Source: Xanthostigma xanthostigma
Lineage: Eukaryota; Arthropoda; Insecta; Raphidioptera; Raphidiidae
DNA: 64,000 nucleotides
Assembly (NCBI GenBank): GCA_963575645.1
Contig: OY754464.1
Span: 68,422,948 to 68,486,947 of the forward strand
Reading direction: 5' to 3'
Both the position numbers and the translations under genes were made by a program. Positions 1-64,000 of the stretch are shown here, one piece after another. Below the pieces are notes generated by a model. The model had not been told where the DNA came from and did no database searches. It worked only from the letters and a program-made list of their open reading frames with translations. Within the stretch, counting starts at the first letter, position 1. Every line of letters begins with the position of its first letter.

Positions 1-479
1 AAAATCGAATAATCAACTAAATAATTAATGTATAATTAACAAAAGTAAATAAAAATATCTAACAAACAAATAAAATAGATAAATAATACTTACCTTCATT
101 TAACCATAAAACTCCGCGCCAAAGCATCTGTAGATACAGCAAATCTTCTGGCTCATTCTCAACCACAATCATCGCATCAAATATCTTCATCATTGCCAGC
201 TGCATCCGAATCCACCGAACACACCATCATCATCATCAAACATCATAATCAAGATCATCTTACAACTACAGAATACATCATCACCCAAGTGCTTACAACA
301 TAACCAAATAACGCATATAGCCACGCTGCTGCGCTTTTACTAAATAAAAATAATAAAATAATAATAATTACGTAAACAAGTTGTGTAGTTTACTATGTCG
401 ACAACAAGGCGTTGTAATATTATGCAATCGTTTGTAGTTACATTTAAGGAAGTATTTTATATACCGCTATGCACTGTGG
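1..479. other. AT-rich DNA, nothing recognised
   Basis: No open frame of note, repeat end or RNA motif was recognised here. There is only simple A/T-rich sequence and some CATCATCAT-type low complexity near 230-245. Confidence 0.5.
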
Positions 480-789
480 TATGATTCTACGATCACTATA
501 GAGGTGTACCGACGTCGTCATTTCTGTGTATACCACCGTTTGAAATATGCACGAGTCAGAATTTGACTTTTAGATCGGCGTCCACGGTTCCGCCGCTATT
601 CATCCTTTGACTTTATTTATGGCTTTCTTTGTCAGTTACATTCAACCAGTACCTACTTCGTAGTCAGGCTGTTCTTGTATTAGACATAGAAAAAGTCGTT
701 ACTTTATGTGATCCACTGATCACAGTGACTGTTATTTCAGTTACACAAAAATCACAGTGAAAAACCATCGTGACTTTGTCACGTCGATC

Positions 790-1100
790 CTGACCGAACA
801 CACACTCGGTATGACGTTACGTCCAGCTACTCGGTTAGAGCGACTATCGTGATTGCAGTGACATGGAACAACATACGTTAACTTGGAACGTAGTTCTCTT
901 GTCAGATCACAGTAATCATTATAGACGGCTGATCACGCCAAATGCCGCGAGCAAACACTCGGTCGGACGTTACGTCGGCGTTGGTCGGCTACTCGGTTGG
1001 AGCTACCGTCGTGATTGCAGTGACATGGAACAACATACGTTACTTTGGAACGTAGTTACCTCTTCTCAGATCACAGTGATCATTTTAGACGGCTGGTAAC
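790..1100. repeat. Imperfect tandem duplication, about 160-bp period
   Basis: The block around CTACTCGGTTAGAGCGAC at 827 recurs as CTACTCGGTTGGAGCTACC at 989. It includes GATTGCAGTGACATGGAAC, an AACGTAG segment and a CAGATCACAG...ATCATT segment. A small open frame across it (863-1099) simply encodes the two repeats and has no protein-family resemblance, so I do not treat it as a gene. The flanks (480-790) are richer in CG than most of the window and may belong to the same old element. Confidence 0.6.
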
Positions 1101-1110
1101 AGTGATTTTT

Positions 1111-2070
1111 TCATCGTGAAGTTATTTATTCCCCAACATCTTGTATCATTCATAGTGCTGGGCAAAAGAAAATTAACCGTAATCAATTATTATTTTCTGA
1201 AAAATTGAAATATCACTGGCAGCTGTATTTTTTACTTAAATTCGTAATATTGGACACATGGGTTTATGCTGTGATAAAAAAGTGACCAGGTGCTCAAATG
1301 AAAAAAAAAACAGTAGGTACTGTAGATTTGCGAACAGTCACAAAATTCTAAGACGATAAATTATATTTTTCATTTATATATGTGACCGGTAATTGCTCTT
1401 ATTCCTCTCGGGAGAAGAAACCATGACTAATTTGAATGATTTAACTTCTATCACTTGGGGGAAAAGCGTCATTTTTTTATGATAAAGACACTTTTGTGAA
1501 GAATTTTTATTTTATTTATGTAAGCTTGAACACACAACATAAATTAATGTAACATTAAATTTCGTGGTTTTTAGCTTTTGAAAGGTTGGTCAATTAGTAA
1601 ACTATCAGATCATGGTTAATTCAGGCCAAAAGTGGGAATATTTTAGTTTTAATTTTTAACTTCCATAATTCAGATTTTTGTAAAAAGGAAACCGAAGTAG
1701 ATTTTCTCGAAAATAACGCATTTCCGAATCCCAAGTGCTAGAGGTTAAATTATTCCAAATTGGTCACATCTATTATCTACATTCTTTCTCTACATAGCTG
1801 TTGCAAGGCTATTTTTCCTCGGAATTCGTTAGTTAAAAATTTTGTGACGCTATAATTTTTGTGACTCACAATAATCTGTGCAAATTACTTCAATCATGAG
1901 GTCGTTCCAATGAGTGCCGCTATCCACCTAGAATGATACTGGTGCAGCGGCGCCATAGCGATGTTGTGGCACTAATTCGTTATGGACTTGTATCTGTATC
2001 AATTTTTAATCACGTTTTAGCTACAGCGCGAGACTGTTATCGTTCGCAAAGAGTTTGGAACAGAGCTATA
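1111..2070. other. Unassigned AT-rich DNA
   Basis: No coding region, terminal inverted repeat or tRNA-like sequence was recognised in this interval. Confidence 0.5.
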
Positions 2071-2506
2071 CAGTGGACCCCCGGTAATCCGGCCCCTGTC
2101 TAATCCGGCACCCCCTGTAATCCGACATGGTCTATTATTTATTATTGAATATTTTTTTGACAATCTTCGCTAATACATGATTGAACAAGTTATAACTTTT
2201 ACGCACCACCACTATTAATTGTGCTCGACGCGTAGGGTATTGTTTTGATTCTGATTGCTTAGTTTGAATTTGAAGTTTGAAGAAGATAGCGGTGCGGTCT
2301 AGCGTGTGTTCATTGTTTACTGTTTATTCATTGTGTATTACGTATTCGTACCTATAGTAATGTCGTCACAAGCTCAGAAGCGAAAGCACAAAACACCGAC
2401 AATTCAAGAAAAATGTGATATTCTTAGGCAGTACTCTATAATCCGACAAATTCGATAGTCCGACACTGCCCTGCAAAATGTTTGTCGGATTACCGGGGGT
2501 CCACTG
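2071..2506. mobile_element. Tigger/pogo miniature element with TA target duplication
   Basis: Terminal inverted repeats CAGTGGACCCCCGGTAATCC (left) and its near-complement ending GGGGGTCCACTG (right) bound a 436-bp element. The dinucleotide TA lies on both sides (2069-2070 and 2507-2508). These ends are characteristic of Tigger elements of the pogo group (Tc1/mariner superfamily). Extra copies of the TAATCCG motif lie just inside both ends. Most of the transposase is missing, leaving one N-terminal stub. Confidence 0.9.
2360..2458 (+). pseudogene. Tigger/jerky-like transposase N-terminal fragment
   Basis: An ATG opens a 32-codon frame beginning MSSQAQKRKHKTPTIQEKCD, with ILRQY following, then a TAG stop. 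The KRK...TIQEKCDILR pattern is the start of the CENP-B/psq-type helix-turn-helix that binds the terminal repeats in Tigger, jerky and CENP-B proteins. Everything after the first helix is replaced by the right terminal region, so this is an internal-deletion relic. It lies wholly inside the miniature element at 2071-2506 and should have no function of its own. Confidence 0.8.
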
Positions 2507-2844
2507 TAGTATAAAAATTCTTGGATTTTCTTTTGCAATATACTGTTAGTCACCGGACAAACGTGAACAAATTTGTACATTGAAAGTTTTATTGCTAGGT
2601 ACTATAATACTATATTGGAATAAATTCTTCTTATTAAACTATTTTTACTAAATCATTTGGTACCAACGTTTTTCTTCTTTATGTGCAAAGTGAACTTTAA
2701 TATTGTAACCGACGATAACTTGCACATATTTTCAAAATTGCTTGAGAAATATGTTACAATTACAAGGTATAATGGAAAAGCTACATATAAAATATATAAA
2801 TTGAAATATTAAAAATATGGAACGTTAAAGATATTTTAATTCAA

Positions 2845-2890
2845 ATCTTTGATTAACGTCTGATTAGAACTCTTCAATAAATAAAGATAT
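2845..2890 (-). repeat. Fragment of the alpha-repeat outer flank
   Basis: The segment CAAATCTTTGATTAACGTCT followed by GATTAGAACTCTTCAATAAA matches 37169-37208 in the same orientation, and 23254-23285 and 60428-60465 as reverse complement. In those three places it borders the hammerhead-core repeat alpha. Here it is followed by ATT-rich sequence and no core is seen. The region up to 3141 holds only low-complexity DNA and a possible LINE 3' remnant. Confidence 0.65.
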
Positions 2891-3141
2891 TTTATTATTA
2901 TTATTTATTTATTTCCTCAATACAAATATACAATTTATATAGTGGTTTAAATAGAGGATATCATGCCCAACTTGGCTGACCAGTGCTAGGGCAGGAGTCC
3001 AAAAATATTAGACGTGCTGATTTGAAAGAAAATAAAAAATTAACAAAAAAAAAAAAAACTGTGCCTGTGCGTTACTGGTGTGTGCATGTGTGAGTGTCTG
3101 TGTTTTATTTATAGTATTTATAATACCGCTTTATAATATTA

Positions 3142-3517
3142 TAGCGGTCCATTTCACCCGGGTGTGATAGATATAATTCTGCTAAATATATTTCGTTTGT
3201 GACCCGGTGTTCCGGTGTCTGAACTAAAGAGCAAATTGCAAGTTCTAACAGATGTCGCTATTTGGTACTAAACAGTGTTTGTTTGCTTCTGAACTAACAG
3301 TTCGGAAGCAACCAAACAAAACTGATTTCTGTTAGAACAGAACTAAAAAAGGTTTTTTGAGAAAATACCGTAATTTTGTACAAAATATTTAATGAAAACT
3401 ATCCTATAGCGTAAGTTGCACTAAGCAAGGACACATTTACAAAATTTCATTAAAATCTGTTCAGTGGTTTCGGAGATTAGCGCGGCCAAAACTGTGACAC
3501 GGGAATTTTATATAAGT
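3142..3517 (-). mobile_element. Non-autonomous Helitron-like copy (reverse)
   Basis: Reading the minus strand, the element ends in the ACCCGGGTGAAATGGACCGCTA-type terminus, with the last base altered from the usual CTAG. Internally it matches the plus-strand copy at 3570-3912, sharing the TTTTGTACAAAATATTTAAT block, the GACACATTTACAAAATTT block and the 5' GTGTCAC/TATATAA head. The 5' tip near 3517 is diverged, so that boundary is approximate. Confidence 0.75.
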
Positions 3518-3569
3518 AACAATATTTTAGTTATGCTATAAGCACAATATTGTTGAGGACATTGTGAAA

Positions 3570-3912
3570 TCTTGATATATAAAATTCTCGTGTCACAAAT
3601 TTTGTCCGCACTAATCTCCAAAACCACTGAACCGATTTTAATAAAATTTTGTAAATGTGTCTTGCTTGGTCCAGCTTAGACTACAGGATAGTTTTTATTA
3701 AATATTTTGTACAAAATTACGGTGTTTTCTCAAAAGAAACTGTTTTAGTAACATCCAGCGACATCTGATAAAGTTCGCTCAAAGCTATTAGTTCAGAAGC
3801 AAATCTGATAGAATTTGCTCAAAACTATTAGTTCTGACGCCAGGCCGCAAACAAAATACATTTTGCAGAATTATATCTATCGCACCCGGGTGAAACCGGG
3901 ACGGACCGCTAG
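3570..3912 (+). mobile_element. Non-autonomous Helitron-like element
   Basis: It starts TCTTGATATATAAAATTCTC after an A and ends GGGACGGACCGCTAG before a T. This gives the A|TC...CTAG|T configuration expected of Helitrons, which make no target duplication. The palindrome CACCCGGGTG just before the end fits the usual 3' hairpin. There is no Rep/helicase coding. It sits head-to-head with the copy at 3142-3517, with about 50 bp between them. Confidence 0.85.
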
Positions 3913-4519
3913 TTGTTTAATAAAATTTACCAGTGCCTACCTATATTCGAAATTTTCTTTCATAACATACAGGTATCTCAACCCAATTATATTTTAAAAA
4001 AAATGCTAGAACCACAGATTTGAACTGTTACAATTGTTGGGTTAAATTAATAATTGAATTCTGGTTAATCGAGCAAGTATTGTGAACATTGTCTGTTCGA
4101 GATGGCTTTGGAAACCGTTCATCTACTGTTTTGTTGTAACAAACAATGAAAGATGGAGTGAGAGAGAGTGAGAGGGAGGGAGGTGCAAGGAAGGGACGGT
4201 AGACAAAGTTGTAACGTATACATGCCATTCAGTGAACTCATAGCCTAGGACAGTAACTGTGTTCTACTATTGTAAATTGCTACTAACCAACAGCTGGTCA
4301 TGGCATTGTGGTAACAGTGACGATGCTCACTCGAAACATCTGAATATCGTCCGCTTGACTAACGCCGCCGGTTGAACAACATTACCTACATTCAAGCAGA
4401 GACAATAATTATTCAATGTTGTTTGCAGTAAATAGATTTACTCCAACCGTTTTAATAGACCATAGTTCGATGGTAATTTTGTTGCGATTTACTTACTAGT
4501 GTATTACACCACAAGGATC
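3913..4519. other. Unassigned DNA with a GA-rich microsatellite
   Basis: A short purine-rich GAGTGAGAGAGAG-type tract lies near 4158-4185. No gene or repeat terminus was recognised otherwise. Confidence 0.5.
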
Positions 4520-4602
4520 GAAAGTTTGATATTCTTCTTGCACTGCGCGTCACGATGCCCGAGGCATCATGGCGCGCAGTGCAAGGTATCACACTTTCGG
4601 CC
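4520..4602. repeat. Hairpin: CTTGCACTGCGCG inverted repeat
   Basis: The arms CTTGCACTGCGCG and CGCGCAGTGCAAG surround a few bases, and are bordered by the partly complementary GAAAGTTTGATAT and GTATCACACTTTC. The same GAAAGTG and ATATCACACTTTC pieces recur near 5507-5560, so the hairpin is probably the end of a repeat unit. Confidence 0.65.
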
Positions 4603-5215
4603 CTTTTAGTGTAATATACTTTTTTGACGTGATAACGTCTTATAAATTGATGAATCACCAATCTTATAAATTGATAAAACACCGGCTGCATGCACGAAAA
4701 AGTGTAACGTTCCTAGCGTTCCTAACGTTCCGCCTGACCCTGTGTGTGCTTTTCTCGAAAACGGCCCTAATGATTTGGATAAAATTTACTGAAAAGGGAT
4801 TTTGGGGGGCAAAAAATCGTTTTAGCTAGGTCTCATCTCTCGAAAAAATCGTTCTCATACAAATTTTATCATTATAAAAATCAATTTTTTGACGTATGAA
4901 AATACTTAAATATTGTAAGTAGGTTTTGGAATTTTATATAAGCAATGAAACAATTGTTTTCAAAATATTATGACAGTTAATCTTTGAGACTTAAAATAAA
5001 TACGAAAGAAAGAAAGTTACAAAAAACAATTATATTATAGGTGGTGAGTAATTTTAATAAATAAAATTAACCTAAATTTGAAGCAAAAGATGCAATATCA
5101 TAGATTCGAATTATTATAATTATTATATAAATTTAGGTTATGTATTACGGAATACTTTATCACGTAAAACTATCGTCCGTAAACCGACTTTACAGACAAC
5201 CAAATTTTTTTTCTT
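4603..5215 (+). repeat. Interspersed repeat K
   Basis: The GACGTGATAACGTCTTATAA / AACACCGGCTGCATGC / GTTCCGCCTGACCCTGTG region at 4625-4750 and the GTTATGTATTACGGAATAC / AACCGACTTTACAGACAACC region at 5137-5205 are both found again in reverse complement at 20405-21065. Short frames inside (for example 4569-4829) are repeat-encoded and match the frame at 20850-21059. No protein family is recognised. Confidence 0.75.
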
Positions 5216-5787
5216 CATACCTCGGTTGTAAGTACGCTTATTTAATACATTAATTATTATTTACATAAAAACACAGATAAATTCCAAGCAAGCAGCTTTG
5301 AGGTTATACGTAAAAACACGAATGACAGCTGTTCGCGACTATTAGCTAAAATGCAATTGGGTTGCTATATGGAAACGACATCTAAACAACAGTTGATTGG
5401 TTGTTTTTGCTTTACGATCGCCCAAACGTACGAACTATCCGCATTTGGGCGTGTAATCCCACCAAGAAGTAAATATTAGACTTTCTGCGTTACAATTGGT
5501 GCCGAAAGTGCCTACTTTCGGCACCAATGCAGGGCAAGCATATCACACTTTCCCCTTGTGTAGGTATACTATTTTCATTTTAATCGGAATCGAATAGCTG
5601 CATTTGTATCATAAGAAAATTATTCCGTGGAGATATTAAAGAATTGAATAACTTCTGATGCTTGGTTGCAGAGAGCATTGCCAAAAGATTTAATTTGACA
5701 ATGACCTTATATTGCGATAATATAAATACATTTTTTAAATGAAATGCTGCAACATCAAACTACCCAATCATAAAACAGAAAATAGAG
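5216..5787. other. Unassigned DNA with a short hairpin
   Basis: A GAAAGTGCC...TTTCGGCACC hairpin lies near 5507-5525. No gene was recognised. Confidence 0.45.
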
Positions 5788-5790
5788 TTA

Positions 5791-6213
5791 AGGCCGCTGG
5801 ACACGAGGCCAGAAATGCTGCTAGGAGTTCTGCTAGCCAGTAGATTGGGTCCGAAGCTGGAAATGACGTCACTGCGGGCTGCCTTGCTAGCTCAGAAGAT
5901 ATAGGTTTTAAAATTAGAACAGGGGCTATTTTCCCTGCTATGATTTGTCGCTAGGTGTGAGCAAGAACCAATCAGGAAGCAGTATCTTCACGTGGGCACT
6001 TGAACACCCACATGGCGTCATTCTGCCAGACAGCAGACACGTTTTGCTCTGTGTTTATATTCGAACTGTCACTGTGCGCGCACCAGATCTATCCACAAAA
6101 CATGCTTGAAAAATAATCTCGTGTGAAGCAATCAAGAAAACCAGCGCTAGAAAACTTGTAGGCAAATCTAGCCAGGAATCTAGCAGCGTTTCTAGCCTCG
6201 TGTGCAGTGGCCT
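5791..6213. mobile_element. TTA-flanked MITE (GGCCGCTG ends)
   Basis: Terminal inverted repeats AGGCCGCTGGACACGAGGC and GCCTCGTGTGCAGTGGCCT bound the element, with inner CTAGCAGC-type repeats. TTA sits on both sides (5788-5790 and 6214-6216). Related copies lie at 43165-43540 (left end missing) and 43768-43846 (right end only). A 3-bp TTA/TAA duplication is typical of PIF/Harbinger, but no transposase is present, so the superfamily is inferred. Confidence 0.8.
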
Positions 6214-6840
6214 TTATGTGGGGATCTTGATTTGACATAAAATCTCAAAACTCATAATACCTACTTAAAGAGACGAGAACAGTTAAAATTTTATTAATCG
6301 GGTATCACAAACATATTTAACAATAGAAATTACAAAACGAGTACAAATATTCCTTCATTTACACTTTACAGTATAATAATGGTGACATTATTAAAATTTA
6401 TTGAATGTCATTTCCAATAAATATCGATTCTAGCAAATGGAAATGAGACATAGCATTTCCTTAATTTAACTTTTAAATGTGCTGAAACTGAATATATCTG
6501 ACTTGATAATTTTAGAATGAAGACATTTTGCTTTGAAATTCCACTGAAATACATAAATGCAATTTATCTACCATTTGTGCTGCAGTATGATAAGAGAAAT
6601 TTTACTATCAGCTGTAAAATTTTGCAACGATTGTTCACTTAAATTTTGTTCCAAGTGGTCTCAAGTAAGAATATGTTCTAGATGTGACACGTGCTTTTGA
6701 ATACAATTGCTACTATTTGAGGTACCAACTTTCCCACAAAGTTTATTCAGCACACTGTAAAAAAGTCTTTAGTAAATAAAAGAAAAAAAAACGAGGTAAA
6801 ATAGTGAAATCATTATCAATGAAAGTTTTTACTTCATAAT
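6214..6840. other. Unassigned AT-rich DNA
   Basis: No coding, inverted-repeat or RNA signal was recognised. Confidence 0.45.
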
Positions 6841-6841
6841 C

Positions 6842-6930
6842 GTCTAGAACAGTAGTGGCGAACCTATGGCACGCGCGCCACATGTGGCACCCCGATTATT
6901 GTTGGCACGACATTCATTTAGGAGCAAAAT
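6842..6930. mobile_element. hAT-like terminal fragment
   Basis: AGTGGCGAACCTATGGCACG with the following CGCGCCACATGTGGCAC resembles hAT-superfamily ends of the CAGNGGTGGCGAACC type. It follows GTCTAGAA, matching the TCTAG-like hAT target preference. A second copy of the end lies at 47845-47885. No opposite end is seen. Confidence 0.6.
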
Positions 6931-6939
6931 CGAAATAAT

Positions 6940-7690
6940 TAAAAATTGTTGGCAAAACCAAAAGTTCATATCCCGCAGGCTTTTGCACTAAATATAATGA
7001 AAATTGAAAAAATATATGAGAAATATATATCTAAATATATAAAAGGAATAATATATAAATATTAAGAGGGATAAAATCGAATAGAAAAAAAATAAAATTC
7101 AATGATGTCGGCAGGGATCGAACCCGGGACCTTATCACTACTAGACGAAGTCCTTATCCACTTAGCCATAACACACTACTACCATTGCCGCTGTTATCGT
7201 GGTACAAGTATAGCATACTTATATTCTACGGTAATTTACTATTGTAATTATATTGTTTTTTTTTTAACTATTGACTGTCAAAAATAATAAAAAAAACTGT
7301 TTATATAAATTAAACTACTGAACACAATTCAGTGAATTTAAATAGTGTTCTGATGTGATAGCAAACAAAGTGAATAAAATATAAAGCAAGGCGATCCGAC
7401 CAAAATTGCGATCTGTAGAGTTCGGATGCACGTATATCCGTACAAACGTACAGATCAACCGACAACTGTTGTTCGTGATTTTCTATTGAAATTTTAGAAG
7501 TAATTATGAACTCGAGTCGATCTAAAAATTGTTTTGTTTTATAGAATAGAATCTCTTCTTTTCAAAAAGCTACAATTTGAATGGATTCCGTGTGAAATTA
7601 ACTTAGATATAACTTCTTGTATGAACGAAAGTCAGTTCTGACGCGCAAAGCTATAATAATACCTCTAGTGAATGTGCAATATGCTAGATG
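6940..7690 (-). mobile_element. Family A element carrying a tRNA-like sequence (copy A1)
   Basis: Read on the minus strand, this aligns along its length with 23610-24365 and 45080-45845. Shared blocks, in order, are TATTGCACAT at the 5' edge, ACAAGAAGTTATAT, CAGTTGTCGGTTG, TACAGATCGCAATTTTGGTC, TGTTCAGTAGTTTAATTT, the tRNA-like unit, and TTTTGGTTTTGCCAAC at the 3' edge. It has no coding capacity. Its 5' edge abuts the LINE that starts near 7690. Confidence 0.8.
7104..7174 (-). tRNA. tRNA-like sequence inside family A (not a functional tRNA)
   Basis: On the minus strand, GTTATGGCTAAGTGGATAAG forms an A-box/D-arm-like start and GGTCCCGGGTTCGATCCC a B-box/T-arm-like end. The acceptor arms do not pair convincingly, so I call it tRNA-like. 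The equivalent position in copies A2 and A3 also holds a tRNA-like sequence. Confidence 0.7.
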
Positions 7691-10600
7691 CCGAAAACAA
7701 TTGACTATCACCAAATAACAAATACGAAAAAAAGTTTCAAGGCGCTCAATGTATATTATCAAAATTATTAAACCGACAGTTTCAAGAGTGATACCACAAC
7801 AAAAACAATTAAAAATGAAAATCAGAATATAAAAATTTTGCATCAAAATATTAGGTGCCTAAATAATAAAATTGAATCATTAGAAGTAGTTTTAAATAAC
7901 GAATCACCTGATCTGGTATGTTTATCAGAACATTGGCAGAATGAACTATCTCTTAAATCGACAAGTATTCAAAATTATATTTCGGTAGCACAGTTTTGTC
8001 GTGTCGAATTTATACATGGAGGAACAGCGATTTTTTTAAAGAAAAAATTGAAAAGTTTTTACAGTGAGCTAAATATATCTCAATTCAGTTCGGAGAAAAA
8101 TTTTGAATGTTGTGGTATTAAACTAGAAACAGAAACGTTACAGTTTTTCCTGATAGTTGTGTATCGTTCACCTAGTGGTGATTTTATCAATTTTTTAGAC
8201 AAACTTGCCGAAATGTTAGAATATCTTCAACCTGAAAATAATAAAGTGGTATTGTGTGGTGATTTCAACGTCAACATTCTTGTTGACAGTTACCCAAAGA
8301 GGCAATTTTATGATGTGTTAGACTCTTATAATTTTAAAATAATAAATAATGAGTGTACTAGGCCAAGTGCCGCCACTGACTCGTGTTTAGATTATTTTAT
8401 TGTGAACCAGAATTTTAAAATTTTACGTGTCGAAACTGCTGATTTTAACTTGTCTGATCATAAGGCACAGATATTAGAGTTACAATGCACAATACAAACA
8501 ATAATAAACCCTATTAAATATATATATAAAAGAAATTTTAGCACTGCAAATATAGAGAGAATGATTTTAATGTTATCAAAAATTGATTTTAATCCAATAA
8601 TAGCTCTAAATAATGCAAATGAAATGTTTGATAAATATTATGACGAGTTTATGTACTGTTTTAATGTATGTTTTCCTAATGTAAAAACTAAAGTAAACAA
8701 TAAGAGTAAATCTGAAAAGAGTTGGGTAACAAAAGAAGTCATAAAACAAAGTCAGGAACTGAGAAACTTATTTCAAATTAAAGGTGACGATGTCACACTA
8801 AACAATTTATACAAAAAACTGAAAGTCAAACATGCTGTAGATATACTCGAAGCAAAGAGTAGGTTTTTCAATGACATGGATAATAATTCTGTGTATTGCT
8901 CAAGACAAATGTGGTCAAATATAAATAGTTTTTTGAATAGAGAAAAATCTAATACAGATAATTTTACTTTACATTGCAATAATACCGAAATTACTGATAT
9001 AAATGAAGTAGTAAACATATTTGCGAATTTCTTTGATAATATTATAAATGAAAAATTAGTTAATCAGTTTGGCAAAAATAACTTTTTGCAAAACTGTACT
9101 GTACCGGTAAATAGACTCGCATACACTCTTTATTTAAATCCAGTTAGTTGTTCAGAAGTTAGCGATGTTATTATGAATCTTCCAAACAAATTTTCTACAG
9201 GATTTGATGATATTCCAGCGTCTGTTATTAAGGCTTGTTTGCCATATATTGTCAATATTTTGACTGCTATAATAAATAAAATGTTTGAAAATGCTATTTT
9301 CCCTGACAACCTTAAACTAGCAAAAATAAAACCATTGCATAAAAAGGAAAGCATACATGAATTAAAAAATTACAGGCCTATCTCATTATTGTCAGTACAC
9401 GCAAAATGCTTTGAAAAAATTATATATAATAGGTTGGTATCCTTTTCTGACAAATACAACATTTTAAATGAATCGCAACATGGATTTAGGAAAAAGTTTT
9501 CAACTGCTACAGCTTGTCTGTCTTTTAGTGACTATGTAAGTAAAAACTTAGATGAGGGTAAAATCGTTTTCGGGCTCTTTTTTGATTTAAGTGCCGCTTT
9601 CGATACGGTGAATCATTCGTTTTTATTGCAAAAACTCTATGAAATGGGCATTAGAGGTCGGTCAAACGACCTTATAAAATCGTACCTTAAAAATCGTTTT
9701 ATGTACGTCAGTATTGACAATTATAAATCGAATAAAAAAAATGTATGCGTAGGTGTACCTCAAGGTAGTAATTTAGGACCTTTGCTCTTTCTATTTTTTA
9801 CTAATGATCTACCAAATTATATCAACATAGGCAAAATAATTATGTACGCGGATGATGTTACGGTATTGATAGCGGCATCTACCTTAAATGAAGCTGAGCT
9901 GAAAATAAAAATGGTAATTGACCAGTTTACTGATTACTGCAATAGAAACCAGCTTATTGTAAATTTAACTAAAACCACGTGTATGCAGTTCAGGATCAGG
10001 AATCCTGCAGATGTTAATAAGAGTAATTTTAAATGTGACTTAACAATATGTAAATACACTAAATTTCTAGGGGTAGTAATAGATGAAAATTTTAAATGGA
10101 TTCATCAAATAAATAACATCTGTAAAAAACTTAATTACTATTGTTACCAAATAAGACAAATGAAAAAAATTTATGATCAAAAGATGCTGTTACATTTTTA
10201 TCACGCTTTTGTCGCTTCTTGCATAAGTTATGCCATAGTTGTTTGGGGTGCTTCTATAGAACGAGATAGAGTTTTCATTATTCAAAAGAAAATTTTAAGA
10301 ATAATATTTAACAAAGGAAGTAGAGAGTCATGTCGTCAACTATTTAAAGCAAACAAAATATTAACATACTACGGGATTTATGCTCTTGAACTGCTTACGC
10401 AGATGCATAACCTACATTATTTCAGTAAATTAAACGAAAAAAATAAATTTTATTTCACTCGACCTACCAAAACGTCTATTAAGCATAATACAACATTTTT
10501 TGAAAAAAGTCCTATATATATTGGCTATAAAATCTACTCAAATCTACCGGATGATATTAAATCTAGCAGTATCACCATTAATTTTAAAAAACGTTTGAAA

Positions 10601-10907
10601 AAGTACTTTTTAGAATCTGTGCCTTATGATCTAAATGATCTTTTATTGTAATGTATTTTATATTTTTCGACGATTTGTATCCAATTTGGCTACACAAATA
10701 TAATTAATAATAATACTATACACTTTTGCACATAATTATGTATTTTGCAATCAAAATTGTTCTATGTATAGTGTAGATGCATATCTTAATATCTAATGTA
10801 TATTTTTTTTTTTTTATCTGCGTATTTTCTTGCATTTTGACTTGTCATATTCAATTGTATTGACAACATGACCAATAAAATATTATTATTATTATTATTA
10901 TTATTTT
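7690..10907 (+). mobile_element. Non-LTR retrotransposon (CR1/Jockey group, possibly Daphne-like)
   Basis: The element consists of a short leader, one long ORF (7838-10651), a roughly 230-bp 3' UTR ending ACATGACCAATAAAATATT, and an (ATT)n tail at about 10880-10905. A microsatellite tail rather than poly(A) is usual for CR1-type elements. No ORF1 precedes the ORF; family A element A1 lies immediately upstream. The copy is therefore 5'-truncated or interrupted, although ORF2 itself is unbroken. Confidence 0.88.
7838..10651 (+). CDS. LINE ORF2: APE-type endonuclease plus reverse transcriptase
   Basis: The product would nick target DNA and copy the element's RNA into the break (target-primed reverse transcription). 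The 937-residue frame has the apurinic-like endonuclease first: HQN at 2-4, SEHW at 30-33, the CGDFNVN signature at 140-146 and SDHK at 206-209. The reverse transcriptase follows: NYRPISLL about 511-518, FFDLSAAFDTVNH about 581-593, GVPQGSNLGPLLF about 639-651 and the catalytic YADD at 670-673. A thumb and C-terminal region runs to the stop. No ATG starts the frame: the listed start is a TTG and the frame is open back to 7772, so the true start is unknown and may depend on an upstream ORF that is now missing. There are no internal stops or frameshifts, which suggests a recent insertion. The family assignment is firm; the exact clade is inferred from the tail. Confidence 0.95.
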   Translation: MHQNIRCLNNKIESLEVVLNNESPDLVCLSEHWQNELSLKSTSIQNYISVAQFCRVEFIHGGTAIFLKKKLKSFYSELNISQFSSEKNFECCGIKLETETLQFFLIVVYRSPSGDFINFLDKLAEMLEYLQPENNKVVLCGDFNVNILVDSYPKRQFYDVLDSYNFKIINNECTRPSAATDSCLDYFIVNQNFKILRVETADFNLSDHKAQILELQCTIQTIINPIKYIYKRNFSTANIERMILMLSKIDFNPIIALNNANEMFDKYYDEFMYCFNVCFPNVKTKVNNKSKSEKSWVTKEVIKQSQELRNLFQIKGDDVTLNNLYKKLKVKHAVDILEAKSRFFNDMDNNSVYCSRQMWSNINSFLNREKSNTDNFTLHCNNTEITDINEVVNIFANFFDNIINEKLVNQFGKNNFLQNCTVPVNRLAYTLYLNPVSCSEVSDVIMNLPNKFSTGFDDIPASVIKACLPYIVNILTAIINKMFENAIFPDNLKLAKIKPLHKKESIHELKNYRPISLLSVHAKCFEKIIYNRLVSFSDKYNILNESQHGFRKKFSTATACLSFSDYVSKNLDEGKIVFGLFFDLSAAFDTVNHSFLLQKLYEMGIRGRSNDLIKSYLKNRFMYVSIDNYKSNKKNVCVGVPQGSNLGPLLFLFFTNDLPNYINIGKIIMYADDVTVLIAASTLNEAELKIKMVIDQFTDYCNRNQLIVNLTKTTCMQFRIRNPADVNKSNFKCDLTICKYTKFLGVVIDENFKWIHQINNICKKLNYYCYQIRQMKKIYDQKMLLHFYHAFVASCISYAIVVWGASIERDRVFIIQKKILRIIFNKGSRESCRQLFKANKILTYYGIYALELLTQMHNLHYFSKLNEKNKFYFTRPTKTSIKHNTTFFEKSPIYIGYKIYSNLPDDIKSSSITINFKKRLKKYFLESVPYDLNDLLL

Positions 10908-11218
10908 TAGATATCTATGTTTGATTCATTTTTTTGACAACTAAATTTCTAGAGCACCGAGTTTTCCAATCAGAGATATGCTCGTCACAAAGATCGTTTG
11001 TTATGTTAGAAATATTTGTTGAATATATTTATGAAATTTTGCGTAATTGTTCGAAATACATTAATTTCACAATGAAAAAACTTTGAGTACATTATTTGTA
11101 TTATTTTCTTGCAGTAAGTTTTTCTCCATTTTTCCTATACACACGCGTCGCGTAGAAGTTAATAACCGTTTTACAAATAATTAATTCAATCTTGACTAAT
11201 TTTGTGTGCTTAATTTTA

Positions 11219-11637
11219 ATAATAATAATAATAATAATAATGCGTTTAACGTCCGTTTCTCCACTTTATGTCATAACAGACACCATTCGCACCATTACTA
11301 TTTTTTTTCTGCCACACTTCCCGTTATTTTCTACAATATTTAAACTTCAACTTATTTAATAGCAATGGGCGAATTAAGGAATTTTTAGGAAATTAGGATA
11401 AGGTAGGCAAATTTTGAGCATAGCCATGGCCTTAAATAAGGAACCATCTCGATATTTATCTGGAATTGTTGAGGGAAACCATGGAAAACCTCAACAAGAT
11501 GGCCGGTACAGGAATTACCGTTTCTCGACGAAAGGCAGTAGGAAAAAGTCCCAGCCACATCTGCTCCCGCCGGGATTCGAACCTGGTACCTCCCGAATGC
11601 GAGTCTAGTGCTCTCACCGCTACGCCACCCCGCTCGG
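11219..11637 (-). mobile_element. tRNA-derived SINE with 18-bp target duplication
   Basis: On the minus strand the 5' part is tRNA-like: an A box around GGCGTAGCGGTGAGAGC and a B box around AGGTTCGAATCCC, near 11630-11565. A conserved body follows, containing GGTTTTCCATGGTTTCCCTC and GGTTCCTTATTTAAGGCC, and the element closes with an (ATT)n tail (plus-strand AAT repeats 11219-11244). The sequence TTTGTGTGCTTAATTTTA occurs at 11201-11218 and again at 11638-11655, a perfect target-site duplication. The tail matches that of the LINE 300 bp upstream, the kind of enzyme source such SINEs use. Small frames in this span are spurious. Confidence 0.9.
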
Positions 11638-11659
11638 TTTGTGTGCTTAATTTTAGTCA

Positions 11660-12290
11660 TCTAGGTTCTTTACTTACACATGAAATCATTCAATTAAGAA
11701 ATCGTTACACTAGAATGAAATTATGTACTTCTTTACTGAAGAAAGTTCTAGACAGGTGTAAAAGCGTTTTCATTTATTTAATGTAATTAATTAATTGACT
11801 TTCTTTACAAACATTGATATTAAGATTTAAAAAAAAGGACTAAAAAATATGTATATTGTATACCTAACAGTTCTTTCCTCGTGTAAGGAAAGTTTGCCTT
11901 CATTTTTACTATTTGAAATCGTTTTAAATAAGAATGTATGTAAATTTATTCATAACAGGTATTCATAAAATTTTCTTGCAAAAATTTTAGTTGAATTAAA
12001 TTATATCTTATCAAAGTTTTAAATTCAAAATTGCATTCAGAAAAAAGTAATTAAAAGTTTTTGAATAAATATAATGATATTTCAAAATATATTTAAAAAA
12101 TTGTAGACACGTAGGGCATTTATCAAAAATGTAAGCGAATGAGCTTTTCTCTATAATAGAGAGTTAAAATAGATTGCTTCTTTAACTTTTCAAATATAAA
12201 TACTGTAACACTAGGGCCTAGGCTGATTTAAATGATATATTTTTCCGTTTTCTATTGATCTAAGATCTAAATAACGTTCTGTTATCTATT
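11660..12290. other. Unassigned AT-rich DNA
   Basis: No gene or repeat boundary was recognised. Confidence 0.45.
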
Positions 12291-12298
12291 TTCTGTGT

Positions 12299-12803
12299 CA
12301 GGGATGTTGCGAATATTCGCATCCGCATCCGCACATGCGGAACATTTGCATCGATTTAGACATCCGCATCTTCATCCGCATCCGCATAAATCGATGCGGA
12401 GCTGATGCGAATGCGGATGTGTAGCAGGTTGCGACAAGAAAGAAAGTATTCCAAGTGAACAGTTATTTAGTAGCCCAGGATTAATATACGAACCCTTGCG
12501 AAACAGACTGGAGCCCGAAAAGGCGGCTATCCTTCTTTTCATTAAAGATAATGCTCCACTATTCAAATTTAATTACTAAAATAAATTATTATAATCAGTA
12601 ATAGTAGGTAATATTTACTCACTACTTTATTATTAAGTATAGAAAGGATAAGGATTACTGTCTTTTTATTTTTTTCTAGCCACACATAAGTTTTTTTGTA
12701 CAGATCCGCATCCGCATTTGCATCCGCGGATGTCAGCCTCTTAAAATCCGCATCCGCGTCCGCATCCGCGGATGTGAAAAAATCTGCATCCGCAACATCC
12801 CTG
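12299..12803 (+). mobile_element. Internally deleted hAT transposon with 8-bp target duplication
   Basis: The ends CAGGGATGTTGCG and CGCAACATCCCTG are inverted repeats flanked by a perfect 8-bp duplication TTCTGTGT (12291-12298 and 12804-12811), diagnostic of hAT elements. Many GCATCCGC/GCGGATGC repeats lie just inside both ends, the usual subterminal transposase-binding arrangement. Only the transposase C-terminus remains. Confidence 0.93.
12430..12579 (+). pseudogene. hAT transposase C-terminal dimerisation-domain remnant
   Basis: A 49-codon frame ending in TAA reads ...ESIPSEQLFSSPGLIYEPLR then NRLEPEKAAILLFIKDN. This matches the conserved end of hAT transposases (pattern S-E-R/Q-L-F-S...G...Y...R-N-R-L...P-E-K-A...L-L-F-I), which forms the dimerisation interface. 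Catalytic and zinc-finger parts are absent, so this is a relic within the miniature element. The residue normally R in S-E-R-L-F is Q here. A minus-strand frame over the same bases is a shadow. Confidence 0.88.
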
Positions 12804-13003
12804 TTCTGTGTATCTGATAATAAATTGTGTGCCGTAAATATGATAAGGTGGGTTTATTTTTGTATTATTTCATGAGGACTAGACAAGGAATACGAACTCC
12901 ATTTATACAAATAACTTCCCAAAATAAGTGGTCACTAATCTTCTTACTTATATGTACCTATCGAAACGATGGAGAGATGTATACCAGAGCCATGGAGAAA
13001 TAA

Positions 13004-13110
13004 CTAGCGGTCCGTCCCGGTTTCACCCAAGTGCGATAGATATAATTCTGCAAAATGTATTTCGTTTGCGACCCGGCGTCTGAACTAATAGCCTTGAACT
13101 AATAACCTTA
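13004..13110 (-). mobile_element. Helitron-like 3'-terminal fragment
   Basis: The reverse complement ends CGGGACGGACCGCTAG before a T. It matches the 3' ends of 3570-3912 and 3142-3517, including the GATAGATATAATTCTGCA segment. The 5' part is absent. Confidence 0.75.
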
Positions 13111-13454
13111 GCCGTATCTTTCGCGATCAGAATCTATCCAGTGAGGAGTTTAGACACTTAATAAAAAACGAGAGATCTCAAGCTCAAAATAATTTTACCC
13201 TTTTTATTACCTTTATATGAAAATTGATTTAAACTAAATAAACAAAGATAATAATTTAGTATGTACTTTCGTTTTTAATTTGGAGTCTAGTCCGCTTATA
13301 CACCCCAAATCTTCAAAATTACCCTTTAGAAAAATCAGTCTGACACCCCTGCTAAAGAGTACCTATAGAGAGTGCCATATTACATTGTTTTTTTATGCTA
13401 TGACGCAAATATTTCTAAAGATTTCTTTCTATCTACAAAGTTTCTAAAACATAT

Positions 13455-14034
13455 TGTAACAAAACTGTTCTAATTCGTGGTGGCAATATTTATTTACAAT
13501 AGTGAAACGTTAACAAAACAAATAAACAAACAGACGAAAAGTACTTCTTTATAGCATAATAGAAACAAAACAACAGTTGTGACTAATAAAATAAAGAATA
13601 AGTAATAAGAATACAAAGTCACTATTTATGTACACTAAACACTATATCCACAAGATTATTTACAACACAGGAACACACCAAAATGTACTTAGCACACTTA
13701 TTCACACAGTTCATATATTTATTGATCTTAGCAGTTACCTCAGTACTGTTCACGGTACTAACTGTCAATTTATGTCACAACTCGATGAAGCACAATGTAT
13801 CACTGTCTCTGTATGACTGACTGGCGACTGAGCTATTCCCGGCGTTTATATATGCGCTGGATCGTTCTTTCCTTTCTTGCATTCATTTTTGTCTGTTTTT
13901 TGACAGCAAAGCCTTTTTACCTACGCATATTGTTAGAAAATTTGCACGACAACAATCCGTGTATCATTGTTAGAATGACGAGCCGATTGCTGTCTCACGA
14001 AGTCCTTTGTCGTCGCAACGGGGAGCGTGTAACA
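13455..14034 (-). mobile_element. Solo LTR with 4-bp target duplication
   Basis: On the minus strand the unit starts TGTTACACGCTCCCCG and ends ...CAGTTTTGTTACA, with the TG...CA ends of an LTR. ATAT flanks it on both sides (13451-13454 and 14035-14038). It is related over most of its length to the unit at 29264-29939. No internal retrotransposon region is present, so it probably arose by recombination between two LTRs. Open frames in it (13628-13816, 13795-14070) have no resemblance to known proteins. Confidence 0.8.
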
Positions 14035-14038
14035 ATAT

Positions 14039-14550
14039 TTTTCTGTATCTATAAATTGAACTGGCTCTAAAACAGATTTTTGGAAATGCTTTTTTAACTG
14101 ATAAAATTATTCAGTAGTCTGTGATATCCAATAATATTCATACATGTTATATGACGAAAGCAGGGATAGTTTTCTTGATTTTTAATTCCGTATTAAATTG
14201 CATATCTACTCAAGCGACTAATGGTTCCCTTTTCTCTTTTCTAGGTAAGTTGAGCTGCCGGAAAATTATATTTTCTCGTGGATGCAGTGAAAGAGAGTCT
14301 GTCTTCTCCTTTTTCTGTCTTGTGACGCTCGTACAATCCGAAGGTAGGAAATTTGCATCGCTATTCATTTTTACGTTTCAGTTTCATTGCGCTGACGTTG
14401 ACGGGATGCAGTTGTTTCTAATTATAATCTCATAGCGATTTATGCAAAATTCATACAACTTCGTTGCTGACTCTTCTGTATTTTTTTTTTACTTCAAAAG
14501 ATATTATTAGTTTAAAAGTTCACGCCAAAGACGTTAATATAATAAATGAT
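14039..14550. other. Unassigned DNA
   Basis: A short open frame (14121-14435) has no recognisable domain. No repeat boundary was seen. Confidence 0.4.
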
Positions 14551-14552
14551 TG

Positions 14553-15139
14553 TCTACTGTCCATATGCACCGAGCACTATTAAAGATAGAAGTTACTAAT
14601 TTTGGAAAATTCGTTAGAATAAAATTTACTTTCAATTCACCAAAAAAAGTGTCAGGTAGAAAAGTTAGTCAAGGAATAAATATACACTGCACTATACTCC
14701 TTGCTCTTTTTGTTGAATATTGTGACGTTCACCCAAAAATCCGACCGTCGGTGGTAGTGTAAACGTCAAAAAAATGTTTCACAAAATAATGTTTTATCCT
14801 AACCCAAGTGCACACAAAACGTCCACTAACTTTAATGTTTTACAACTATACACTTCACAAAACTTTAATAAAAAACACATAAATAAATTCACAAGAGCAA
14901 AGTAGATATCATACTCCACATTTATATGGGTTAGGTATTATGATCTAATATCTATGTGGCGGCCATTATTATTTTATCAGGCGAATAAATATTTATATCC
15001 TCGAAGTAAGACAGAATAGATTTATACCTGCAGTAAACATAATTATGGTTGATGAATTGAATTGTCGCTATTCATTCGGAGCAATAATTACCTGAAGAAC
15101 AAATGAACCGAATAAATAACTATTTACGTTCTGTGAATA
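14553..15139 (+). mobile_element. MITE D, copy 1
   Basis: The ends CCATATGCACCGAGCAC and TTCTGTGAATATGACCAT are imperfect inverted repeats of CCATATTCACCGAAC type. The interior shares long blocks with 39340-39858 (reverse), 52160-53316 and 28738-28872: TTAAAGATAGAAGTTACTAA, CACTATACTCCTTGCTCTTT, GTGACGTTCACCCAAAAATC, ATGTGGCGGCCATTATTATT and TTTATACCTGCAGTAAACAT. There is no coding capacity. Confidence 0.85.
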
Positions 15140-15164
15140 TGACCATACGTGAAATTATTTTTTG

Positions 15165-15330
15165 CATGACGCGACCCCTATAAAATAACTACTTTTCATG
15201 CCTGTATAGCTGCAGTAATAGGTAAAGTAAAACAAAAGTAATACGATTTTATCAATCCAATAGTGATCTCTCTGTCAGTTTCCATTTATGAGTATGAGTA
15301 TGAGCAGTATAGAAGCAAAGTATTTGTCTT
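15165..15330 (+). repeat. Interspersed repeat H, copy 1
   Basis: AACTACTTTTCATGCCTGTA, GTAAAACAAAAGTAATACGA and the CATTTATGAG segment recur at 63300-63475. Boundaries are unclear. Confidence 0.65.
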
Positions 15331-15334
15331 CGTA

Positions 15335-16205
15335 ACCAATCCTAATTTCCAATATAGCCGAAATGTCTGATATATAAATATATTCTTATGAAGTGAAAAT
15401 CAGCCATTTCGTAGGAGGCACGTGCAAAAAATGTAGTAGGTGTGTATTTTGAACGTTATGATATTATGACTCGTGTGCCTGTTAAATTCGTTTTTCCTTG
15501 TGTAACATAATACCACAACTCGTAACATATTAACTACATTTATACGTATTAGATACATAAATTGCTAATATTATGTAGTACTTATACGTATACTTGTAAA
15601 AAAAACGAAGTAACATGAAATGTCGATACTTATGTCCCCGTGGATACAGTTATATCCACGGTGGACACACTTTAAACATATTAGAAGCGTGTGCTTTCTC
15701 TTTTCTTTATTTTTCCATTAAACCAGACTGAGCCACAGTAACGCGTGGCCGGGTACAGCTAGTAAAATACAAAATGCCATTTTAATGTTTTAGTTATCGC
15801 TGATAAATACAGCGCCAGCTACGAGATTGTACTGTACAAATTGTAAACACATAGCGTCTCTTCTATTATTACATGAGGACGCGACGCTCAGTTATAAACG
15901 GTAGCTTTTAATTTTGTAAAGTTAATGCATGTTTTGGTGTCATACATAAAGGCTCACTGCACAAAACCCATTATTGTACAATATAGGGATGTGGGAATTT
16001 TATTGAATCGGAAATAACTAACCAAGGACATTCTTTTATATTACAGAACGACGATATTCGCACAATGATTATTATTTAATACAAGAAAATGGTCACATTA
16101 TTATTTGTTGATGAGACATACATATTTTCAATTTAAAATTAAAGTGTGATATCGTTCCAGCAAATAAATTTTGTATACATTTTTTCAAAAAAGTTTTAAG
16201 ATCTT
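15335..16205. other. Unassigned DNA with one Helitron-like end and a hairpin
   Basis: CCGTGGATA...TATCCACGG near 15638-15662 can form a hairpin. GGCCGGGTACAGCTAG at 15747-15762 followed by T looks like a Helitron 3' end, but I could not find its 5' start. Nothing else was recognised. Confidence 0.45.
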
Positions 16206-16987
16206 ACTCTCTAAACATGAATCAGTGATTTTTCACTAATTACAAGTGCATATTTACTATTTGCCAATGCTGGAATCGTACCACGCAGAAATAGTGAATA
16301 CTCACAATATGCATCAGTGAATATAAAAATTCACTAATTATATAAGTGACCATTAAATGTCATCTTACTTCAACAATTTTTTGATTACAGTTTTTTTAAA
16401 TCTTTATTCATTCGTTACTTTCATTAGTATAATTAACTTTTATATTTTTACAAGTCGATTAAAAATTGAATTCAAAATAAAGAATTAGAGAATTCGCGTC
16501 AAAAAGACATAACCTTAATTCATTGTTAGTTATAATCCTGTCATTGACTATAATTTAAAATCGGAAAAAAACAATAGTATACACGATGGTTTACTCTGAA
16601 TCTATGAAAATATAATTAAATTAATCTAATTAACTTACGTAATAAATTATATTAGGTACTTGTTTGTTCATCGGTTTACAAGGAACTTGCTATAGAACGA
16701 TCTACATTCTACATGAATAATAAATAAGTATCTATAGTAATTGCATGGAGGCACTACAAGCGGCACGTATAAAATCAGGGGATCACTATTCTGACAGTGA
16801 ATTTTACTTGAATTCACTATTCCGGAAGTGTATCAGAAGTCACTATTTCAAATAGTGACATTTTCACTATTTTAGTTTTCGAGAATAAATTTACTAGTGA
16901 AAACTCACTAATTTGTTGTGAAAATCAAGTGAATACAGCTTCACTTACGCAATTAGTGAAAATTTCACTAATTTTTGTTTAGAGAGT
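16206..16987. mobile_element. MITE F with TCACT/AGTGA subterminal repeats
   Basis: The ends ACTCTCTAAACATGAATCAG and ...TTTGTTTAGAGAGT are inverted repeats. A dense series of AGTGA and TCACT motifs, often as TTCACTAATT/AATTAGTGAA palindromes, fills about 150-200 bp inside each end, as for DNA transposons with clustered binding sites. There is no transposase. A partial copy lies at 30941-31087. Confidence 0.8.
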
Positions 16988-17039
16988 TATCACGATACGA
17001 CACAATATATGGATGATCAGTGTGCGAAAATAATTATTC

Positions 17040-17832
17040 GCACCCGGGCGAAACCGGACCGGGCAGCTAAAAAATAAACAATATAAAATGCTATTTGTGT
17101 AAGCAGAATAGTTTTTGTACAATAAACGTTATATTATACAAATATCTAATGATATATAAAATTTCAACAATCCCTTTATTTGGTAGATCACAGGAACAAC
17201 AGGCCTTGTTGGGTTTGTGGTCGGACCGTGTGGATGTAATAAACGATCACAACTTGACTCCCCAAAGAGAAATAAAATATGCCATGTTTATAATGGTCGT
17301 TGTTCCTCTCTCGCTTCTCTACCAGTCATTTTATTCGAGCTTGTTACTGTCCTGTTCCCTATTATTACAGTTGATCATAAAATCTTAGTTAAGCATTATG
17401 AAGGTAGCCCAGCCTGACAATGACTTGCTGTTTTATTAATACCATGATCTATTTTAATACAGGTTGAACAACAACTGTGCGTTTTCATATTTAAACTGAT
17501 GATGAACAAAGCAAGACCAAGACCAAGAATGAGATAATCTTAGTATCGGTCTTGGTCTTGCTCAAATACTTCTAGACTTGGACTTGCTTATTCAGTCATG
17601 GCCTTGCTCATTTAACCTGTTACTTACGTCTTTCTAATACATTTTCTAAATACTATCATCATCATAAACCACTTGGACCTCTTTCAGCCCTTCTAGAACC
17701 TTCCCTCCCATGTAGCCATACTTTTGCCACCCCCCCTCTTAACCCGGGTGGAACGTAGTTTTTTATTACCAAGTCCAGAAGGTATTTTGTGTTTTATGTT
17801 GACAAACTATTAAAAAACTATTTTATTTTAAA
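17040..17832. other. Helitron-like end fragment then unassigned DNA
   Basis: CACCCGGGCGAAACCGGACC through GGGCAGCTAA at 17041-17070 resembles a Helitron 3' terminus but is followed by A, so it is degraded. The overlapping frames at 17095-17417 show no known domain. A repeated AAGACCAAGACC / TGGTCTTG tract lies at 17513-17590. Confidence 0.45.
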
Positions 17833-18565
17833 TTAGCGGTCCCGCCCGGTTTCACCCGGGTGCAAAAGAACGAATGGGGAAGGAAGGGACATGAGTACGC
17901 ACATTAATCTTACTTTACCGGGATGAATGTTGTGTCCAAACTTCATAATGATCGGAGTTACCGTTCAAAAGTTTTTGTCGTTAAAAAGCAGCTGTATATA
18001 TACTTTTTTTAAGTAATAAATTTCTTTTAATATAATAAATATTTAATTGAAAACACTGTAGGAAAATTATTTTTATATAGGTACCTACCTATAAGTTGTA
18101 ACAGTTTTCAAATGAGCTATTAATTAGATTTATTTAATTTTAATTAGTCGTAATAAAATTTTAAAAAATTGAAATGTAAGCCTTAGAAGAAAACAATGTA
18201 GAAAAAAAATAAAAACATATTGGCCGACGTGGGGCTTGAACCCAACACCCTGGCATTAAGTCTTACGCTCTACCGAGTGAGCTATCCGAGCTTGTGATCG
18301 TCATGCGCTAATATTGCAATGTTTAGTTAAGGCATTTCACCTGATAATATATGTCGAATGGACTAATTTTGAGATACATCTTGCAACATTTTTCATTGAT
18401 GTTCCGCTCCAATTGGTTGTAGCGTGATATTATATAGCTTATAGCCTTCCTCGATAAATGGGCTATCCAACAAAAAAACATTTCAATTCGAACCAGTAGT
18501 TTCTGAGATTAGCGCGTTCAAACAAAAAAACAAACAAACTCTTCAGCTTTATATATTAGTATAGA
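17833..18565 (-). mobile_element. Helitron-like element carrying a tRNA-like sequence (copy 1)
   Basis: Read on the minus strand it begins TCTATACTAATATATAAAG after an A and ends GGGACCGCTAA before a T, with the CACCCGGGTG palindrome just inside. It aligns with 58038-58650: the GTTTGTTTGTTTGAACGCGC head, TAGCCCATTTATCGAGGAAG, GCTACAACCAATTGGAGCGG, the tRNA-like unit, TTTTGAACGGTAACTCCGAT and GACACAACATTCATCCCGGT. There is no Rep/helicase coding. Confidence 0.88.
18226..18300 (-). tRNA. tRNA-Lys-like sequence inside a Helitron
   Basis: On the minus strand, CGGATAGCTCACTCGGTAGA then GCGTAAGACTTAATGCCAGG then GTGTTGGGTTCAAGCCCCAC gives an intact D arm, a decayed anticodon arm resembling tRNA-Lys, and a paired T arm. 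Anticodon-stem decay argues against a functional tRNA. A and B boxes remain recognisable. Confidence 0.7.
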
Positions 18566-19735
18566 TGAACAAGACTGATATATAAGTTGTTATGTAATAT
18601 ATATATTATATTGTGCCAAATAAAATAATGAAGAAAATTACGTAGCTTTGCTCTTACATCCTCCCTCCCCTACGTGGTTTATGGACGCTCCCTAATTAGA
18701 AGTAATTAGTTGATTTTTGTTATAAGAGTTTTTTTAATTATTTTTTTAACAATAAATTAAACATCCACTTCACCAACTCTCAGATTCTTTGTTATATATG
18801 AGTCATACGTAAAACAACGGGATTTCTGTGATGTCGGCTACTCGGCTAATAACTTTAATAACGTTTTATAAAAAAACTTCTTGTATTATGTTTGTTTTTT
18901 TATTTCTGAACATACTGTATGTATACAATATACATATTATTATACATTGCGCTTCTGCACAAAGTGTTAATTTACACTTTGTTACACGCCGTGAAAATTT
19001 ATCTATATAGTCACCCTTACCGTTCGGTTGTAATATTATGCATACACAGATCTGTGGTGTAAGGGAGAAACTGCGTATGTACAAATGTCGGTAACAGTTT
19101 CTAATCTATATCGTTACATAGATTTCTTTTGAATGCAGTTTGTGAAACATTATGTGAACATGGTTCATCTCTGCATAAAATCTTAATCTAAACTGATTTT
19201 CAAAACGGATTACTAACCCTACTGCGAGTTTTTAAAGTTCATGTTCCGTATATTTGTTTAAAATCTTGCGACCGATATTTTAGTAGCTTTGAAAAGAATG
19301 CTGTCTCTTCTTTTATATTAAACCCATCCCTAAACCGTTCGGATAGTTTGTTCAAAAGACCGTCGAACATGTATTTTTTTTATTTTCTAAGAAGAGTATT
19401 TTTTCTCCAGTCTTGCGTTTGTACCCGACTACGTCAGCAGGAGCGTAATGTTTTTCGAGTGTGTATGTTTGTATTATGTATGTATATCTGTTTCTTTAGC
19501 AAGCTCTGTACCCGAAAGGGCTTGATGGATTTTATCATATGGAGTGTCGTTAGTTTCGTGTTGATTATGGGAGTGACATAGGGCTTAATATTTAAATATG
19601 ACGTCAGCGAATCAAAACAGAAAGGGTAAATAAAAAAATATTTTGATCTTATAGCAATATCATAATATGGGTATCAAATAAAAGCCCGTAAATAGATTAA
19701 TTCTAAATATTATATCTATACATTATATATTAGGT
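18566..19735. other. Unassigned DNA
   Basis: Short frames (18828-19010, 19348-19581) have no recognisable domain, and no repeat boundary was identified. Confidence 0.4.
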
Positions 19736-19744
19736 ATCGTGTCC

Positions 19745-19872
19745 ATCGAGATAATAATTAATAAGAAAATCGCAGAATGTGGACAAAAAATTAAATTTAT
19801 TAATGTACGACAATAATTAATGTACATTAAATCTAATTTTTTGTCCACATCCTGCGATTTTCTTATTAATCT
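19745..19872. repeat. Palindromic MITE-like hairpin (AAGAAAATCGCAGAATGTGG arms)
   Basis: AATTAATAAGAAAATCGCAG...TGTGGACAAAAAATTAAATTT is mirrored by AAATCTAATTTTTTGTCCAC...CTGCGATTTTCTTATTAAT, with TTAATGTAC pieces in the centre. A diverged longer relative lies at 38940-39215, with the same GTGGACA...TGCGA pieces and the same flanking TATCGTGT. Confidence 0.75.
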
Positions 19873-20404
19873 ATACATTATAATATACTTTTATGCTGTC
19901 GTTTTTACACAAATTACAGAAAAAATAAAAAAAAAACTCGAATGCTTATAAAGATGAGTGACTAAAGGGAAGAAAATAAAAATTAATTATTTAAAAAAAC
20001 AAGAAACCCGATTGCACAAAAATGATATTTATCACTAAAAAGAGAAACAAGTCGGAAAATCTCCTCATGCAGTGGGTGGGGACCCATTAAAAAACAAAAG
20101 AATGAGACAAATAGATGTCCACCTACTGCCTGTTGAGATTTTACGATGATCGTTTTCCTCATTTTGTTATACATTTCATTTTTGTTCAACCGGGTTTCTT
20201 TCTGTTTGAAATAATTAATTTTTACCTTAAACAATTTCAAAAATACAAAATTTCCACCCGTATATTCTCCATGGGATACGAATTTTGATAATTTGTTTAG
20301 CACCAATCTCTTCAATTTTAACTAAGAATCCTTAAATTAAATTTTGTTTTTGAAACTCAAGCAGTTTTGAAAAACTCCCCACTTCACCCCCAGGTGATTT
20401 AACA
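19873..20404. other. Unassigned DNA
   Basis: A 110-codon minus-strand frame (19983-20315) has no recognised domain and low-complexity composition. I do not call it a gene. Confidence 0.4.
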
Positions 20405-21065
20405 AAAAAAATTGGTTGTCTGTAAAGTCGGTTTACGGACGATAGTTTTACGTGATAACGTATTCCGTAATACATAACCTAAACCTCCCAAAATTTGGTT
20501 TCAATCCGCTTATCCTTGGTGTCGGAATGATAAGAAATGTCAAAAGTGACGTTTGCAACTGTCAAAGTATTATGTTCTAATAATAATTAGTTATTCCAAT
20601 ACTTAACTTAGAAGGCGTTGCATTTCACAAAATACTAATGTCAAAAAATTGAATTAAACATTAGAAATGCAGCCGTTTTCATGTTAAGACAAGACATACG
20701 TTATTTTCTAATTTCCATGTACGGCAAACAAAGACGACCGACCGCGTCACGCCATGCATTAGACAACATTGCATTTATATTTTATACAGCTATTTTTCTA
20801 TATAAATTTGTATAAAAAAACTGTTTAGGCAAATTCTGTTATACGAAATCTATGTAAAATGTTCTCCTCTTTCGTTTAAGACTGGTTTCAAACCGATCTG
20901 ATTTAAATTGAGCGAGAAATTAGCAAAAAGCACGCACAGGGTCAGGCGGAACGTTAGGTACGTTACGACCGTTAGGAACGTTACACTTTTTCGTACATGC
21001 AGCCGGTGTTTTATCAATTTATAAGATTGGTGATTCATCAATTTATAAGACGTTATCACGTCAAA
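20405..21065 (-). repeat. Interspersed repeat K (reverse copy)
   Basis: Both termini of 4603-5215 recur here reversed: GGTTGTCTGTAAAGTCGGTT at the left and GATTCATCAATTTATAAGAC at the right. The central part (CTCCCAAAATTTGGTTTCAA, GAAGGCGTTGCATTTCAC, TTCTCCTCTTTCGTTTAAGA) also matches 22435-22870 on the plus strand. Confidence 0.75.
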
Positions 21066-21310
21066 AACGATCGTAATTAAATATGCTTTTTACTTTTACG
21101 GTTTGTAAGATATTAACATTTTTTCAAAAAATCCGACACCTCTTTTGATCACCTTGGGAGTTGAATTAAAAAAAAAATGCTAAATCGATGAATGCTTACG
21201 TCACAAAAAGAACCTACTGTCCAAATTTCAAGCTTGTGTGCTTTATAGTTCCTGAGATTTCGTGATGAATGAGTCAGTCAGTGAGTGAGTGAGTGATATT
21301 TTGGTTTGAA
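21066..21310. repeat. Repeat end with GTCA/GTGA microsatellite
   Basis: Sequence leading into GAATGAGTCAGTCAGTGAGT is a short 4-bp-type microsatellite next to TTCCTGAGATTTCGTGATG, probably the end of a dispersed repeat contiguous with K. Confidence 0.5.
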
Positions 21311-21439
21311 GATTAGGATGTGTGACAAAACCAGTTGATTGTTAAATCTGACTTTGAACTTACACTTGGTGTATTTATGCCAGCGACAATAGCACATTCA
21401 ATAAAAATTATTTTGTCACACGTCTGTTTTTTGCCATTC

Positions 21440-21575
21440 CCAAAACAGTCTTTGTTGTATTCAATAAATAAAATTACGACCAATTTTTCAGACAATATAT
21501 TAACAAAAAATATAATTAATACATTAACGTTTCAATCTGGATTTGGAGCTTCTTCAGAACTGATCTAAAAAATAT
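21440..21575 (-). mobile_element. Repeat alpha with hammerhead-like core (reverse copy)
   Basis: The reverse complement reads AGATCAGTTCTGAAGAAG, a partly decayed helix II, then GAAACGTTAATGTATTAATT and TTGTCTGAAAAATTGGTCG. It pairs in inverted orientation with the copy at 23120-23285, so the two bracket about 1.5 kb. The core CTGAAGA is at 21551-21557 and GAAA at 21530-21533, both on the minus strand. Confidence 0.7.
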
Positions 21576-22004
21576 AAAAAATAATTAATATTTAAATTCT
21601 AATTAGCTTTTTATAAAATCTTTCAAAATTATTAATGATTATCAAAATAATGAAAAAAAAATATTGTCTGAAGACACAAGTAATTCAAGAATTACAAGGC
21701 GCGAAATTCTATAAAATATACCCCGGCGTTATGTTTGAAAATTGTAGTATATTTTTAACGACACTTTGAGCTTAATAATATAATTTAATTAACTTATTCT
21801 ACGAAAAAAATTACAGTTGAAAATATTGAAACACAGAAAGGAAAAAATCATTTTAATAATTTATTAATAATTAGTCACAACCAACTTTTTTATAATTATT
21901 ACCCTAAATTATTAAAATAATTATATTTCCATTTTGGTACATTTCAATAAAAACTTTCTTTTTATTATTATTTTATTTTTCTTGTAATAACATATATCTC
22001 TGAT

Positions 22005-22395
22005 GCGCATGCGCCGATTTTTCCCGAAATAAAATATAAAAATTTCTTGTAAAACAGATAGAATAATAAGCCGCTAAAAAAATTTTACCATTGTTATATA
22101 AAAAACGTTATAGCACATAATATCTCTTGCGCATGCGCCGATTTTCCCCAAAAATAAATTACAAAACTTTCTTGTAAGACAGATAGAATAATCAACCTTA
22201 TGAAATGTAAAGCATTATTATATAAGAAACAACGTCATAGCCCATATCTCTTTTGCGCATGCGCCGATTTTCCCCAAAAAATTTACAAAACTTTCATGTA
22301 AAAATAGATAAAATAATAAGTCTTTTTAAAAACTATATTATTATTATATAAAACAACATTATAAAAGATATACTCTTTTACGCATGCGCCGATGC
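22005..22395 (+). repeat. 125-bp minisatellite, about four units
   Basis: The motif GCGCATGCGCCGAT recurs at 22005, 22129 and 22255, and as ACGCATGCGCCGAT at 22380, giving spacings of about 124-126 bp. Between motifs each unit contains TTTCTTGTAA...CAGATAGAATAATAA and ATTATTATATAA. Units differ by scattered substitutions. A distant relative of the motif lies near 35767-35800. Confidence 0.85.
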
Positions 22396-22434
22396 TCCCA
22401 AAAAACAATAGGCCACTTCATATTTGCATATCAA

Positions 22435-22870
22435 ACATCCTCCCAAAATTTGGTTTCAATCCGCTCATCCGTGGTGTCGGAATGGTAAGAAATGTCAAAA
22501 ATGACGTTTGCGTCTGTCAAAGTATTATGTTCTAATAATTAGTTATTCATATTGTTAACTCAGAAGGCGTTGCATTTCACAAATATTTGAAATGCCATCC
22601 GTTTTTGAACAAATGCAATCGTTTTAATTTAAGACAGAACAAACGTAATCTTTATATTACCATATTAAACCGTGCAACAGAGAGAGATAACCGAAAGATG
22701 TTTGCCATCGATTATATCAAATTGAATTTATTTCTAAATAAATTTGTATAAAAAACCTGTTTTGGCAAATTCTGTTGTACGAAATTTATGTAAAATTTTC
22801 TCCTCTTTCGTTTAAGACAGGTTTCGAACCGATCTGATTTAAATTGAGTGAGTTATAAGCAAAAAACTTT
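22435..22870 (+). repeat. Interspersed repeat K, copy 3
   Basis: CCTCCCAAAATTTGGTTTCA, AATGGTAAGAAATGTCAAAA, AGAAGGCGTTGCATTTCACA and TCTCCTCTTTCGTTTAAGAC match the copy at 20405-21065. The following 180 bp to GCGCCTAATA (23053) may be its 3' end. Confidence 0.7.
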
Positions 22871-23119
22871 GTTTTTTCTTTATTGCTCCCCTCTGGGGTC
22901 AAAATTCAAAAATCGGGCGACGTTAGGCGAATCGAACAAAAAAAAGTTTTTTAAAATCGGTTAAGGCGTTTGGGCTGTACGCTGGATACAAAAAGCGTGA
23001 CTCACAGATTCACAGACAAAGCGAGTACATATAAGGCGCTTTAGCTTACGCTAATCGCGCCTAATAATAATTTTGATAATCATTAATAATTTTATAAAAA
23101 GCTAATTAGAATTTAAATA

Positions 23120-23285
23120 TTAATTATTTTTTATATTTTTTAGATCAGTTCTGAAGAAGGTCTAAATCCGGATTGAAACGTTAATGTATTAATTATATTT
23201 TTTGTTAATATATTGTCTGAAAAATTGATCGATAATTTTATTTATTGAAGAGTTCTAATCAGACGTTAATCAAAGATTTGGATTA
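23120..23285 (+). mobile_element. Repeat alpha with hammerhead-like core
   Basis: CTGAAGA at 23151-23157, an imperfect helix II (GGTCTAAATCCGGATT) and GAAACGTTAATG at 23175-23186, then TTTTTGTTAATATATTGTCT and the outer flank AGAGTTCTAATCAGACG. This is the partner of the reverse copy at 21440-21575. Confidence 0.7.
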
Positions 23286-23609
23286 CTGTATAAACGTTTT
23301 TGTGTCAGCCTGTATTCAATCATATGCAGCAGACATGCCCTCTTCCATCACAATAGCCTGTGGTGCTACTAGCTTATATTGAAAATCATTAGACTGTAAC
23401 TCGTTCATTATTGATTTCAAAATGCTTATTGGCTTACCTGTCCTATTTGCACAAATCTATTCAATTATCCATCAGGGTTGCATCTAACGTTTGCAGCTGT
23501 TTTCAAATTTCAACACAAACTCTTCTCCTGGCTAATCACTATTATTTCAGATTTACTGAGAATTCGTTTAAAATGTGTGGCATGTTCGCAATCATAATAT
23601 AGACAGTTA

Positions 23610-24365
23610 GCTAGTGTAGCGGTATGTGCTCTATTACCACTTTACGCCTCAGAGCTGACTCGTTCGTACAAGAAGTTATATGTAAGTTAATTTCACACGA
23701 AATTCACTCAAATTGTAGTTTTTTTGGAAAGAGGAGATTCTGTTCTATAAAACAGAACCATTTTTAGATCGATTCGAGCTCATAATTACTCCTAAAATTG
23801 TAATTGAAAATTACGAACAGCAGTTGTCGGTTGGTCTGTGCATATCTACGTACGTCCGAGCTCTACAGATCGCAATTTCGGTCGAATCGCCTTGGTTTAT
23901 ATTTTATTCTTTTTTTTTACTATCAGAACAGAACCCTATTTAAAGTCACTGAAATGTGTTCAGTAGTTTAATTTTTATAAACAGTTTTATTTTTTGTTTT
24001 TATTATTGACAACTAATAGTTGAAAAGCAATGTAATTACTGAGTAAATTACCATAGAATAAGTGCTATAATATTTCTTTATCACAATAACAGCGACACAG
24101 TACAAGAGCGCTATGGCATAGTGGATAAGGCCTTAGTCTAGTTGTGACAAGGAGTCGGGTTCGATTCCTACCGAAATTATTGAATTTTATTTTTTTTTTA
24201 TTCCATTTTATTCTATTTGATATTTATATAAATATTATACATATTTCTCATATATTTTTATTTACTTTTTTTAAATGTTAATTATATTTTTTTTAATCTA
24301 TTATTTCAATTTTCATTATACAGTGGAAAACTTGCGGCAACTTTTGGTTTTGCCAACTATTTTAT
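23610..24365 (+). mobile_element. Family A element carrying a tRNA-like sequence (copy A2)
   Basis: It starts near AGCGGTATGTGCTCTATTAC and ends TTTTGGTTTTGCCAACTATT. It aligns with A1, A3 and A4 through ACAAGAAGTTATATGTAAGT, AGCAGTTGTCGGTTGGTCTG, CTACAGATCGCAATTTCGGT and TGTTCAGTAGTTTAATTTTT. It is non-coding. The extreme 5' TATTGCACAT seen in A1, A3 and A4 is absent. Confidence 0.82.
24106..24173 (+). tRNA. tRNA-like sequence inside family A
   Basis: GCGCTATGGCATAGTGGATA resembles the A box and D arm of an arginine-type tRNA, and GAGTCGGGTTCGATTCCTAC supplies the B box. The anticodon arm and acceptor pairing are poor, so it is tRNA-like rather than a gene. Confidence 0.7.
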
Positions 24366-26511
24366 ATTGCGAATTTAAAAATATTATTTTACTCGGTACA
24401 CTGCATGAAATTGGGGTACGTACCTACTACGTTGATCTCATTTTAATCCATTGTACTGCAAGCATGTCCTGTATGACGCAGAATCAATGAATCAGGAGAA
24501 CGTGTTTTCTCGAGGGACTATGCGTGTTTTCAAACTGTCAACTTTGTTTTTTTTTTTTTTTGTTTTTTTTGAGTTCAAAAGTAGTCTGAAAATTGGATTT
24601 GTTTTTTGTTTAGAGTGTCACGCGGAAAAGTTAACGAAACAAAAAGTTTTTTTTTTCAAGTATACCTACATAATATAGGCAATATTTCAGCTTACCAATG
24701 TTTCATTCATAAAGTTCAGTTTCTCAATTAAACGTCTGTTTGAATCCCTAATGACAATATCGTAGTACATCTCTGTTCAAATGTTATGAATAGAAAACAA
24801 AAGGCCCCAGTTCATTGTTGTATGGTCGACATTAATCTACTGCGGCCATATACCGGATGTTGTTTAATTGTCGTGGCCCATTATGTAATCGGTGGGATTA
24901 ATTAAATAACCAAAGTATGTCCCATTGTTTAACCCCGGGGTTTTTTTCATAATATTCTAAACCGTATCAACATTACGTCATCTTCATTTTTGGTTTTGAA
25001 TCCAATTATGTATTTGGAATTTTTGGGGACATTCAAGTATTACGTAAGCAGAATATTAGTAATTTTTGACTCATTTCTCCCCCTTGTCAGCAAAAGTAAG
25101 AAAAGCTCTTACCCCTCCCCTCTATGCTTACGTAAACATTTTTTTTAATCTGGTCAAATTTCTTTATTGTTATAAATAAATTTTGCTGACGTCATCACCA
25201 TCTAGACCCCCCCGTCACCCATGTCTACAAAGCTGACATCAAAAGATTAGCAGTCTAAAGAACAAGTTCTATCATCAACTTGCATTTTAAATCGTAATAA
25301 ACGCTGAAATTATTAAATTCCATCGGCATGTTCATGTAATTAGATTTAAAAGTAACAGTGGTGAATGAATTCACTGGACTTGCAACGTTTATATTATGCA
25401 GCAATATGCCTCAAGAAATTAATCTGGCGGTTCTGCCACTTCGTATTGAAACTAAGAGATGGAGAACTGAATCAGTATTTTAAAACCCAGCGGAAGGTCT
25501 CATTGGTATTAATATATTGTTACGCACGCCAGCCGCCACTGGTATTAGCAGAAGCAGGTAGAAAAGTTTTTGTGGAAGCAGGTGGAGAAGGGTTTCGAAC
25601 ATTCGAGAAAATGCTAGAATGGGTACCCCAGGCAACCGCGCCTGCAGTTGAGAAGACAGACACAGTTAAGACGGTATAGTGTTAACATACAGTGTTGTTC
25701 GGTCGCCTGACATAAATCATAGATAAATATTTCTTGTATGTATTTCTGTGTATATCTATATATATTTCAGTGTACCTAGTTTGCTACAATATTTCTATTT
25801 TATTTCCATTATATCAGAGAAGTACTTTTAGTTTGTCTGTTTTGATAACATGTTATTATTATATATACATATTTACCACTACAACAAAGAACAGTTTTGT
25901 TACACTATTTTAACAGAAATGTAAAATGTGACTACAGACATCAAAATCACAACCATTCTGTAATAATTTATTAAACCAAGCATGATTTCATTCGTTCTTA
26001 CTTCCTAGTTCGCATGGCATCCTTTGATAATCTTATTACGATGGTTATAAATTAGTTATATGTATTCCTTTCTTTAATAATTAATTTACAATAAACGGCA
26101 ACTTCTGATATCTTTGTAAGTTTAAAGTACCTGCCACTTACGTAATCGCGGCTTACCGTAATTGACGTGGATTTCTTGTGAGGCTTCCCAGTTCTCTATA
26201 ATTCAGATCACTGAGAACTTATTGTTCTTAAAGAATTGTGTTCTCACTTTAGTATTTGTATGGTTTCTGCAATCAAATACATACCTATATTAATAAATAT
26301 TGAAGAATTTTATAAATGTGAAATTTAAACGAACAAATCATTCTCATGAATGAAACAAAAGCCGACCTGAAAACAGTATACCTATAATTAAAAGACCGCA
26401 CTCACTTGGCAAGCATGAACTTGTACGACCAGCACAGCACTGCACTAAAGAGAGCTGCCACCAAGTGCTCCTTGATCATGTCTGCACCGTCTCTTTAACT
26501 ATTAGTTAGAT
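24366..26511. other. Longest unassigned stretch of the first half
   Basis: I see no transposon ends in these 2.1 kb. An open frame at 25365-25679 (104 codons) lies in slightly more GC-rich DNA (25520-25680) but matches no domain I recognise. It could be an exon remnant or chance. Confidence 0.4.
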
Positions 26512-27085
26512 TAGTGATGTGTCCACATGACTCTTTATTAGGAGCTGGCTCCGTGTGCTCCGCTCACTAATAAGAGTCGCTCAGATGGAGTCATTCAAAG
26601 GAGCGAAAGTAGACAGTACGCACTACACAAGAGTGCAGACTGCAGAGGTATGACTGTCATCGTGCATGCTCAGGAGTCACTTAGCATTGCACAGCACAAT
26701 ACACACTCAGCTCATTTCAATATGATTCTGATCTTATATTATTCGCATTTCGGATAAACTATAAAATATAATAAAAGCTTAACAATAATAATGTTTATTG
26801 TTACAATATTATATTATCTTTGTCAACGACGTCAATGTGAATGGTTTAAGTCACTATAAGCTTAGTACTATTACACTTACAGTGTGTGTCATTCAACATT
26901 AAATGACTCAACCGTGCAAAATTTACTAGTGCCTCTGTGGCCTGTACCGTGTGCGCTCTGTAAATGTGCTCAGCACAGAGCAATGGCGCTCGGAGTGAGT
27001 CATTCACAAAAAAAGAGCGACTCGCTCCACTCCGAGAAGGGAGTCGTTCGTTATGAACGACTCGCTTAGGAGCGACACATCACTA
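26512..27085. mobile_element. hAT-like miniature element J
   Basis: The ends TAGTGATGTGTC and GACACATCACTA are inverted repeats of hAT type. The flanking octamers AGTTAGAT and TATTAGAT match at six of eight positions, a decayed target duplication. The inside carries repeated GAGCGACTCGCT/GAGTCGTTC motifs. A fragment of the same family is at 43578-43767 and another end is at 27133. The frame at 26884-27069 is not a recognised protein. Confidence 0.75.
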
Positions 27086-28264
27086 TATTAGATTGTAAAA
27101 TTAGCTAGGCGTGCTTGACCAATCTAGTGTGGTAGTGATGTGTCGTTTAATATTCGTTAAATATAGAAAACTAGTGTGACCTGTGCGAATTATTCGCACT
27201 AAATAAGTATAATAATTATCACTTTATAAAATTATTTTTAAATATGATTGCATGTATTCAATTCGTTTCTAATTTTGCACACTGCTTATAACGTTCTTCT
27301 TTTTGTTGTATTACAATATGGAGCTCAGATGACAGATCGAAGAAATATTTTACTAAAATTGTCATATAGAGGCGCAAGTAGCAAAAGCGTTGAGCTAAGC
27401 CGTCAGATGGCATCATGCAGTATTGCTGTGACGTTGTTCAGCGTTGCTCGCTGTTTCAAAATTAAAGCCGTTAGATGGCAGACGTTGTTCAGCGTTGCTG
27501 TATTTTAATTAATTTACAAAAACAAAAGCAATAATAAATTTTTTTGTTGTCGATGTCAGTAGAGCAAGCAATTATCTGTAAAATGATATATAATTTATGT
27601 GGAGAAATTGTGAGGTTTTTTCTAAAAAGGGAGGCAAACATCTTTAACCTTAGCGTATATATAATAATATAATTTATTCTGAAATTGTGTAAAACCTTAG
27701 ACTTTGGCTGTTCTGCAGCAGTCGTAGAGGAACCGCTACTGAATCTGGGTCAAAATGTTAGGTGCCACCAAACTGTCGAGTTTGACATTTTCGAAAGTGA
27801 ACCGCATAATAATGTCGACGGTCTATTTTTAAAGCACTTTTATGCAATTCACGGTGATTGGGGCTTGTGTTTAATGTGATGTGCCGGGCTATTTCGTTGC
27901 GCCACTTTTGTTTCATTCCAGCGGCAACTCGGTCAAGTGGTCTGTAAACCCGCACGTTTATGTGCCGGTGTGCTGTCAGTGCATGTTAGTCACTGCAGCG
28001 TTTCCAAATCTGTTTTCAATTGCGACACGAATTGCTAATGAAAAATATGTGTAATTTATAACCACAGAACACCTAGTAGTTCATATGTAATTTAGCGTAC
28101 CTTTTATCCATTTACGCTCTACGATTCTACACTTCGACACGCGACGTAAATTCGAGTATTTAATTTAGGTATAATAAAATTAAATCTAAATTAAATGATG
28201 GAATATTGTGTTAAAATCAAATAAAAATAATAATATAAATAAAAAAAAAATTAATAGGTACTCA
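27086..28264. other. Unassigned DNA with a small internal duplication
   Basis: A TAGTGATGTGTCG end (27133) suggests another family J fragment. GTTGTTCAGCGTTGCT occurs twice (27434 and 27485). The 27700-28010 part is relatively GC-rich, but its frames match nothing known. Confidence 0.4.
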
Positions 28265-28620
28265 TTCCACGTTTTAAAAACGATTAAAAAGTATAAAATA
28301 GTTTTTTTAACATTGTAGAATTTGAAACGAAAAACGTGGGGCGCATGCAACAATAATATAAGAAGTGTGGGAGAGTAAAATGAAAAAATTTATCTATGAG
28401 ATAAAACAAATAATGCGCCCCACGTTTTTCGTTTCAAATCCTCTATACAAGTTAAAAAAAATACTTTATACTTTTTAGTTCGTCTGAATGTATTTTGTTA
28501 TTTTCTTCTTTTTAGTTAATAAAAACGCGATGAAAATAAAAATACATCGTAAAAAAATAAAAATATTATATGCCCCATATGGGGAGTCGAATCCACGACA
28601 ACGGTAAATAAGTAAGAATG
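28265..28620 (-). mobile_element. Family I: tRNA-like plus hairpin element (decayed copy)
   Basis: The inverted arms TTTGAAACGAAAAACGTGGG/GCGC and GCGCCCCACGTTTTTCGTTT, extended by AAAAAGTATAAAAT/ATTTTATACTTTTT pieces, form a hairpin of about 210 bp (28270-28480). About 90 bp beyond lies GGAGTCGAATCCAC (minus-strand B-box remnant GTGGATTCGACTCC). The same order occurs at 33165-33562 and 63722-64000. Confidence 0.75.
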
Positions 28621-28737
28621 TATTATATGTATTTATTAAAATTTCTTTTATTATCTTCTTCATTTTAGCATTTTCTCGTATTGCCATCTAATTCTAAGTC
28701 ATGTTAAAAATTTTAAGACTCTATTCAACAAAAGTAC

Positions 28738-28872
28738 AGTGCAGTGTATATTTATTCTTTAACTTTTCTACCTGATATTTTGCTCGGTGAATTGGAAATA
28801 ACTTTTATTCTAACGAATAATGTTCCAAATTTTTAATTTCTATCTTTAATAGTGTTCGGTAAATATGGACCA
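28738..28872 (-). mobile_element. MITE D fragment
   Basis: CAGTGTATATTTATTCTTTA, GATATTTTGCTCGGTGAATT and TTTAATAGTGTTCGGTAAAT match the corresponding end of MITE D at 39715-39858. Confidence 0.75.
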
Positions 28873-29259
28873 ATTGAATATTATGTTATACTACATTATT
28901 AGTTGTATCGGGAACAATTCTCACCTTTCGATTTTCAGTTATTATAAATATTGTATATTGTTTCTGTTTTATTGATCATGTTATTTTGAATTGTTTGTTT
29001 ATATTATCCACAGAATAATATATTGTATAAAATTGTATTTAAATATTATAGACATCATTTTATAAACTGTTTTAATACACGTATAAAACCAATGGAAGCA
29101 TCATTTCAGGGACGGCATTGTGGAATTCTTAAAATTACAATTTGATTTTTCTGTTAATGTAGGAGTACTGGCAGCCTTTATAATTGACCATATCTAATTA
29201 AATTTACGACGTATCTTCATATAAAAAATCTCATTTTTACTTTATACTGTATCGGTAAG
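28873..29259. other. Unassigned AT-rich DNA
   Basis: Nothing was recognised. Confidence 0.45.
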
Positions 29260-29263
29260 TTAT

Positions 29264-29939
29264 TGTAACAAAACTGCTGTAGTCCGTGGCGGAAACTATT
29301 TATTTACAAGAATAAATGTTTAACAAAACGGTTAAACACACAAAGGAAAGCGTACTTCTTTAACTTAACCGAAATAACAACGTTAACAGAAACAAAACTA
29401 ATAGTTCTAAATTATAAAATAAAAGACTATGTAACAGAGAATATAGAGTCACTAAATTATGTACACAAACTATTTACTACAACACAGGAACACAACACAA
29501 AGTTTAGCTAGTACAGTAGCTGATTCACACTTGTATTTACAAAAAGTTATTTAAACAGATTTATATAAATTGCACCCACTAAAGTTATTTATTTTCACAG
29601 TATAACTGAATAATTTATGTAGTAATGCCAGAGCACTGTGTCAACACAACGAACAGCTCCAATAACTGACTGACTCCTTGCCTATTCTGTTCGGCATTTT
29701 ATAGTTTTCGTTCCCCGCTTCTATCGAATGTTCTGGACGAATCGAGATTTCTTCTATTGTTCTCTCCAAGCGATTCTAAGAAATCGGGTCTAACTTCGCT
29801 ACCTGCTTTACGCACCGAGTCCCTTTTCTTTACATGTATGTGTGTCTCCAAGGTCGGGTGTTCTTTAACTGTTTCCATTGTTGTTGGTTCTGGTAGTTTC
29901 TACCGAATTCCATAGGCGTCCCATCAGGGGCACGCAACA
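29264..29939 (-). mobile_element. Solo LTR with TTAT target duplication
   Basis: The minus strand begins TGTTGCGTGCCCCTGATGGG and ends ...GCAGTTTTGTTACA. TTAT lies on both sides (29260-29263 and 29940-29943). It shares TTGTAACAAAACTG, AAGTACTTCTTTA-like, ACAACACAGGAACACA and GACTGACTG blocks with the solo LTR at 13455-14034. No internal domain is left, so the superfamily (Gypsy or BEL) is undetermined. Confidence 0.85.
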
Positions 29940-29943
29940 TTAT

Positions 29944-30940
29944 TGTTTATGTTTTTATGCTACCAAAGTATTTTCACACTATTTTTGAAAAGCTGTAATC
30001 TTTCTACCATAAAATCTCGCTAAAATGTAGATTTTACACGAAATCTCGCGAAAAAAAGGATATCGACTTCGTTAGGATGTCAGTTGTCATGATCCGAAAG
30101 AAATTTTGTCAAATCCGCCAAACCGTTTTTTTTTTTATTTAACCTAAAGGACTGCAAAAAAAAGTGAACTATCTATCCTATCGGGCCGATTTTAATAAAA
30201 TTTTGCCAGCACATTTTTATCTTTACTAATAGGTTAAATTTCAATTTTGAAACAATTCGGAGAATTTTTTCGGTAATTTTGGGCCCAAAAATATTTTTCA
30301 ACCCCTAAAAGCCACCTTTAAAGTGGCCCGATATATACATACATATATAAACATACTTTTCCAAAAATGATAGGAGGCTATGAAACGTCGAGAAATTTTG
30401 GTTCGACCCCCATAGGTACCGCCATCCCACCGACGCCCCAATTAATACTGTAAGTGCCTTATGGCAAATACACTAATTGCAGGTTTGGCAATTTGACATT
30501 GTTGTGTCCGCACAACTTGGTAGTTCACCACTGATCGTATTGTACACAAGTTTATTTGCATATAAATGAAGTGACGATTTTATTAAATTTATTCATTTTC
30601 AACGTTAGTTTTTAGTATATTGTGCACATAGTGTATATTTATTGTGAATAAATTTACATTCATTGTTTATATTTTTTCCCCGGAATATAGAATTGCACGA
30701 ACTTGTTTCGTTTCTGTTATCTTGTATATTTAAAGTACACCAGGAAATATTAGTTATAACACAGCTTCCCTTATAAGATCATTAGTATTAAGTTCAAAAA
30801 CTGAAACCCGACTACTGAAAAGTATGAAACAAGAGTTTTTCATCTGAGGATAGCCGTGGTCGTATGTCACCTCATATATATGGTCATATGGCACCTTCTA
30901 GATGTATAGCGTGTGATGTACTTTGTTATGATCGCTTGCG
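29944..30940. other. Unassigned DNA
   Basis: No coding region was recognised. Sequence around 30130-30420 has the look of an old repeat, but no second copy was found in the window. Confidence 0.4.
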
Positions 30941-31087
30941 ACCCTCTAAACATGAATTAGTGACATTTTCACTAATTGAGTAAGTGCAGCTGTATTCATT
31001 TGATAATCAGTGATTTTCACAAAAAATTAGTGAATTTTCACTAATAAAACTCTCTGAAACTAAAATAGTGAAAATGTCACTATTTAA
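30941..31087 (+). mobile_element. MITE F fragment interrupted by a foldback element
   Basis: CCTCTAAACATGAATTAGTG and the AGTGA/TCACT series match one end of MITE F (16206-16987). The homology stops where the foldback at 31088 begins. Confidence 0.75.
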
Positions 31088-31709
31088 GGTAGTACGAGCG
31101 CCAAGGCCATTTTAAATAAAAGGCTTGATTTTTTTTTATATGAAGTTGGACTAAGTCTAAACCAATTCTGAAAATTCTAGCGGGGCTGCCCGATTATTTA
31201 AATAAATAAATGACTTGAAAAGTAGGCATATTTAACATTGGCTTTATGGTAAAACGGTAGATGGATGATATGTTTTCATTGATTTCTCCAAAACTAGTCG
31301 GTGGAAATTAAAAAAAAACTATTTAAATTAAAGTTAAAACCTTAATAAATTATTGAAAACAAAAAAAACCCGTTGCGACCGACTAATTAAAAAGATATTT
31401 AATCTTTTTAATAAAATATCTTTTTAATTAGTCGGGCACAACGGGTTTTTTTTTGTTTTCAATAATTTATTAAGGATTTAATTTTAATTTAATTAGTTTT
31501 TTTTTAATTTCCATTGACTAGTTTTGGAGAAATCAATGAAAACATATCATCCATCTACCGTTTTACCATAAAGCCAATGTTAAATATGCCTACTTTTGAA
31601 GTTATTTATTTATTTAAATAATCTGACAACCCCCCCTAAAATTTTCAGAATTGGTTTAGACTTAATCCAACTTCATATTAAAAACAATTGCCTTGGTGCT
31701 CGTACTACC
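31088..31709. mobile_element. Foldback element with roughly 300-bp arms
   Basis: GGTAGTACGAGCGCCAAGGC...at the left is mirrored by ...GCCTTGGTGCTCGTACTACC at the right. The arms remain complementary almost to the centre (about 31401-31414), including ACGGTAGATGGATGATATG/CATATCATCCATCTACCGT and ACCCGTTG.../...CAACGGGT. Arm mismatches are few. There is no coding sequence. It is inserted within or beside a MITE F fragment. Confidence 0.92.
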
Positions 31710-31801
31710 ATAAAATAGAAATTTAAATTATATTTTTTTATGTATTTGTTTTGAAAGTTTGATTTCCAATTCAAATCAACAAAAATGACATACATCTATT
31801 T

Positions 31802-31941
31802 TAATAAAAAATAGAGAATAGTTACTTCTTACCACAACAAGTTTATTAGTGGATGTACATTTCGAGAGCTATGCTCTCATCTTCAGCAATACACTAATAA
31901 ACTTGTTGTGGTAAGAAGTAACTATTCTCTATTTTTTATTA
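31802..31941 (-). ncRNA. Hairpin with a hammerhead ribozyme-like core
   Basis: Two perfect 50-bp arms (31802-31851 and 31892-31941) enclose, on the minus strand, CTGAAGA (31886-31880), a helix II with 6-bp arms GAGAGC/GCTCTC and an ATA loop, GAAA (31863-31860), the palindrome ATGTACAT and then C (31852). In hammerhead terms A-UGUACA-U is helix III, C at 31852 is position 17, and the arms are helix I, directly abutting the core on the 3' side. All invariant core positions (C3 U4 G5 A6 N7 G8 A9; G12 A13 A14) are present. Family knowledge: such minimal hammerheads occur in Penelope-like elements and retrozymes. Activity is inferred, not shown. Confidence 0.7.
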
Positions 31942-32666
31942 GATTCAAACCACAGTGCTCTTAATATTTTTGTTACATCTATTTTGTTGAATTTTATGCA
32001 TCATCTCAACATTAAAGTTACTTGAACTGTCTTCGAATAAACAAAGAAGAGAATAAAAATGTTCGAGTTCTCAACAGCGTCGAATTACCCAAGGATTCAG
32101 TTAACAGTGGGCCATCATTGCTGACTACCAACTGACTGCTGATTCGCTTTTCTAATATACCTAATAAAGATCAAGTGAGAGAATGTAATTGCACCGCTGG
32201 GTCATTTCAAAGTTTACGCGCTCTATTAAATATTACAATAAAGGTTCGTATATGTGTTTGACACAAATGATTTTCGGGTTAAAGTCGTTATCGCTTTTGG
32301 CTTCCCTTACCCTCCCGCCGAGTGGCGCACAGTGAAAATGCACATATACACATACAGGTCGTGAGATACGTTTCTTTCCGGAACACCATACAATATAGAG
32401 TACTACACAGAATGGAGGTCCCCATCCAGTGTTTGCGTCGTCTCCGTCTGCTATATGGCATCATCATAAAAAGATCAGCGTTTTATGTTTATGGCCAATA
32501 TGTACGTTCGCCGGGCCGGGGTGAAACCGAGCAACAGCAGCGCGTACCTCCTTCCCTTCGGCAACACGTCATACCGCAGAGACGGCTCTTCTTTTTCAAA
32601 ATATCTACCCACTAGTAGAGATCGGATATTTCGAGTGAAACAATTAGATTATTAAAAAATAAAATA
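31942..32666. other. Unassigned DNA
   Basis: The frame at 32322-32615 (97 codons) matches no known domain. Nothing else was recognised. Confidence 0.4.
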
Positions 32667-33148
32667 ATAGTATATTATGCGACTAGTGAGAGAAGGAGAA
32701 GATTCCATGAGTGTGAAATTTGCCGCACGAGCGTAGCGAGTGCGGTAAAACGCACGCGAGTGGAATATTCTCCTTCGATCAATGGTCGCACATAATACTT
32801 TATTCAACTAGCAGCCCTGATAAAAGAGGGAAAAATAATAAATCACTTCATTGATTGACGTACCCACCGTCAGTGTATGCACACAAGATTGCCATGACTT
32901 TCACTGAATTGCAATGCTGTTTTCATATATACAATACCGCCTACCACGTTCCTATTGGTCCAGAAGCTGCGTGCAGTTTTTTTTCATTATTGCACGCTTG
33001 GGCTTGCTACTGAGTTTCTATTGGTCCAGAAAATTTATTATCACACTGTACGGCTCATTATTAGCACTCTACGCGGCAACATGAAGTAATTTATTATTTC
33101 TCCCGAGTTTAGCAGGGCCCCGAAATTACATATTACTCACGCGTGTTG
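32667..33148 (+). mobile_element. MITE C, copy 1
   Basis: It begins ATAGTATATTATGCGACTAG and ends CTCACGCGTGTTG, with AATA on both sides. Internal inverted repeats join TTCAACTAGCAGCCCTGAT / AATAATAAATCACTTCA to TGAAGTAATTTATTATT / AGCAGGGCCCCG...GTTGAA. The first 130 bp contain a separate hairpin, GCCGCACGAGCGTAGCGAG and GAAGGAGAA.../...TTCTCCTTC. Other copies are at 37209-37618 and 41593-42056. Confidence 0.85.
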
Positions 33149-33164
33149 AATAAATACTTTTTTT

Positions 33165-33562
33165 AATTAGTATACCAAATTTTTAAACGAACTAAAAAGT
33201 ATAAAATATTTTTTTAACTTGTAGGATTTGAAACTAAACTGTAGAGAATAGCTATCACTGAAAAATAATAAATAATTTATTAATAAATAAAATATTTATG
33301 AGATAAAGCGAATAATGTGCCCCAAATTTTTCGTTTCAAATCCTACAAGTTAAAAAAAATATTTTATACTTCTTTAGTTCGTTTTAAAAACTTGGTATAT
33401 TTAAATTTTTTTCTTTTTAGTTAATAAAAATGTGATAACAACAAAAATACATCGTTAAAAAAATAAGAAATAATATTTGGTCCTTGGGAGGATCAAACCT
33501 TCGACCTTCGCGTTATTAGCCTGACGCTCTAACCAACTGAGCTATGACTGACGATTGCTAGA
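33165..33562 (-). mobile_element. Family I: tRNA-Ile-like plus hairpin element
   Basis: The inverted arms CGAACTAAAAAGTATAAAAT and ATTTTATACTTCTTTAGTTC, with TTTTTTAACTTGTAGGATTT and AAATCCTACAAGTTAAAAAA, form a hairpin of about 225 bp (33170-33400). After a spacer of about 85 bp comes the tRNA-like unit (33484-33558, minus strand). The order and spacing match 28265-28620 and 63722-64000. Confidence 0.85.
33484..33558 (-). tRNA. tRNA-Ile(AAT)-like sequence
   Basis: Minus strand: CATAGCTCAGTTGGTTAGAG then CGTCAGGCTAATAACGCGAA then GGTCGAAGGTTTGATCCTCC. The D arm and TAATAAC anticodon loop (AAT) match an isoleucine tRNA. T-arm and acceptor pairing are partly lost, and the unit lies within a repeat, so it is probably a tRNA pseudogene or promoter module. 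Confidence 0.75.
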
Positions 33563-35279
33563 TGCCTTTACAATGGTAAATAAGTAAGTAGTTTCGCCCG
33601 ACATACACGAAAAGCGACATAATAAAATCTTGGTAATATCTCGAGCTATTTCGAATGATTTTTATCCTTACGAGATACGACTTATAATAACAATCTCTAA
33701 TATTAAATTAAATTATACCTACTTTTTAAAACACTGTAGGTATTTGTCTCTCTCAGATTGCATTTCACTGTATTGAATATAATAAGATTTTATGTTCTAC
33801 GCAAACACGTAACTCCCCGAAGTACGTTCGTTAAAATCATCATATCGAATGCATAGACAGATAGAATGAATTGTGCATTCACGCGCATAGTACCCAATCA
33901 CTCGAAATACCAATGCATTGCACAGTATTGAATACGATTACTTACGTCTTTTATCGGCGTCTGTTCTATGAAGCACTATATGTGGGTGACTCTCAAGACT
34001 GATAATAATCAAATTCGATACCAAATTCGTTCGAGACTTGAAACATTCATTCGTTCACACGTCTTCTCATTATCGTACATCATGCAAAGGAATCGCTTCG
34101 AATGAATCATTCGATTATCAAAATAATTTGAACGGCTAATTTTTAAAATCAACGATTATCCGCAACTCTAACCAGTAGTGTTGTCTTACCAATGTGGAAC
34201 ACGAGTTCCTGCAATGCTTCGCGACTAATGAATTGGCGACTGATTGACATATGAAGTTGAATAAAAGCTTGTAAAAATATCGTTTTAATAGATTATTATT
34301 TTTTTTTTGCAAGGTCGATGTGATATTATATAGTGCATGAAGAAATACATGTGGTCACAAGGTAATCCAGCAAAATATACCGAAGACATTATTTTCTTCG
34401 GACAGTTATTCATATACCAGCCGTATTCTGATGCTGGGTTAGATTATGATCAAATGGTTACAGTTCCAATACATCAGGATCAGTCTAATGTATTCAAACT
34501 TCCTGTAATCTAGAAAATTAGATTGTACTCACACAAAAACAAATGACTGTTCTATATAGAAAAATACCGCCTTTCAATCTAATTTTTGATCAAAACGCGC
34601 AGAAAAACTTTGTTTTGAAGTGAAAACTGTACAAAAAACGATGCTAAACACATCAATGTACAGTTTAAGAAAAATATCGTTTCAGTCGATCAATTATTTT
34701 TTGAATTTAAAACTCTACTATGCTTTTCATAGGTATGGAGAAATATGTCATTGTCAAATCAGATTTTTTGACAACCCTTTCTGCAACCCATTATAATTGA
34801 ATCTGGATCGTTGTTACTGTTGGAGTAGCTGCAATACGCCTCTGCAAAATGTAGATATCGCTTCCAGTGTAAAAAGTGGTATCGGTGTTATAACGTGGCG
34901 TCGAGTTACGAGACACGGCAACCAAAAAAAATGGTGCATTGCAGTTCAGTTTTATTTAATGTATAATGAAACATTCGACAGTCGACACTCGACAAACAGG
35001 TACAGCTCATTGGATAAACGTTCAACTGTCCGTTAACGTACTTTACTTGAATTACCTTCGCAATACCATAACATTGTTTGAAATCGTAGAGGAAAGTTGC
35101 ACAAATCCAGTTCCATTTCATTCTAAATTCTACTTGAATCTGAATTAAAAATATAATTTCAGAAAGTGTTCCCTTGAGTACTCGAACTTGTAAAACTGCA
35201 TGTCGGAATTGGGGAGTATATAATAGTCTAGTATAAAAAAATGGCTAGAATGGTTGACCATTTTCATTGATATCGAGTA
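33563..35279. other. Unassigned DNA
   Basis: Overlapping short frames near 34797-35148 match nothing known. No transposon ends were recognised in this 1.7-kb stretch. Confidence 0.4.
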
Positions 35280-35573
35280 GGGTAGATCGGGGTCAGTTTA
35301 AACATCGCTGATAATTCAAAAACTATCAGCGGTAGGGGGCGTGTTCAAGGAGAGACGGATGCCATTTTCGTGTCAGAATCTGTCTGTTAATAGTCGGTGT
35401 CCTACGTGTGAGAGGGTCATTGTGTTTTTTCAACATTTTTTTTAATACGTCAAACTGTTTTTGTAGTCTTATAACTACGGTCATTAAGTTCCTACTGTCA
35501 TATGTGCTTAGGTCCAAATGTTTGTATAGAGAACGATTTTGTCAAAAATGGTTCTACTGTCCTCTGCCTACCC
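35280..35573. mobile_element. Small TA-flanked MITE (GGGTAG ends)
   Basis: GGGTAGATCGGGGTCAG at the left is imperfectly inverted as CTGTCCTCTGCCTACCC at the right, with TA on both sides (35278-35279 and 35574-35575). The ends resemble those of the larger pogo-like relic at 54294-55196. No coding region is present. Confidence 0.6.
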
Positions 35574-35575
35574 TA

Positions 35576-37168
35576 CCTTTTACCATTTCAACTCAACAAG
35601 GAATGGGACTAATTTAAGACAAAATTCTCTTTTCTAAATTTTACAATACTTTTTTCGTTTTGAGGTCCAAAAAACATGTTTATGTAAAAAATCTGTTCGT
35701 CTGATGCAGGTCTAATGGATGAGTGGATTGAAACAAAATTTTGGGAGAATGTTTGACATGCAACTATGAAAATCGGCGCATTTTCAGAAGAGATATGTGC
35801 TATAACGTTGTTTTTTCTATTGAGACAGTATATTTTAATTTGCAATTTAATATTTCTCTAGAGAATTTTTAGCTATACTTGTATACTAAAATAAAAATAT
35901 ACTTCTTTATTATGTTGTGTTCACTTTTTCCTCGATGGTTGTCGGGTTAGAGTAGAATATGATGACATGCAAAAAAACAGGTTACCCATTGTAAGGTAAA
36001 AAAAAAACTGTCCACAATGCGATAAAAAATGCTCTCGTTTAAGAAAAATCACCTGTGAAGTATATATCGGATAGTTGTGAATCGTTGATGGGAAGTATAA
36101 AGAGTTGGGTAACTAAGTTCTCAATCCGTGAAGATTCGTGGGAGCCGACATAAACAGTTTTCTTATACAGATTTATATAGAAATAAATTCAATTTGGTAT
36201 AACCGATGGCAAACATCTTTCGCTTATCTCTTTCTGTTGCACGGTTTAACATGGCAATTTAAAGATTGCGTAAAATAATGATAACACAACTGTAGACTGA
36301 AAGCTTCAGCTTTAAAAAAATTGTGTCAATCGGTTGAGTAGAGATTGCTGGCGGATTGGCTAGAGGTATAGGGCTTGTGCTTTAAATATATTTAGATTTA
36401 AATTTTTGTATACCTATATACACGCATTGGATAATTCAGTATCTTATTTATGCATTTGGAATAAAATTTGAGTACCTACGTACAATTTTAACTATTTTCG
36501 AATTTGATTTTAAATGAAATATTAATCTAAAAAAAAAAAACGGCGTGCCATATTTATCAGTAGGTATACATTAATAAGTAAATAGTTGCAGTAACATATA
36601 CAGAAGTCAGATCTTCTTGAGTCGGTTCAGAGAGTCAGATCCTATACAGGATTCAAATGCAAAGATGCAAATCACTAAAAAGATCCGTTTGTCCCATATC
36701 TCTAGAAGACTAGACACGCATTGAAAGTCATGGTTTTTATCTCGTTCATAGCACCTGACAATAACAAGCCATAAACCCGTTGTGCCAAACCGCAACTATG
36801 CACAGAACAATGATAAGTTTATAATTGAGTTAAAGCACTGAAATCGTAAAACGAGTTGGAACGATGTGTAATAAAGTTTACCTCTGCACACCTATATATA
36901 GATTGTAGTTTATGCTAATAATAATTGGAACTACATAGTCCCGGTTTTATTATGTTAAATAATAAAACGATCCTCTTCCATCAAGTTTTAGTTTTTAGAA
37001 CGGATGAGTAGTAACTGACCTACATTTCATCACATCTCTTATTGCTCGCTAAACATGTCCAATTCACCGCATTTCCAAACTAGAACTTTGCTAATATCAC
37101 ACTTCAAGTGAGAGACACATTTCAAAAGACTAACAATAAAATAACAAGAAATATTAATAAATATTAAC
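35576..37168. other. Unassigned DNA containing a repeat K fragment
   Basis: The interval 36160-36275 (AAATAAATTCAATTTGGTAT, ATGGCAAACATCTTTCGCTT, CTGTTGCACGGTTTAACATG) matches 22660-22770 reversed. A diverged GGCGCATTTTCAG piece near 35772 recalls the 125-bp minisatellite unit. No gene was recognised. Confidence 0.5.
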
Positions 37169-37208
37169 TTCAAATCTTTGATTAACGTCTGATTAGAACT
37201 CTTCAATA

Positions 37209-37618
37209 ATAGTATATTGTGCGACTAGTGAGAGAAGGAGAAGATTCTATGAGCGTAAAACGCAGGAGTAATATGTAATCGGGTCCCTGATAAAAGAGGG
37301 AAAAATAATAAATCACTTCATTGATTGACGTACCCACCGTCATTGTATGCACACAAGATTGCCATGAATTTCACTGAATTGCGATGCTGTTTTCATATAT
37401 ACAATACCGCCTACCACGTTCCTATTGGTCCAGAAGCTGCGTGCAGTTTTTTTTCATTATTGCACGCTTGGGCTTGCTACTGAGTTTCTATTGGTCCAGA
37501 AAATTCATTATCAGACCGTACGGCTCATTATTAGCACTCTACGCGTCAACATGAAGTAATTTATTATTTCTCCCGAGATTAGCAGGGCCCCGAAATTACA
37601 TATTACTCACGCGTGTTG
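37209..37618 (+). mobile_element. MITE C, copy 2 (nested)
   Basis: It matches 32667-33148 but lacks the GCCGCACGAGCGTAGCG hairpin segment and the region around it. AATA flanks both ends (37205-37208 and 37619-37622). Confidence 0.88.
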
Positions 37619-37704
37619 AATAAATAAAATTATCGACCAATTTTTCAGACAATATATTAACAAAAAATATAATTAATACATTAACGTTTCGATCCGGATT
37701 TAGA

Positions 37705-37755
37705 TCAGTTCTGAAGAAGATCCAAATCCGGATCGAAACGTTAATGTATTAGTTA
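37705..37755 (+). ncRNA. Hammerhead ribozyme-like core of repeat alpha
   Basis: CTGAAGA (37711-37717), helix II arms GATCC (37719-37723) and GGATC (37730-37734), GAAA (37735-37738), the self-complementary ACGT (37738-37741) and U at 37742 as a possible cleavage base. AA after it can pair with UU before CTGAAGA to start helix I, and the flanking palindrome supplies longer pairing. Helix III is so short that activity would be expected only as a dimer, as reported for Penelope-like hammerheads. This is the best-preserved alpha core in the window. Confidence 0.6.
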
Positions 37756-37843
37756 TATTTTTTGTTAATAAATTGTCTGAAAAATTGGTCGATAATTTTA
37801 TTTATTAAATATTCAATTTATAACATTATCGATTCAAGTGTAA

Positions 37844-38286
37844 CACATGTCCCTTTTTGATGAATTCCAGTCCTCCTTCACCGAAAATTATAATAATGAT
37901 GTCATTCGATTCGGAATGACATCTAGAAACTTTTGAAAAAAATTGAAGCAGGGGAATTAGAAAAAAATTTAGCCCTATTTTCACCTTTAAATTAAAATTA
38001 GAAATATTGGTAGTTTAGTTCCGGGAGATGGGACTTTTTTGCAGGCAATTTCCTGCTCTTTCAGAATCTTTTTTGTGATTTTAAATATCTGCAATAATTT
38101 TTGAGAGATTCGCAACAAATCAAACCCCTCTTTTTTCGTTCACTAAAATGCTTATAACTTTTGCAATTTTTCCGTCCTCCGCTTCAATTTTTTCAAAAAG
38201 TTTGTAGATGTCATTCTGAATCGAATGGCACCATGATCATAATTTTCGGTGAAGGAGGATTGGAATTCATCAAAAAGGGACATGTG
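37844..38286. mobile_element. MITE G with long terminal inverted repeats
   Basis: CACATGTCCCTTTTTGATGA at the left is mirrored by TCATCAAAAAGGGACATGTG at the right. Complementarity continues through TCCTCCTTCACCGAAAATTA and GATGTCATTCGATTC... for over 100 bp per arm. It is non-coding with no copy elsewhere in the window. Neither side gives a convincing target duplication. Confidence 0.85.
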
Positions 38287-38321
38287 AACTTAGCTATTGT
38301 ACAGAAATGTAAGAATTGTTA

Positions 38322-38548
38322 TCTATACTAATTATAAAGAGAGTGCGAATTTTGTGTTTGTGTGCATGCGGAGGGTAATCTCCGGAATCACTGCACCTAT
38401 TTGAAAAATTCTTTCACCACTATTTAGAATGTACCTTTGGGATAGACATAGGCTATATATTATTGCATTAAAATAAAGGCGCTTTTCGTGGAGACCAATT
38501 TTGCAACGTACGTAATTCGACGAAAACGAAGCCGGACCGAACTACTAG
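38322..38548 (+). mobile_element. Short Helitron-like element
   Basis: It starts TCTATACTAATTATAAAGAG after A and ends GAACTACTAG before T. At 227 bp it is much shorter than the 58038 copy. It shares the head, but its interior (CGGAGGGTAATCTCCGGAAT, GGCTATATATTATTGC) is different. Confidence 0.7.
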
Positions 38549-38939
38549 TAAATAATAAAAATATACCCGCTCAGATGAGAATAAACTTGCGAATATTATT
38601 TTAATTTACTCTTAACACATTTTGACCCATTTCTACTTGTTTGAATAATATTTATTTAGCTCGCGGTGGAAGTCCCCGTGCTTATGGTGGTGAAATTTGT
38701 CTCCAGTCGTTTTTGCAAGTTTTTTTCATATAATGACATATACGACTAAAATAATAACGGTAGCATTTAAAAATAAAGCATGTTTTCTACTAAAAGAAAA
38801 AAAAATAATATTTAATTTAGGTTCATATTTAATGAAAGTTTGTTGCAGCCACGATTCACGCTTTTATATTAAATTATACAGTTTACGAAACTTGTTTAAT
38901 AAAAAGGGTTTGTCTAGACTCCTATAGAGTCTATGTCAC
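38549..38939. other. Unassigned DNA
   Basis: A 76-codon frame (38697-38927) shows no known domain. Confidence 0.4.
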
Positions 38940-39215
38940 TAACCTTACAAATTTAAAAAATAAATCGTAGGATTGTGGACAGAAATATGAGATTTATTTA
39001 ATGTACCATATTTCGTCTATAGATTTAGACTTTTTCAAGTAGGTACACATAGAAAATTAATTAAACTTAGTAATTAATGTTGGTTTTCATAATTATAATT
39101 TTTTAATTTTAAAACGCGGTACATGAAATAAATCTACTTTTTTTTTGTTCACAATCCTGCGAATTTTCTTAATTTCATTATCACGATGAACACGATATCT
39201 AATGTAAATAAATAC
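38940..39215. repeat. Diverged inverted-repeat element related to 19745-19872
   Basis: AAATCGTAGGATTGTGGACA near the left and GTTCACAATCCTGCGAATTT near the right are imperfect inverted repeats enclosing further GAGATTTATTTAATGTACC / GGTACATGAAATAAATCTAC pairing. The flanking AACACGATATCTAATGT matches TATCGTGT-type sequence beside the 19.8-kb hairpin. Confidence 0.65.
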
Positions 39216-39339
39216 GTCAACAAAAAAAAATTAAACTGTACATTCATATGTTAGTACAATTCCTATTAAATAATTAGGTTAGACTGTAGGGTGATAAATT
39301 TTTGTAGCTGCAAGAATTTTAGTTCGGAGCTTTCACTAA

Positions 39340-39858
39340 TGGCCATATTCACCGAACATTTATTCGGTTCATTTGTTCCTTTAGGTAGCTATTCCTCCCA
39401 ATCAATAGCGATAATTCAATTCACCAAGGATAATTATGTTTACTGCAGGTATAAATCTATTATGTCTTACTTCCAGGGTATAGTTATTTATTCGCCTGAT
39501 AAAATAATAACTTAGATCATAATACCTAACCTATAAACGTGGAGTATTATATCTACAGTTTGCTCTTGTGAATTTATTTTTGTGTTGTTTATTAACCTTT
39601 TGTGAAGTGTATAGTTGTATTATTTTGTGAAACTTGTTTTGACGTTTACACTAACGCCATCGGTCGGATTTTTGGGTGAACGTCAAAATATTCAATAAAA
39701 AGAGCAAGGAGTATAGTGCAGTATATATTTATTCTTTAACTAACTTTTCTACCCGATATTTTGCTTGGTGAATTGAAAGTAAATTTTATTCTAACGAATA
39801 AATTTGTTCTAAGATTAGTAACTTCTATCTTTAATGGTGTTCGGTGAATATGGGCGTA
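39340..39858 (-). mobile_element. MITE D, reverse copy
   Basis: The ends GGCCATATTCACCGAACATT and GTGTTCGGTGAATATGG are inverted repeats, and the interior is the reverse complement of MITE D at 14553-15139, including GTCGGATTTTTGGGTGAACG. Frames inside it are not genes. Confidence 0.88.
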
Positions 39859-40213
39859 ACACGGTTGTTATAATGTTGATTTTCAGTGTCAGGGTTTTCC
39901 AATTGAGGCTGAAGATTCAAAGCGTCGGCGTCGAATGCGTCCCCTTCCCGCACCCGTCTCTGTATTCCATGTGTACAAAATAAATAACTATCTGAGAGTT
40001 TGGTGTTCAAAACCCAGTTTTGTGAATATGGGTCAATGTAAGATTTACTGGCTCAGTATAGGATATATTATATTGTCTAGTACCGGAAATTATGTTGATA
40101 ATTGAGATAAGTCGACGGCCACTAAACTTTAGTTATTTCTCACGATAAGCTCTTCTCGCTTTTACGTGTATACAGTGTGTTCAAGCTTTTGCGGCTTTGT
40201 AGCTTTAAAAATG
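39859..40213. other. Unassigned DNA
   Basis: Nothing was recognised. Confidence 0.4.
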
Positions 40214-40230
40214 TTAATACAATTTCTTAA

Positions 40231-40649
40231 GAGTGTTCGTTCCTGCAAATACCCCCTGCACCCTTCATCTCAAATCTTTTCCCCTCGCCTAAAAACGGTT
40301 CGCGCTCTTCCGACGCTATTTTTAAAGCTAGAGGATTCTGGTAAACGCCAAATGAAAGACAAAGAATCAGACTACAGATCCTTCAGGCGATTTTTCTGAA
40401 AAACAGTTTCGCCTACGTGTGAAATATTACGTAACTTATTATTTTTTTCAAAAGGTTGTAAGTTTTTTCAGAAATTTTTTTCAAAAAATTCGCCTGAAGG
40501 ATCTGTAGTCTGATTCTTTGTCTTTCATTTGGCGTTTACCAGAACCCTCTAGCATTAAAAATAGCGTCGGGAGAGCGCGAACCGTTTTTAGGCGAGGGGA
40601 AAAGATTTGAGATGAAGGGTGCAGGGGGTATTTGCAGGGACGAATACTC
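40231..40649. mobile_element. Foldback element with 17-bp flanking direct repeats
   Basis: Arms of about 170-190 bp are complementary: AATACCCCCTGCACCCTTCA / TGAAGGGTGCAGGGGGTATT, and CGCCAAATGAAAGACAAAGA / TCTTTGTCTTTCATTTGGCG. A roughly 70-bp AT-rich centre separates them. TTAATACAATTTCTTAA (40214-40230) and TTAATGCAATTTCTTAA (40650-40666) flank it with one mismatch, longer than the duplication of any common DNA transposon. The frame at 40166-40399 is spurious. Confidence 0.88.
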
Positions 40650-40964
40650 TTAATGCAATTTCTTAAGCCGCGTTAGATTTCGAATAACTTGAATATATCC
40701 AAATGTGTAGACTTTTACGGCCGGCGTTGTTCCAAGTGAACTTGTAGTGATTCATTGGTGTTTCTACCTGACGTTTCGTCTACAGACAGAGCATAAAATG
40801 ACACGTATAACAGATACAAGAGTAGCTGTAAACTTTGATATACAGTGAAATTCAGTTAAGACGCATCATGTAAGCGCGTTTTGTTTATTTGGTAGCTATG
40901 CAAATCATTAATGCATTACAGAAAATCGTTCCACTTAAAATAAAACACACACCGAAAAAGAGTA

Positions 40965-41461
40965 CAGTGTAACCTCTTTATAACGAATCTGAAGGGACCG
41001 AGCATTTCTTTTCGTTATAAAGAGATTTCGTTATATGGAGAGAAGAAAGAAAAATAACCAAATTTCACCTAATTAATTTTTTCCAAACACATATGGTCTG
41101 TTAACTTTGCCTGAGGTTTTTTGCTATGCCAATATTTATTTTGTATTTTAATAAAATATCTTAGGCATAATTGGGATGTCATGGAGTCATCTTCATTAAA
41201 CAATAGGAATTTTTCGATAAGTTTAGCGGCCTCAAGTGCTTGTTGAATAGTTGGTGATGGTTCAGAGTCGTCCTTTTTACGTCTGTAAATATTTGCTGAC
41301 ACCTAAATATGAACATATTTCTTCGTAATAGAGAATGGCTGTTGCGCTATAAAGACGGTATTAATGTATGGGTTTTAAGGTAAACCAACCAAATTGTAAA
41401 AATTTCTACGTTATAGGGAGTTTTTCGTTATAACGAAGGACGTTATAAAGAGATTACACTG
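40965..41461 (-). mobile_element. Internally deleted Tigger/pogo element
   Basis: CAGTGTAACCTCTTTATAAC at the left is inverted as GTTATAAAGAGATTACACTG at the right, with TA on each side (40963-40964 and 41462-41463). GTTATAA/TTATAACGAA repeats sit inside the ends. It keeps a C-terminal transposase fragment on the minus strand. Confidence 0.9.
41069..41302 (-). pseudogene. Tigger transposase C-terminal fragment
   Basis: The 77-residue frame contains PTIQQALEAAKLIEKFLLFN followed by EDDSMTSQLCLRYF and KKPQAKLTDHM. This matches the C-terminal tail of Tigger transposases, after the DDE domain, where I-Q-E-A-L...L...F...N...D is conserved. The catalytic core and DNA-binding domains are absent. 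The internal ATG is incidental, since the fragment would have been read from upstream. Confidence 0.8.
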
Positions 41462-41592
41462 TATATACTTAATAAATAAGTAAAATGCATTAAGTAATGA
41501 TTAATTTTCATAGTTACTTCATCAAAAAATCTTAAATCATTCATGGTATAAAGGAACTTGAAAAAAACTCCGGTGTGGTAATTCTATTTATT

Positions 41593-42056
41593 CAGCACGC
41601 GTGAGTAATATATAATTTCGGGGCCTTGCTAAATTCGGGAGAAATAATAAATTATTTCATGTTGACGCGTAGAGTGCTAATAATGAGCCGAAACTGTACG
41701 ATAATGTATTACTGCATAGTTTCTAGACCAATAGGAATGCGGCAGCGAGCCGAAACTGTACGGTAATGAATTATTACTGCATAGTTTCTGGACCAATCGG
41801 AACGCGGTAGCGATTTGTATATATGAAAACAGCATCGCAATTCAGCGAAAGTCCGGGCCATCTTGTGTGCATCGAGGGCGGTGGGTACGTCAATCAATGA
41901 AGTGATTTATTATTTTTCCCTCTTTTATCAGGACCCTGATTACACATTACTCGTGCTAGTTGAATAAAGTATTATGTGCGACCATTGATCGAAGGAGAAT
42001 ATTCCAGTCGCGTGTTACCGCACGAGCGTAGCGAGTGCGGTAAATTTCACGCTCAC
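41593..42056 (-). mobile_element. MITE C, reverse copy
   Basis: The reverse complement matches 32667-33148, including CACTCATTAG-type ends, GCCGCACGAGCG hairpin bases and ACTTCATTGATTGACGTACC. TATT (complement of AATA) lies on both sides (41589-41592 and 42057-42060). Part of the interior (AATGAGCCGAAACTGTACG) is tandemly repeated at 41680 and 41742. Confidence 0.8.
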
Positions 42057-42060
42057 TATT

Positions 42061-43164
42061 AGTAGGTACACTTATAATATTATTGTTAAAAAATTATTAT
42101 AACCCGATTTTATGAATAATCCTGTATATAAATATATAAAAGCGATACTTGCCTGTACGTTTACATACATGGAGTATAAGGGTATTTATAATATATGAAA
42201 GAGAATTTGTCTTCGGGATTTACATCCTCGGATAAGGACCTTTGCCATGAAAGTACATAGATATACCAGGCAAGTAAAACTAGACACTTAAATACCATGT
42301 TTCTATACACATTATAAATTATACATAAAATACATTATATTGCACCAAAGACTTTCTGAATACTGTTATGTCTCAAGTTGTAATCTGCGCACACTTAATG
42401 TTGTTCAGTTGATTATTAACTGTTTTGAAATGTGCTGCCATCTTTAATTGACGAAGTATAATGCTTGCCATTTACTGCAAGCAAAGTAGACCAAGATCCC
42501 AGACCCGCCAGACCTACGTCATTTCAGTACTGCTAAGATTTTATCAGTAAATGCAAAATAGTTAGTTAAAGACGTATGCCAATTTGTAAGCTTGTAAACA
42601 GGGGCCTTTTAGAGATAACAGGTTCTAAAGGTACCTACATAAAACACCTGGTTACCTACGTACGCAATGATCACGAAGTATAGATTGAACAACGTGGCAA
42701 CAGTGGACGGTTATCGACTAAGGTAAACTAGTATTAAATTTAGAAAGGGACACGATGCAGCTTTGTGCACACAAAAACGTATGAATAAGGGTAAGTATCG
42801 CTTAAATTTTGCCAACGTAAAAATCACGTTTATATGTTGTTAAATGTTGCACATGCTTGAATGATCAACTTCTGATGTTTTGATCGATGAAAAGTATCAG
42901 CGGAACTTTGTTACAAAAAATAATATAATGGAACTAAACCAACATAACCTTAGCGGGATGACCATTAAAAAATGACGGACGTTATAAGGTTGGCAGAAAA
43001 GGTAGTGGAAAGGCGAAGGTTCAATATTTCGAATATTTATTACGGATGGCTCCTCCAACCGAATCAGGACTGACACTGACAAAAGCTTCCCACGCAAAAG
43101 TGCATCTGTGGTCACAAAGCAAAATGGTATATGTCGAATTTTGTTTATCTTTTTAACTATATTT
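42061..43164. other. Unassigned DNA
   Basis: A 90-codon minus-strand frame (42897-43169) has no recognised domain, and no repeat ends were seen. Confidence 0.4.
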
Positions 43165-43540
43165 ACCAATAGGCTGGGTACAAAGCTAGAAATTACGTCA
43201 CTGCGGGCTGGCCTGCTAGCTCAGAAGATAGGTTTTAAAATTAGAACAGGTGCTATTTTCCCTGCTAGATCTGCTGCTAGAACCGATCAGGAAGCAGTAT
43301 CTTGTCACGTGGGCACTTGAACAAACATCCACAAACCAGCATGGCGTCATTCTGTTCAGAGTCAGACAACAAACAAGTTTGGTCTGTGTTTATATTCGAA
43401 ATGTCACCTCTCGTGCATTCGATCTATCCACAAAACAAGCTTGAAAAATAGTCACATAAAAGCAATTAAGACAACCAGCGCTAGAAAACTAGTACTTAGT
43501 AAAATCTAGCAAATCCAGCCTCGTGTGCAGCGGCCTTTAG
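43165..43540 (+). mobile_element. Left-truncated copy of the GGCCGCTG MITE
   Basis: AAGCTAGAAATTACGTCACT, GCTAGCTCAGAAGATAGGTT, CAGGAAGCAGTATCTTGTCA and GTGCAGCGGCCTTTA match 5830-6216. The left terminal repeat is missing. Confidence 0.85.
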
Positions 43541-43577
43541 ACCGACCGTTTTGATAGACGTGGTCGATAGTAAGTAC

Positions 43578-43767
43578 TAGTGATGTGTCGCTCCTAAACG
43601 ATACGTTCATAATGAACGACTCCTTTCACAGAGCTAAGCGAGTCGCTCTTTTTTTGTAAATGACTCACTCCGAACGCCATTGCTCTGTGCTGAGCTATTC
43701 TGTACTGTTGCATTCGCACATTTACAGAGCGCACACAGCACGGGCCACAGAGGCACTAGTGAATATT
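43578..43767 (-). mobile_element. hAT-like family J fragment
   Basis: TAGTGATGTGTCGCTCCTAA...CGAACGCCATTGCTCTGTGC...CACAGAGGCACTAGTGAAT is the reverse complement of the right half of 26512-27085. It stops where a fragment of the GGCCGCTG MITE begins. Confidence 0.8.
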
Positions 43768-43846
43768 GCAATCAAGAAAACCAGCGCTAGAAAACTAGTA
43801 GGCAAATCTAGCAGCGTTTCTTGCCTCGTGTGCAGCGGCCTTAAGA
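43768..43846 (+). mobile_element. Right-end fragment of the GGCCGCTG MITE
   Basis: AATCAAGAAAACCAGCGCTA, GGCAAATCTAGCAGCGTTTC and GTGCAGCGGCCTTAAG match the right end of 5791-6213. It directly abuts the family J fragment, forming a chimera. Confidence 0.85.
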
Positions 43847-44512
43847 AATTCCACCAGTTTTGGGATGAATGCATATGACGGGTCGTGGGCCGCCCATACA
43901 TTTATATACCTACTGTTCTACATGTGCATATATCAAACGTTATGTTCAGATACAACTAGAAGACTGGAGATATGGAGAGTGTGGCAGTGCAGCACACAAA
44001 CTGTTATAGATAATGCATGTAATATGCACGTTGTATATCAAACAAACGACCCCCATGTGACAGACATGTGATTCGTTGTGAGCGGTGCCGACTACACGAC
44101 TGATTCCCAAACGGTGTACGACGAACGAGATTGACTTAAAGAGGGGCGCGTTGAAAGGTTTTGAATGAAAATAATTATTTAAAACTGTAGGTGTGACAGC
44201 TAAACTTGTGGAATGCCACTCTTGCATTCAGTACGTTATGGAATATCCCCTGTGCAGTGGAGAACCCGGGGGCCTCCCCGAGAAAAAATGTTAATATACA
44301 TTGCTTTACAATTTTTTTAGGTTATTTTAAAAGTATCTTAAAATATTATTTTTAACCAAAACATGGCCTAAAGGGTGAAACTGCAGCCCCCTCAGCCCGC
44401 CCCCTGGATGCAGCCCTGGACGGAGCTCATTCCAATGATAAAAAGCGTTCTATAGACGCATTAAAAAAATCGTAATATGTTATAATTGTGGAGACACAAT
44501 ATGATTTTGAAG
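43847..44512. other. Unassigned DNA
   Basis: Overlapping frames on both strands (43865-44227) match no family. Confidence 0.4.
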
Positions 44513-44514
44513 TA

Positions 44515-45079
44515 CAGTGTAAACTCTATATAGCGACACTCAAGGGACTGTGCACTTTGTGGCGTTTTGAGAGTCGTTAAACGGAGAGAAGAAATAATCT
44601 ATTAATAGGTATTTTTTTACTATAATATGTATTTACTCATAATATTACAACTGACTGAATCCAAAGCGTCTTCCAACATCACTTATCTTTTTCCCGCCTC
44701 TATTGTGCGTATTAATTAAACGTTTTCGTCAATACACAAAAATTTTCTTTTACTCGCCATGTTCACAATTAGCAAGTTTGTGGGCAACTAAGAATATGAT
44801 AACTTATCGATAAACAGCTGGGCTAAACACATGGAAGATAATCCCAACAAACTAAAGAACGAATTTCTTAGAATCTTCGGCACGCATGATGCAGACAACA
44901 AAATAACAAACAAATACTGTTTATTACTTAATGATGACGTATTGTTGTCGTTATTTAGAGTGGGTGTGTCGTTATATTTAGAGTGCATGAGCAACAAGGC
45001 AAACTAACCAGAGTTAAGTAATTTCGACGTTTTAAGGAATTGGTCGTTATATCGAGTGACGTTAAATGGAGTTTACACT
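44515..45079. mobile_element. Pogo/Tigger-like MITE
   Basis: CAGTGTAAACTCTATATAGC at the left, after TA, is imperfectly inverted as CGTTAAATGGAGTTTACACT at the right, with GCGACACTC/GAGTGACG pairs inside. No transposase family was recognised in the frames (44788-44997). The last base of the right end appears altered where family A element A3 begins. Confidence 0.7.
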
Positions 45080-45845
45080 ATATTGCACATACCGCTAAAC
45101 TAGCGGTATATGCTTTATTATCGCTTTGTGCGTCAGAGCTGACTTTCGTTCATATAAGAAGTTATATCTAAGTTAATTTCACACGAAATCCATTCAAATT
45201 GAAGCTTTTTGAAAAGAGGAGATTCTGATCTATAAAACAGAACCATTTTTAAATCAATTCGAGTTCATAAATACTATTAAAATTGTAATTGAAAATTACA
45301 AACAGCAGTTGTCGGTTGGTCTGCACGTATGTACGTCACGACTCTACAGATCGCAATTTTGGTCGGATTGCCTTGGGTTATATTTTATTCACTTTGTTTA
45401 GTATCAGGCCAGAACCCTATTTAAATTCACATAAATGTGTTCAGTAGTTTAATTTTTATAAACAGTTTTATTTTATTTTTTTTGACAGCTAATAGTTAAA
45501 ATAAAAAACCTTAAAAAAACAAAAAAATACCTATTACTGTTATTGTAAATGTAGTGTATTATACGTAGAATAACTGCTACACTTCTATACCACAATAACA
45601 ACGCAAGCTGCGATATCGGTATGCCCGAGCGGTTAAAAGCGTTAGTCCAGTAATAGCAAGGTGCCGGGTTCGATTCCCGCTGACACAAGTAATATTATTT
45701 TTTCTATTCCATTTTATTTTAAATTTTTTTTTTTCTATTTTTTCAATTGTTTTTTAAATCTATTTTCTGAATTTTTTTTCATTACCTATAATATGTACAG
45801 TGGAAAACTTGCGGGATGTGCGCTTTTGGTTTTTCCAACTATTTT
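45080..45845 (+). mobile_element. Family A element carrying a tRNA-like sequence (copy A3)
   Basis: It starts TATTGCACATACCGC with a small hairpin, ATACCGCTA/TAGCGGTAT (about 45089-45110), and ends GGTTTTTCCAACTATTTTA. It shares all blocks listed for A1 and A2. At the 5' edge it abuts the right end of the pogo-like MITE. It is non-coding. Confidence 0.83.
45617..45686 (+). tRNA. tRNA-Ser/Leu-like sequence inside family A
   Basis: CGGTATGCCCGAGCGGTTAA has the CCGAGCGGTTAA D-arm typical of serine/leucine tRNAs, and GTGCCGGGTTCGATTCCCGC gives a well-paired T arm. The long variable arm and acceptor stem are not intact. Interestingly the D arm differs from those of A1 and A2, whereas the anticodon-arm region (GTTAGTCCAGTAATAGCAAG) is clearly related to theirs. 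Confidence 0.72.
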
Positions 45846-46714
45846 AATTTTTGATAAGCACTGGTTATGTAACCAGTTGTGTAACTTGAGCAAAGGACAG
45901 TAATGCACAACATCAGAGTGTTCCAAATGAGACGTTTATAGAAACATGGGGTAGGTGTGTAGTTGTTATGTGTGTATATTTGTTATGTATTTATGAATAT
46001 AAAGCATTAGTAGCAGTCGTAAACATCTAATAAAACGTACATGTTTACGACCGTATGTAAACTCATTTCGCAGATATGGAAGTTACGGCATTTCACTTCT
46101 ATCAGTTGAACTTCAACTAATTTGGTTGGAATTGCAGTGATGATTTATAACTTAAGAGATGTGATATATTATTATTGGATTAGGAAATTATGTGTTAATA
46201 GGAGTCAGTCGTTGGGTTGGGATTGAATTATTTTTAAAAGATTCCTAGTGATACGAAAGTATATTTAGGGTGACTATATTATGACTTCGTCTTCACCCAA
46301 TATACCAATCAACAAAGATATTAAATGTATAGAGTTCGTTTTTGAATATATTTAAAATTGTATTGTCGTGTATCTATAATCTGACATCTAATTTTTAAAT
46401 TAGTATTGAAAACTAAAAATTTGATCGGTTTTGAAAGAATAAATCCCAAGAACGTTTCAAAATATCTAAAATTATTTGTAACATCAAAGAAATGTTTTAA
46501 ACAAACGTTTATTAATATATTGGGTCAATTGAGACTTGCATTAGACGAGTTATTCAACTTAGTTTTATTATTTCATTATTTAAACAATTAATTTATTGAG
46601 TAAAATTACATTTATTTGATTCAACAGGTCTGTTTTATTCTTTTAATTTTCAAAATAACATTAATTAGTTTTTATAATTGTAAAAAAGTTTGGATTACCT
46701 ACCTTAAAACATTT
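45846..46714. other. Unassigned DNA
   Basis: No recognisable gene or repeat end. Confidence 0.4.
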
Positions 46715-46716
46715 TA

Positions 46717-47135
46717 TAATAATAATAATAATAATAAATTTATTATCCTTTTTTTAATCATGCGTACAGCAGGAGGATTTGTCAATTATACAATTAAAAT
46801 AAACACATTAAAATAATTACAAATACAATTAATTAGAGGCCATAAATTCATTCACGGTATAAAATGCGTTTTCAATAAGAAATGACTTTAATTGTTTTTT
46901 CAATCTAGAAATATTGTTTTCCTTTTTCAGATTTAAAGGCAACTTATTATATTATACAAGCGAATACAGTTGCAATACATATTTTTGCTATACCGAGATA
47001 ATCTGTGAGATGGTAGTCTCAACTGCGTTTTTGATCTGGTGTACAGTTATGAACATCACTGTTCATTATGAAAAGTTCCTTGTGTTTTTTACACATATTC
47101 ATACATTGACGTTTTTCGTGACGTTGAAGTTTTGA
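46717..47135 (-). mobile_element. 3' end of a CR1/Jockey-like LINE (pseudogene)
   Basis: The minus strand ends in an ATT-type microsatellite tail (plus-strand AAT repeats at 46717-46738). Before it, the frame reads ISRLKKQLKSFLIENAFYTV then NEFMASN and a stop at 46831-46829, the typical C-terminus of CR1-type ORF2 (...F-K...L...FL...AFY...EF). Further upstream, KKHKELFIMNSDVHNC is followed by a stop, so the copy is decayed and 5'-truncated. Confidence 0.82.
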
Positions 47136-47510
47136 AACAGGCAAAATATTAGCTTTGTGTAGATAACAGCACCAGTACCTACTATCGCGATGTTACTTAT
47201 TTATCCGTTCAGAAAATGAATGATAACCAATAAAAAATCATCCAGTCGCCAGAATATTCTGCCTAGAAAAGAATAGTAAACTAGATTTTTTTTGTTAAAG
47301 TTCTAGCTTGATAGTTAAGGATATATCAACCACCGAGAAATGAATGGAATTTAGTCAACTTATTTCTTAAAATATCTGCTATAAGTTCCCAAAATTTCAG
47401 AACGGCTTACAAACTCGTTTAAAATATTTATAGTTATGAAATTAACATGAGCTCTTACGGCAAAATCGTGAATCCATAGGTAAAATTACCGAGAATATTT
47501 CGTAATTATT

Positions 47511-47548
47511 AGAACATAGATGTGACTAATAAGTCACATCTATGTTCT
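47511..47548. repeat. Perfect 17-bp-arm hairpin
   Basis: AGAACATAGATGTGACT, AATA and AGTCACATCTATGTTCT form a perfect inverted repeat. Its position is isolated, with no coding gene on either side, so a terminator role is not supported. Confidence 0.8.
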
Positions 47549-47844
47549 GTTCAAAATTATATCTATTGTTACCGTTGAAAATCACGAAAAAAAAATTTGT
47601 TGCTGCAGCAAAGTATCAAATACGTAGGTACTTACTGCTGTCTAACAAATTGTACCGAAATAGAATATCAATTTATGGGCATACTTTAAACTTTTGCCTG
47701 CTATTATACCTCATACATCCTTAAGAAGCATAAACTTAAATTTTTTTCTTCTTCGAAAGGGTTTGCATATGTCCACAAGGTGTCACAAAGCATCCGTAAA
47801 AGAGTTATTCGGAAATATCTCCAAAATACTTTTATAGTCTAGTC

Positions 47845-47885
47845 CGGGGGTGGCGAACCTATGGCACGCGACAGATTAATATGGG
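47845..47885. mobile_element. hAT-like terminal fragment, second copy
   Basis: GTCTAGTCCGGGGGTGGCGA then ACCTATGGCACGCG matches 6842-6880. The TCTAG before the end is again hAT-like. The following sequence is unassigned. Confidence 0.6.
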
Positions 47886-48127
47886 CACGGCATTGATTAA
47901 GGTAAATAAATAAATTATACTAAATATGAAAATTCAAAAGAAAATATTTTTACATAATGTATTTAAATACAAATAATAAAAGGTTTTCGGACGTATACAT
48001 ATTTCTGACACAAAGATTTTGAAGAGCACAATTATACAGTCGCCTCTCTGATTATATCTGATTATATATAAAATAAATTTTGTCACTCTCATTTACCTAT
48101 AAAATATAGATGCTTCGATATTACATT

Positions 48128-48842
48128 TAAAGCGGCCTACACACCTTGATACAAGCTGCGATGCAGGCATCGACTCTTATGTTTCATGATGCAAGTAGCG
48201 GTGTGTGTAGTACTGAATCACGTATTTGGCATCAGTTGCGGCTTGCAGCAATGCAGAGTCTGGAATCCCATTTTGGTCGGCGAGCCACGACGCCAAGGCG
48301 ATGATGCTGATGCAAGTTTCAGCGTGTATAGAATTGCGTCGATGCCAAGACGATATTAATTTATTTTCCCGCGCCATTTTAGAGGTTACTTTGTTGTTTG
48401 TGTATGTAAATTCCATGATAGAACGTAATCGTGTATTTTGGGAAGAGTTCATAAACATTTATCATCTGCATTCTGCATACGATTCTTTGGAATATAAATG
48501 TAATTTTAGCTCTTCCAATAAAGCATTTGAATAACGTTTTCTTTCTATAAACCATCTTTTTGACCATTTCCTTTTTGATTTCCTTTTATGGAGTATAAAG
48601 AGTGCCCCAACTACTGGTAATAAAACTGGTGTTGGCAAAACGTATCTAATTTTATTCGTCAAGCACTAGGTACCTAGAAAATAACTTAACCTACTGTTCT
48701 TCTATTGCATGAACATAGAGTCGATTCAGGCATCGTAATAGGTTTCGATTTAAGTAGGCGTTTATGCAACTGATCCAAGCTTCATGAAACATAGAGTCGA
48801 TGCCTGCATCGCTGCTTGTGTCAAGGTGTGTAGGCCGCTTTA
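48128..48842 (+). mobile_element. MITE with GCGGCCTACACACC ends and a MADF-like remnant
   Basis: AAAGCGGCCTACACACCTTG at the left and CAAGGTGTGTAGGCCGCTTT at the right are inverted repeats. Inner copies of GATGCAGGCATCGACTC / GAGTCGATGCCTGCATCG and CTTCATGAAACATAGAGTCG continue the symmetry. A plus-strand frame inside encodes a MADF-like segment. Confidence 0.85.
48415..48534 (+). pseudogene. MADF-like DNA-binding domain fragment
   Basis: The 39-codon frame opens MIERNRVFWEEFINIYHLHS and continues with EYKCNFSSSNKAFE before TAA. The WEEFI..Y..H....EYK.....AFE spacing recalls the first helices of MADF domains (Adf-1-like), which occur in accessory proteins of PIF/Harbinger-type transposons. 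It is short, so the call is tentative. It sits centrally in the inverted-repeat element at 48128-48842. Confidence 0.5.
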
Positions 48843-49640
48843 GTTTTGACTTGAGCTAATATCAATTAATGACGTGATTAAATTGCGTAATTGATTATTT
48901 CAGTTTTATAATTTACTATAATTTTGTATCACTTGTAGTTTGGTGTTCATCGAATAAAGAATTAAATATTTTATAGTTTAAAACGTGTTCCTATTTACAA
49001 GAATATCAGAGGCGGCAAATTTAGCTAATCCGGCACTTTTTAGGTAAGTGATTGACCTAACTGTCATCAATCTACTGTTTGTTGTTTTTGGTATATTATA
49101 ATGAAATAATTTATTAATTTCTGAAACGAACGCAACATAATGTAGTGTATTACAAGTAAATTTTTTATGACTACACAAATTATAGCGCCTCGTCGTGAAT
49201 ACCAGAGCTGTAATTATCTTTTATTGTTTCGAATATTTTTTTAATTAATGTAATAAATTGGTAACTTCAACATTGTTTACAAACGGTTTACAATTTATAT
49301 TTACCTACGTTATGTGTTGTTTGACTTGTAATTTATTTGGTTGTACTAAATTAAATATAAATCGTCATACAATTTTAATAACGAATATTATTAATGTTTT
49401 TATAAAATTTACCGTTTTTGTGACAGCAAAAGGCAGCTTTTAGTCGTTTAAATAATATCGATGAGCTGAAATGTAATTGAAAATGTCATTTATGGAGACG
49501 TGAAATATGAGGATGTACAATTTAATTGACCAATTTAAATGTTATTGAAGTGAATACTTCTTTAAAAACGGGGGTAAACTCGTTTCCCTATGTAACGAAA
49601 TTTGTCACGAAATTGTATTATCAGTAACCCTATATAAACA
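48843..49640. other. Unassigned AT-rich DNA
   Basis: Nothing was recognised. Confidence 0.4.
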
Positions 49641-49649
49641 ATGATTCTT

Positions 49650-49725
49650 TGTAAGCATTGGTATCTCAGTTGTGGAATGCTGGCATACCATGCGGCCGGC
49701 TCGGGTTCGATTACCGTCAGGTGCG
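49650..49725 (+). tRNA. tRNA-like sequence
   Basis: GCATTGGTATCTCAGTTGTG / GAATGCTGGCATACCATGCG / GCCGGCTCGGGTTCGATTAC gives A-box-like and B-box motifs with a rearranged middle. It is followed by T-rich DNA like the other element-borne tRNA-like units. No second copy of the host element was found in the window. Confidence 0.6.
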
Positions 49726-49837
49726 CGCAACAATTTTTTTTTATTATTATTTTTAAGTATACCTGTTATACAAATCTTTATACCTATCTATATATAAAAT
49801 TTTCGATTAATTTATCACAATAAAACTTGAGCTAAAA

Positions 49838-49960
49838 AAAACAGTATTTGCAGTAAAACTGCGAAAATAAAAAAAAGCAATATTTGCAGTAAACCTGCGA
49901 AAATTTTGTTGTCTGCTTGTATTTTTTATTTATTATTTGCAGTAAACCTGCGAAAAAATT
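49838..49960 (+). repeat. Three direct repeats of TATTTGCAGTAAACCTGCGAAAA
   Basis: A unit with core GCAGTAAACCTGCG occurs near 49843, 49881 and 49936 (first copy AAACTG instead of AACCTG). Each copy can form a small GCAG...CTGC hairpin. It lies about 120 bp downstream of the tRNA-like sequence. Confidence 0.75.
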
Positions 49961-49966
49961 AAAAAG

Positions 49967-50318
49967 GTGTTACAGAACGCATTACAGAAGTGAAACTTCT
50001 AGTTGCATATCATACGATTGCATTTGGACAAGTGGAAAAATATGTTTAGAGATAGTTTAACGTTCAGATTGACTAGTACAGACGAAATATCTGAACGTGA
50101 AACTATCTTGTAACACATTTTTTCCACTTGTTCATATGCAATCGTATGATTTGCAACTAGAAGTTTCACTCCTGTAATGCGTTCTCGTAACACATTTTTT
50201 GTGACAATTACTATCTTGTAACACATTTTTTCCACTTGTTCATATGCAATCGTATGATTTGCAACTAGAAGTTTCACTCCTGTAATGCGTTCTCGTAACA
50301 CATTTTTTGTGACAATTA
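49967..50318. repeat. 108-bp direct repeat plus inverted partial copy
   Basis: The unit beginning CTATCTTGTAACACATTTTT occurs at 50103-50210 and 50211-50318 almost identically. An inverted partial copy at about 49967-50045 contains GAACGCATTACAG, AGTGAAACTTCTAGTTGCAT and ACAAGTGGAAAAA. Since 108 is divisible by three, a minus-strand frame (49999-50403) carries a duplicated 36-residue block containing KNVLRERITGVKLLVANHTI. I recognise no family and consider a gene unproven. Confidence 0.8.
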
Positions 50319-52159
50319 CGAGTGATTGTATAATGCTCTGGAGCTGTTGGTAATTAGTAAGTTGCTCTCGTATTTTTAAAAATATATTTCGCGCAGACCA
50401 CAACCAAACAACAAGACTCTTGAACGGTCATTATAGTATTTAAATAAATGTTTACAGTTTGCAGAAACATTTGAAATCATTATTGTTCGTTTAACATTTG
50501 GATACAAATTACCATTTAATTTGGTATTCCGTCTCTCTCTTGCTCGCACGATATGTGATGAAATTAATTACCGGTCGTAAATTAATTATTGAGGTCGTAA
50601 TTAACGCGACATCTAATGCATCGAGCAGGCGAGTATGTGTATCGGAGCAAGAGGGTTGTGCGCACAGGTTTAGGGGAACCAGGGGTACGGACGGAACGCT
50701 GTCATCGCGTAGAGTCTAAAATCGTTACGAGTCCAAGTTGGCGGTTTTGTGCTGATAAAAATACATAAAGTAGTCCGGGCGTTTTTAGAATAGTCAAAAT
50801 AAACAATTGAAAAAAAAAATTCGAATTTCTTTTTTACCCAAATTAAATCGAAAACGACCTAGATTTTATTTTTTTTATTTTTAACGGAGTGTCCGATTGA
50901 AACGCGATTAGATTTCCTGAAAATTTGGAATGGTTCTCGGCCCAATAAATTTTGAGAAATCTAAAAAATACAAGTTTCAAAAATTTTTAGAAATTTGTTT
51001 TCTAGCATATTTTCTAAACTACTAAACCGATTAATTCCAAAATCTAATCAGCTGTTCTCCCCAAAAAACCGCATCAAAATCGGTTAATTTGTTCAAGAGA
51101 TGCAACGAAAATTTTGTAAAAAAGTGTTTTTTTTTTAAATTACTCGTAAAATTCTTATCTGATCGTTTTTTTTTGTAATAAATTGCTTTCTTAGGTTAAA
51201 AAAACTGCGTCGATTGCCGCAAACCGCATCAAAATCAGTTCATTTGTTCACGAGATATCGTGAACGGAAAATTAGTAAGAGAATGTTTGTTTTTTGAGCT
51301 CGAAGAGCTAAAAAATTTGCTTTATTTTATATATTTTTGAGCGGTTTGAACTCGCAAGTAGTAGCAAGTTTCAGGGATAACCTACAGGGTCAACCTTCTT
51401 TTCAATTTTTTTTTATTGCAAATAATTGGTGGTGTTCACATATAGATAATTCTCCCAGAACCGGGCAATGTCGATTGGTATTGATCGGTAAATAATTATG
51501 ACATTTTAAATGATTAATTTCTTTTTAACAGTTTTGGGCATATACTAGTTCATTCATAATAATGACGATATCATAACATGAAATGTGGAAATAGGAGACC
51601 AAATGCATATGTTTACAATGTACTGTTTGTTTACTGAAAAGGCTTGATATTTGATGTCAATTATATAAAACCAAATGTGTGAGGACACGCATTATTTTTA
51701 CCAATTTTTAACAGTGCCTGGCAGATACTGCATTTTAAACTTAAAGTTTTTACTGGTGGCTTCACTCGCGTTAATGTCGGGTTTTGACAACTCATCGTAG
51801 CGCTGAATCTATATAAAAAAATACAAAGGACGTGCCTGCGAGTGAAATCGAGGGAAAATAAGCTCTTCCATCAGAATACGTCTAAAAAATATAGAGTTTA
51901 TTAAAATACGAAAGTTGTGTACGCGTGAGGTGGTTGGGAGTAGCGTGATGATTCCAACACCTGTTAGGTTTTAACCCCTATCGGTTGCGCAATCCCCCAA
52001 CGTTTCAAAATTTAACTCTAACGGGCAAAAAAAAATTAATTGCGTCAAAAGTTTTTCGCGTGAACACACGCTGCATACAATAACGACCGACACTTGGACA
52101 CAGTCTACCCACAACGTTTTATAGTTTCACATCATTCTACCGTCAGTAAAATGATTTAT
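50319..52159. other. Unassigned DNA
   Basis: A 73-codon frame (50498-50719) is not recognised. 50780-51420 looks like an old repeat with recurring AAATCGGTT/ACGAGATAT phrases, but no copy was found elsewhere here. Confidence 0.4.
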
Positions 52160-52234
52160 GGCCATATTCATCAAACACTATTAGAGATAGAAATTACTAA
52201 TCTTGGAACATTCGTTACAATAAAATTTACTTTC

Positions 52235-52405
52235 TGTAATGTACATAGATGTTGAATAATTTTATCATTTAAATTATATTATGTATAATTGATATTGATC
52301 TTTTGAATCTGTATTAGTCAGTTTATGTTGAGAATTTGATAGTGAATAAAGTTGAGTTGAAATAAAAGTAGACACAGTTTTTTTCTAAGAGTACCTATAT
52401 CACTA
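52235..52405 (+). repeat. 5' LTR of the Mag-like element
   Basis: 171 bp, TGTAATG...TATATCACTA. It differs from the 3' LTR by several substitutions and short indels, so the insertion is not very recent. Confidence 0.88.
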
Positions 52406-52409
52406 TTAT

Positions 52410-52420
52410 TGGCGACGAGG
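52410..52420 (+). promoter_or_regulatory. tRNA primer-binding site
   Basis: TGGCGACGAGG five bases after the 5' LTR complements a tRNA 3' end ...CGTCGCCA. A serine tRNA primer is known for Mag elements. Confidence 0.75.
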
Positions 52421-52443
52421 AAAAAGAATATTAAGAACTTACG

Positions 52444-52758
52444 ATGCCTGAAACAAATGTAGCGACAGCACGTGGTCCTCTTATGGGAACTATGGAGCCC
52501 TATATACTGGGAGAAAATTTTGAAGACTATTTGGAGAGATTAGATAATTTTTTTGAATTAAATGCGTTAGGCGACAATGATGTTTTCAAGATACAATTAC
52601 TTAAGAATTTAATTGATCCAGCAGCTAGTGTGAACATTTCAAAGTCCTGCAAGCCTAAAGTGCCAAAAGAATTCACTTACCAAGAAATCAATGAGAGATA
52701 CAAGAGACTCTTTTGTACAGATCGAATTACGATCACAGTCTTAAGGGAGGAGATGTAA
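52444..52758 (+). pseudogene. Gag N-terminal remnant of the Mag-like element
   Basis: The 104-codon frame contains GTMEPYILGENFEDYLERLD followed by NFFELNALGDNDVFKIQLLK, typical of the start of Mag/Gypsy gag proteins that form the virus-like core. It runs through FTYQEINERYKRLF and stops inside the 3' LTR, because the deletion joins gag almost directly to the polypurine tract. The zinc knuckle and all pol domains are missing. Confidence 0.85.
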
Positions 52759-52920
52759 TGATATATGTTGAATAATTATCATTTAAATTATATTATGTAA
52801 TGCTCATTGTAATTGACCTTTTGAATCAGTATTAGATACAGTTTATGTAGAGAATTTAATAGTGAATAAAGTTGAGTTGAAATAAAATTAGAAACAGTTT
52901 TTTTCTAAGAATATATCACA
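52754..52920 (+). repeat. 3' LTR of the Mag-like element
   Basis: 167 bp, TGTAATGATATATG...ATATCACA, directly after the purine-rich tract AAGGGAGGAGA. Confidence 0.88.
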
Positions 52921-53316
52921 CTTTCAAATCACAAACCGAATTTTCTGGTAAAATAGTTAATAGAAGAATAAATGCACACTGCACTATACTCCTTGGTATT
53001 TTTGTTGAATATTGTGACGTTCACCCAAAAATCCGACCGATGGCGTTAGTGTCAACGTCAGAAATCAAAGTTTCATAAAATAATAATGTTTTATCTTAAC
53101 CCGCAATTGTACAAAAAAACTTCCTTTAACTTTTGTTTTACAACTATACACTTCACAAAAAGTTAATAAACAACGCATAAATAAATTCACAAGAACAAAC
53201 TGCAGAAATACGCCATGTTTACAGGTTAGGTATTATGATCTATGTGGCGGCCATTATTATTTTATCAGGCGAATAAATATTTATACCCGAGAATTTGGAT
53301 AGAATTGATTTATACC

Positions 53317-53873
53317 TGCAGTGTTGCATATTTTGAAATGGGCTCCGCCTCCATGTAAATTCCCAATAAAGCGATGACATTCAATTATTTATCTACGTTT
53401 ATTTCCGTTTAGGAAGTGGCTTTAACGTATATTATACCACATCAAGTTGTGCAATGCATACCCATCTAATACGTTATCTTTATACGTAGGAACTCTAGTA
53501 GGTGCTACATTGAAACGCTTGAACCTACTTAAATGTTGTTAAAATCATTTTTTATTTCCTGTTATACCTAGTATTGTCGCATTAGGGGTTTTGAAGAAGT
53601 TTTTATATTCTCTATGTACCTACATGTTTTTCGGGATTGTACGAATCTGGAGTATTCCATCTCGAAATATTGCTGGAATATTTTTTTTTCTTTCAAAATG
53701 TTAAAGAATGTTGTTTTTTCACTGTTTTTTTTATAAATATATAGGTATATAACTTTTTTTGATTAATATAGAAAAAATTTGATAAAAAATCACAAACCTA
53801 GAAAACATTACATACATTTTTTTTTCATAGAATGCCAAATAAAGAAACTACTTCATAGTAGTACATTATATAT
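53317..53873. other. Unassigned AT-rich DNA
   Basis: Nothing was recognised. Confidence 0.4.
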
Positions 53874-54205
53874 TATTTAGAGCTGTAAAAGTAACGAGAA
53901 ATTGTGTACCCGTATGTATTCGTTACTTAAAGATCCAGTACATACTCGTTACTTTCGTATCGTTACGTCACTCGATACTTTTCATTCGACACACAATCGT
54001 GTACTAGCAACATCAAGCATGTACCATCGCATCGAGGCGCGTCGCATACGTGATACGATATGACTTCGTACGCATAACCGCATCAAACGAGTCGAACTGT
54101 CATGGATACGACAAATGCGAGTAACGAAATGAATTTGTAAGTAACGATTCGTTACTTCGAGTCAGACGATGTACCCGTTACTCGGTAACGAATACATACG
54201 GTTTG
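53874..54205 (+). mobile_element. Probable hAT fragment rich in GTAACG/CGTTAC
   Basis: TAGAGCTGTAAAAGTAACGA at the left resembles a hAT end. CGTTAC and GTAACG occur repeatedly at both sides (GTATTCGTTACTTA, GTAACGATTCGTTACTTC). The right terminal repeat is not seen. Confidence 0.5.
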
Positions 54206-54207
54206 TT

Positions 54208-54280
54208 ACAAATTGTATGTAGATACATTAGGAAAAAATAGAATTATTATTTTTTCCTAATGTATCTGCATACAATTTGT
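54208..54280. repeat. Hairpin with about 32-bp arms
   Basis: ACAAATTGTATGTAGATACA through TTAGGAAAAAATA is mirrored by TTTTTTCCTAATGTATCTGC through ATACAATTTGT, with a loop of about 8 bases and one mismatch. Confidence 0.85.
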
Positions 54281-54293
54281 TATTACACATGTA

Positions 54294-55196
54294 GGGTAGG
54301 ACGGGGGAATGGCGTTCACTTAAGGAAAACATGGTGTATTTTTTAAATTATTTATTATGAATCAAAATTAACAAGAGTAAGAAAGTCTTTAATTATCGAG
54401 TAATCAACAATTTAACAACAAATGCATATATCTTTCACCTACTAGTAGTAGGAAAACATTATTAAAAAAACATGTTTGAGCGGCATTGCCCCTGCCTTTG
54501 GGTAATGCCGCTCAGGGTCTCATAAAGAAGTGTACCCAATCCAATCTGGTTGTTTTGCTGCTTTGATCAAAATTGTTTTTGATATTGTTGCGCTCAGCAA
54601 ATTTATAAACAAGTTTAGGCAAATCTGCAACATTGAGTTCATAATATAGCGAGCCCAGCAACTTAACTTGTTCAGCAATTTCAGTTTCTTGCTGTTGGGT
54701 GGAAAACGGGCTTCTTCGGTCCAAGCCGCTTTAGCGGTGCTCCTTTGACGATTTCTTGGCATATCTATCTAAAACAATAAAAAAATAAGTCACTAAGGGG
54801 TAATGGCGCTCAGATGAGCGGTATAACCCCAACCGGTCGTTTTGTAATTAATTTGAAATTTTAAAAAAGTCATACACGATTGTTGAAAATTGACTGCAAT
54901 ATCACAAAATAGAATAGTTTATTGGCAGAAAAGTAAAATTAGTAATTAAATAAGCATTAAAGTTTTGGACTTACCGACAAAAAACACCTAATTAAAAATT
55001 AGATCAGTACGGCCGCAAACAAAGAAACGCTCTTCACGGTCACATGACGCGAGCTGACTGTCCGTTTGCAACGCTGTCTATTAGAGGCCCCCTCCCCTCG
55101 CGCTTCACGCGACGTGACGTGTCGCTACGTTTCTTTTTGACAGAGTTACAGAGGTGAGCGCCATTACCCAGTGAGCGCTATTCCCCCACCCTCCCC
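54294..55196 (-). mobile_element. Pogo-like transposon relic with GC-rich ends
   Basis: GGGTAGGACGGGGGAATGGC at the left is inverted as ATTCCCCCACCCTCCCC at the right, with TA on both sides (54292-54293 and 55197-55198). GCGCTCA/TGAGCGC motifs recur inside (54478, 54803, 55155, 55171). It holds a frameshifted transposase N-terminus on the minus strand. Confidence 0.85.
54512..54762 (-). pseudogene. Pogo/Tigger transposase DNA-binding region, frameshifted
   Basis: One minus frame starts MPRNRQRSTAKAAWTEEAR. After a frame change the other continues SPFSTQQQETEIAEQVKLLG then SLYYELNVADLPKLVYKFAE and RNNIKNNF...DWVHFFMRP. This matches the paired helix-turn-helix (CENP-B type) of pogo transposases: a helix with E-x-x-L, then L...A...FA..N.I...F, then DW...F..RH/P. 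The DDE domain is absent. One indel near the start of the second frame breaks it, so it is inactive. It lies inside the 54294-55196 element. Confidence 0.82.
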
Positions 55197-55298
55197 TATA
55201 TTGAACAGGATGTACTTCTTAAAACTTGCGTTATATATATATATACGGATAACGTAGAAATCCACACAAGATAAATTTATTAAAAATCTTTAATTAGC

Positions 55299-55329
55299 GA
55301 CTAGTTTCGGCCAACATGGCCATCATCAG
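55299..55329 (-). ncRNA. Hammerhead ribozyme-like core, left arm
   Basis: Minus-strand CTGATGA (55329-55323), helix II GGCC/GGCC, GAAA (55308-55305), the palindrome ACTAGT (55305-55300) and C at 55299. This is the exact inverted equivalent of the right-arm core. Confidence 0.7.
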
Positions 55330-56010
55330 GCTTATCATACAAAAAACTAGAATGAAAGTAATAAAAATACAACAATTAGGTTAATCTTAAGGTTCACAAT
55401 GCATTAATTTGAATACATAATATTAAATACCTTATAATATGTTGAGAAGGCATTCATTGTCCAAAAAAAGAAGAGTTGATAAAACATTATTGAATACAAA
55501 TTCAATCATTGAACAAACAATATTTTAATAAAAATCATTGAATGATGAAACAAAGTCATCTTGTTAAACATTAAGTTTAAGTTTTGTAAAAACTTTTTTT
55601 ATCAAATGCAAAAAACTACGTCTGGAACTGATAATTGTGTCAAGTGAGTAATTCTATTCTCTATAGTCTATATTATAACTATAACCGCCATTCTTTTCAC
55701 TTGACACAATTATCAGTTCCAGACGTAGTTTTTTGCATTTGATAAAAAAAGTTTTTACAAAACTTAAACTTAATGTTTAACAAGATGACTTTGTTTCATC
55801 ATTCAATGATTTTTATTAAAATATTGTTTGTTCAATGATTGAATTTGTATTCAATAATGTTTTATCAACTCTTCTTTTTTTGGACAATGAATGCCTTCTC
55901 AACATATTATAAGGTATTTAATATTATGTATTCAAATTAATGCATTGTGAACCTTAAGATTAACCTAATTGTTGTATTTTTATTACTTTCATTCTAGTTT
56001 TTTGTATGAT

Positions 56011-56048
56011 AAGCCTGATGATGGCCATGTTGGCCGAAACTAGTCGCT
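56011..56048 (+). ncRNA. Hammerhead ribozyme-like core, right arm
   Basis: CTGATGA (56015-56021), helix II GGCC-ATGTT-GGCC, GAAA (56036-56039), self-complementary ACTAGT (56039-56044) as helix III and GUC with C17 at 56045. The next bases GCT pair with AGC just before CTGATGA to start helix I. CUGAUGA, GAAA and a GUC cleavage triplet are the textbook consensus. Helix III is 2 bp with a 2-base loop as a monomer, or 6 bp in a dimer. Confidence 0.72.
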
Positions 56049-56234
56049 AATTAAAGATTTTTAATAAATTTATCTTGTGTGGATTTCTACGTTATCCGTA
56101 TATATACTCCCCTATATTGTTTTTTTTTTATGCTAATGGATTTTGCCGAAGCATATATTATTCAAAATAAAAAAAAAATAAATAAAGAAACTACATGCAT
56201 GTGCCTTCTTGTATAATAATAATCTTTACTTTTT

Positions 56235-56655
56235 AGGGTTCCGGACCCAACGGGGGCCCTATCTCTAAGCCTCTGCTGTCCGTTCGTCTGTCTGTCAGCG
56301 GGCTGTATCTCATGAACCGTAATAGGTAGAGAGTTGAAATTTTCACAAAGTGTGTATTTCTATTGTTATTATAACAGCAAATAATGAAAAACCAATATGG
56401 CGAATTTCAAAATGGTCACCATGCAAACTATAAAAATCCCTGATTAAATTGATATTAATGAGTGTTCAGTCCTATTAACAATATACGAAAATGAAAGAAA
56501 AAAGATTTGTATTTTAAAACGGCCGCCATTAAAATTTAAAAAAATTCGATTAAATTGGTATTGGTCATGCGTGTAAAAATTACATAGTGTTATATCTTGT
56601 AAGATGGTACGGAACCCTTCGTGTGCGTGTCCAACTCGCACTTGACCATTTTTTT
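56235..56655 (+). repeat. Lepidopteran-type interspersed repeat (GGGTTCCG...)
   Basis: It begins AGGGTTCCGGACCCAACGGG, continues CTCTGCTGTCCGTTCGTCTG and GGGCTGTATCTCATGAACCG, and ends GGTACGGAACCCTTCGTGTG...ACTCGCACTTGACCATTTTT. I recognise this layout as a dispersed repeat abundant in moths and butterflies. The 5S-like insert present in some family members is not seen here. Confidence 0.8.
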
Positions 56656-57212
56656 ATATCTGACTGCAGTCAAATTACCGATTAGTAATATTTTAGCTAT
56701 TTATAATCATAAAATAATTAACCGAGTTGTTCAGATAGTGGCGTTTTTAAAATACAAGTAATTTTTTCGCATATAGCTTCGTTGAGAAAATGAAATCAAT
56801 ATTTTCCATACATATTATATAATTCTAAAGTTAAATTATAGGTTGCAGTACATATTTCACTAAATATAGCTTCCACCGTTGAGGTAATAAAATCATCACC
56901 TTTATAGGGTCATAAATTCAGGGAGAAGTAATCACCATTACATTGGTTAGGCTTATATTAAACGTTCAGAGAAAGAATAAAGTGGTATCACCATTTTATA
57001 TTTTATTTGCTGCTCATAATAATTTATATTGCACTGCCGGGGGCTAAAATGTTTCTGAAATCATTTTGTATTACACTTTTTTTACTGCTTTTGCTTTGTC
57101 GATTGGCTGCACTCACACCAAACGCGTTCCACTTATATTTTTTCTACGAGCAAATCATTTCTAAGTGTTTTCAAATACTTGACGACAGAATTTTAAACAT
57201 AGATTTTTCTGT
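56656..57212. other. Unassigned DNA
   Basis: A 75-codon frame (57007-57234) begins with a hydrophobic stretch but overlaps the start of repeat A4 and resembles no known protein. Confidence 0.4.
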
Positions 57213-57530
57213 ATTGCACATACCTCTAAATTAACGGTATGTATCGTTTTGTGCTTTAGAGGTAACTTTCGTTCATACAAGAAGTTATATCTATAGGTTA
57301 ATTTGCACGAAATCCATTCAAATTGTAGCTTTTTAAAAAGGGGAGATTCTGTTCTATAAAACGGAACCGTTTTTAGATTGATTCAGGTTTATAATTAGTC
57401 CTAAAATTGTAATTGAAAGTTTCGAATAGCAGCTGTTGTCGATTGATCTGTACGTACGTCCGAGCTCTACAGATCGCAATTTTGGTCGGATCGCCTTGGT
57501 TTATATTTTATTCACTTTGTTTACTATCAG
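57213..57530 (+). mobile_element. Family A, 5' part only (copy A4)
   Basis: It runs from TATTGCACATACCTCTAAAT through CAAGAAGTTATATC and CTACAGATCGCAATTTTGGT to TTTGTTTACTATCAG. The tRNA-like 3' half is missing and the sequence joins directly to a MITE D end. Confidence 0.82.
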
Positions 57531-57655
57531 ACATTTATATCGGCAGTAAACATAATTATGTTTGGTGAGTTGAATTATCGCTATTTTATTCGGAAGAATA
57601 GCTACCTGAAGAACAAATGAACCGAATACTTAAGTTCGGTGAATGTGGCCATTTA
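57531..57655 (+). mobile_element. MITE D right-end fragment
   Basis: ATTTATATCGGCAGTAAACA, CTACCTGAAGAACAAATGAA and TTCGGTGAATGTGGCCAT match 15025-15140. Confidence 0.8.
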
Positions 57656-58036
57656 TCAAACAAAAAGTACACAGATATCTAAACAAGGACGTATTGTTTC
57701 GTTATAAAGGATGACATCATGACCATTACGTTTTATGTATGGATATTGATGAAAAACTAACTAATCGCGAGAAATATCTTTGCAATAGAGAGTTTTTTGT
57801 TTTAAAAGAGTTCGTTGTAAAGCGTTTAGACTACTCTTTTATTGCAATTTTGAAATTTGAATAATTGTTTGTTGATAAATAGATCTACGACATTCCGCTT
57901 TATGAACATTCCTTAAAACAGTGGAGCTAAATGAAGTTTTAAATATGATATAATAAGTACTCTGTTACATATACGACGTATTACATTTCATATGTATACG
58001 TGGCGATAAAGTATGTACCTATGTGTATTTAATTAA
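57656..58036. other. Unassigned DNA
   Basis: Nothing was recognised. Confidence 0.4.
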
Positions 58037-58037
58037 A

Positions 58038-58650
58038 TCTATACTAATATATAAAGTTCAAGAGTTTGTTTGTTTGTTTGTTTGAACGCGCTAATCTGAA
58101 AAACTACTGGTTCAAATAGAATTTTTTTTTTGTAGGATAGCCCATTTATCGAGGAAGCCTATAGGCTATATAATATCACGCTACGACCATTAGGAGCGGA
58201 GCATTAATGAAAAATGTTGCAAAATGTATCTCAAAAATAAGCTTCTATTCAGGTGAAATGCACTAACTAAATATACTCATATTAACGTTGTGACCACACA
58301 ACGTCGGGTGGCTCAATCGGTAGAGCATGCGACTGTCAATATCAGGATCGTGGGTTCACGTTGGGCGAAAATATTTTTATTTTTTTTTTATTTTCTACAT
58401 TGCTTTCTTCTAAGGCTTACATTTAAATTAATTTTAATTTTATTTAATTAATTAAAAAAAAATATTAGTTTAAAAAAGTAGGTATAAATACTGCTTTTTT
58501 ATCGACAAAAGCTTTTGAACGGTAACTCCGATCATCATGAAATTTGGACACAACATTCATCTCGGTAAACTAAGATGAATGTGTGTACCCATGTTCCTCC
58601 CTTCCCCATTCGTTCTTTTACACCCGGGTGAAACCGGACGGGACCGCTAG
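58038..58650 (+). mobile_element. Helitron-like element carrying a tRNA-like sequence (copy 2)
   Basis: It starts TCTATACTAATATATAAAGT after A and ends CGGACGGGACCGCTAG before T, with palindrome CACCCGGGTG (58621-58630) near the 3' end. It aligns with the minus-strand copy at 17833-18565 over its length. It contains (GTTT)n near the 5' end and no coding region. The clean A/T insertion site at both copies supports Helitron mobility. Confidence 0.9.
58303..58372 (+). tRNA. tRNA-like sequence inside a Helitron
   Basis: GTCGGGTGGCTCAATCGGTA then GAGCATGCGACTGTCAATAT then CAGGATCGTGGGTTCACGTT. The D arm GCTC...GAGC is intact. The anticodon region GACTGTCAAT resembles an Asn/Asp-type tRNA, and the T arm is decayed. 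It occupies the same place as the Lys-like unit in the copy at 17833-18565. Confidence 0.68.
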
Positions 58651-58811
58651 TAATTTATATTTCTTTGAAACGCTGTATTTACTATTGAAATTAATCGTAC
58701 AAATGAATGATATGATCTCATTCCTGAAGCGATTTTGGGTTTAAACTGTCATAATGTCAACAAGGGTTAAATTTCCCTAATTCTTATAATAACAATAATA
58801 ATTTGTTGTTA

Positions 58812-59375
58812 GCTTATAGGCTGTGTGTACGAAGCCTACTAGCGCCGCTAGTGGGTAATAGAAAATTATCTAACTCACTTTTTATGGAAATCGCGACATG
58901 TTCTATGGTGATAAGTCAAAAACTTTAGTTGGTCATGATGTGTCAAAAAAATGTAATAAGGAAAACTGCTGTTGATTTTATATACAAAAAAATTTATATT
59001 GTAATGCATTATATAAATAGCATAACATAAACAGTACGTGAGAATTATTTATTTATCAATTATGATGTACAATATATAAATAATTAATTTGTTTACACTG
59101 ACAGCGTAACGTCAAATTATGGCACCAACGATCTTTATTTTACTTAAATCGCCATCAGCGCAACAGCCCGGAACACAACAAGCATTTCCAGATCGCCTAG
59201 TTTTGCCCATGTTTTCTTTGCAAAATTTATAAAATTATAACTATTTTCACTTTTAATAAACATTGCTCATTGACATACGGAAAATTTGAGTTTGAAGTTT
59301 CCCCTAGTGTTCACCACAAACGCTCGCATCGATAAATTTGTAACTCCGCCTCCTTGCACATAGCCCATAGCTGAA
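58812..59375 (-). mobile_element. Possible P-like MITE carrying a THAP exon stub
   Basis: TAGCTTATAGGCTGTGTGTA near the left and GCACATAGCCCATAGCTG near the right are imperfect inverted repeats (about 26 bp). The interval contains a minus-strand THAP-like coding start. P elements encode THAP-domain transposases, which makes a P-type origin plausible. No exact 8-bp target duplication was found. Confidence 0.5.
59144..59210 (-). pseudogene. THAP zinc-finger first-exon remnant
   Basis: A minus-strand ATG (59210-59208) opens MGKTRRSGNACCVPGCCADG and then DL, followed by AAGTAAAATA. The last could be a splice donor after 59144. The CCVPGC start is characteristic of THAP domains (C2CH zinc fingers binding DNA in P-type transposases and host factors). 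The rest of the finger is not adjacent; if real it would be in a second exon that I could not find. It may instead be the first exon of a host THAP gene running leftwards. Confidence 0.5.
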
Positions 59376-60089
59376 AATTGGATCCATGTTGATATAAGTC
59401 GTGAAACAGTTTGTACCTCCTCTATTTCCTGCAGTTTTTTTTATCTACTGTTTTTTTTTTTTTTTTTTTGTTATTTTGCACTGAAAATTGTTCATTACGT
59501 GCAAGCGAACAATAACCAATTAATGAAGCAAATCAATAACATGCAGCAACAATATTGTCAGCTACATGTATTTTAATATTAATGGACGTGTTAATTGGCA
59601 GACATTTTGTATTATACATCAGTGTTTTGTTTATGTGAAATATTTTCCTCCGTGCTTGCATGATATACTGTAGCCACAGGCTAACGGAGTTAGTTCGTAG
59701 CTTTGACGTTTACTTTTGTAGGTGCTTTTAATTAAAATATTAATTGCTTGTCATTTTATGTTTATTGTTTATGGAAAACAGTAATTAATAACATTTTTCA
59801 TTGTATTTATAAATACAAGTTTTTAAAGAAAATTAAAATATACGAATATATAAAGGACCCCGCACAAACCTTATGGGATTTGGTTCTCGGCTAAATTGAT
59901 CGAAAATGGTTTTATTTTATAGTTTAAAGGTCACTAAGAAAAAGTGTCTATGGGCGCATAGTCTAAAAGCCAATAGATGTTTAGCTACAGATATGTTTAG
60001 CTAGATTTTAGATATAGGAATATCTATTGACTTCACAACCAAGCGGGTAATTATCCTTATTGTCCATAACATTATTAGGGAGGTTTTCA
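59376..60089. other. Unassigned DNA
   Basis: A T-rich tract lies at 59450-59470. Nothing else was recognised. Confidence 0.4.
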
Positions 60090-60465
60090 ATAAATAAAAT
60101 TATCGACCAATTATTCAGACAAATATATTAACAAAAAATATATAAATTCAATACAATAACGTTTCGGTCCGGATTTGAATCTTTTTCAGAACTGATCTAA
60201 AAAATGTAAAAATTAATTAATAATTAGTATCTAAGTAATTGGTTTTTGATAAAAATTCGCATAAAGTTTTTAAATATCGAAATATTGAAAAATAATAACA
60301 AACATTTTTTATATTTTTTAGATCAGTTCTGAAGAAGCTCTAAATCCGGACCGAAACGTGAATGTATTAAATTTATGTATTTTTTGTTAATATTTTTGTC
60401 TGAAAAATTGGTCGATAATTTTATTTATTGAAAAGTTCTAATCTGACGTAAATCAAAGATTTGAT
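60090..60465. mobile_element. Repeat alpha pair in inverted orientation with hammerhead-like cores
   Basis: A minus-strand copy (60090-60210; core mutated to CTGAAAA) and a plus-strand copy (60300-60465; CTGAAGA at 60329-60335, GAAA at 60353-60356) face each other across about 90 bp. The plus copy ends with the outer flank AAAGTTCTAATCTGACG and CAAAGATTTG. Helix II is imperfect in both. Confidence 0.75.
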
Positions 60466-61079
60466 TATTAAGAAAGTTTCATGGCTAAACCATTTTAGTG
60501 TAAATTTGTCGCTTAGACAGTTTAAAAAAAAAAGTTTTGAGATACAAGCGTAGTAGTAATAGACGATATAATCAACTAGTACTCGTAACTGCTGCGAATG
60601 GCTCGGCGACATCGTCGCGTCGTGTCTGTTTCGCTGTTAGTTAATTAGTTGTCGCCAGATGGAATCGATGGCGCTACATTCAAGCTGACAGTTGTTGATT
60701 GATCACGTGGTCTGCGAAACACGCCATATCGACGATACGCGCTACTTCAACCGGCTTATCGGTTTGGTAACTTCAATATGCAGGCGAATGCAAACGTGCT
60801 ACAATCGACCGTGTTTTAGACTTGCTTAAGTGTGAATAGACATGATGAAAAATTTTGAAACCCAGTTCTATAATGTACAATGGTACAGGTCCTATTTCCG
60901 AAAAAAAAATTATTTCAGCAATAAATTGAATTTTTACGCAAATGATTGCAGTTTTATCTTTCTATTTCGAAGAAAGTGCGAAAACGCTTGTGACGTCACG
61001 TCTCAGTGACAGATAACATTAGATGTTGTATTTATGGGTGTAGAACTGTGGTTCAGAGTTATTTGTTTGAAAAATATGT
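60466..61079. other. Unassigned DNA
   Basis: 60600-60830 is more CG-rich (GGCTCGGCGACATCGTCGCG) and could be a promoter or exon remnant, but no reading frame is recognised. Confidence 0.4.
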
Positions 61080-61610
61080 TAATTTACTTAATAATATGAT
61101 TTCCAATACCTAAGTATTTTCTTAAAAGAAGGTACTTAGTAGTAAAAATAGTGCGGTTTTCTTTAGTCGCAACACGGAATAGGCACCATTTAATCATTGA
61201 CTTTCTAAGACTAAAAAAATCAGCATTCGCGATTATTTTGCACCCAAATTGTATAATAAAATTCCAGATTTTATTAAAGGTATGGAAATAAAAACCTTCA
61301 AAAAGGCCATAAAAAATACTTAATCGAAAGAGCTTTTTACAATGTTGAGGAATTTTTAAATTTATAATATTATTTGTTAAATATAGTGATCGTTTTCTTG
61401 TTTGTTTAAGTCAAATTTCTTTAATTAGAATTATTTATTTATTATGTCTAACGCTTGATGCTTAAATTTTTTAAAGCAATTTAGTAAGTGCTCGATGCTT
61501 TTAAAATATGTTGTTATATTGGTTATATATTTTATGTATTGTTGACGAATTTAAACCCTACATTGGGTCCATAATAATAAATCTATTTCTATTTCTATTT
61601 AATTAACCTG
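61080..61610 (+). mobile_element. CR1/Jockey-like LINE 3' fragment (pseudogene)
   Basis: Broken frames read ATRNRHHLIIDFLRLKK, then PKLYNKIPDFIKGMEIKTFK, then after a one-base shift KYLIERAFYNVEEFLNL. Together they form the recognisable C-terminus of CR1-type ORF2. The 3' UTR ends GGGTCCATAATAATAAATCT with a (TCTATT)n tail to about 61607. It is 5'-truncated and dead. The tail motif differs from the (ATT)n of the intact LINE at 7690-10907. Confidence 0.82.
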
Positions 61611-62720
61611 AAAAATAACCTATGATATAAGTGTTCTAAAATATCACAAAAAAATGAATAAACAACAAATCAATTAAATAATGCAGAAGTAAATGATCGC
61701 AACAAAAATTTAAGCGACGCGGTGATAATTTACTTCAAGTGTTTATATTCTCTTTGATTTAAGAAGGCTTGACGTCAGTCGGTGTTCAGTCAACATGCCC
61801 GTTTGCAGTATTATATATTTTTATTTTATTGAAAATCTTATTAATCTCAATGTTTATATTAACACTGGATCATTTTTTAGAATCCTTTCAACATAAATTT
61901 TTCTTTTAAATCGTTTATTCTTTGATTCTTTTATACTGTCATCATGCCTATTGGGATATCAACCGTCATTTAGGGTAAAGCGGAGAAGATGTCGCTTAAA
62001 AATGGTTTATATTAATTCACTCTAGACGCAGTTTAGTATGCACTTTTTTAGTATCTATCTACCAAATAACTGAATGGTTATAAAGCAATTCAACCAAATT
62101 TTGTATACTATTAAGTGATGATATTCCTTGAGGAATCATAAAGCCAATATTGTTTGCTGCCCTTGCCTTTCCATGTGTTCCACATAAGTACTGTATTAGT
62201 AGCTTTTATCAGAATTTAAGCCGCGTTGACACGTATTGACTTCATTACGAAATTTAAGAATTTTATAAAAATAAGGTATTTGATTACTTATTGAAATAAA
62301 ATCCTCACTTAACACACATAAGTTTACAGTTTTGTGAAAGTGAAGAAATAATTTAGGCATAGTAGCTGTAGTTAGCTATAATTTACACCCATTTATACTA
62401 CGCTTCGTTTGTACTCTAAACCCGTACTTCCACCGTATAGACACGTCCTGCCACCATTGTAGTCATTGATTTTTTTAAAAACGATTATTTTCTAATTATT
62501 TTTTTTTTGTTCCAGGTGAGTTGCATTTGCTTTTGAAAATCTGTCATTTAACTTTTTCTGACGTTACAATTTCGGCTACATTTGGTAAGTTATCGTTTTA
62601 ATCAAAATATAAGCTTTACAAAGTTTTTTTTTGTAATGTGGTAACAAATGTTACGTTATTTCGCTAACATCGAAATTAGAGAAGAAATAAAATAATACTA
62701 AGTAGTTATTGAGTCGCTCG
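61611..62720. other. Unassigned AT-rich DNA
   Basis: No gene or repeat boundary was recognised. Confidence 0.4.
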
Positions 62721-62724
62721 TTAA

Positions 62725-63140
62725 CTCTTTATTTTATTTTTATTTATTTATTTATTTAAAAACAATAAACACAACGGAACAGAAAGTTTCAAATAGTGTA
62801 CAAAATAAACAAAAAAAATCTTAAAATCAAATTAAAAAAATCAAAAAATCAAATAAAAAAAATCCAAATAATAATCCAAATTGATAGACGACAATCACAG
62901 TAAATGATTCATTAATTGTTTTAATGTAGCACAAAAAATGTCAATATTTAATTCATTGGCAGAGCTGCACGTATTAAACAGAGGGGAGTTAGCCATTTGA
63001 GACGTTTTTGAGAAAGGAAGATAAAACGTGGGAGTTTTACGGGTTCCTATTGATGTTGCATTGAAAGGGATAAGGCTAAGGAGATGCGGATCATCGACGT
63101 AGTTGTGAATAATTTTAAATAGGAATGTAATATATACTTG
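62725..63140 (-). mobile_element. LINE 3' fragment, minus strand
   Basis: The minus strand reads LFKIIHNYVDDPHLLSLIPF, then FYLPFSKTSQMANSPLFNTC and SSANELNIDIF, the C-terminal region of CR1/Jockey-type ORF2, followed by a frameshift and a stop. The tail is AAATA-rich (plus-strand TTTAT repeats 62729-62760). It is a decayed, 5'-truncated copy. Confidence 0.78.
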
Positions 63141-63202
63141 CTGAAACTAACAATCGATCAGAGATAAAAAAAATTGGACGTGGTAGTTGAATAAGTATAA
63201 TA

Positions 63203-63251
63203 ATATCGACATCATTAAAGTCTTCGCAGAGACTTTAATGATGTCGATATT
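63203..63251. repeat. Perfect hairpin, about 22-bp arms
   Basis: AATATCGACATCATTAAAGT then CT, a short CGCAG-type loop, then AGACTTTAATGATGTCGATA. It is isolated, with no associated gene. Confidence 0.85.
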
Positions 63252-63299
63252 TTAAGAATCCGTTACTCGAGGAGGCACGAAAATATGTTTTTGAACTAC

Positions 63300-63475
63300 C
63301 CTCTTTAAAATAGCTACTTTTCATGCCTGCATAGCGGTAGTAAAATGGCCCCTTTTGATACTAGTTCATAACGTAAAACAAAAATAATACGATTTTACTA
63401 CTAATTTTATAGTTATATTTGTGTCAGTTACCATTTCAATTTTTATGAGCGACAGAGAAGCAACGTCAGCGCTAA
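63300..63475 (+). repeat. Interspersed repeat H, copy 2
   Basis: TAGCTACTTTTCATGCCTGC, GTAAAACAAAAATAATACGA and GTGTCAGTTACCATTT match 15165-15330. Confidence 0.65.
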
Positions 63476-63721
63476 ACAGTCACACGTAAATATCAATATG
63501 TTTGAACGTGACCTGTCAAAAATATTGCAAATATACTTATTATGATGTCGATCGATAAGTATGTTCTATTAATTTTATTCTTACAATAACTCTAGATTTG
63601 TTAAACTTGATATCAGTTATTTTATTACGTTTTATTTAACTGTGTGTGTCTGTCCGGGTGGACAGATACATATTATTCATTTTTACTTATTTACCGTTGT
63701 AAGGCACGTAGCAATTACTGA

Positions 63722-64000
63722 TGTATGGCTCAGTTGGTTAGAGCGTCGTGCTAATAACGCGAAGGTCACGGGTTCGATCCCCCGTGGGACACATAATATT
63801 TTTATTTTTTTACTATGTATTGTGTACTAAAAAATATTAATACAATAAAAGAAATATTTTTTTTAATATACCACGTTTTTAAAGCGAACTAAAAAGTATA
63901 AAATAATTTCTTTACAGACTAATTTTTAACTTTTAGGATTTGAAACGAAAAACGTGGGGCGCATGCGACAGTTAGAGAGTACTATCAATGAAAAAATTAT
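63722..64000 (+). mobile_element. Family I: tRNA-Ile-like plus hairpin element, cut by the window end
   Basis: The tRNA-like unit is followed by about 95 bp and then the first hairpin arm: ACCACGTTTTTAAAGCGAAC, AAAAAGTATAAAATAATTTC, AGGATTTGAAACGAAAAACG, TGGGGCGCATGCGAC. The arm matches 28265-28345 and 33180-33235. The second arm should lie beyond 64000. Confidence 0.85.
63724..63792 (+). tRNA. tRNA-Ile(AAT)-like sequence
   Basis: TATGGCTCAGTTGGTTAGAG then CGTCGTGCTAATAACGCGAA then GGTCACGGGTTCGATCCCCC. The D arm, the anticodon arm with CTAATAA loop, and the T arm (CACGGG/CCCGTG) are nearly those of a cytosolic tRNA-Ile. The 5' and 3' acceptor strands (TGATGTA and GGGACAC) do not pair. It is the best preserved of the element-borne tRNA-like units. 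Confidence 0.8.

Follow-up and report, generated by a model that had tools for sequence, protein, structure and literature searches.

In the 64,000-nucleotide stretch of Xanthostigma xanthostigma DNA analyzed here (the window), three repeat families with a hammerhead ribozyme plan lie at 31.8, 37.7 and 55.2 kb (families A, B and C), where a sequence-only reading had placed them. Judging from the sequences, they are very probably pseudo-LTR insertions of three different Penelope-like retrotransposons (PLEs), in each of which a minimal type I hammerhead precedes the reading frame; in most cases the RNA would act as template without having been cut at the predicted site. The features by which PLEs are recognized, inverted pseudo-LTRs with a one-sided tail of 30–40 nt, were found in all three window insertions: each has inverted head-to-head arms, a tail of about 35–40 nt on one side and a target-site duplication of 8–13 bp (12, 8 and 13 bp in A, B and C, respectively). 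A single ORF encoding a reverse transcriptase (RT) and a GIY-YIG endonuclease was found for families A and C, whose copies flank it elsewhere in the genome.

The family A insertion (31803..31973) is a short inverted repeat of two head-to-head pseudo-LTR arms, the right one tailed; its extent was taken from 20 relatives and its boundaries from the 12-bp duplication TACATCTATTTT (left copy 31791..31802, right copy 31974–31985, + strand). The translation of the arm end with its tail (31915..31974, + strand) is identical, by tblastn, to the first 20 codons of the L078 stop-to-stop frame, which come just before the first Met at residue 23, and family A arms with the tail continue into this frame up to about that Met. 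The open frame of L078 has 804 residues and matches RVT_1 (E 3.1e-11) and GIY-YIG (E 1.2e-5), both above the Pfam cut-offs. The inverted repeat of family C (55204..56106) has 410-nt arms, the left one tailed, between copies of the 13-bp duplication CTCCCCTATATTG (left 55191..55203, right 56107–56119, + strand), and the outer letters of the tail (55198..55237, − strand) are common to tail and duplication. By tblastn, the translation of 55234..55293 (− strand) matches that of the opening 20 codons of the L009 stop-to-stop frame without a difference, again ahead of the first Met (residue 35), up to about which the tailed family C arms continue into the frame. This open frame has 844 residues, with RVT_1 at E 6.6e-11 and GIY-YIG at E 2.2e-5, both above the Pfam cut-offs; no solved structure matched it up to E = 0.01. 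The upstream copy at L009 begins within the hammerhead core and not at an initiator, which speaks against the leader account given below.

The head-to-head insertion of family B (37166..37809) is split by a nested non-autonomous element foreign to the family (37210..37615), next to which lies the tail (37169..37209, − strand). Its 8-bp duplication TAAATATT (left 37158..37165, right 37806–37813, + strand) is the weakest of the three, being short and AT-rich, and its right copy overlaps the end of the element. Two further family B pairs lie in the window, at 21460..23290 (a − copy at 21460–21569 and a tailed + copy from 23139) and at 60086..60480 (− copy 60086–60201, tailed + copy 60317–60432). 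Judged by eye, several family B copies seem to begin about 130 nt before their hammerhead. The family appears to be linked to PLE coding through short fragments only: a 94-aa frame at L113 resembles the GIY-YIG-bearing L064 and L072 (34%, E 1e-7), and at L124 a 41-residue match to that frame (78%) is followed on the same strand by a family B hammerhead. A Pfam search of the 94-aa piece gave no match.

The three families had been described as unrelated, and their common plan as convergence. Both statements are wrong or unsupported, since all three are PLE ends, the family A and C proteins are 32% identical over 757 residues, and other PLE families in the same genome share the hammerhead plan. 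In the protein search, the organism names given (on 9 of the 120 matches listed) were all of arthropods, and exact-pattern scans of viral contigs found no relatives.

The hammerhead cores run from CUGAAGA to C17 in family A (31886–31852, − strand; predicted cut between 31852 and 31851) and from CUGAAGA to U17 in family B (37711–37742, + strand; predicted cut 3′ of 37742), whereas family C carries one core in each arm, at 55329–55299 (− strand; predicted cut between 55299 and 55298) and 56015–56045 (+ strand; predicted cut 3′ of 56045), with C at position 17. The family A core also occurs beside PLE frames at L077–L080. Two observations of the sequence-only reading were borne out here: helix II differs between the families (GAGAGC/GCUCUC in A, GAUCC/GGAUC in B, GGCC/GGCC in C), and a self-complementary stretch directly follows GAA in each (AUGUACAU, ACGU and ACUAGU, respectively). 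All the elements of a minimal PLE-type hammerhead were present, namely the CUGANGA and GAA core, helices I and II, A15.1, U16.1 and H17. We compared nine members, a set without L083 and L085, which are closely related to L082 and L076, and without the family A loci L077–L081, the decayed window sites and L086, a relative of L075 whose ACGG is not palindromic. In all nine, a single unpaired nucleotide separates CUGANGA from helix II, and the stretch in place of a stable monomer helix III is palindromic. Helix I has 2–7 bp (mean 3.9; the mean falls to 0.47 on mixing strands from different members), with only 2–3 contiguous bp in the window copies.

A scan of the window for CTGANGA followed by helix II (4 bp or more), GAA, a palindrome and U-H found five sites. 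In 300 dinucleotide-preserving shuffles such sites averaged 0.0067 per shuffle, and no shuffle had more than one, let alone five. The pattern is above chance. The five sites are not independent: both arms of one inverted repeat contribute a site, and the site at 23151 belongs to family B. The core alone occurred 13 times, compared with a shuffle mean of 4.6, and 2 of the 300 shuffles reached that number. Rfam hammerhead models gave no match in the whole window at the gathering threshold, nor in two stretches of it up to E = 5. A covariance model was built from five further hammerheads linked to PLEs in this genome. It found the 37.7 site (E = 1.9e-4) but gave only weak scores to the 31.8 site (E = 2.3) and the 55.2 sites (E = 0.43); its ten best places include two outside these families, at 23548 (E 0.074) and 28828 (E 0.61). 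The inverted repeats are long and near-perfect and Rfam microRNA models match the hairpins below threshold, as would suit foldback (MITE-like) DNA elements or miRNA-type hairpins in which the hammerhead plan is incidental. This origin is highly improbable, considering the one-sided tails, the 8–13 bp duplications, the linkage of families A and C to RT/GIY-YIG frames and the maintenance of helices I and II across families. The miRNA scores amount to roughly one third to one half of the gathering thresholds, and microRNA identity was dropped as a matter of sub-threshold hairpin matches.

With no stable monomer form of helix III, the hammerhead, if active, would be expected to work best as paired copies. 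Nearest-neighbour energies of the double hammerhead were compared with twice the monomer (helices I and II) for six of the nine members. The dimer was lower in three, 31.8 (−18.2 vs −7.2), 55.2 (−22.6 vs −15.8) and L082 (−20.8 vs −14.2), but not in the three ACGU members, 37.7 (−7.9 vs −9.8), L067 (−11.7 vs −13.4) and L075 (−18.5 vs −20.2), indicating that the favouring of dimers is limited to palindromes of 6–8 nt. The sequence-only reading was right about the hammerhead plan, the short palindromic helix III and its suitability for pairing between two molecules.

PLE hammerheads of a minimal, dimer-type form have been published before (Cervera 2014; Lunse, Weinberg and Breaker 2017; via PMC7761336, PMC6155905 and PMC6466107). 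As these citing papers describe them, they share with the present ones the core, the location in the pseudo-LTR, the lack of a stable monomer helix III and a proposed cleavage as dimers; as far as those descriptions go, what may set the present genome apart is that ACGU, ACAUGU, ACUAGU and AUGUACAU occur side by side and that all nine members have one unpaired nucleotide ahead of helix II, next to CUGANGA. Metazoan non-LTR retrozymes and newt satellite hammerheads are, in the part of PMC7229834 consulted, likewise type I and cleave better as dimers, and the axolotl has a weak helix III with a palindromic loop, comparable to the palindromic helix III here. By contrast, the same part describes them as direct tandem, non-autonomous and yielding circular RNA.

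Copies of the present families are numerous: the genome holds 809 near-identical family A hammerhead places, 605 family A tail places and 6,104 places with at most one mismatch to the 36-nt family B tail pattern. Sampled family A copies are mostly short, about 170–240 bp, and one locus, L019, holds three direct copies of the family A hammerhead 158 bp apart. Such numbers would agree with the earlier suggestion of retrozyme-like elements, in which the hammerhead would cut the RNA of a small non-autonomous repeat and a PLE would reverse transcribe it after circularisation. Among the first 100 of the 809 places, however, close neighbours were head-to-head in 19 of 20 pairs and no direct tandems of less than 1 kb were found, so that L019 is an exception to the arrangement; moreover, families A and C own long RT/GIY-YIG frames, and the copies end at the tail and at an initiator-like site rather than clearly at the cut. 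A retrozyme-like origin is therefore quite improbable, and the label is wrong or unsupported.

What this genome appears to add to the known PLE hammerheads is the footprint of insertion ends, which we recorded for one family (A) with exact-match patterns, counting positions from the predicted cut. Among 20 tail-defined copies, an inverted arm was present in 17 and a target duplication of 10–14 bp in 15, the other five having none or one of 5–7 bp. The 3′ ends of family A copies lie at the tail, just before the ORF start, and the 5′ ends often coincide with the A of TC/AGTTT, 49 nt before the predicted cut: 8 of the 20 tail arms had their 5′ edge at −46 to −49, and of 17 opposite arms, 11 had theirs at −45 to −51. 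Head-to-head junctions in which both arms reach −49, with 0–20 nt between them, were found at 90 places. The pattern for both arms at the cut occurred at four places, all of which cross the predicted cut, and 54 of the 59 places with the mixed pattern have the second arm on the upstream side of the predicted cut (at about −6 to −19, assuming no inserted letters). The remaining five would fit an end directly at the cut or next to it. Four belong to the window type; their join is CACTAA/TTAGTG, and there microhomology is indistinguishable from an end at +1. The fifth has three letters between the arms. Thus, the two classes searched contained no unambiguous junction at the predicted cut (5 of 63 places being ambiguous). 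The window copy and 20 relatives had given the idea that the arms start exactly at the cut; it was dropped, as the search query held the junction and so picked similar copies, and the tail-defined sample does not show it.

The pile-up of arms at −49, together with the lack of an unambiguous junction at the cut, suggests that uncut RNA is the usual template of family A. It is unlikely that cleaved RNA was the template and that trimming of the ends has hidden this, because the largest class passes through the intact hammerhead to −49 and the second arm lies upstream of the cut in most mixed junctions; the ambiguous mixed places and the five tail-defined copies (of 20) with both edges at +9 to +17, a position that trimmed cut ends could give, are what such processing would explain. 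The arthropod initiator consensus is TCAKTY, and we take TC/AGTTT to be initiator-like. From this consensus and the DNA ends we infer that transcription starts there. If the RNA starts at that A, the predicted hammerhead makes up its first 49 nt. Reverse transcription would then begin inside the RNA at a tail: a start at the leader's own tail site would give many short hairpin copies, and one at the downstream pseudo-LTR the ORF-bearing copies. Two cDNAs, or one folding back, would join head to head, often via self-complementary stretches, and the hammerhead cut would usually not be made before the RNA is used as template.

Among the closest counterparts is the Poseidon PLE PAc of Anolis carolinensis (PMC11167929), which shares the RT and GIY-YIG ORF, the pseudo-LTR, a hammerhead near the ORF start and a tail between RT start sites. 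In PAc, an internal RT start, seen in vitro at the tail inside the RNA, accounts for the tail; cutting and extension take place on both strands of the target, insertion persists in hammerhead mutants, and no RNA reads end at the cut. PAc thus inserts from unprocessed RNA in vitro, in line with the uncut template proposed here. It differs in that its cut lies 26 bp inside the ORF, whereas the predicted cuts of families A and C precede the first Met of the open frame, and in that tandem copies are described for PAc, whereas close family A copies are head-to-head. In the part of PMC3846280 consulted, Adineta vaga Penelope also has inverted head-to-head pseudo-LTRs, a 31-bp tail, 8–10 bp duplications, a pseudo-LTR plus tail reaching the ORF start, and palindromes at the inverted junction. 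Self-priming is proposed there on an antisense template, and that account does not tie the junctions to a hammerhead, whereas here junction positions on the hammerhead were counted.

A further proposal, which we regard as rather doubtful, is that the palindromic helix III is kept chiefly as a dimer-starting site through which two PLE transcripts pair by their hammerhead leaders. The protein would copy one transcript into each strand of the target cut, the two cDNAs would meet head to head, and the ribozyme cut would be a late or disposal step rather than the source of the template end. If true, this would explain why helix III is self-complementary despite family differences in sequence and length, as well as the two-armed insertions and the family A templates that run through the uncut hammerhead to the presumed start; the energies of the ACGU members, in which the dimer is not favoured, count against it. 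As for the PLEs themselves, the abundance of near-identical family A hammerheads makes insertion ends readable as a record of template RNA ends, and this record points to uncut RNA, in agreement with the in vitro work on one PLE. It also shows how the leader of an ordinary retrotransposon can give rise to fragments, in the form of tiny hairpins, that resemble ribozyme families in their own right.

A script scan of the whole window, covering both strands, placed CTGANGA-N(8-25)-GAA at 13 sites (14 rows), and at 5 of these 13 the core was also accompanied by 4 bp or more of helix II and by a palindrome ending in U16.1, followed by H17: 23151(+), 37711(+), 56015(+), 55329(-) and 31886(-). The sequence-only reading had claimed that three repeat families share a hammerhead plan with palindromic helix III, and had named occurrence at chance frequency as what would refute it; in 300 dinucleotide-preserving shuffles of the window the full motif occurred 0.0067 times on average and once at most, against the 5 observed, in support of that claim. 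The five sites represent three families, A (31.8 kb), B (37.7 kb) and C (55.2 kb), rather than five independent sites. Two decayed family B sites, 21557(-) and 60329(+), came from the core scan, and no Rfam hammerhead model matched, either at gathering threshold across the window or, in two stretches of it, down to a permissive E = 5.

All three families form inverted repeats, with arms of 53 nt (98% complementary) in A at 31802-31854/31889-31941, 91 nt (96%) in B at 37616-37706/37719-37809 and 410 nt (100%) in C at 55238-55647/55697-56106. Direct duplications of 12, 8 and 13 bp, respectively, flank the insertions, that of family B being AT-rich and overlapping the element end, and in each insertion one arm only is extended by about 35-40 nt (the tail). 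A nested 406-bp element (37210-37615) splits the family B insertion and is found again in the window: this non-autonomous repeat of about 400 bp occurs three times, the other copies, at 32668-33145 and 41596-41956, showing 98% and 83% identity, in parts, to the nested one. A large separate foldback (31128-31714; arms 201 nt, 92% complementary, plus outer arms) lies immediately left of the family A insertion, and an inverted repeat at 37844-38286 (arms 112 nt, 90%, 219 nt apart) adjoins family B. The window also holds a perfect 108-bp tandem duplication (50102-50319) and a 125-bp repeat in 3.3 copies (21990-22404). A tRNA match at 63726-63785(+) exceeds the Rfam gathering score and a weaker, tRNA-like one at 33487-33544(-) falls short of it; ARAGORN with the bacterial code detected neither.

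In the 623-Mb, 28-contig genome, DNA searches returned at least 46 matches for family C, 48 for B and 88 for A, lower bounds because 40 candidates were scored per family, of 67, 322 and 821. Pattern counts across the genome, allowing 1 mismatch, gave 605 tails for family A and 6,104 for family B; with 2 mismatches allowed, 809 60-nt hammerheads of family A were counted, and the reversed-pattern controls gave 0. Among the first 100 of the 809 places, 20 neighbouring hammerhead pairs lay within 5 kb, 19 of them head-to-head (gap 0-18 nt in 12, 49-116 nt in 4 and 1.5-2.7 kb in 3) and one in the same orientation, 1,371 nt apart. One other locus (L019, C4:2410500-2412500) carries three direct family A hammerheads at 158 bp spacing, the only retrozyme-like tandem among the loci read.

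We take families A, B and C to be separate lineages of Penelope-like elements (PLEs). At L009, elsewhere in the genome, family C copies flank an 844-residue open frame with RVT_1 and GIY-YIG, and a GIY-YIG search (37 rows, of which 20 regions were fetched) led to loci L077-L081, whose open frames reach 804 residues; the longest, in L078, has RVT_1 and GIY-YIG. The hammerhead of family A, its core unchanged, lies 3′ of the frame in L077-L080, and in L078 also 5′ of it; in L081 an altered one follows the frame. The arms and tails of families A and C correspond to the opening 20 codons of the stop-to-stop frames of L078 and L009. In these frames the first Met comes at residue 23 (L078) and 35 (L009), so that the arms and tails stop at the presumed ORF start or shortly before it. 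The proteins of the two families share 32% identity across 757 residues. For family B, a 94-aa frame in L113, lying on the opposite strand from the hammerhead there, is homologous to the GIY-YIG-bearing L064 and L072 (34%, E ~1e-7) and unrecognised by Pfam up to E = 1; a 41-residue match to that frame (78%) occurs in L124, on the same strand as a family B hammerhead and upstream of it. A T-rich stretch ending in TTTTTTAG or similar precedes ATCAG upstream of the family B hammerhead in L124, L125, L042 and the window (23100-23160); by eye it resembles a splice acceptor, and a leader intron in family B is possible. Searched against proteins, the L078 frame had 799 relatives among 7,991 candidates scored, and 9 of the 120 listed bear named organisms: Allacma, Chrysoperla, Wyeomyia (2), Bemisia, Aedes (3) and Topomyia.

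When the 20 GIY-YIG regions were scanned for CTGANGA, a helix II of at least 4 bp and GAA, the palindrome not being required, 13 had at least one site and seven had none (L068-L072, L081 and L084); the L077 site at 1144(-), which lacks the palindrome, is probably due to chance, and that of L086 has ACGG in its place. In nine members compared (three from the window, L067, L073, L074, L075, L076 and L082, with L074 and L076 closely related), contiguous helix I is 2-7 bp long (mean 3.9, versus 0.47 in mixed pairs), helix II 4-6 bp and the palindrome 4, 6 or 8 nt, and one unpaired nucleotide precedes helix II in all nine. The palindromes had been described as ideal for pairing between two molecules. 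Calculated energies of the double hammerhead versus twice the monomer helix I + II, for six members, favor this for the three longer palindromes, those of family A (-18.2 versus -7.2 kcal/mol), family C (-22.6 versus -15.8) and L082 (-20.8 versus -14.2), but not for the three ACGU members, family B (-7.9 versus -9.8), L067 (-11.7 versus -13.4) and L075 (-18.5 versus -20.2). A covariance model built from five other members, all ACGU, scored the family B sites of the window high (37703, E 1.9e-4; 23143, E 0.018; 21518, E 0.054; 60321, E 0.084); for families C and A it gave E 0.43 and E 2.3. Interspersed with these scores were those of two places that belong to none of the families, 23548 (E 0.074) and 28828 (E 0.61).

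If cut RNA commonly served as a template, cDNA synthesis would run off the end at +1, the first nucleotide after the predicted cut, and arm ends would be gathered there; apart from an ambiguous few, this was not so. Both arms of the first 20 places of the family A tail search, a sample chosen by tail to avoid junction bias, were mapped by BLAST on the native L078 copy. Tail arms ended at -46 to -49 in 8, -43 to -17 in 4, +9 to +16 in 5 and +22 to +45 in 3; the opposite arm, present at 17 of the 20 loci, ended at -45 to -51 in 11, +9 to +17 in 5 and +34 in 1. None of the 37 mapped arm ends at these places lay at +1. The tail arm of the window copy, mapped alongside, starts at +1 with microhomology of up to 6 nt. 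Position -49 is the A following TC in TCAGTTT of L078 (CCTAGTTT in other native copies), in agreement with the arthropod initiator consensus TCAKTY.

Exact patterns for family A junctions found 90 places where both arms extend to -49 and lie 0-20 nt apart (two of those listed share one locus), and 13 where both extend to -17, mostly joined within helix II. The pattern for both arms to +1 matched 4 places, all crossing the predicted cut, 3 of them joined exactly at the helix III palindrome; a narrow pattern covering only part of the +9 to +17 class matched 1, at about +11. A mixed pattern, with the 5′ helix I strand on one arm and the other arm near the cut, matched 59 places, assigned by their letters in 32 and by length in the remainder. 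A blunt -49 to +1 join would measure 38 nt, and none of the 59 measured 33-43 nt: 54 had 44-57 nt, placing the second arm upstream of the cut, 4, of the same type as the window copy (29 nt), could end anywhere from +1 to +6, and the remaining one, of 32 nt, likewise allows an end at the cut or next to it.

Published work already covers PLE hammerheads with their weak helix III and dimer action, as well as tails and inverted pseudo-LTRs (PLE terminal repeats, here head-to-head arms); no census of junctions on a leader that bears a hammerhead came up in the literature searched, a search that lay outside the key PLE hammerhead papers. The scarcity of family A ends at the cut agrees with results for PAc, the Poseidon PLE of Anolis carolinensis, for which insertion persists in hammerhead mutants and no RNA reads terminate at the cut (PMC11167929). 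The joining points include self-complementary parts of the hammerhead, namely helix I, helix II and the helix III palindrome, and such joins fit the self-priming by which PMC3846280 proposes to explain inverted PLE copies. The course that we propose would include a putative transcription start, short copies that would originate at the leader tail site and a role, if any, for the dimer.
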